Assembly (NCBI GenBank): GCA_015231405.1
Contig: JADGBR010000015.1
Location: forward strand, 1-42,814
Reading direction: 5' to 3'
DNA from: Candidatus Omnitrophota bacterium
Lineage (GTDB): Bacteria > Omnitrophota > Gorgyraeia > Tantalellales > Tantalellaceae
DNA: 42,814 bases
A program made the translations under genes and the position numbers. Numbering within the stretch: the stretch's first letter is position 1; each line of letters opens with the position of its first letter. The notes below the pieces were generated by a model, which did no database searches, was not told the DNA's origin, and saw nothing but the letters and a program-made list of their open reading frames with translations. Below are positions 1 through 42,814 of this stretch, piece after piece.

Positions 1-3000
1 TTCGCTTATGAATTCCTGACCCAGCCCGTAAAAATGATACCTGGAGTCCGACGGATCATACCTGACATAGTATTTATCGCCCTCCATAAGAATAGCCGTG
101 AACTGTTTAGAGTCGGCGAAACATTTCCAGATATAATCCTTGTCATCCTGGTCTATGGCACCGGAGTTGTCGACGTCGACCGCGCTGTCGTAATTGGCAT
201 CCTCAAAGAATAATTCCTGCAACTGAACGGCGCTATCGGCAGGCTGGTCTATCCAGGTGTACCTCACCTCATAATTGCCTATTGGGAGGTTTTCGAGAGT
301 TAAGTGCCCTTCCCCGTAGTAGTTCTTGCCTGCGAATACTGTTATTGTGCCGCGGTCTACGAATTCAGCGGAATAGGGCTCCTTCACCTCGACCTTGAAC
401 TTATAGCCTGACAATGGGACATCGTAATTGCCGAAAGCTTTCATCCTAAGCCCGACATTTATGGTACCGGAGTTACCGAACGGATTCATGAAAGTGCCTC
501 TAACTCTGGGCGCGAAAGTTTTAGATGTTGCGTATAGCTCGTCGGGCTGCTGGGTCGACCTGAAGAAACCGGTGGGCACGGAATTCACGGCCTTCTTCCG
601 GTCGATCATTATCGACCCCATGTGCTGGTCGATGAGAAGAACATCCTGAGCGTCGATCTCACCGTCGCGGTCTATATCTGCCACGTTCGTGGGCCTGAGG
701 AACAGCCTGTCCGCTTCGTCAAACACAAAATAATCTTTGCCTTTTATATTCACGATCCCGCGGGAGTCGGTCTTGTACTCGGTATGCCCGTCAGTGAAGA
801 CATACATCGCTTCGGACCTTTGTATCTTGAGGCCTCCGTTGACGCTGTCGCCTACGAATGTATTGAACACATTGCCCATGAATACTTTTTTGCCGTAGTA
901 ATCCGACGGAACAAATGATGGATCCGGCATAGAGATGCTGGTGGCCATCCCCTCGCCCACGTCGCCTGTTTCCACGGTAGAGACAATTTTATGGTCCCTT
1001 ACTTCCCCTACTACGCCTAATTCGCTGATATACATGGAATAACGCGTGTTCGCGTCATAGGATGTCACGGAGAGGTCCGGTATCACAAGCCTTACTTTAT
1101 AAGCGAGGACAGGCTCCGAAAGGCTGAACGTGTAAAAAGCGTAATTATTCCGGCAAGTTGCGTTAGATTTCCATTCATTCGGAGTGACCCATACTGACCC
1201 GTCGAAATACTGGAAATAATAGTTCCCGAGAGCGTTCCCGGAAGAAGAACCGCCCCACTTAACGGACATTCCGCTAATGTTTCTGGGTTCAGGCCATGTG
1301 TACTCGATCTTAGCCATATTGTCAGTGTCTGAACCGGTAACTCCAAAAGAGGTATTCGGATCATTATCTCTTAGATTTGTGATCTCATTCGTTCCTGACA
1401 TACTACCCATGGAATAAGCGCGTCCGCTCGTGAGCGCCACAGCCGTATCCGCGCTCCCGGCGATATTAGTATATACAGAGTTGAGTTCCGAAAGTGATAC
1501 CGCCATGTTCCAGCGCTCGTCGTTATCGACAGTACTTATCGCCGACGCCCCGAGTTCGGAAAGAACGCTGTAGGCACCGGAAGTTAGCCCATCAAGGGCA
1601 GTTTCGCCTATCTTGCTAAAGAGAAGGACAGCGCCGCGATCCATCCTATCAGGATAGATCGTCTTGAGATATTCGGCCATGGCGTTTGAATTAGCCGGGA
1701 TGCTCGTATCCCAGTTCGTGAGCTCGACGGAGCCTGCGGGGCTCGTGTAAACTATGTTTATCCCTGCCCTCGGCGTCCAGGAGGCTTTATCGACATACGC
1801 TCCGTTAACCTTGGTCAAGGCGATCTTTTCCTCTTTCAGGTATTCTCCGTCCTGACGGGTCAGGGTCAGATTGAATTCATCGTCCCCTGTCAGATCATTT
1901 ATGCTTTTCGCCCCCATCAGCGAAAGTATCGATTTCGCGTTAGCGGTAAGACCGCCGAAGGCGGCATTACCCATTTTCTTTATAGCAATGGAAGCGCCGT
2001 CTTCTTTCGCCCTAGATTTGTAAAGTTCGGTCAGATACTGGGCCATAGCGTCGGCTTTTGCCGGATCGCTGGTATCCCAGTTCGTGAATTCGTACCCCCC
2101 GTCCGCCGTGACGTACATTACATTCATGCCGGGAGACGGCGTCCAGGCGGATTTACTTACCTGGATGCCGTTAACCTTCGTCGCGGATTGGATCTCCGTA
2201 ATATCCATGACAGGCTTATACCCGCCCTGATCTACCGCGAACTCCGCAATGGCAAAAGTCGGTAAATTAGTGTCCGTTGTCTTATCGATCACCATTCTGA
2301 TCTTTTCGGCGTAAACCGCTTCCGGAAGGGTGAAATTATATGTGGTGCCATAATAGAACGGCCCGTCTATATTTCCCTGAGGGGTCGTTCCCCTTTCCGG
2401 GTCCCATTCATCCGGAGAATGCCATTCCTCGCCGTCATAATACTCAAAGTGATAAGATTCGATCGGATATGACCCCATTTCCGAATTCTGGAATTCAACG
2501 CTTACTTTATCGACCCCATTGATCGCGCCAAGATCGTATTCGATCACATTCGTGTACCTGGCGTCTACGGCGTAATACGTATTGCTCTTGCCATCCCTGA
2601 TAACGTTTATATCTGTCGACGCGGGCGGCATATAAGCGCTCTGGCTGTTCGTTACTCCGGTATGGGCAAGAGTTACGTCATCCAGAACTGATATATCCCC
2701 GTCGAGGAGCTCCATAGATCTAATATTGGCTTCATAGCGCCACGCGTCGTCGTTCGCTAGACCGCGTATGTTCTCCGCCCCCATGGAACCGAGCTGATTA
2801 TAAAGTTTTTCAGTGAATCCCAAGAACGCGCTGTTGCCTTTTTTAATAAAGCTAATGGTAGAGCCTATGTCCCTGACACGGCTCCTGACGGCGCCAGCCA
2901 GGTAGTCTGCCATAGCATTAGCCTTCGCCGGATCGCTTGTATCCCAGCTGGTAAGCTCAATGCTCCCGTCAGGCCTCGTTATCTGAACATTAATGCCGTC

Positions 3001-6000
3001 GGAAACTTCCCAAGACGATTTAGCCGTGCCAGCGCCGTCGGTTTTAGTTACGCAATATTGTTCGTTATTAGTGAACAGGCTCTCGTCATATTCATCGACA
3101 CATGACCATTCGGCGATACCGATATCACCGGACCCGTTAGAGTTCCTTGAAAGCCTTACCCCTGTCGCCTGGACTGGAACCTGAAGAGTGTATTCATAAG
3201 TTATGCCCCAGCCCTGTTTCTGAGAATTTGGCCCCGTGTTCCAATCAGCCGGCTGCTGCCAAACACCGTTAACGTCGCGATACTGCAGCCAATAGAAAAC
3301 GGGTGTTGCTCCTGACGATTCTTTTTTCCATCGTAGCGTCATCTTTTGGATATCCCTTGTCCGGTCAAAGTCATATTCAAGTGTACCGCTATACTGCAAT
3401 ACGGTCGCCGTTGAATTATCACCGTCATGCATCAACGATATATCAGACCCCAACGATCCAGATAACAGTTTCGCGCTGGCTCCGAGATCATTCGCCATAT
3501 TAAGCACCCTGTGAACGGTTTGGTCAAATCTTGTGGAATATGACCATGTGTCGTCACTGTCAAGCACACCTATATTCCCCGCTCCCAGCGCGGCTAATGT
3601 ACTGTAAAGCCCCGGGGTGAAGCCTTCGAAGGCGTTAGGGCCCTTCGACGATAATATCATTCTCGCCCCATTCGACATCGTCTTAAGAGATCTGGCGTTA
3701 ATATAGACTTTCAGCGCCTCGGCGTTAGCGGGATCCGATGTATCCCAGCTCGTGAAGTCTGCTATATCCATGCCCGGATCAATAAAAAGGACATTTATAC
3801 CGTCACGGTGAGTCCACGTTGACGGGATCTCGCCTGTGCCGTTACGCGAGGCCATAGCATCGGGATAAGTGGCGGGAGTTATTTCCTCGGCGTCATAGAA
3901 GAACATGTTACGCGACTGTCCCGCGGCGATAGCGGCTGGATCGGTCAGGGATCCGTCAACGTAGAAATTCGTGGTGAACAGCGAACTCGTAATCTCGACC
4001 GGCACTTTTCGGGTGCCGTTCACATAGAAGCTCGATGTGAATTCCGAAGCGACGATACCTGCCGGTGTCATCAATACGCCGTCATGGTAGAATTTAGCCA
4101 CGGCGTTATCAGAGATAACGTTATACACGGCGACCGGCGAGCCTTCGCCCAGCGTGACAAGTTCATCCGCGGGTACGTCCATCCTCTTCGCCGCGTAAAG
4201 TTTTCCGTCTATGACAACAGTCTCACGCCCGCCTTCGACTATCTTATCATCGGGATTGTAGAATGCCACCGGACGAGCCTCAATGTCCTGGTAGATCTCA
4301 TAGGCCTTATTGTCAAAAATGACCTTATTCTTCCCGTCGACCTTATCGAAATAACTGTCGAAATCGTGTATTGTTTTAAGGATGACCGCGCCGTCTGAGT
4401 TATGGTCGATCTTGTATACTGTGCCGCCGATCAGTATTTTTGTATTTCCGTAGAAACTTGTCGGGTGTACCGAGTCGCGTAAATAAATATTATCGCTGGC
4501 AGAGGCGTCAGTCGCCGAAGGAGTTATCGATTCCTGTATGTCACCCTCGGGAGCGCCTATATAGCCGGACATGCTCCAGTTGGTCCCGGAGGTGATCTCC
4601 CTTATATGGGCGCTGCCGGCCGTCTCGAAAGCCAGGCGAGCAGCCGCATCGAGAGCGCCTATCTTATTTCCTTCTTTAGATGCCAGAACTATCGTCCCGT
4701 CAGGAAGTTCCCTGAGGTATTTCGTCATAAGCGCGACAACCGAGATATCGGAGCAATCCCAGCTCGTGAACGTACGAACTCCCGTATCCTCGTCAATAGT
4801 CACCATATTTATGCCTTCCTGCGCCCAGATATCCCTCGAAACCGATGAGCCGTTCCTAAGGCATCTCTCGCCGCTTTCGGGCAACATGGCCACACTGTTC
4901 CAGAGGAAAGCAGAACCCGTCGTCCCTGACGCGGCCGAAACCACGACTTCTAATCTTTCAGCAGGTATCAGCGTAACCCTTCCGGTATTCAATTCGATCA
5001 CACCGTATGTTTTATCCCCGATATGTATCTCGGATCCCCATGTCTTACCGGTGACAGGGGTTGACACAGCCTGGACGGTAGAAATATTGAACCTCAGAAG
5101 GCCCTGGTCTCCGACAAAATGGTAAGTATAATTTTGGCCTTTAAAATCCACTACCCCGTCGGCGGCGGGCATGCTGATGAGACCCTTGGAAGACATAGTT
5201 ATCTGGTCCTGGAGCTGGTCGATCGAAAGCGAATAATCGGAGCCGTCAACACGTACGCTGTTCGTAACGGCGTCGCTCACCGATGTCGCCGCTCCCATGG
5301 CAAAGCGTCTCAGGTCGTAGACATATTCGCCCGACCCCGCAGCCGTCTCATGCTTTGTGACCTCGAACAGATTCTCGCCGAACTCAAGAGTCCTCTCTGT
5401 CAGGCTGACCCCAAGACCGTCGAACATCATATTCACATCGGCGTCGTCGACCATAAAATCGCCGTTAAGATCCGCCGCGGTATCCTTCAGGTTTGTAACA
5501 AACACGCTGTCAAGCCTTATAGCCGTCTCCTCTCCGAAATCGTTTATCCATTCGAATTTAACGGTGTGTGTCCCGGCGCCAAGCTTATCTTTTATGGCCC
5601 CGCTCATATAGTCGTCCGACACGGCGGTTGAATTCCAAGGCAGCTCAATATCGCCTTTATACACTGTATCAACGTAAACCCTGAGCTTAAGCGTCCTAGC
5701 CTGGTCGATGTCCGGAGCCTCACCCCAGTACTGGATGGGTTTGGTCGTTGGCCCTTCCTTAAAAGCGATATATTTTATATCGAAAGACCCGCCCTGCACA
5801 TCGTTAGCCGGATCGAACCTGAAGGCTTCCATATTGCCTGTCCATCCCTGGATGTCTTTCATATCTACAAGGACCGTCCTGTATTCGCCGGTGTTATTCT
5901 TCACTCCCGGCACGTCGAACGTCCGCGTAAAATCAAGGTTGTTGGCATCCCCGGAATCCCTTGAACGCGAGCTCCAGGAAATGCTCGCCGTAGACGCGGA

Positions 6001-9000
6001 GTATTCTCCTTCATACCTGTAGGATATCTCTACGTAACGCGCCGTGCCCATATCGAGGGCCGTATTAGTACCGTCCGGCCAAGACTGGCGTTCGGCCGGG
6101 TTAGCCGAGTTATTGTAGTAGCGCGTATAGTAAAGGTAGGGGTCGTCGCCGGTAACGTTCATCTTAAGAGTACCGGAAATGTCTCCCGCGGAGCTGGTAT
6201 AGACCCCCTTCGAAAGATCGTTCCTGAAGTTCCCGGAGAAAATATCCCATTTAGCCTGGTTCGACCCCCACGGCATTGTCCAGTTATTGGGCTTGGAATA
6301 TCCGGTATCATTCCTCGCCGAAAGGCCGATGTAATAGTTGTCCTGCGAATCTACTTTGATAAGGTACTCTGCGGACGGCACAGCCTGTGACGGATCGCTA
6401 AAGCCGTCGTGAGAGATCGTATTCGTATAGATGGAATTGAACTGCCACTGGTATCCGGCAGTCGAAACCTGTTTAATATCGTTCGCATCTTTTTTAAGGA
6501 TCGCGGAATTCATGCCCGCCAATAATATTTCCTTGTCCTTAACGTCGAAGTTCCCGTCGCCGTTCAGGTCGCGCCTGTTCTTCTCAAGGAGGGTCACGAC
6601 GGACGTATCCGGATTTATGGCTACGACATAATGTATGATCGTTCCCGGCGCTTCCCCAAGAGGTATGTCTATGGTATCTTTTAACTTGCCGTAATCGGGG
6701 TCCGCGTACGCGTATGACGCTTCCTTCCAGAGCGCGCCCGAAGATGCCTGGGCGTTATTGCCTTTCGTTGAGGAATCAATGAGTGACCTACCCAATCCTT
6801 CGTCGAGAGTGAGGAACAAACGGCAGTAGTCTTTAAAGTGATCAATGCCGTCGGCCGGCGTCCCAGTATGCAGCTTACGCACGGGATCCGGCTGGAGAGC
6901 CTTGGACCATACTGAAATATCGTCTATCTCCCCCTTAAAGGAAGAGGCGTGATCGAAACCGGCGCCGATGACACCCTGTTTCTGGCCGATGACAAATCCC
7001 GCGCCGGAGACGGTTATGGTTTTTGACGTAGACTGTTTATCGCTGACTAGATATCCGTCGATGTAGAGAGATATGGTGCTGGCTTCACGCGTTATGGTAA
7101 CGGTATGCCAGGCGTTATCCTCAACTGTGCTGTTCTCATCGAAAGTATATTTCATGCCGTCCAGATAGACTTCCCAGACATTCACTTTCTTGTCGTAAAC
7201 CGTTGAAAACTCATTGAGCTCATTGTTATTAAGAGCTCCGCTCATAACATAGCTCCTATCATTCGAATCCGGCGAGAACTTCAGCCTCTGAGAGACCGTG
7301 AAATCCTTAAGGCCGTTAATCGCCGCGCCCGGGACTTTTATATTTTCGGACCCGGTCTCGTAATTAATGACCTTACCCGGTTCACGGAGAAGGGCGTTGG
7401 AGTATCGGTTCCCCTCACCGTCCACAAGGACTACTTTACCCAGGACCGGATCGACCACTGCCGTAAATTCCCTGCCGTCAAGCTGCAGTATCTCCGTCAT
7501 GCCTCCCTTTATCCTGTGCGCTCCGACCATCGCGAGGTCGTTATTCGTTATTGTTCCGTCGTTATCGAGATCGCAGTTCTTGCTGTACAGCGCGTCCCGA
7601 ACGAACGCCTCTTCTATTTCAAGGCTGAGCCCGACCTCCGGGTTCAGCCACGTGAATTTCACGGTGTGGCTGCCTTCAATCAGAGGAATGTTCAGCGAAT
7701 CTTCAAGATATGACAAACGGCTGGGCTTGACGTTTATTACACCGTGATCGACGCCGTCGACTTCAACCTTAAATCGGTAATAGTCGAAACCCCTCATCGG
7801 TATTTCCTGTTCGCCCCTTGTCCTCGCCGTAAGGCCTATGTTGTAATTGCCTCGCCCCGTAACGCCGGTAAATTCATAAGTAACGGCATAAACGGCGTTC
7901 GGATCGGCGGTAAGTGGTTTTGTCCAGATGACTCCTTCCGGAGCGCCCGTATAAAAACCGGTCATGCCGGACCTTAGTGACGCAGAAAGGGTATGGGGCT
8001 CCGTCGAACCCATGGCGAGTTTGACCATGTTCTCATCGTCCTGATCGACCCTTCCGTCGCCGTCGAGATCAGCCCTCTGGGAAAGGCTTATGATGCCGTT
8101 ATCCTTCTTGACCGCGTATTGAACTCCGTCCAGCACGATCTTGCCGTAAGAGCCGCTTTCGACCATATTGCCGGTTCTATCGTAGAAAATGAACGTCCCT
8201 TCGGGATATTTTTCAAGAGCGTAATACGTCTTCTCGCCTATATCGAGCTTTTGCACAAGGCTCGTGTCGCTGTACCTCGAAAGGAATATATCGATATCAG
8301 CGCTATCGACCTTTCCGTCCTTGTTTATGTCAGCCCTCGAGTCATAGTTCCTTGACGCCACTTCCACCGTTCTTATGCTCGCCATAGGCTGTGCCCATGT
8401 CGGGTAACCTTTCACAATGGCTTCTTTTGAGTTGACCCAAACGAACCGGAAGGTATGGCTGCCTTCCGTGAGCTTTGATATGCTGATAGCTCCTTCAACA
8501 AAATTGACGTTATTGCCGGATATTGAGACCGTACCGATCTTGCTGGATGAGCCGTCAAGATATACGTCGAACTTATACCTATAACCCGATGGAAGCGTGT
8601 TATACGGCGACTCGTTCTTGACCTGAAGTTTGATGTCAAAAGCGCCGGTAGCGGCTATGTCGAACCGGTAATCGATCCAGTTATCCGTTCCCTGCGCGTT
8701 AGAGTGTACAGCACCGGCTGTCCCAGCCGTAACGGTCTCAGCCCAATTCTGGGTAGCTGAACACATAGCCCCCCGTTTAGAAGCAGGGTTAACCGACCCT
8801 AGAGCGCCTTCCAGTATACGCCAGTCCGACATATCAAGGGTATCACTGGAATCGAGGTCCCACGCCATGCGTTCTACGATCTTCACGTCCTTTAAGTCGG
8901 GAGCCCATCTCACTATATAATCCACTCCGTTCATGGAGTACAACACGGAGTCGTTGCCAGACACGCCGGATGTCTTCACGCTATTGACCTTAAAGCTCTG

Positions 9001-12000
9001 GTCAAGGGCCGATATGAAACTGAAAGTATTGTCAGAGTTCGCCTTCAAATAGTAATCCTGTCCGTTCATCTCAACAAGCCTCGCGTCGGCGTTAGTTTCG
9101 TACCGGAAATAACGGTTCGGTATCTCTACCAGCGACAGGTCAGTCTCATTTGTTCCGGTTATCTCATATGTCTTCTCCCGAGCGGTCACATGCGTCGAAG
9201 TTATGAGGGGCCCGGTGAGTTTCATCTGGGCCGTACCCGGGTCGGTCAAACGGTATTTATTACCGTCGATAATGACTTCGCTATTTGACGCTACGGGGAA
9301 AGTCACAAGCCCGTTAGTGAGCGACCATGCTCCGTTATTATCGACAGCTTCGAACAGCGAATTCCTGATATTAAAAAGGTATGACGACCTGGAGCTCTTC
9401 GTCACGGTTGATTCTATTACGCTGGTGTTCGAGACGGCGCCGTTATAACCATGCCCGGAGGCTTCAGGAGTGCTTCCGGAGGATATGCTGACGAGTGGGT
9501 AAGAGGCTACGAGTCCGGTAGTGTCAACTTCGGCGGAATCATAAAGTGAAGTCTTTACTTCATCGGCGCCGAGTGATCTTGACCACCACGACACATCTTT
9601 AATGTCGCCGCGCATAGGCATCGGGATTACGCTGAAATTCTTATAGTAGTTGCCGTAACCTATATAAGCTGGGTTAGTGGTTCCGGCGGACCGGTTATAC
9701 GGAGCCGTAAATTCGTTCACTAGTTCACCGTTGATGTAAAACTTTATCTTCATATTCGCCAGGTCCCTCACCAACGCGACATGCGACCAATTCCCGGCGC
9801 TTATACCCGAGGTGGTCTTAAATGTCGCGTAATTGCCCGAATCGATGCCGTAAGAGTATTCGATGGTGCCGTCGGTATTCAACGCGATCTGGCCCTCACC
9901 CCAATAAGATTTGCCGACAAGCCCCATTTTCTCTGACAGGTCGGCGGGATTGACCCATAATTCGATAGTCTGGTCATCTCTGGTGTTAAAAGGATATATG
10001 TATGATCCTCCCGGGCCCGGCCAGTAATATTTTATGTTCACAAATGACGAAGTGTCGGAAGCGCTTCGGTCAAAATGCATTGCATTGAACGTAGACTGCA
10101 TTCCGAGGTTCGCAATGCCGGAACCGGTCAGCTCCATCCTGCCGTCATAAAGCCCGAGTAGCGGTATCCTGGCTATATCTTTCTGGCCATCGTTAAATAC
10201 ATAAACCCTCATATCCTCCAGTAAATCGAAATTCTCGAGCCCGGCAAGCTGAGAGGACGAGTTTTCGATACGGAAGTTGACCCCCAATAGTCCTTTGGCG
10301 AGCTGCCTGCCGCCGTCGCTCATGATGGAACCCTTTGACGGATCAAGAGACTTGAAATAATATTTATCGCCCGGCTCCCATCCCACCACATAACTATTCA
10401 CGCCGTCTTTACCGGCTACAGCATATTTGGCGGCCTGCTGTGTGGTGGTCCTCATGAAAAGGAACTTCGCCATATCCAGCTGGTCGATCTTGCCGTCCGG
10501 GTCCAGATCGCATGCGGGGTAATAAACGCCGGTCGCGATAGCATTCCTCAAAATATTTTCATCCTCGACATCTACGTCGGAATCGGCGTCGATACTCTGG
10601 GATCCTTGTTTTGTGAGACTCACTACCCCGGCATTCTCATCGATATTGTAGATCTTCCCTGCGCCAAGGTTGAGTTGCGTGGAGGCCAAAATAGCCGTGC
10701 CGGTGGCGACGTCCGTGAACGTATAATTACCGGCTGTGCCTTCGACCTTGTAATACGCGTTAGCCTTTCCTGTTATGGCGGATATCTCAAGATCGTCGAA
10801 ATCAGCCGCTACTCCGTCGGGAGTACCTACGCCGGCATTTCCGGCAGTGATCTTTGTGGATGAGCTATCGATAGCGGAAAGCACCTTTACGGTCCCGATA
10901 AAGACCTCAAGAGTATCTCCCCTGGCAGCGAAAGTATACTTAAGCGGTGTACCCTTTAGAATATCGATATTGAAGGAGGTCTTGACGTTCACGGTCGCCA
11001 GCAACTGAGTGGTCACAAAATTATATTGCGGATCCACGAACACTTTCTCGATCTTAACATTGTCATTGTCGAAGAACCGCATGCGATAATAATTGTTATC
11101 GTTGACATACCTCAAATAAATGTCACCACCTACGTTATTGGTAGTATTGGCGCCTAACTGGTAACTAACCGGCTTAATTGTCGCTGATACCATCTGGTCT
11201 GTCCTCGATGCCGGATCACCGCTGAGGTCGTATATCGCTTTCATATCACCGACATTCGGGTATTTTGTTGTCCACCCATCGGACACCTGGTAGGTTTTGT
11301 TCTGGAAGATCTGCTTAAGCTTCCCGTCTCGCACAACCCAAGTATCCTCATTTTCCCAGAAATTGGGTTTATAATATTCATAAGGGCTGCTACCCGAATA
11401 GTCGCCCATCAGATATGCCATTTCGAATATCGAATCCGGATTCACCCCATCTGTGTTGAAATCTCCGGAAAACGCCGTAGCGCCCATATAACCTTCTCCG
11501 GCGCCTCTGAGCACGACATATTTATCCTCGGATCTCACCGGGTCAAGCGGGGCCCTGTAGTCTATAATTTCCTCTCGGACGATTATGTTCTGTCCGTCCA
11601 CGTTGATAACTCTAGCTTCCGCACCGGGATCGATTGCATCCTGGGATACGGCTGCGCTCTCAAAGACAATGTCGTCCCAGTTCGTACCCAAAATATCGAA
11701 AACCGTATCCCCTATTGTGACCTGACCGCCTATCGGAGCTTGACCCATCAGCGCCCCGTCAGCATCGTACACCAAATACGTGTCGTTGGCACGATCATAT
11801 CCTACTCTGTATTGATATCCGGCGATATCGACCACTCTCTCTGTTTTAATTAAATCCTTGGTGCCAGGCCCGTCTTCAGAGACCATAACCTGTCCTTTGT
11901 CTCCGGTGAGCGTATAAGTGTCACCCGTCTTAGTCACTTTGTAGTACGTACTGCCCTCCAGAGCTGTCCGACCGACCTTAACATTGTCGATCTTGGCAGA

Positions 12001-15000
12001 TGTGAAATTCGTTCCTATGCCTGACTTACCCGAAGTCAATTTGTTATTGGATAGATCGGTAACGGAAGCGACCTTTATCCCACCGACATAAGCGGTAATG
12101 ATTCCTGTATCGCCGTCAATGTCGAAAGCAAGGTTTGTTGTCTCCCACACATAGCCGATATCAACGCCTCTTCGCATATCAACACCCGCAACAACAGTTG
12201 TCATAACGGTCGTAACTCCCGCTTTCTTTCTTTCTATGACCACCTTATCGTCGTCGCAAGTCACCCTCATCCTGTAGTAATTGTTGTCGTCGGTATAGCG
12301 CAGATAGAGGTCCATTTCAGGGCGGCCTCCGCTATTATTAATTATCTGCATATCGGCGCTTATCGATGCGGATAAGTTATAGCCGGTCAAGGAAAGGTCC
12401 GTACCGCTATTCTTCAAGATGGCTTTCGCGTCCGGAGAGAAATTTGTCTGGCTTAAATGCCGATTATAATTGCTGCCTGTTCCCGGCAACAGGGTCAATT
12501 CGTGCTGCCAGTTCGCCTGAGGCAGCAGTGTTTGAGGCATTTCCCATTTTGTCAAGTCTGTGTTACCCGAAAAATCGGCCTCAATCTCGTCATTCTCCAG
12601 TGCGGTATAGCTAACAAGCCATTCACCGGCAAGTATCGTGCCGGCGTCAACAGCCTGACCCACGCCGGGTCTGACGGAAAGTATGATCTTATCAGGGTTT
12701 GAATCTTTAATAGCGTAGGTTAACTCTTTTTCTTTCACATGAGTACTCGTCGATATCGGACCCATAAGGTTGACAATACCCGGAGCAGACTGGACCAGCG
12801 TGAAGGTAAGCCCCCCGATAACGGCGCGGCCGGAATTACTGAAAGTGACTGTGTAAGTGCCGTTTGTCATTACCCATTTCTGATTACTGAATACCGCCTC
12901 ATAGAGGTCGCCATTGTAAGATACGGACGGGTTTGTCACATTCAGGGCCGCCTGGCCGTTTATCTTAAGAGCCAAGTCGTTGATAGTTGTCCCGCTTAAT
13001 CGGTAAACGTCATTGGACGCCGAAGTAAAAACGCCGGTTGCCAGGTCGGCCGAACCTATCACTCGGTAACCGTCGGAAACCGTATAGATCGAAATGTCCT
13101 CAACGACATTCAGGTTACCCACATTATCCCCGACGCATTGGCCCTGGATGAGCCATTTCCTGTTCCCGGCGATAAATAAGGGGACGCCGTCCGCCCCAAG
13201 CTGCGAGAGCGTAAGGATACCGGTAGTGCTGTTTGAGATCGCGTATTCCTTTTCGCCCCGCTTGGCAAGGCTGTATTCTGTACCGCCAATAACGAAAGTC
13301 TTGATGTTTGCCGTGCTCATCCTCCATTTGCGGAATATCGCCAAGTCATTGTCATCGGTGGCCTGGTCATCGTTCAAGTCGGTCATCCAGTCGAAATCTC
13401 CGGCGGTGACCGACGAAATCATAAGGTCTTCGTCGGCCTGGTCTATGTCACCGTCACGGTTGATATCCCCGGAATTTGCCGCGCTTAACCCGGCTTTCTT
13501 AGTCAGCCTAAGGCCCCCCGTGATCTGGGTAACGGTGTAATCCGCGGATACGTCCACCGCAGCCCCGGTGTTGGGATTCGCCAACCTGTAACTGCCTTCG
13601 GTGCCGGCCACGGCAAAAACTCCATCCGTCATACCGGTGATATGGCTCAAGCCGAAATTATCGAATGAGGCTTTTACGTCGGACATAACTCCAATTCCGG
13701 CGTTACCTGAGGCTATTCTGCTGGGCGAGCTGTCGTTAACTCTCGCCACTTCCTGGCCGTTAATATATGCCCTGAGCTCATTTCCGTTCACCGCGAAGCT
13801 CATATCGAATTTAACGCCGACACTGAGATTCATACCTGCAGGGAGGCTCTCATTCGCGAGGACAAAAAGATCCGTCGATCCGGAGCCTCTCCTCCTCTCA
13901 ATGACGACTTTATCGTCCATCGTAACGCGCATACGGTAGTAGTTATCCTTATCAACGAACCTGGCATAAAGGTCAGTCCCCGTTTCCGAATCGTCGCCGG
14001 TCACCCCGCCGTAAATACAGCTCTCGACCGTCATAGAAGCGCTTACGATATAGTTATCCTTTTTGGTCGAGTCTGTTATGGCGTGTATCGCCTTCATTTC
14101 CCCAGTGGGTTGATACGTATAACTTCCGCCCGAACTGGCCACCTGGAAGGTCTGGTTCAATCGTCCATTCTCTATCATCCATGTAGTCTGACTTGACCAC
14201 CAATTCGGCCAGGGACGGGATATGGTATCGTCGAAGTAAAGACCGAACACCTGAGGGATATCGACATTGCCCTCGCTCAACGTATCGAAGTTCTCACCAT
14301 ACAATTCAGAGCTTGCGAAATCGTCTCCGGCTTCCGGTATCGTAATTAACTTGCGTCCGTCGGACGGGACAACCGGCGGCCTGTCGAGCTGGGAAACCCC
14401 GATCTTGTAATAATCTCCGGACAGCTTCACGAGTTTGCCATCAACCGCCTGACCCGCGGCGAAAACGACGCTCTCAAGATACAAGTCGTCACTTGACGTC
14501 CCTTTCACGAGATATTCTATGTCCCCGACGGTAAAGGTGCTGCCTATACGCGTTATCACCGGGGCATTCACCCCGTCCTCGAGGTAATAAGTCCCTGTCG
14601 AGGCGTCGCAGCTTACCCTGTATTCGGTCTCACCCAGAGCAATAACCCTGTGGCTGACGAGGATCTTGTTCCCGTCATCGTCAACTCCTGAAACAATATC
14701 GCGGTACTTACCGTCGCTGAATAAGTACTTGCCGTCACCGATATCGGTAACTTCATAAAACAACTTATCAGCGGCCTCGATCCCACCGGTCTTTATATCG
14801 TCGAAATAAAAATCCCAGCCTGCCGTGTTCGTTCCAAGTCCGCTGTAGCCGCCTCTTAAAACCGTAGCCGAGTGGTCAAGCGCTGAAGCGACCAGATCGT
14901 CACCGACAAATGCGTTAAGCTTAACACCTTGGCTGTCCTGTGTTACGACGAAAGACAACCTATACCAGTTCCCGTGAACAAAATTCATACCGTAACTATT

Positions 15001-18000
15001 TTTCAGGTTCACAGTCAACAATACCTGGCTGGTCCCTCCGGAAACTTTCGATATCGTGACCTGTGACTGACGGTCTTCCAGCGTCATTTTATAATAATTA
15101 CCGGCATCCTGATACCCGGCGTAAAGGATTGCCGAGTGCTCGTAATGATCAAGCATGGTCACGTCACCCATCCGCACCTTCGCGCTTATCGACGAATTCG
15201 AACCAAAACCGCCTAACGCGGCAGCCTGTGGCCCACCGGTATAAACGATCGCGCTGTCCCAGATTCTGCCCGAACCATCCTGAGGCCCGCGCAGAGTTCC
15301 ATCCTGCTGGATAGCCCAGGAATTAACGGCGTCCTTTACAACCCATCCGGCGTAATTACCGTCGTTAAAATCGTCAGCGACGATACTTGTTTCGAAGGCG
15401 TTGTATCCCCTTAATCCCGTCACGAAGGCTATTTTGTATTCCTTTGGATCGCTTGTGATCGGAAGTTCTTCCAGCGTAATGTTCGCCCCTTCCTTTACCA
15501 GCTTGTACCGGATGCCGCCAAGCTCGATATTGCCGGCTGCGTCCTCAACGCTTACTTTGGACAGATCGGATTTATCGGTGAACTGGAGCCTAGCGCTGGA
15601 GTTAACGTCAACCTCGGCAATGTCGTAATATGTTTCATAATTGTCAAAAACGACGCTAATGGTTCCCTGCTGCCCTTTATAAACGCTGTGCCTTACAGGT
15701 TCTGCGAAAAGCGATATAGTGCCCCCTATCGGGTTCTCGTAGACGTAAAAAGTCGTTGTATATCCGCCCTCGTAAATTTCAACCGTGCCGTCAGTTTTGG
15801 AAGTAAAAAGTTCGGTATCGGCAAGCTTACCAAAAGTGTATGTTCCGTCGCCGTTATCGAGGACCATATACTCGTTGGTGCCTAGCTGTATCCTTCTCGA
15901 CGAACCTGACCTTACCGGCACGCCGATCTCCTGCAGTTGCATCCCCTGGCTCTCGGTAAGGGAGAACTGGTACATCATTCCTCCTAGGAACACCTCGGCT
16001 TTCTTGAGGATCGCGCCGCCGTCAACCTCGACACTTTCAAGCTTAACTTCCTGGGAGTTCCCCTCCGAATCGGTAAACCTCGCGTAATCGTTCTCCATGA
16101 TCGTCACGGTGTATATCTTGTTCGAGACCTCGACCGCTTTTTGATAGACGGGATGAGCTTCCATGAGGATCTCGTCCAGGACCACTTCCTTAGACGTCTT
16201 ATTGGAGGCAAGAGAGTACAGCGTCCCGTTGAGCAATATTTCCGGGGACGACGAAAGGAATTCTTCAGAACCCGTGCCCCAATCGAACTTTACGATATCT
16301 CCTTCCCAGTAAATCTGGTACTCCACACCGTTCGCCTCGATCACCTGATCCGCGTGAGACGAACTTTCGGCGCTTCTTTCCCTGAGTATTATCGTCCCGG
16401 CCGAGACCTCGGTGACCATATATATCCTGTTCCCTATATCCACTATCTTTCCGTCAGTCCCTGTCATTACCGGATGTGAGGTGCCGTCGGCCGAGTAGAC
16501 AACGTACCGCTCGTTGTCAGTATCGTAACGATAACGGTAATATTCGCCGGCAAGACCGATAACATTGTCGGTAATGTCATCGGCGGGCGCGATGTTCCTG
16601 GTCATTGAAGCGGCCGCGATCGCCAGATCCCCAGCGTCTATATCGAGGTCCTTATCCAGGTCATATTTTGCAAGCGCGTTTTCGGCGACGAAAACGTTCG
16701 TGACCTCAAGCGACAGGTCACCCGTGACGTTAGCGGCGGGATACCATGAAGGTATCTTCCAGACGATATTCAGTTCGTGCGCGCCTTCGGCCATGTAAAG
16801 GGGCAGGACGCCCTGTACCGACCCGTCGCTCTTTGCCCTTACCATAAAACTTCCCCGGTCAACGCCGTCGATCTTCACCGAGAACTCATAACCCATATCC
16901 TCGCCGTTAAATTTCGGGGCCGTTATCCCGTTATATGTCGTAGCGTAAAGGCCGATATCGAAGATCCCGGATTTAGCGGCGTCAAAAGAGTAGTTGATCT
17001 CGTTGTGGGAATATTTCCCGGCGGAACCGAAAATATTGTCCTTTTCGAAATTATCGTAGTTAGCCAGGTTCGGGCCTTCATACAGACCCGGGTTACAGAC
17101 GAATGAGTCCCCCTCCTTGTAGAATCCATATGCGTCTTCGGCGCTCACGTAGCTGCCAAAACCGTCACTGAAAGTATAACCGTGTTTACCATCGTCCTCG
17201 GATACGTGCACAACGTATATCTTTCCGGAGACTTCGATGGTCCTTACCGCCTGGCTCAACGTATCGGCCTCCGATAGCGACAACGCACCGGTCCCGTCAT
17301 TTCTCTCTACCTTGAGTATAGTACCATCAGGAAGACTTATATTGCCGGTAGCCTGGTTAGCGCTCTGCCATACGGATCCGTCGAAAAGCCTGTACGTCCT
17401 CGGGCCGCTTTCAGCCGTAACTTCCATAAGCACATACTTCCTCGTCTTAACCGATATGTAATTAACTTTGGTCGAGGTAAGGTGCGAACCTGTAATTTTC
17501 ACTGCGCCTGAAGAGTCGGCTGTTATGGCATAACCCACGTTATTTATCACTATCATCGACTTAAAGATATTGGTCCTGTCGACTTTAGCCCAGTCGGAAG
17601 AGATAATTTCCGAGCCGTCGTTAAACGTATATCTCGACTTATCGCCCTGCGCCTCTCTGCTTATGATGTAATACCGGCCGTTAATGAGCGCTTCCATATT
17701 AGTGAATATGAACTCATCGAACGAGCCGGTGAGGGTGATATCGCCGGTATCAACGTCTTTAGAGACGTCGAAGACCTCACGGCCGTTAAAAGAGACTTTC
17801 TCTTTGCCTTCGGCAGTAATGAACGAATAGCTTACGGACGTTTCATCGAATACGTCGATGAATATGTGCCGGCCACCCTGCCACGCCGCGACCTTATAGA
17901 ATTTGTTGCCTATGGTTATAACTTTCTCGCCGTGGGTCGCTAAGTCGGTCGAGAAAGCTTTATCCGCCTTTTCCAGCTTATACGGGCTAACTCCGGGGAC

Positions 18001-21000
18001 GGTCGAGACGTCTATTGTGACCTTGTACTTCTGTCCCGCTATCTGCACGTATTCCGCGCCGTTCGTGGTACTGGTCGAACTTACCCTGACCTCCGGATCA
18101 GTCGCATAAGAGTCTATCACTGCGAAATGTCCGCCTGGCATCTCGCGAACCGTGAATAATTTCCCGCCGATCGAGAGTGACGGGAGGTCAAAACTATTGA
18201 TGTTGTTCTGAACAAGCATAGACTTCGTGGGGTCTTCGGGATCTATGGCGACGTTATAGACCTTTCCATCCTGCAGCGTAACGCTGTTCTCTCCCGGCAC
18301 GGTCTCGGAGGTCTCGGGATAGTAGCTATGCCCATAGTTGACAAAGTTCTCATTCCTACGGCTCGACCCTTCGTCAACGCCATATGTACCTTCAAGGTAT
18401 TTAATGAAAATGTCCGCTCCGGCCACCGAGAGACCTTCCTGGAATTTAATCTCTTCGGCTATCTTATACAGCGATATAGTAGGAAGCGGATTTAGACCAT
18501 CATACTGGACGAGTGCTTTATATCTCGCGCCGTTTATTTCTATCGCCATGCCCTCTGTAACTGCGACAGTCTTGTAATCGGAGCCGGTATTGTCAGGAAG
18601 ATCCGGCCTTGAATCGTACGAGATGAAAAATTGCTTATTTTTCTGATCTCCGTTTACGGTAAATATATCATACCGCTGATAAACCCCATTGCTATCCTCG
18701 GCTCTTACGGTATTCAAATAAAGCGGGGTAAGACCATTCTTAGATTGCGTTACCACGGTTCCTGTCCTAAACACTCCGGCTGCCATATTCTCTTCCTGGA
18801 TCTTGTACGTGAGCGTCCTCTCCGTAAATTTCCAGGTTTTTACCGGTTCTTCTCCCGGAGGAGTGTAGTCGACGCGGTGGTCCTTGTTAAGGACGAAAGA
18901 TTCGCTCACATCCCCGACCTGCTGGAATGGGCTTTTAAGCTTTACGGGCTCTGACTTGGACGGAAGTTCGATCATCTTGAAGTTGCCGTAAATGCTGTCT
19001 ATCGAGAGCGTATAGGTCTTATCGTCCATATCAACTCGCCATTCTCCGGAAACAGCGTCCGGATACGATATTGATACCTGCTCCCCGGTCTCACCGTAGA
19101 AAACCTTATAATAGCTCTGCCATCCGGCATGCGTATCCTGTGCCTTAAGGGGGTCGTCACCCTGAACGGCGTAAAGCATCTTACCGGATACCTTGACCAT
19201 ATTCTCTCTGGGGACGGATACCGCGTAGTCGGACGCGCTGAAGTTCCCATGGCCGTCGCTCTTTTCACGTAGGATATAAAGGTCCAGCCCGCCGGCGCTT
19301 ACCGTGTTCTTGAACACCCTCAACCGGTCGCCGGATACCATGAACGTTTCGCCTAGCGTCAGATCGTCGGAGTAGCCGAACAGCGTTACCAGCGCCTGGG
19401 CGCTTTGCCTTACCGATTCCGTCAACGCGTTATTGGTCGAGTTGATGAGCGCGTTCCTCAGGTCAGACACGCTGAACCTGACGTCAGCTATTTCACCGTT
19501 GACCGTATACTCGCTGTTTATCCGCGCTTTCAGGCTCTGGATGTACTTATTCGCGTCGAAAGTCCGGTCATAGATAAAGGTGAGCGTTCTCTCCACGTCA
19601 GGGGCCTCCCCAGGCTGTTTTTCGCTAAAAGTCATCTTGATGAGCATATCCGACTCGAGCGTATCCTGGAAAGCGTGTTTTTCAACCAGGGTTGATCTTC
19701 CGTTGTCATCCTTTACAAGGTCATAATCCTTACCGGCGATCCGGAAACCGCTCCGATATGTCGTTTCAAGCGTGCTTATATATGCGGATTCGTTCTCATC
19801 AACATAATAACCGCTGCCGGTATTCTCCACAGGCTCAAAGGCCTTTTCGAGGATTCGTACCTGCTGGTACTGATGCTCGGTATCGGTATACCCGGCGGCT
19901 GTCGCACCGTATATGTAGTCCGCGTACCTGTCCCTAAGGACCATCATATTGAAATTTTTAACCCAGTCGTTCGAATATCCCGGGTTATAACCCTGTATGT
20001 ATTCGAGCTCGTATCGGGTAAAATCGCCTTTTATGAGCTTAAGTTCTCCGTAACCAACTTCAGTGAGTGAGTCTTTTCCGGAGAGATAATACTCGTTCTG
20101 ACTGCCGATCTCCGAATAAGACACACCGGCGAGATCGGTTTTATCGTAAATATGTCCGTCGATCGAGACGGTATAGCCGCCCTGTATCCTCAGTATTTCG
20201 TGCGAACTGAATTCCACAAGAGTGAGAGTAGTGTACAGCGCATTGTAAAGGACCGCCGCCTGGGTCTTAAGCTTTATCTTGAATTCTTCGCGGCTGCACG
20301 ATCCGTCAAAAACCCCGTAAAGCTTATCTCCGCCGATCGTGGACACTTTAAAGATCATTTTCTCGCTCATATCGGTTACACCGCGGGTATCCTCGATCCT
20401 TATGTCGGATATATCCTTATAAAGCGCATCAATATCAACCCCGAGAGACTGGGTATCTCCTGAAACTATATGATATTCACCGTCCGCGCCCATTACCATG
20501 GTACCCAGGCTATCTATGTTCCGCATCGGGTCACGTGGCTCTTTCATCTCGACGAGTCCGGTCGCGCCGGTAGAGGTAACGGCGAGTTTGAACTTCGCAT
20601 CGTTGATCTTCACGGCCTTGTAAGTCATGTATTCGGTGTTCGTATCAAGATCTGTAACCGTATATGTTCCGTCCGACTGTTTTGTCACTCTGTAGTCCTT
20701 GTCGGTCTTTGCGACCTTCACGGTATCGTTCCCGGTCTTGAGGCTTACGGGGCGGAGCTCGATCAGCTGGCATGTCCAGTCGCTTGTGTTCACGTCTCCG
20801 TCAATCATAACCTTGTATTTTCGCCCTTCAATAACGGCCGTGCCTGAGAGAGGGTCGCTTGTGAATGTATTGAACCCGTCAGTGAAGGTGATGCTGCCGT
20901 CGTTCGCGGACGAAAGGCCGTATGTGTACCCATAAACGCTGGTCGTTTCGATCGTGCCATCGTATCCTTTACGGCCGATCAAAAGGGCCCTCCTCGATGT

Positions 21001-24000
21001 ATCTGTGTCTTTCTGGAGATTAAATATCCTCTGCTCTATGGCCTCGGCGTAGCTAATACTTTCAAAATGCTCGGCGTCGAGTTTCAAAGTATCGCCTTCG
21101 GGATAAACGTAATATCTTGTCCCGTCTATCATAACCTCCTGACTGACCGCGGATTGACCTCCGCCAAAGGTAAGCTCTCTATTTCTCCAGTCTTCGCTCG
21201 CTTCCGTAAGCTCGACAGACTCGCCCAGATCGACCAGAAGTTCCGCGTCGGCATGATAATTTATCGTGAACCTTCCTTTATATTTCGGGTCGGCCCCGTC
21301 GAAAATACCGTCATTGTCAACGTCAAAAAAAGCTTCATTCGGGTCCAACTGACCGTCATGGTCAAGGTCGCTGGTCAAGACCTCGTCGGGGTCGTCTATC
21401 TGAAGATCTGAGAAGAAACTGTTCTTAAGATAGTTGGCGTCCTCATATTCCTGCGAGTATGAGTTCAGTTTATCTTTGATCACGAGATCCAGGTTGACTC
21501 CGTTCATATTCACGCTTGTCGCCAGGTCGCCAGTTTCTCCCGTTGAGTTTGCCAGCATAAACCGATAATAGTCCCCGTTCGACTGGAGATAATATGCGTT
21601 CAGCGTATCCGCTTCATGCCCGTTCTGGAACTGGTCCCTTTCTGATATGTAGAAAAGCTTCGTCTTTTCCTGTCCCGGGCCGGCCTGGTTATCCGTCACC
21701 TCAATAGCGCGGGTATAAAGCTTGGGATAATCCTCAAGACCTATGGTCATATCCGGAAGATCTATGAAATACCTCTGCCTTTCCCTCGAATCCTGGATAC
21801 CTTCGGTCACTTTCTCACCGTCAATGATGACCGGCGGGATATAAATACCCTCTCCCGGGTCCCTGTTCATGAATGCAACCCCGTCCTTGACCCTGGTCAT
21901 AGTGAAATACGGCACTACCATATAACCGGACTTGAACGAATACGCCACCAGGTTACCGCTTTGGTCGTAAATATCGTTCGGCGGGTCCCTGATCTTGGTC
22001 GACCATTTGAGTTCGGTGCGGTAATCAAATTTATATTCGACGCCGTTCAGCGTGACCATCCGCTGAGGCTCCGGCGCCGTCACGGGATATAGGTCCACGT
22101 CGCTCGAAGTCATGTAATCTTTCTGGCTAAGGGAAAGTTCTCCGGTGATATTATTCTTTGTGAAAGCGAATTTTACGTTGTCGGCCAGCGTCACTTCCCC
22201 TTCCGTAAGCCACTGATATACAATGGCGTCCTCCCCTTCCTCATCGACCCATTTAAAAGCGTAGCGGCCTGGTCTTACCTCTTCGATCGAGTACCATTTG
22301 TCACCGAGGGTAACGGTCTTCTTAAGACCGGAAGCGGCGAAATCGTTAGCCCCTGTCGTATGTACCGCGGAAAGCGCCAGGCTTTCCGGCACTCCAGCCC
22401 CGCCGGCGGAGTAAATAACGTTGTAGTCCTTTTTCACGCCGGTGTCGCTAATTACGACGGATACTACCGCGCCGATGGCGGCCGATTTAGTGATAACGAC
22501 ATCCGAGTAAACGCCGTCGGTCAGGCGAATGGTATCAGCGTCGAACAGCACCTTATAGATATCCTTTTTCCCTTCGAAGCCGAGAAAACTGCCGGTAGCC
22601 GTAACACCTTTCACATAATCCTCGACCAGCCTTACATTCCCGCTGGTCTGATCCCTGGCGACCAGATAGGTAACGGCATTGTCGATCGGACCGAGATCGA
22701 CTTTTTCCCCTTCGGAAGTCGAGTAGCTTTCGGTGATCTCTCCGAGATAACTGAACTCATACCTGTGGCCTGGCCGCTGGGTCTCTTTTACGGCATAACG
22801 CGTCGCGTTCACTTTGACAAGATCTACGGGATGAGATCTCGTACCAAGCGGGGCGCCTTGCTCTGATATAGATATGTACCCAGAGGCGTCGCGGAAGATA
22901 TCGTAAGTCTTAGAATCCAGCTTCACCGAGGAAGCTCCCGCCGGTATACGGACGATCACGGACCCCGCAGGATAAGTGACGACCGTTTTCTCGCCCCGGT
23001 AATCGGTCGTGACAGAGAATAGCTCCCCGCCCAGCTCGAACGTCTGCACGGGAATTCTGATGTCTGAATGTTTCTCGAGGCTTATCCTGCCTAAAGAGTC
23101 GGTCGTGATGTCGTAAAGCACCCCCCTCACCGCGGCAAGCTCGTCTTCACTCATCCCCGCCTCGTATTTTTCGCGGCTGGTGAAAAGCATTTCGCCAAGT
23201 CTGACCGTATTTGTGGTATGGTCGCTGGTGTAGGTATATCCCTCACCCTTGAACGTATACGTTCCGTTGTGGTTATCCGTCACGGCATAGTTCACCCCGT
23301 TGGCCTCTATCATCTGGTCCGCCGATGGGAAATTCGCTTCGTCGCCAACCTCTATCAGCCTTAATTTACCGGTAAAGGAGTCTTCAACTATGTCGTAACG
23401 GTCATAATTGCCGAAGACCACCGTGCCGTCGTTCTCTTCAACGACGCTCTCGGGCATGCCTGTAGAGCCGTAGAAGTGCCATTTATTTTCTTCCTTAAAA
23501 GCGATGATCGTCCTCGAAGCTGCCGACCCGGTCACGGGCATCACGTTACGGGCCATGAGCCTGACCTCTGGACCGACCTCTCTTATATCGAAAACAATAC
23601 CGGCGATATTTACCGTATTTCCGGTGCGCGGATCGCTTTTGTAAGTGGTCCTGGCGCTGAACTCCTCCATCATGGATAGCTTGAGTTTCTCTCTTTCGGC
23701 CGGGGTCCCGGAAAACCCAGAACCGTTGATCAGTCCGTCTATTGCCGCGGAGTTGACTTCACCGCCTACCACGAACTCGTACCCTCTCGCGAGGCGTTTC
23801 ACGAGAATCGTGGAAGCGCTAAGATACGGATCATCAGGATAAAGCCCGCTTATATCAAGAGTATCGTTCCCAAGCCAGCGCGATGTCGCCCTGAAACCCT
23901 TCCCGTCGATCGAGCCAGCGAGGTCGATCACCTGGCAACCCGATACCGCTGAAACGGCCGGGGGCGGCACGATCTCGGAATCAGACCTGTACAACTCTAC

Positions 24001-27000
24001 GTCGCCAATAGCGTTCCACCTTATCCCGTAGCTAACTTGCAGGAACATAACGGTCTTCATCGCGTCGTCAGAATCGACGGTCGCGCCGTACGTTATCGCA
24101 TTGTTAAGTTTATTCACGGTGAACTCAGTGAACCTGAGGACCTTATGAAAAAATCTGTTGCCCTCCTGCGCTTTAGTGACCGTCTCGATCGTGACCTTGT
24201 ATTTCTTGTTATTAAATTCGATAGAGTCAACATTATCGGACCTCACGATCCTTTCCGAGAGCTGTATCGACCCGTTCTCCCCGGGAACAATGTTATATCT
24301 TACGCCGGCTATGTCAACGTAACGTATGACGTCGGCCGATGCGCTCATGACGTCCGGCGAATAGCTGCCCATAAGCGCTGCGAGGGTCGAATATTCGGCT
24401 GCGGATACTGTCCCATTGCCGTCAAAATCCCCCGGGAGTATTTCCGAGAGGGATACCTTTCCAGTTGCTGCGCTATACGATATCCCGTAGATCCGGCCCT
24501 CGATCGTGATAGTCCCTTCACCTTTCAGTGCGGTGTATGACTTGGCTCCGTCAGCAAAGATAAGTCTGTCCGGGGAACTGTCATCGACTGTGTAGAGCTT
24601 ATTGTAAAGATCTATCGTCTGTACGCCCCCGGGCACGGCGATGCTCTCTGAGAGCATCGTGCTCTTCTTAAAAAGACTAACCTGTCCGGCGCCGATATCT
24701 ATAACTTCCCAAGCGGCGTTATTAATGACAACGTAATCCTTATTACCTACGCGCTGGCTTTCATAGACCGTGTTCCCGTCCTTGAACTGATATACGTTCC
24801 CTGTTTTTTTCACGACCATGTTTATACCTTCTACCGATATGGCGCTGTCACCGACGACCTGGCTGCGTATGAAAAGCTTTTCGAGCTGAATGTCGTGAGT
24901 GACAAGGTTCGGGATTATCCTGTACATAACGCTGCCTATCTGGACGGTCATTTTCTCTGGATCGTTCGCGTAATAGGCCTTGTTACCGTCCGCTATATCG
25001 TAGATCGTATAATAGCCTTGAGCTTCATCGGTTATCTCTACCCCTAGGCTTTTTCCGTCTATGGCAATAACCTGATCATATACCGAAACGCTCTGCCATT
25101 TTTCTTTTTCGAGTGCCAGCGTCCAGGAGTTCACGAGCTGGAGTACTTCCTTAATGGTGTTCACGGTCTGAGTGTCCACCATTTTCTGACCTCCGAGCTC
25201 CGCGTCATGCCTGACCTGCTGAAGCTTCGCCTTATCGGCGTAACTTACCCTCCCGTCCCCGTTCAGGTCGGCTTTAACCATATACGCGTTCAAAGCGTTC
25301 TGTTCCTCCGCCGACTTCGTGCCGCTTGAGAGAGTTATGGCGCCTGTAGTCGAATCAGCTATGATGTTGTAAGTCCTCTCTATACCGTCTGTGCCAAGGA
25401 CCTTAACTGTTCCCGTGGCCGGGTCGGAAAGTATATTCTCCTCAGTAGCGGCGCCAAGCGGCATCTCTGCTTCAGTCACGTAGAAAGGCTCGAATATGTA
25501 TATCCCGGAAAGCTCCTCATAAGTTATGTTGTAATGCTTCCCATCGATGTGAATGACCCTGTTCTTAAGGGCGGTATCAACAAAGAACGGTGAGGCAGCG
25601 TCATTGCGGAGGTTCCAGTCCTTGAACATTTCCTGAATATCCTGGAATTCGATTATCTCGTTTATCCTGTTCACGTCGCGGTCCGAGACAACGCCGCTCT
25701 TATTGATATCGGCGTGATTTGCGGGATCGGTTATATACAGGAACGCGGCAATATCGTCTGCGTTGATCACGCCGTCCTTACCGAGAAGAGACTGCAACCC
25801 CAGGTCGTAATCCGTCGCTATATCGGCAATATGCCGTTTGGCCAGGTCTTCCTGCAAAGTTGACCGCTCTATCATCACCATGATCTCCAGAAGCGACTGC
25901 ATATCCGTCTTGTCGAAATCTTCGTCCAGGTCAAAGTCAAGTATATCCATGTATTGCTCGACATCCTGCTTATTGTCTAAGAACAGGCGCCAGTCCGCCC
26001 ACGCTTCGGGGTTTGTAGACTGGCTATACTGTACAAAATTATAGCCGCCTCGTTTCGAAGAGTCGTCCACGATGCCCCATCCGCCGGTAATGGATCCGTT
26101 ATGGTCCGTATCGGCCATCTCCATTTCTATCAGATGCCAAATATTCATCGAATCGTCTTTGACCAGCCTCATCTGGAAATAGTCATATAGGCGCGTCCAT
26201 GCCCTCAGATCATTCTCGTCGATCACGGTATCCTGATTAGTATCGGTTAGATTCCACGGTTTCGCCGTCCCGTCCGGATTGTAAACATCTATGGCGTGAT
26301 CAAGGACGGTAGTTAAAATATCAAGATCAAAGCCGTTAACCACGCCGTCCGTGTTTATATCCGCCTTGGCGATGTCCCCGGAGGTCAGGGTACTTACTTC
26401 CAGCACAGACTTGATGAGCGTTGTAGCGTCATTCATCTCTTCGGTGGAAACGGCCCCATCTCCATCCCGGTCGATATTATCGAAGTTAAATATCCCAGAC
26501 AGAACACCTAGGAACTCCGTCTCGCTCACCGTGCCGTTCTTATCCTTGTCCATATCCTGGACGGAGAATATATCGCCAAGAAGGGTAGTATAACCACCGG
26601 TTAACGAGATACCGGTATAGTTGGGAGCCCTTTCCGGGACAAACCCCAGTTCTCCGACCAACCCTTCCAAGAAAACTGACTGGTCATGGATACTCACGGA
26701 ACTTGTGAAAACTTTGTCGACCAGCACCTGACGGATCCTCTCGGCCTTCGCCGTACTCGCCCCAGACTGACCGTCAACGGACGCGAGGCCCAGATAGTCC
26801 ATGTAATCCTCGAGCGTTTTCATGTCAACGCTTCCCGAGTCCACTGGCCCTGTTGAATAATCGGAGATAAGGCCGTCTATGCCTCTTACCATGTTCCATA
26901 CTTCCTTGGCCTGGAGTATTTTATCTTCGTTATCGCCTACCAGCTTTGAATCCTCGTTAGTGATCATGTAATCGCCGTTAACGTCAACAGCGTTGCCCAT

Positions 27001-30000
27001 TACCCTTTCTATCAGCGCGATATCCTCCTTATCGAACGCCCCGTCACCGTTCGCGTCCGCTCGCAGCATACCCCACAGCGATAGCGCCTCTCCCTTGTTA
27101 ATATTAGTGATGGCCTGCTGGAGGTAGAATACGTCGATGTTATTGACCAACCCGTTACCGTCCACGTCGCTCGCCCCCATATAATCCTTAACGTTGATGA
27201 CTATCGGATAGCCATACCAGTTGATGACGTTTATGGGCCTGTTGTTCTCATCGAACTCCGGAACGTTATAGGAGAATGTCTGAACAAATGGTCCGCGGCC
27301 TTCCCCGCCGTATATGTTCCTATATCCGGGCTGTACCGGCTCCGGGTTATCACCGGCCGGGTTTTCGACCTGATTATACATGTCCGAGATCTCCACACGC
27401 GCGTCACCCGGCCTGACATCGTCTCCATCCAAAATCCAATTCTTGTCGACGGGGTACGGTATCGGTGCCGGCACTTGTATATGCCCGATCTTCGGACTTC
27501 CGTCGGCAAGATCGCCGACCGTGACCAGGTTCCCCCTGTAAATGTCCTCGATCGTTATCGGCATATTGAGGCCGCGGTAGAGGTGTATGCGCGTCGCGTC
27601 CCTCTGTCTTACAAGCTGGTCCTCAGTGAACGACATCATGCGGCTCCTTGCTTCCTGCAGGGCCTCAAGGTCGAGCTGGTCGATCACGCCATCGTTGTTT
27701 ATATCCCTTCTGTCGAACTCTTCCGGGTTCAGTATTGTTCGCCCGTAGACAATCGGCGCGTCCGAAAGGATACTCGGCCTTTCGTTAAGCGAGTATCCCG
27801 TTATCTCCCTGACGAGTTCTTCCATGAGGAACACGTCCTGCCTGTCAAAAACTCCGTCATTGTTAATATCGTAATAGCTCCAGTCCTTATCTTTAAGGCG
27901 TATGCCCATCTGGTAATTCTCAAGATCCTGATCTACGGCCAGCTGGACGCGATTAATGTCTTTCTCGCGGTTCTTAGCCAGGTCTTGCTTGATCAGTATC
28001 TGGAGAAGGCTCATAGGGTCTTCTACATTCGTAAGGGCGTTGAGCTTGTCCACATCAGCCTGGAGCCCGGCAAGCCGGGTCAGGATAGCTTTATCGTCCG
28101 TATCTCCTATCATGAAATCATTATCGATATCAACGCGTCCGATATAGGAATTCTTCACCTTCTGAATATCGTCCGTGTCGACCTTGCCGTCGCTTGTCAG
28201 GTCATATTTCTCGAACTCGAGGATATCCGGCACTTTGTCCTGGGCTACGGCGTATCTCATGTCCTCGAATTCGCTGAAATCGAAGTTCGTGATGAGCCCA
28301 TCACCGTTAAGATCAAGCATTTTCAGCGAATCGGGTTCGAAATGGATATTCATGTAATCGACGTCGGCCTGGTCGACCCTTCCGTCCTGATCGGCATCGG
28401 CCTTCCGTATGAGCTCATCAGTTATATCCTGGTCTGTCTTGTAAGCCATGAATTCCATGACATGAGTTATCTGACTAATGTCGTCGCCATTCCTCTTCCT
28501 GTCGCCGTTTATGTCGATGGCTTCCCGTTTCGCTATTTCCATGGCATAAGGCGCGGTCCTTATCCATTCTTCCATCGCGAGGACCTGGTCTTGCATGGAC
28601 TGTATGGCGGCGTCTGGGATAGAGGCATCAATCATATTGATCTCGCCGTCAGCATTGTGATCCATTTGCATGGCTGAAGCCTTATCCACGATCTCACCGC
28701 TCATGAAACCGTTTATGAGCCTCCGTATCTCGGACACTTCCGGCTGAGTGACGCTGCCATCGCCGTCAAGGTCGGCCTTCGTCTGCATATCTATGGATCC
28801 GCCCAGCAGCTTCCTGTCGGCGAGCTCGATCTTGCCGTTACCGTCCAGATCACATTTGTTTATCATTTCCGGGCTGGCGTCCAGAGCGCGTTTGTATATT
28901 ATCTGCATTACGCGTCCCGCGTCTCTCGAGTCAACCTTGCCAGAAGCGTCTACGTCCACAAGGTTCTTTATCACATCATCAAGGAGGATATAATCCGAGT
29001 AATCAACGACACCATTGCCGCTTATGTCATACGACGCGTATTCCTTATTCGTGATCACTTTGCCTTCGGCGGAACGGTCCTTAATGTACCCCAGCATTGT
29101 GATATCGTCGTTCGAGAATACGCCGTCACGGTTAATGTCATACTTATACACGTCGACCATCGTGTATGCCAGGTCCGGGTCAGGCGACGATTGTATGAAT
29201 TCCAGCATGCTGCCTATCTCTTCAAGATCGGCGGCGTCCACTTCACCGTCATAATTGAGATCGGATTTCAGGAAATCATCCTCCCTTACAAGAGCATAGC
29301 TTTTGGAAATGAGGAGCGTCGCGAATATATCTCTTTTCTTGTCATCAAAGTCCGCGCCGATGGTAAACCCTAATATATCTTCTAAAGACCTGAATTTATC
29401 GGTCACGAAACCGTCCGCGTCAATATAGCCTCTAAAGATAAGATCGTTCCATAGAGCGTCGATCTTGGGCTGGCCAGTATATCCCGTATTGATCTGGAAT
29501 TCTCCCTTATGGACCTGGCCGTTCTCCGAATACGGGGTATTGAGAGCGTTGATCATGAGATCCAGCTTTTCGAGGTCCCTTGAGTCTATAATGCCGTCCT
29601 TTTTGATGTCGGACTTAGGAACATATCCCAGGGCGGTCTCGAGTTTATCCCTGTCTTTGGCGTCGATATAGCCGTCGCCGTTAACGTCAGCCCTGGGAAC
29701 CCACGATTCCGAATAATCGAGGCCGACGTACTGGCTTATGCCGTCGAACATTTCAATATCTTTCGAGTCATATTTCCCGTCACCGTTAATATCCGTAAGG
29801 TTGTCTATGACCGAAAGAGCCTCTAGGTCGGATGTATCGATCCTGGTGTCGTTATTGATATTCGCGATCCCCGATTTAAGGTAATCGGTGCTTAACTTAA
29901 AAGCCTCAGCCACTATGTAAGCATCGGATAGATCAAGAGTCCCGTCACCGTTGACGTCGCAGGAGTATTTATCGGCGAAATTCACAAGCCCGTCCCCGTT

Positions 30001-33000
30001 TATGTCGGCCTTCGAGACCCTGTCAAGCGCTTCCCTGTCGCCAGCCGAGAGTCCTGATTCGAGTTTATCGAAGGCGTTCAAAATGGCGTAATCCCAGGGA
30101 TCGACCGTACCGTTACCGTCCAGGTCATCCGTGAGGAGCGAAGAGTTCGTGATCTCCCTGAGAGTATATCCGGCTCCCACCGCGAAATTATCGAATTCCG
30201 CGGGATTGTCCTTTCCGGCGACAAGCCCGGCCTTACCGGATGAGAACTGTGAATTTGTCGCGGTGAACATCGCCTGGCCGTTGAGAGAAAATACGAAATT
30301 ATCTCCGTCCGCCTGCACCTTGAGCCTAGCCCAGTCGGACGCCGCCACAAGGTCCGTTCTGGAACCGATAATCGACGCTGGGATAGTTTTATAAGCTATC
30401 ACCTGAGGCTTAGCGCCGTTCACGATCTTTCGGAACTCAAGTCGACCGTTCGTCCTGTTAATGATCAGGTCGTAGTAATTATTTTCGTCCTGGGCCCTAA
30501 AAACTAGTCCGGCCCCGTCGCCTGAATACCCGTTCCTGACATCCGTTTCCAGGATGAAATTGCCAAGGTCCGGAGACTTATCGTACATCATCACTGAAGC
30601 CCTGACCGAATACGCGCTGGAGACCATCTTCGATCCCTTGACTTCCCAGTCTCCTATTTTGGCTCTCCAGCCGAACTCACTCGGCCACTCAAGGATGTCT
30701 GAACGCGAGAAATATTGTTCATCGATAACGTACTTATATATCCTGCCGTCAACTATTTCCAGGCCCGACAAAGCCGTGGCGATACGGATGATATCGTATG
30801 AAGCGAAATTGGTATCGCCCACCTTCATCGTTAGGCCCGACGAAGAAAGATATGGCAGGTCCTGATCGAAGACCGTATTCATGAGGCCTGAGCTTATGTA
30901 CTTTTGGGCCAGATCCCTATCTCTGGAATCGACTATTCCGTCTCCGGTTAGATCGCTCTTCGCGAGTTCGGCGCGGGTTACGGTATGGTATTCGTCGGAA
31001 ATACTCATCACCGTTTCCGGAGTAAGGGCGATCCTGTCAGGCGAATCCAGTATAGCAAGACTGTTACGGAGCGCCGAAAGGTCCTTATAATCCACCTGAC
31101 CGTCGCCGTTCGTATCCGAAGCTTTTATGCAGGAAATGGTCTTGACCATCGCTTTCAACATCTTAAGATCGGCGTCTTCGATCCTACCGTTCCTGTCAAC
31201 GTCCCTTCGCGCCTCAAGCTGGGACACCTTGCCGTCGCCGTCGATATCAAAGATCTTTTCGTCGGCTTCGATTACGCCGCTTCCATCGGGATCGAGCGAC
31301 GCGAGGTCGTCAATATCGACCGCTCCGTCGTTATTTATGTCCGACGAGCGGATCCGGGCCTGGGCGGTGATCATCCGCTGTATGAGCCGGCCGTCGTCAA
31401 CAGTATATCTCCCGTCACTATCAATATCATACTGCTGTGGCACTGGCCTGATCATCCTCACCTTATCTACCTCGAGAGTAGTGGCCTTGCTGGTCTCCTT
31501 GGTTATAACGAATTTAATATTATGGTTGACCGTATCGGCGGATAAATCCACATTAACGCCTTCTACCGTGAAACCGCTCGGTGTCGTACCGGTCTTAAAA
31601 CTGCCTACAAGTCTCTCGTTATCGTAAACATCAACTTTCACCATCGCGAATTCGCTGGACTTTAACGACAATTCAACCCTGTAACTCCCGGTCACTTCGG
31701 GTTTATAGGCCCAGCCGAACCTTCCTGCGCCGTTTGCGAACGTAGGCCCTTTGGGCGAATCGGTAATAAGGGTCGAAGCGTTAAAGGCTGCCCAGGTCGA
31801 GAAGTCTCCCTGCCCTATCGTACCGTTGCCGTCAATATCCGCCTTCTGGTTGACGGATTCGGGATACAGGTACTGGGGAAGATCGACAATAGTGAGCCCC
31901 TGCTGGGGAAGCTCGGTGACACCGGTCGACGGCGGATTCACGATCGCGTTCAGCGCATAATCGTCCCTTATGTCCTTAGCCCCGTCACCGTTGACATCCT
32001 TGTATGACGCGAAGGCTCCATTAAGGAGCGCTGAATCCTTGTAATCCACGATATGGTCACCGTTAATATCCGAAGCAACGACAGCGCCGGCTCCGTATTT
32101 CGCGACAATGGCGGATATATCGCTCTTCATGCCGTCGAACGCCGCGAGGTCGTCACCCGTTATCTTGCCGTCCTTATCGATATCGGCGTTCATTACCGCG
32201 TACAGCCGCTGGAGCATTACGAGCTCATCGCCCTCTATCTTGCCGTTATAATCCTTGTCCACCCTCGCGCGGAGATTGGCCTTAACAAGTTCAGCCGTAA
32301 CGACCTGCGTAATATAGCTCGCGTCGAAGTCATTTACGAAACCGTCTCCGTTCAGGTCCAGGTCAAGTCCTGAGCCCTGGGTCATGAGGTACCTGAACGC
32401 TTCCACGTCGGCCATATCGAGTTTGCTGTTGGGGTTAAAATCGTAGGAATTAACAAGGCCGGAATCGTTGTCTATAATTGTCCACAAGAGATCTATGTCC
32501 CTGTTATCCTTCAGGCCGTCGCCGTTCACGTCCATCATATGTTCTTTTATGAATTTTACGTCGTTTATGTCCAGGACACCGTCGGCCCCTACGGAACCGG
32601 CAGGCCCGGCAACATCCGCCTTGACCTCTATCATCAGTCTGGTCATTAACCCGCGAATGCTTTCCGAAGAGAGATGAACGCCTGTATCCGTTACGCCTTC
32701 CTCAGCAAGTATAAGATCGGAGCCGCTGTCGTTTATGTCGAATATGAGACCGTTGATCCATACCTTGTCAAGGAGCCCTTTGATCGTGCTCTGGTAGACA
32801 TCCGGGCCATGTGTGAAAGTATATTTTATCCGTCCGCCGGAGATGTTCTCGGCTTTAACGGTATATACGGCCCCATGGATGGCAACGGAGACTAAGGCTC
32901 CGCTCGGCGCGGGCTTGCCGCAGGTAAACTCCGTTTTCCTCGCTAAGGTAAGACTCTTTATCGGCGGCTGGTAAGCGCTATCGTCTGCTATGACCGCCGT

Positions 33001-36000
33001 ATAGGCTATCTCGGCTCCTTTAAGGACGTACGATCCTGAATCAGAGACGGTGACGGTATACGAGCCGTCTTTTGCGCTGAGAGTGAAAGTTATCCCTCCG
33101 GAGTTATAAACAACATTATAATCGATGCCGTTTATAGTTAACGCCTGGTCGAGGGCGTTCATCGTCACGCTGGAGCGCTGTATCAGGTTCAAGTCCATGC
33201 GGTTATATTTTCCGATGATATCGGCATATATAGCCCTGTCGGCGTCATCGGCGAGGCCGCTCTTATTAAAATCGACCGAAGCGAGAGTAACACCGCTGTA
33301 CACAGGAACGGAATATATCCTCTGGTACATCTCCTCAAGACGGGATTTCTGTTCCAACGGGATGGACATATCCTTCAATTTAAGCTCAATATCCGCTCTC
33401 ATCTTATTTATGTCAGACTCATCAAGAAGGCCGTCGCCGTTAAGATCGAGACTGTTATAGTTCGAATAGCTAGCTGTGAGCGCGGCAATGTCGGCGCCGT
33501 TAACTTCAGGATTGCCGTTTGAACTGATGGAGACGTAACGCGTACCTATTTTCAGAAGAGTGCCCGCGACCGGCTCGCCGACGGTGACACGTTCGAACAA
33601 AAGCTCCCCGGAGGCTGTTCCTTGAACAGCGTAAAGGTCTTTACCTACCTGCACCTTACCTGTCCGCTTATCGGACTGATAGCTTTCTCCGGTAGTTGAG
33701 AGTCTTATCGAACCGTCCGCGGACCTGATTATCGAATACGCCACACCGTCGCGGAGGGTCACGGTACTACCTCCGAACCTTGAAGTAAATTCTGCCGACA
33801 CGGGCGTCGTTTCCCTTACGATGACACTGTTCGAGGATGGATCGCGGCTGACCGAGTAAACCGCGCCTTTTATCGTTAACTGGCTCCTGGCGTCATCGGT
33901 CTGGAAGAAATTATAACCGTCGTCAAAAACGTACCTTCCCGTAACGAAGTCGTAAACGACTTTGTAAATCACCCCGTTCATCATGACCGGCGCTTCACCG
34001 GTAAGGCTTTTGGCTGTGTTCTTCACGGTCAGTTTCTTTATTCCGTATTTCACCACTTCGCTCACGGAGTAATTTTCAGTGCCTATCCTGAGTAGGCCCG
34101 ACGGGTCCTCGTAATAAACCTTTTTCGTAATTCCGTCAGGCATTGTATAAGTAAAGGTGTAAGTTGTATAACCTCCCTGGGCCATTCTCTTAATGTCGTA
34201 TTTCGCGCCATTTATTTTAACCGTTCCTTCTCCAGAAACGGCGTCGATCGTCGACGAAGTCTCTTCCAGTTTTTGCTCGAGTATTACCGTTTCCGCACCC
34301 GTAGAGCTCTTTGACACTACGACTTGATAAGTCACGCCGTCCATATCCACAAGATGCTCGCCGAACTTCATATAGCTTGGGCACACCGCTGTCTGGTCCT
34401 CGTGCGTCCCGTCTGGCATGTAGACAAAATTCAAAGTTACCGCGCCGCGTTTCCGTATCATGTACACCTTTCCGTCTATCTCTACCGGGCTGTCCGGCGC
34501 GGACAGAGCGCTCGTCACCTTCGCGACGTTGACGAACTTCGTAACAGGATCGATATTAACGGTGTATTTGACGTTGTTCTCGAGCCTGACCGTTTTCCTT
34601 GTGGCGTCGCTATTGAACTTAGCTCCGGTGGAAACGTTAGTGAACGTGTAGAGACTATTAAAAGCATCGTAGCCTACGCGGTAACGCTGGCCCTTAAGCT
34701 CTATTTCACCGCTCGAATATGCGGTATCGCTTTCCAGGTGCAGCTGGGCAAGCACGGTATCTTCGGTTCCTTCGTATTTCCCTACGGTAAACGTATTCCC
34801 GTTGATATTCACCAGATTAGTGAGGGCCCTGCCCGAATAGGTCGGGTCGCCGTCAAGCGCATCGGCACTTTCACCAGGACGGGGCAGGATTTTGAGCCTG
34901 TGGCTCACATAAACGTCCTTACCGTTAGTTACCGTGTAATCTCCGGACTTAAGGTCTCTCGACACGGCATATATATCACCGTCAAGCATCACCGCGCCTT
35001 CTTCCAACGCCGTCGAAGTCACCTCCACGCTCTCGAATCCGATCTCACCGTTCGAACCGATCATAAGTTTATAGTCGACACCGTTGATATTCAATATGTC
35101 CATGGGTCTCGCGTTATTCTTAAAAAGGTAACCGTCGAGGTAAACATCGACATTAACCGCTCCGTCCTTCTTAATGCCAAGCTCATCGCCGTTAACTTCA
35201 AATACCGTCCCCGCAACAGACTGAATAGCGCACGATCCGGCTGCAGCCTTGATATAAAGGACTTTTGCCGTCCCGTCGCCGGCAGATACACGTTTATATC
35301 CGGACATATCCGAAGAATCCGAATAAGCCGACCCGTTATAGCTGACGTACGTCAAACCGCCATCCTCACGCTCAAGGACCTCGAGAACGGAATACGAATC
35401 GTCGACCAGAGGCACGTCAAGAGAAAGCGATACGGAATCGCCGGTCTTTACAACCCTGTAGGCCCTATCATCGATTAAAATAATGTCAGCTGCGGTAACA
35501 GAATATTCTCCTCTAGTTACGGTCACGGTACTGTCAAGGTTCTTCTTTATCATGTATTTATTGCCGTTCACAAGCACTACGTCGTCAGCCACGTGTTTCA
35601 CGATCATTTCCGGATATATGGTCACTTCGACGCCGTTTATCGCGGGTTTAATGAGCTCAAGCTGGACATTTCCCTGTGACTCGGTGACCTTGTACCTGTA
35701 CCCCTTGAGGTCCACAAACTCGTTAGCCCCATCCCTAACCCCGGCATATGACTTATCTCCGTATGTGAAAACATGCCTATTATCGGATATCTTGGTCACC
35801 TCATACTGTATGCCCCTAGTCCTTATTCCCTGATATTCCTCGACTACCTCTATGACCTCGCCGGCGACATTGACGCTGGCTTCGACCGCCTCGCCAAGGG
35901 ATATCTGTCCAGTAGATGTATCTTCCGAAATATAGTACTTGTATCCGTTAATTACGACCTCATCGCCCGCTTTCGCGCTGAGCACGGTGGTAACGCCGCT

Positions 36001-39000
36001 GGAGAAAGCGTAACTTCCATCGGCGTTCTTCCTCACCAGGTATTCGACGCCACCTATCTTAACCGCGCCGTCGGCGACTTTTCCGGTAAGGAACCTTTCC
36101 AGAAGTGCGGTTCCCTGTACGCTGAACGCGGCCCCGTCGAGTATTACGACCTCCTCGCCTTCGACGATCTGGCTCCTGTATTCTTTCCGATCATCATCAG
36201 TGAACACCTTAATGGCTCCATCCACGCGGTACGAGTATCTTCTTCCGTCAACGACACCTGTCATAGCGTCAGCGTCAAGCACCCCGGAGATACGATCCCT
36301 CGAAATAGACAAGGTGCCTTGAGCAGAGTCCTCGGCTATCGTATATGTTATTCCGCTAAGCCTTACCTTGCCGGTTACGGGGTTACTGGCGTATAGCGAC
36401 AACCCGTCGTCGAATATATATTGTCCATGCCTTGTGTTGACGTTCACCTTATATTCATGCCCTTCCGCTTTAATTATATAATCAGCCGTCTTGACGCTCC
36501 TTGAGCTTTCTCTCTCGATATAGGGCACCTGAGAGACACCGTCCTTTTTCACGATACAATTAACTCCGTCGAGTTGGAATTTACCGTCAGAGCCGGTCGT
36601 ATATGACCGGGTACCGTCGGTGACAGTATAGCCCGGGGTTGTCCTGTTGATCGTTATATTCAGCAGGTTATTGCCGATCTCAACCGAATACCCCTCCAGC
36701 GCCACGCTCATGTCGTATCGTTCGACCGCGGAGATCGTCCCTTCGTCAAGGTCGAAAGCGGTGGCATAAGTGTCGGAGCCGCTCACAAAATCTCCGTCGC
36801 GGCCCATTATAGAGAGATCCCCGCCATCGGCGACCGTATATGTAAGGTCGCCGCTCGCATCGGCCCTCTCGACCTGAGCGTCAGTAATGTTGAAATCCAG
36901 GAGCGTGATGATCTTATTCAACACCGTCTGGTCGTCTGTAGTTATTATACCGTCCCCGGTCAGGTCCTTAACGCAAAGCGCGTCTATGTAAAGCTTCGCG
37001 TCCTTGAGGTCAATGACTTTATCGCCGTTAAAATCAAGGAGATAGCGTCCGTTCACTTTCCTGTAAGCGTTCTCGGTCATATAATAACGGGCGATGTCCG
37101 ATATCCTGTCCACGTCGTTATCTGGCAGCGCGGTGTTGTTCTCGAGCTTCCCGTCAGAATTGGTGTCGTTACCGCTTATTACCTTCTGCAGGAATAGCAC
37201 ATCGGCATCATCGATCCTCATGTTATTATCAAAATCTATCCTGGCATCAAAGCCCGCGTCAAGCGACGTCTTCCCAATGAGGCCTCTCACATATTCGACA
37301 TCGCCGTCGTCCACGCGCTTGTCGTTGTGCCGAACATCATAAGTCCTGATGATGGCGGTGAGCTTATCGGTATCATGGGCCGTTACTATCCCGTCTCGGT
37401 CCGGATCAAAATTAGTCATATTGAATCCAGAACGGTTCATATAAACGTCGCGGACCTCGACGCCGGCTGACGAAGAAATATCCTTGAACACATACTTGAT
37501 CTCGTGCTCGCCTTTATCAAGCTCCATCCGGAACGAATTCTCCGAGTATCGCCCAGCTGACGCGTCCAGCTGAAGAGTGCTCTTATACACGCCATCAACA
37601 TAGACCCATACGATATACTTGAATCCCTGCGGCAGGGCCTCGCCCTTAATTTCCCTCGTCGAGAGCCCCACCCAGTAATCGTCCTTTTCCGCGACATCAT
37701 AAGTATAGGCCAGCGACGCGCCTTCGACATGCGACGCCATCGACTTCTTGTTCACGGTATCCGAGAATTTAGTCTTTTTGGTATCCGCTGCGTAAACCCT
37801 TCCCGCCAGGACAGATTCCCCTTTACGCGTTCCGCCGTCGGGCCATCTCAGTGGCGCGATAACATTATCCGAATCGGCATTATAAGCTCCAGGCCATATT
37901 TTTTCATAGATAGTCCTCACGAGGTCCTTGTCGACTTCGTTCACCTTACCGTCACCCGATACGTCGCCTTCAAGATAATGGTCGTAGCTGTATGTAAGAA
38001 TAGCCGAGTCCTTTTCGTCAACCCTTCCGTCCCTGTTGACGTCGGCCAGATCGAACTGCTCGGAGAGTAGCGATATACTGTCGTCCTTGGTAGCCTCGAC
38101 TATCTCCTTCATGAGCTCGACCCATTTGACATCGTCCTCGTTTATCAGGCCGTCCTGCGTATAATCGAAAAGCGCTTCGGGCTTACTGGCGTCATAGGCT
38201 TTTATGAACTCGGCGAGATCGGTCGTCGTTATCGACCCCACCCTTGTAGTCCCGCCCTCAGACATCATCATATATGTGGATTCGTCGGTTGTTCTATTGG
38301 CCTTCTTAAGGTCATATTCCAGGGCCGTGTTCTGAAGATACGTGTTATAAGCATAGTTGGCCATCTCCCTTAAGAGCTGTTTGTCCTTAAGGTCAACGCC
38401 AATGGCGGTGTCTTTATTGTCCATTATATCGATGACCGTCCCTAGCTTTTTCATATCCTCAAGATCTATTTTTGAATTGCCGTCGACATCAGCCCTTTCC
38501 AATTTACGATTTAACACGGTGTTGGCGGTTATCATATCCGCGTCGGCGTTATTCACCATGCCATCGCCTGATACGTCCTCTTTAGGCATGGCCCTGAGAG
38601 CTATATTGCCCTTTCCGTCATCCGTAACATCGAAGAGCTTTCCGCCAATGACAACAAGTATCCTTCCATTCTTATTAAAACTTGTAGCTGATTCCGCGGT
38701 GTTCTTGTTAATGAAGACGTATTCACCGGTGGCCTTACGGGATATCATGTAATCGGCTACCGCCAATGACACTGTTCTTTCTTTTAACGATATTGTCTGG
38801 TCGCTATTTCTTTGGATCGCGTACAGATCATCACCTAGCGCAAGGAAATCCCCCTCGATGCTGCGATACACCTGCGCGGTGCCGATATCGGTAAAGACAT
38901 AACTATCGTTCGCTGTATCCAATTCTACAGAGTAGGTATTAATGCCGACCTTAATGCCTCTTTCGAATATCTTAACTGAGCCTTGAGTAGTTGAATACAT

Positions 39001-42000
39001 ACAACTATAAAGTTTACCGTTAATCTTAACCAGGTTTTGGTATGTGCTCGGGTATTTTACATTCGTCTGGCCATTAACGAAAGTAAATGTCCTGGTCTGG
39101 TCGTATTGCTTTATCGCTGAAAGCACCGGTGGCTCCTGAGAAGAATAAACATATTCCGTTCTTACAAGAGCGGCGTAAGGCTCGGAGTAATACTCGTACA
39201 TCGAAAATGTATCCCGCGTTATGTTATCTTCGCGTATGACCTTTCCACTGTTGTTGTAAGAATCCTTAACGGAACTCCCCTGGTCGTCGATATATTCCTT
39301 CGTAATGATATTCCAGTTGTTGGCGGCCGTATCAAGATTCTCGTAAATAGAATTATGCGCGTAAACGTGTGTCTCGACCTTATCGCCGGCTGATACATCG
39401 CTCATGATCGGATCTGCGTTATTGACCGTATACGCTCCGCTGTATTCGGTCACTTTCACGTTAACGCCGTCCCATTCGTATGTGGAGTAAGTCTTTTTGA
39501 CCGTGTTATAGACAAGGGCTACTTTCCCCCTGGGACCAAGAGAAGAAACGCCGTCGTAGTATTCATATACTAGGTTACCGATAGTTTCGCGCTTTAAGAG
39601 ACCGGTATCCCCGTGATATTCCTTGACCTGGCCCGTGGCCATGATCGTTTGCGAAACGAGTTTGCCGGTCGCGGAATAATCGTAGATATTGGCCGTAGCG
39701 CCCGTAGCGATATACTTTTCTTCGGCATGTTTTATGGCTGAAGATATACCGACCGTTTCGGGATAATAGGTGTAAGTGTACTGCTTACCGGTTTCGAGGT
39801 TCTCACTGGATGTGAGCTCCCCGTTCTGGCCGAATGTCTGGGTGCGCTTCATCGTAACACCAGGCGTGCGCCCGCTCAAGTTATCGCTGTAATAATCCGT
39901 GACCGACGCCAGTTTCCATCCGTTAACAGCGGGGTCAAGGCTTACATTCTCCTGGTTATGGTAATATGTGTAGGTCTTTCTCCTTGCGGCCTGCACTATT
40001 CCCGCGCCAGAATCGTTCCCTGAAAATACGGAATAGACGCCTTCATACTCATGCGCTATGACCATTGAATCGGTCCATTCGTATTTACGGTATACATTAT
40101 TGTCCGGATCGTAATAGACTTTTACCCGGCCGAAGCCCTGCGAGTTGAAGTTCTCGTTATAGTATTCATATATCTCTCCGGATGAGGATATTGTCTTCCT
40201 CTTAAGCACGTAACCGGGATAGGTATCGATATAAGCCTGATGGTCCTCGTAAAAAGACCCTTGAGCGTTATCGTTATGCCTGTAGAATTTCTGGAGGGAT
40301 CCCGTCGCCGAGTCATACCCTTTCCTGTACTGGATCTTGCCGTCGGGGAAATAAGTGTATGTGGTGTAAACTCCAAGGGCCTTTTGTTCTTCCCTGACAA
40401 GTTGTCCGCTGGTGGAGTATACTTTGGTCCCGGTCACCCTCTGGGTCGCCTTCGCGTATTCGGTCTCTGTGACTTTTTTCCAGCCGTTGGTCAAAGTGTT
40501 CGTGCTCTTCTGGTTGCCGTTGTGTTCATAAACCGTACTCTTCACACGCGCCGTGGCCATAATGCCGGAAAGGGCCTGGCTCGTCATGCCTGTGGTGTAT
40601 ACGCCCTGGTATTCCTTTACCGTGACCTTTGCGACCGACCACTCATAAGTTCTATAAACGGATAGCGAGGCGTCATATTCAAGTAGCACCCTTCCTTTCC
40701 CGGCGCTATCGTAATTCTCGGAGGCGTATTCGACGATATTCCCGTTGGCGAGTATTTCGCGCTTAGGCACGTTCTTCGATATCCCGGTATAATAGGCCGT
40801 GCTCACCCCTAGAGACGCTGATGTCGTCATCTCTCCGTTTATAAGATACCTGTTGACCGAAAACAGGGTTCCGCTCGATGAACTGTAGTTTTCGGCTGCT
40901 GAGACTTTACCGGCGTTGGGAGAGCCGAAGTACCTGTAAAGTTTGTAAGTCCCCTGAACGAGATCATCTTCCCGCACAAGGCGACCGGAAGCGTCGTAAA
41001 CGCTTTTTATTCCTGGCTTGGTCTTTAACACGAGCGTCCAGCCGTTAGAATCAGGGTCAAGGTTCGTCACGGCGCCGTTATGCGCGTATACATAAGATTC
41101 TACCAGCTCTTGGGGTTTAACGCCCGTAAGGATGGATTCGCCCTGGGTCGTATACGATCCGCTGTATACGTCAACGGTGACCGACGTCGTGCTCCATGAG
41201 TATGAAACATACCTTCCGGCAGCCTTGTCGTATACAAGCACCACTTTCCCCGTCTGGCTTCCGGGAACAGCTTCATCAAGATACTCATAAACATTTCCGT
41301 ATTTGTCGACTGACATCTTCGTTTTCCCGGAAATATCGTAGCTGACCGTCCTCTTGATAAGGCCTGAGGCAATACTGCCCGAGAGCCTGCCGAATGAGTT
41401 CTGAATGACCTTATATATCGTTGCGCCAAGCTGTATAGAATTCTGGCCGTACGCGGCGCTCGTGTGACCCGGGATATCGACATAAGACGACTTTATCTCT
41501 CCTACCGTGGACCTTGCCTCTTCGGGTTTCTCGCTTATGCGTATGTCTTTAGTGTCGGGATCGACATATATGTTATAGGTCTTAAGACCGATATTAAGTT
41601 CGCGCTCACCGCCTGTGTTATAAAGTTCAACGTCTTTGACGGCCCACCCGTTATAAGCCGGGTCTAGCGCCTTCATCTCACCGTTAGTATTGGCAAGGAA
41701 CGACAACTTTTTAACGCCGTCCCCGGATGAAATGGCAACGACGACCTGATCACCCGACCATGAGAGGGTGATCAAAGCGTCGGAATCTTTATGATAGACC
41801 TTTGAAACCCTGCCGTAACCCTGTCCATCCAGATTCTCGTCAAGGAACTCGCAGTAATTGCCCTGGGCGTCCTGTATCCTCTTGACCCTGCCCGAGACCG
41901 GGTAACGCGTCGCGCCGCTTATCGCGCCGGTGGCGTTATCGATTATACCCGAGAACGTTGAAGCGACCGAGAAAAGGCTCTCTTTGCCGTGCCTCAGAAC

Positions 42001-42813
42001 GCCGTAAGCGGTCGAGCCGATCTTAATAGCCGAAGTATCGTTGTTATAAGCCAGGATGTCGCGGATGGTCCATCCATTCGAAGCCGGGTCGAGAGCCATC
42101 GTCCCCGTAGTATACGCCGCGATGAACGCTAGGTTCTCTTCCGTAGCCACGAGCCCCTTCGCGGTCGAATACGCTCCGGTGTATATTCTCGCGGCGACTT
42201 TACCGGGCGCGTAATCGCTGCCGTCCGTATCCCAGAGGTATTTGATATATGTTTTTGTATCGACATTGTACGCCAGCGAAACCCTGCCGAAACCTTTGCC
42301 GGCCCAGTTCTCGTCCAGGAACTCGGTTATGTTACCTGCATCGTCCGTAACGCGTGAAACCCTGCCCGACGTATAATGCGCGGCAACGGCGCTACCAAGC
42401 TGATTAGCCGCAAGCATGTCTTCCATCCTGCCGGCGACAGCGTAAACATCTTCCTTATGGTTCATCGTGACATTGCCGGTAGTCTGATCGTAGGATATTT
42501 CGTATGTTTCGGTCCCAAGCGACAATTCGGAATACTCTTCGGTAAAGGAATCGTAGTCGCTTGTCAGGATATATCCCATCGGGGTTTTTTTGACGTTATA
42601 GATCACCCCGTCAACCTCGATCTTCTGATTATAAACAAGCTCGCTCCTCACCGGGACGGTGGATAAAAATATCTTGCCCGAAATGCCTTCTTTCTTAATA
42701 GAATACAAAGTCGTCTTGGCGCCTTCGGTTATCGATGCGGTCTGTCCGGACACGTTGACGGCAATAGCCGGAAGAACGTCGTTACTGTAACCCGCTACCG
42801 TGAGAGGCGCGAA
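1..42813 (-). CDS. Internal fragment of a giant multidomain putative surface/secreted protein (14,271 codons, open at both window edges)
   Basis: With + triplets in register from position 1 (42813 = 3 x 14271), the reverse complement reads FAPLTVAGYSNDVLPAIAVNVSGQTASITEG... at the high-coordinate end and ...DSRYHFYGLGQEFISE at the low-coordinate end. In-frame TTA/CTA/TCA (minus-strand stops) were not seen in the reading, and explicit checks of lines across the window all gave continuous protein in the same frame. Confidence 0.96.
121..690 (-). other. EF-loop / CBM-like / EF-loop module
   Basis: ADIDRDGEIDAQDVLLIDQHMGS - FGNSGTINVGLRMKAFGNYDVPLSGYKFKVEVKEPYSAEFVDRGTITVFAGKNYYGEGHLTLENLPIGNYEVRYTWIDQPADSAVQLQELFFED - AVDVDNSGAIDQDDKDYIW. 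Confidence 0.75.
1000..1410 (-). other. F5/8 type C (discoidin)-like domain, copy 3
   Basis: TNEITNLRDNDPNTSFGVTGSDTDNMAKIEYTWPEPRNISGMSVKWGGSSSGNALGNYYFQYFDGSVWVTPNEWKSNATCRNNYAFYTFSLSEPVLAYKVRLVIPDLSVTSYDANTRYSMYISELGVVG. Confidence 0.8.
1495..1820 (-). other. ILEI/FAM3-like domain, copy 5
   Basis: KVNGAYVDKASWTPRAGINIVYTSPAGSVELTNWDTSIPANSNAMAEYLKTIYPDRMDRGAVLLFSKIGETALDGLTSGAYSVLSELGASAISTVDNDERWNMAVSL. Confidence 0.75.
1858..2190 (-). other. ILEI/FAM3-like domain, copy 4
   Basis: KVNGIQVSKSAWTPSPGMNVMYVTADGGYEFTNWDTSDPAKADAMAQYLTELYKSRAKEDGASIAIKKMGNAAFGGLTANAKSILSLMGAKSINDLTGDDEFNLTL. Confidence 0.75.
2230..2640 (-). other. F5/8 type C (discoidin)-like domain, copy 2
   Basis: STDINVIRDGKSNTYYAVDARYTNVIEYDLGAINGVDKVSVEFQNSEMGSYPIESYHFEYYDGEEWHSPDEWDPERGTTPQGNIDGPFYYGTTYNFTLPEAVYAEKIRMVIDKTTDTNLPTFAIAEFAV. 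Confidence 0.8.
2719..3050 (-). other. ILEI/FAM3-like domain, copy 3
   Basis: TDGAGTAKSSWEVSDGINVQITRPDGSIELTSWDTSDPAKANAMADYLAGAVRSRVRDIGSTISFIKKGNSAFLGFTEKLYNQLGSMGAENIRGLANDDAWRYEANI. Confidence 0.75.
3100..3475 (-). other. F5/8 type C (discoidin)-like domain, copy 1
   Basis: SDISLMHDGDNSTATVLQYSGTLEYDFDRTRDIQKMTLRWKKESSGATPVFYWLQYRDVNGVWQQPADWNTGPNSQKQGWGITYEYTLQVPVQATGVRLSRNSNGSGDIGIAEWSCVD. Confidence 0.75.
3520..3850 (-). other. ILEI/FAM3-like domain, copy 2
   Basis: NGTGEIPSTWTHRDGINVLFIDPGMDIADFTSWDTSDPANAEALKVYINARSLKTMSNGARMILSSKGPNAFEGFTPGLYSTLAALGAGNIGVLDSDDTWSYSTRFD. Confidence 0.75.
3841..4092 (-). repeat. Tandem 21-aa (63-nt) repeat, four copies
   Basis: FYHDGVLMTPAGIVASEFTSS / FYVNGTRKVPVEITSSLFTTN / FYVDGSLTDPAAIAAGQSRNM / FFYDAEEITPATYPDAMASRN; exact 63-nt spacing from 4092 to 3841. 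Confidence 0.85.
4561..4857 (-). other. ILEI/FAM3-like domain, copy 1
   Basis: RNGSSVSRDIWAQEGINMVTIDEDTGVRTFTSWDCSDISVVALMTKYLRELPDGTIVLASKEGNKIGALDAAARLAFETAGSAHIREITSGTNWSMSGY. Confidence 0.7.
5410..6580 (-). other. Expanded EF-loop / CBM-like / EF-loop module
   Basis: RRDLNGDGNFDVKDKEILLAGMNS ... SAEYLIKVDSQDNYYIGLSARND ... LKLRVYVDTVYKGDIELPWNSTAVSDDYMSGAIKDKLGAGTHTVKFEWINDFGEETAIRLDSVFVTN ... AADLNGDFMVDDADVNMMFDGL. Confidence 0.7.
5750..6265 (-). other. Second beta-sandwich (CBM/galactose-binding-like) domain nested within the preceding CBM-like domain
   Basis: WDIFSGNFRNDLSKGVYTSSAGDISGTLKMNVTGDDPYLYYTRYYNNSA...MGTARYVEISYRYEGEYSASTASISWSSRSRDSGDANNLDFTRTFDVPGVKNNTGEYRTVLVDMKDIQGWTGNMEAFRFDPANDVQGGSFDIKYIAFKE. 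Confidence 0.6.
6730..7375 (-). other. LamG-like domain, second copy
   Basis: NIKVPGAAINGLKDFTVSQRLKFSPDSNDRSYVMSGALNNNELNEFSTVYDKKVNVWEVYLDGMKYTFDENSTVEDNAWHTVTITREASTISLYIDGYLVSDKQSTSKTITVSGAGFVIGQKQGVIGAGFDHASSFKGEIDDISVWSKAL. Confidence 0.9.
7520..8085 (-). other. EF-loop / CBM-like / EF-loop module
   Basis: RADLDGDGRVDQDDENMVKLAMGS - VTGRGNYNIGLTARTRGEQEIPMRGFDYYRFKVEVDGVDHGVINVKPSRLSYLEDSLNIPLIEGSHTVKFTWLNPEVGLSLEIEEAFVRD - KNCDLDNDGTITNNDLAMVG. Confidence 0.75.
8270..8880 (-). other. EF-loop / CBM-like / EF-loop module
   Basis: MAWDLDSSDTLDMSDWRILEGALGS - NWIDYRFDIAATGAFDIKLQVKNESPYNTLPSGYRYKFDVYLDGSSSKIGTVSISGNNVNFVEGAISISKLTEGSHTFRFVWVNSKEAIVKGYPTWAQPMASIRTVEVA - SRADINKDGKVDSADIDIFLSRY. 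Confidence 0.75.
9540..10140 (-). other. LamG-like (laminin G/concanavalin) domain
   Basis: NAMHFDRSASDTSSFVNIKYY...RDDQTIELWVNPADLSEKMGLVGKSYWGEGQIALNTDGTIEYSYGIDSGNYATFKTTSGISAGNWSHVALVRDLANMKIKFYINGELVNEFTAPYNRSAGTTNPAYIGYGNYYKNFSVIPMPMRGDIKDVSWWSRSLGADEV: canonical LamG motif order. Confidence 0.9.
10440..10620 (-). other. Dockerin-like pair of calcium loops
   Basis: GSQSIDADSDVDVEDENILRNAIATGVYYPACDLDPDGKIDQLDMAKFLFM. Confidence 0.85.
10780..11490 (-). other. DUF1080/LamG-like domain, copy 5
   Basis: FSGDFNTDGVNPDSIFEMAYLMGDYSGSSPYEYYKPNFWENEDTWVVRDGKLKQIFQNKTYQ...GGDIYLRYVNDNNYYRMRFFDNDNVKIEKVF...AARGDTLEVFIGTVKVLSAIDSSSTKITAGNAGVGTPDGVAADFDDLEIS. Confidence 0.8.
11965..12590 (-). other. 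DUF1080/LamG-like domain, copy 4
   Basis: ADFSGNTDLTKWEMPQ...SASISADMQIINNSGGRPEMDLYLRYTDDNNYYRMRVTCDDDKVVIERKKAG...DIDGDTGIITAYVGGIKVASVTDLSNNKLTSGKSGIGTNFTSAKIDNVKVG. Confidence 0.8.
13320..13490 (-). other. Dockerin-like pair of calcium loops
   Basis: NSGDINRDGDIDQADEDLMISSVTAGDFDWMTDLNDDQATDDNDLAIFRKW. Confidence 0.85.
13640..14305 (-). other. DUF1080/LamG-like domain, copy 3
   Basis: ENFDTLSEGNVDIPQVFGLYFDDTISRPWPNWWSSQTTWMIENGRLNQTFQ...SASMTVESCIYGG...DLYARFVDKDNYYRMRVTMDDKVVIERRRG...AVNGNELRAYINGQEVARVNDSSPSRIASGNAGIGVMSDVKASFDNFGLS. Confidence 0.8.
14785..15390 (-). other. DUF1080/LamG-like domain, copy 2
   Basis: DDFNDGNYAGWVVKDAVNSWAIQQDGTLRGPQ...SISAKVRMGDVTMLDHYEHSAILYAGYQDAGNYYKMTLEDRQSQVTISKVSGG...NWYRLSFVVTQDSQGVKLNAFVGDDLVASALDHSATVLRGGYSGLGTNTAGWDFYFDDIKTGG. 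Confidence 0.8.
15400..16580 (-). repeat. Beta-rich repeat segment
   Basis: VIEANGVEYQIYWEGDIVKFDWG, ILLNGTLYSLASNKTSKEVVLDE, IQLGTNEYMVLDNGDGTYTFGKLADTELFTSKTDGTVEIYEGG, IELGGIRYKLVKEGANITLEEL. Confidence 0.75.
16605..17090 (-). other. CBM-like domain followed by a calcium loop
   Basis: NEINYSFDAAKSGIFDIGLYATTYNGITAPKFNGEDMGYEFSVKIDGVDRGSFMVRAKSDGSVQGVLPLYMAEGAHELNIVWKIPSWYPAANVTGDLSLEVTNVFV then YDLDKDLDIDAGDLAI. Confidence 0.65.
21280..21390 (-). other. Thrombospondin-type-3-like tandem calcium repeat
   Basis: TSDLDHDGQLDPNEAFFDVDNDGIFDGADPKYKG: closely spaced D.D.DG..D sites without the dockerin helices. Confidence 0.65.
25240..25280 (-). other. Isolated dockerin-type calcium loop
   Basis: KADLNGDGRVSYADKAKLQQ. 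Confidence 0.75.
27175..27580 (-). other. Proline/aromatic-rich non-repetitive segment inside the calcium-loop array
   Basis: NMPITIEDIYRGNLVTVGDLADGSPKIGHIQVPAPIPYPVDKNWILDGDDVRPGDARVEISDMYNQVENPAGDNPEPVQPGYRNIYGGEGRGPFVQTFSYNVPEFDENNRPINVINWYGYPIVINVKDYMG. Confidence 0.7.
30170..30700 (-). other. DUF1080/LamG-like concanavalin-fold domain, copy 1
   Basis: GDWEVKGSKMVSSAYSVRASVMMYDKSPDLGNFILETDVRNGYSGDGAGLVFRAQDENNYYDLIINRTNGRLEFRKIV...WARLKVQADGDNFVFSLNGQAMFTATNSQFSSGKAGLVAGKDNPAEFDNFAVG. Confidence 0.75.
31370..31850 (-). other. EF-loop / CBM-like / EF-loop module within the calcium-loop array
   Basis: KADIDGNGTIGQGDFSTWAAF - FGWAYKPEVTGSYRVELSLKSSEFAMVKVDVYDNERLVGSFKTGTTPSGFTVEGVNVDLSADTVNHNIKFVITKETSKATTLEVDKVRMIRP - YDIDSDGRYTVDDGRLIQRMI. 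Confidence 0.65.
32690..33170 (-). repeat. Beta-rich repeat segment
   Basis: LTINGIDYNVVYNSGGITFTLSAKDGSYTVTVSDSGSYVLKGAEIAYTAV...VAIHGAVYTVKAENISGGRIKYTFTHGPDVYQS. Confidence 0.7.
33170..33545 (-). other. Calcium-loop cluster with a helical spacer
   Basis: SSNGNPEVNGADIAAL, LDLNGDGLLDESDINKM, VDFNKSGLADDADRAIY, with charged helix-like spacer RADIELKLKDMSIPLEQKSRLEEMYQRIY. Confidence 0.8.
33545..36830 (-). repeat. Long uncharacterised beta-rich repeat region
   Basis: Serial units such as VKIGGVEYLVRKNADGSYAFSSG, VVINGYKYYISEDTSTGQISLGEAV, VLVNGNKYMIKKNLDSTVTVTRGEYSV, VMMNGVIYKVVYDFVTGRYVFDDGYNFFQTD, LTIKGAVYSVSRDPSSNSVIVRETTPV. Confidence 0.8.
36830..38590 (-). other. Dockerin/EF-hand-type calcium-loop array, about 10-13 loops, interrupted by a CBM-like domain
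   Basis: DVSGDGMVNNAD, DVDGNSKIDLED, DYTQDGLINEDD, DVNRDGRVDEKD, DVSGDGKVNEVD, DPDRDGIVTAHD, DFDNNMRIDDAD, DFNGDKVIDLKD, DLTGDGIITTDD. Confidence 0.85.
37430..37800 (-). other. CBM-like jelly-roll domain between two calcium loops
   Basis: ASLAYTYDVAEKDDYWVGLSTREIKGEALPQGFKYIVWVYVDGVYKSTLQLDASAGRYSENSFRMELDKGEHEIKYVFKDISSSAGVEVRDVYM; the 'V.VDG...........L..G.H.I.Y.......' pattern is typical of CBM/galactose-binding-like folds. Confidence 0.6.
38590..39060 (-). repeat. Beta-rich 'INGxxYxV' repeat segment
   Basis: LVKINGKLYSCMYSTTQGSVKIFERGIKVGINTYSVELDTANDSYVFTDI...FLALGDDLYAIQRNSDQTISLKE...ILVVIGGKLFDVTDDGKGNIAL. Confidence 0.7.
39060..42400 (-). repeat. YD/Rhs-like repeat region, about six units spaced ~480-600 nt
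   Basis: Recurrent FLDENWAGKGFGRVSLAYN / FLDENLDGQGYGRVSKVYH / YLDEAVPGSQTGKVVLVYD / YASENYDSAGKGRVLLEYD / YYNENFNSQGFGRVKVYYD / YYDGVSSLGPRGKVALVYN, each followed by Y..Y.W....V...Y.G.Y. YD-type strings such as YDYSATGKLVSQTIMATGQVKEY and VYSTSGQLVREEQKALGVYTTYTYF lie between them. Confidence 0.75.
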
Positions 42814-42814
42814 G

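Follow-up and report, generated by a model that had tools for sequence, protein, structure and literature searches.

An open frame across the window

Is a minus-strand frame that stays open from one end of a long contig fragment to the other the interior of a real gene and, if so, how far does that gene extend and what might its product do? The window, by which we mean the whole stretch of DNA analysed (42,814 bp), comprises bases 1-42814 of contig C6 (69,855 bp) in a 3.66 Mb genome of 93 contigs. Translation of the reverse complement from 42813 to 1 yields 14,271 codons with no stop, as the sequence-only reading had claimed, and the remaining five frames contain 232 to 1,006 stops each, with a longest open run of 530 codons. 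Since about 412 stops would be expected in this frame from its position-specific base composition, chance is ruled out. The GC contents of its codon positions (0.52/0.39/0.61) are coding-like, even over the full length, and resemble those of a neighbouring dnaK-like gene. TRF detected no tandem repeats in the window, and no Rfam families are present there, hence no Rfam element such as an intron. The window is the interior of a real protein-coding gene:

1..42813, minus strand: inner part of a giant protein-coding gene, with 14,271 sense codons and neither a start nor a stop

An ORF list that requires both a start and a stop misses this frame, as had been pointed out, and holds only three plus-strand shadow ORFs of at least 200 aa (207 to 400 aa). 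That the frame runs off both ends is also true, but both ends are assembly boundaries past which the gene continues. On the 3' side of the frame, the left edge of the window (position 1) is the contig end; on the 5' side, the frame begins at 42813 next to a 91-N scaffold gap (42815-42905), which the right edge (42814) directly precedes. Extension into the flanking contig, as had been proposed, found the remainder to be open on the same strand as well and reached neither a start nor a stop.

Extent of the gene and colinear frames in related genomes

The 27 kb of C6 upstream of the window encode the same kind of protein on the same strand, open end to end in three pieces. The giant gene thereby fills all of the 69,855-bp contig, with about 23,290 codons (23,292 in the summed count) over ~69.8 kb, an extent that allows for gaps and one frameshift. 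The 42,813 bp in the window already exceed the 20 kb of single open frame above which Omnitrophota ORFs are counted as giant. The pieces and gaps on C6 are as follows.

F0, 1..42813, minus strand: window frame, 14,271 codons
42815-42905: gap of 91 N, separating gene pieces
F1, upstream of the window, same strand: 1,144 codons stop to stop
45961-45970: gap of 10 N, separating gene pieces
F2, upstream of the window, same strand: 4,951 codons
48800-48809: third run of N, in frame
F3, right end of C6, same strand: 3,030 codons, open at the contig's right end

Two further contigs of the same genome, C41 (18.0 kb) and C18 (48,086 bp), are also open from wall to wall, C18 apart from one N gap.

Colinear open frames were found in four other genomes (G003, G035, G285, and G170). 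G003, which belongs to the host's family and another genus, carries eight contigs (41,927 codons summed), each open end to end with the exception of C74, whose frame stops 71 bp before the contig end. In G035, from another family of the same class, contig C9 (135,114 bp, no N) is a single frame of 45,037 codons that runs off both contig ends and is colinear with F3, F2, F0, and C41 at 22% to 39% identity. G285 and G170 contain further colinear pieces of the giant gene. For the initial 2,400 and the final 2,900 residues of G035:C9, none of the four other genomes has a relative. Among named genomes, a scan with profile A1 recovered two loci, both assigned to 'Candidatus Omnitrophota bacterium': CSMAG_1412 (DAOVKF010000005.1, 23,523 bp), which agrees with G003:C55 in both length and match, and nzgw285 (JAHFFE010000004.1, 135,114 bp), which corresponds to G035:C9. 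With two such MAGs as named relatives, one of them (the equivalent of G003) in the host's family, the connection to Omnitrophota raised in the earlier reading stands. The distribution of the A1 segment is patchy, as only five of the 384 genomes in the class carry it. A scan of IMG/VR yielded no relative and so gave no sign of a viral origin.

Nine aligned regions shared with G003 (351 to 2,868 codons each, in the window and upstream; 36% to 52% amino acid identity) were compared by codon position. The proportion of differences is 0.27 to 0.43 at the second position, 0.36 to 0.47 at the first, and 0.60 to 0.66 at the third, the pattern that arises when selection maintains a protein in the frame concerned, here in the window as well as upstream.

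The check for in-frame stops proposed for the minus-strand frame thus found none, and independent assemblies of other genomes contain the same frame in the same order. An assembly or statistical artefact, whether a chimeric or collapsed contig or a frame open by composition alone, might be suspected from the three N gaps in C6, the many diverged repeats in the gene, and the contigs ending inside it in five of five genomes, but it merits almost no credence and is, for the window, already refuted as far as the data go: it is contradicted by 0 rather than about 412 stops, by colinear open frames in independent assemblies (contig names suggest different assemblers, k141-style for CSMAG_1412 and NODE-style for nzgw285) and in genomes from different genera and families, and by the lack of tandem repeats and the selection pattern at codon positions in the window.

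Domain content and composition

The following features were identified in the window.

38974..42813, minus strand: RHS/YD-like tandem beta-repeat region, residues 1-1280, e.g. 'GRVxLxYDxxxxxYxxYEWxxxxVxVxEYxGxY'
37996..38169, minus strand: Dockerin_1/EF-hand-like repeat (PF00404, 23.6 bits, cut-off 22.9)
33514..36816, minus strand: unannotated all-beta repeat region, unit ~60-70 aa (by eye), 'V.I.G..Y.V......G.Y.F.DG...Y.S'
28465..31203, minus strand: Dockerin type I/EF-hand array, seven stretches over the Pfam cut-off (PF00404; 28465-28665, 28618-28776, 28804-28956, 29092-29265, 29632-29796, 30895-31119, 31057-31203)
30181..30672, minus strand: weak 3-keto-disaccharide hydrolase/concanavalin-like domain (PF06439, E=3.7e-4, 21 bits, below the cut-off of 26.8)
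26311..27171, minus strand: two Dockerin_1 repeats (PF00404; 26311-26472 and 27004-27171, 29.0 and 32.3 bits)
9553..9981, minus strand: Laminin_G_3/concanavalin A-like lectin domain, two stretches in the C-terminal third (PF13385, E=1.5e-41)
6856..7314, minus strand: pentaxin/laminin-G domain (PF00354, E=2.6e-14; PF02210, E=8e-12)
4552..4815, minus strand: ILEI domain (PF15711, E=3.6e-22)
2272..2601, minus strand: F5/8 type C (discoidin) galactose-binding-like domain, two stretches in the C-terminal third (PF00754, E=6.4e-16; PF22633, E=1.7e-10)

NCBIfam gave nothing above its cut-offs, and neither Pfam nor NCBIfam has an RHS/YD-repeat match for the beta-repeat region of the giant gene. This region (38974..42813) is colinear with G003:C55 4783-5788 at 26% to 37% identity; its AlphaFold model is nearly all beta with low confidence (mean pLDDT 53), and Foldseek matches it weakly to OspA and Rhs/teneurin shells. 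The repeats at 33514..36816 are 44% identical to G003:C55 and 26% to G035:C9, and their model is likewise nearly all beta, of low confidence (mean pLDDT 63), with no confident fold match. Because of these pLDDT values, and because nearly all Foldseek TM-scores lie at ~0.1-0.25, the models are not taken as evidence for a fold. At the sequence level, the repeats at 33514..36816 also weakly resemble short repeats of the cell-wall-binding type (E 0.004-0.04), a match too weak for us to claim membership in that type.

Dockerin_1 matches occur in all parts of C6 and are weakest in the window's C-terminal third. Upstream of the window, Pfam identifies laminin-G and 3-keto-disaccharide-hydrolase-like domains, including a stronger PF06439 copy (E=1.9e-24). 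F3 contains TSP3 repeats and a C39-like domain, and C41 a second C39-like domain; these score 21.6 and 19.1 bits against a PF03412 cut-off of 22. C39-like domains are located at L003:764-9853 (F3 ~840-1005), L060:395-895, and G035:C9 8978-9541 and 92303-92809. The Cys and His are present in the host's own copies and in several relatives, and the Cys is absent from copies in G035, G285:C71, and G170:C99, so that these domains may possibly represent a self-processing device or an inactive remnant.

The part of the protein encoded in the window is acidic (pI 4.6) and poor in cysteine (0.2%), with a mass of 1.57 MDa. EF-type loops number 153 on C6 and 204 on C18. By hydropathy, the ~23,300 aa of C6 contain a single borderline hydrophobic segment; C18 has six weak segments and G035:C9 has 11. 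Contig C18 (L124-L126, 1-48086) opens with an extreme Asp-rich EF-hand-like array, its initial 3,500 aa containing 168 EF-type loops, and also carries an HExxH motif (HEFMH). Its C-terminal tandem repeat, 'YGVSAFQVAVAAYGEGTKGAFGF', is present in none of six other genomes searched.

The many Dockerin_1 domains, together with the PF06439/concanavalin-like glycan domains, could suggest a cellulosome-like scaffold or enzyme chain, in which dockerins dock onto cohesins to form a polysaccharide-degrading machine. However, the 95.9%-complete genome G000 has no match to cohesin (PF00963), a search that does give a match in the control Methanosarcina acetivorans, and among the Pfam matches to the C6 frames there is no confident one to a catalytic glycoside hydrolase domain. 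This makes a cellulosome quite improbable, and with no cohesin in the genome, the dockerins are probably non-cellulosomal.

Breaks in the frame and probable continuation onto other contigs

Upstream of the window, an apparent 1-base frameshift without N lies at C6 60764-60809, beside a run of five G. If this break at ~60.8 kb is biological, the part downstream of it would not form one chain with the upstream part. A rival reading is accordingly a gene broken here, or several adjacent large genes, with two or more shorter proteins as products. In G003, however, contig C74 is one frame of 6,144 codons in which 551-3474 aligns with F3 78-3026 and 3482-6005 with F2 19-2485 (43% to 50% identity); it is continuous from 3474 to 3482, so the frameshift is absent in G003. 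The run of five G fits a single-base sequencing or assembly error. Moreover, the roughly 20,250 codons downstream of the frameshift are free of stops, so any real break would have to be recent. Shorter products are therefore unlikely, and the protein would probably be synthesized as a single chain.

The two breaks at N gaps are assembly gaps, since both are spanned in order by G003:C55, a single frame of 7,841 codons free of gaps, which carries F2 2483-4946, F1 73-1020, and F0 401-2961 in succession at 25-7841. G003 contigs C166, C132, and C136 carry on over F0 to its last residue, leaving F0 4746-6024 uncovered. Contig C136 passes from the end of C6 into the host's C41 (residue 14271 corresponds to 6385, then C41 176-779 to 6891-7249), and the continuation of the gene from C6 into C41 is well supported. 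The linkage from C41 to C18 is supported more weakly and rests on relatives: G003:C75 matches C41 4785-5928 and is followed by G003:C113, with which it shares an end overlap of only 18 bp, and C18 in turn matches G003:C113.

The ends of the gene are not assembled. Neither a start codon nor a stop codon of the giant gene was found, nor a signal peptide, and there are no end overlaps among C6, C41, C27, and C54 of the host. Queries for an N-terminal extension (G035 1-2400 and G170:C152 1-1839) matched no contig of the host, and those for the 3' end (the ends of G035:C9 and of C18) matched no further contig.

The pieces of C6, C41, and C18 sum to 23,292 + 6,001 + 16,016 = 45,309 codons, a figure that contains unassembled gaps and neither a start nor a stop. 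The whole protein exceeds 23,000 aa and probably 45,000 aa. Ranking it with the very largest, as the earlier reading did, is justified for the gene as a whole, which has at least ~23,290 codons on C6 and probably more than 45,000; the window is a fragment of it, and the 14,271 codons of the window alone are no record. From the order of the segments in the relatives, it is likely that C6, C41, and C18 together hold a single gene that exceeds 45,300 codons without reaching either end and is larger than the Velamenicoccus archaeovorus giant (39,678 aa), and that this gene is orthologous across several Omnitrophota families, in which the order of its modules has persisted while its sequence diverged to 22% to 50% identity.

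Comparison with described giant genes

Giant ORFs of more than 20 kb have been described in Omnitrophota, including ones with PF00404, PF13385, and PF00754, and their dockerins were called non-cellulosomal and suggested to function in adhesion (Seymour et al. 2023, PMC10066038). The present gene shares with them the phylum, the size class, dockerins that are probably non-cellulosomal, and this adhesion-type trio of families, all of which it contains. It differs in being colinear across five genera in several families; the giant ORFs of the class Velamenicoccia are poorly conserved (PMC10066038). Most of those in Omnitrophia have several predicted transmembrane helices (PMC10066038), whereas the ~23,300 aa of C6 appear, by hydropathy, to be essentially without one. 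The giant of V. archaeovorus LiM (39,678 aa, 42 predicted transmembrane helices) has a presumed cell-surface role in contacts with other cells, and its peptides are 3-fold up in attached cells (PMC10066038). It too is a single giant ORF of Omnitrophota, and its description sets it apart from the present protein, apparently a soluble one with an abundance of EF-hand/dockerin and lectin-like modules.

A preprint cited in PMC12057145 (West-Roberts et al. 2023) is described there as reporting giants of up to ~85,800 aa, interpreted as predator surface proteins; these likewise are giant genes from Omnitrophota and related lineages. Giant Omnitrophota ORFs with such domains are thus already published, and larger ones have been reported according to that citation. 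In Planctomycetota, a different phylum, a survey of proteins >5,000 aa found Dockerin_1 to be enriched in huge extracellular proteins (PMC11573180), a likeness to the gene studied here. What is added is a gene of probably more than 45,000 codons traced in order through five genomes of several families, together with selection along its frame and an explanation of its breaks.

Proteins this large are a challenge to current understanding of how bacteria export and fold proteins and bear the cost of translation. In the published Omnitrophota giant ORFs few domains are recognised, and those of one class are described as poorly conserved. The orthologous series from five genomes yields conserved segments, their order, and testable sites (C39-like domains, EF-hand arrays, and lectin-type domains). 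Assemblies shatter such genes into wall-to-wall open contigs, and simple ORF lists miss them.

Proposed role of the giant protein

Attachment to other cells, predation, and a coat have been proposed for the giant proteins of this phylum (PMC10066038; PMC12057145), and the sequence favours adhesion or a coat. The best reading of the domain content is a secreted Ca2+-binding adhesin or coat filament. We consider it fairly probable that the gene encodes an exported, very long Ca2+-binding adhesive chain whose lectin/adhesion modules serve in attachment. The product would be exported as a very long, acidic, cysteine-poor chain, secretion being suggested by the domains only, as no start, signal peptide, or stop was found. 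Its dockerin/EF-hand repeats would bind Ca2+ and so stiffen the chain, and the laminin-G, pentaxin, F5/8-C, and RHS-like beta modules may serve as lectin/adhesion units. In this way the cell could bind other cells or particles by their polysaccharide-coated surfaces, a capacity that possibly belongs to the predatory or epibiotic way of life suggested for the phylum. The C39-like domains in C41 and the upstream part of C6 might process the chain, a step that is speculative because some relatives' copies are without the catalytic Cys.

Alternatively, the protein could be a structural coat rather than an adhesin or weapon, forming a calcium-dependent sheath round the cell as proposed for V. archaeovorus (PMC10066038). 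Low sequence conservation with a conserved modular order, the acidic Ca2+-binding EF-type loops of C6 and C18, and the lack of enzymes with strong matches are all consistent with such a sheath. However, the laminin-G, F5/8-C, pentaxin, and ILEI lectin-type domains fit the recognition of something extracellular, and C6 has almost no predicted transmembrane helices, unlike the V. archaeovorus giant with its 42. A purely structural coat is thus a possible, though less probable, alternative to the adhesive chain.

Other large proteins in the host and its family

Contig C27 carries an ORF of 2,252 aa, open at the 3' end (L061:3-6758), with a Sec-like signal peptide (by eye, MKNLITKIVMLGAVVFTTLATVNA), laminin-G domains, and repeats like those of the window. 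It was considered as the N-terminus of the giant gene and dropped, as its C-terminal part is 46% to 50% identical to a separate protein on C22 and, apart from shared repeats, nothing connects the ORF with C6. The C22 protein that shares this part is a dockerin protein of 3,093 aa, and the two possibly constitute a second family of large surface proteins. In another genus of the host's family, a single ORF of 10,591 codons bounded by stops (G011:C17 38023-69795, L064-L066) has a C-terminus that resembles that of the host's C22 protein.
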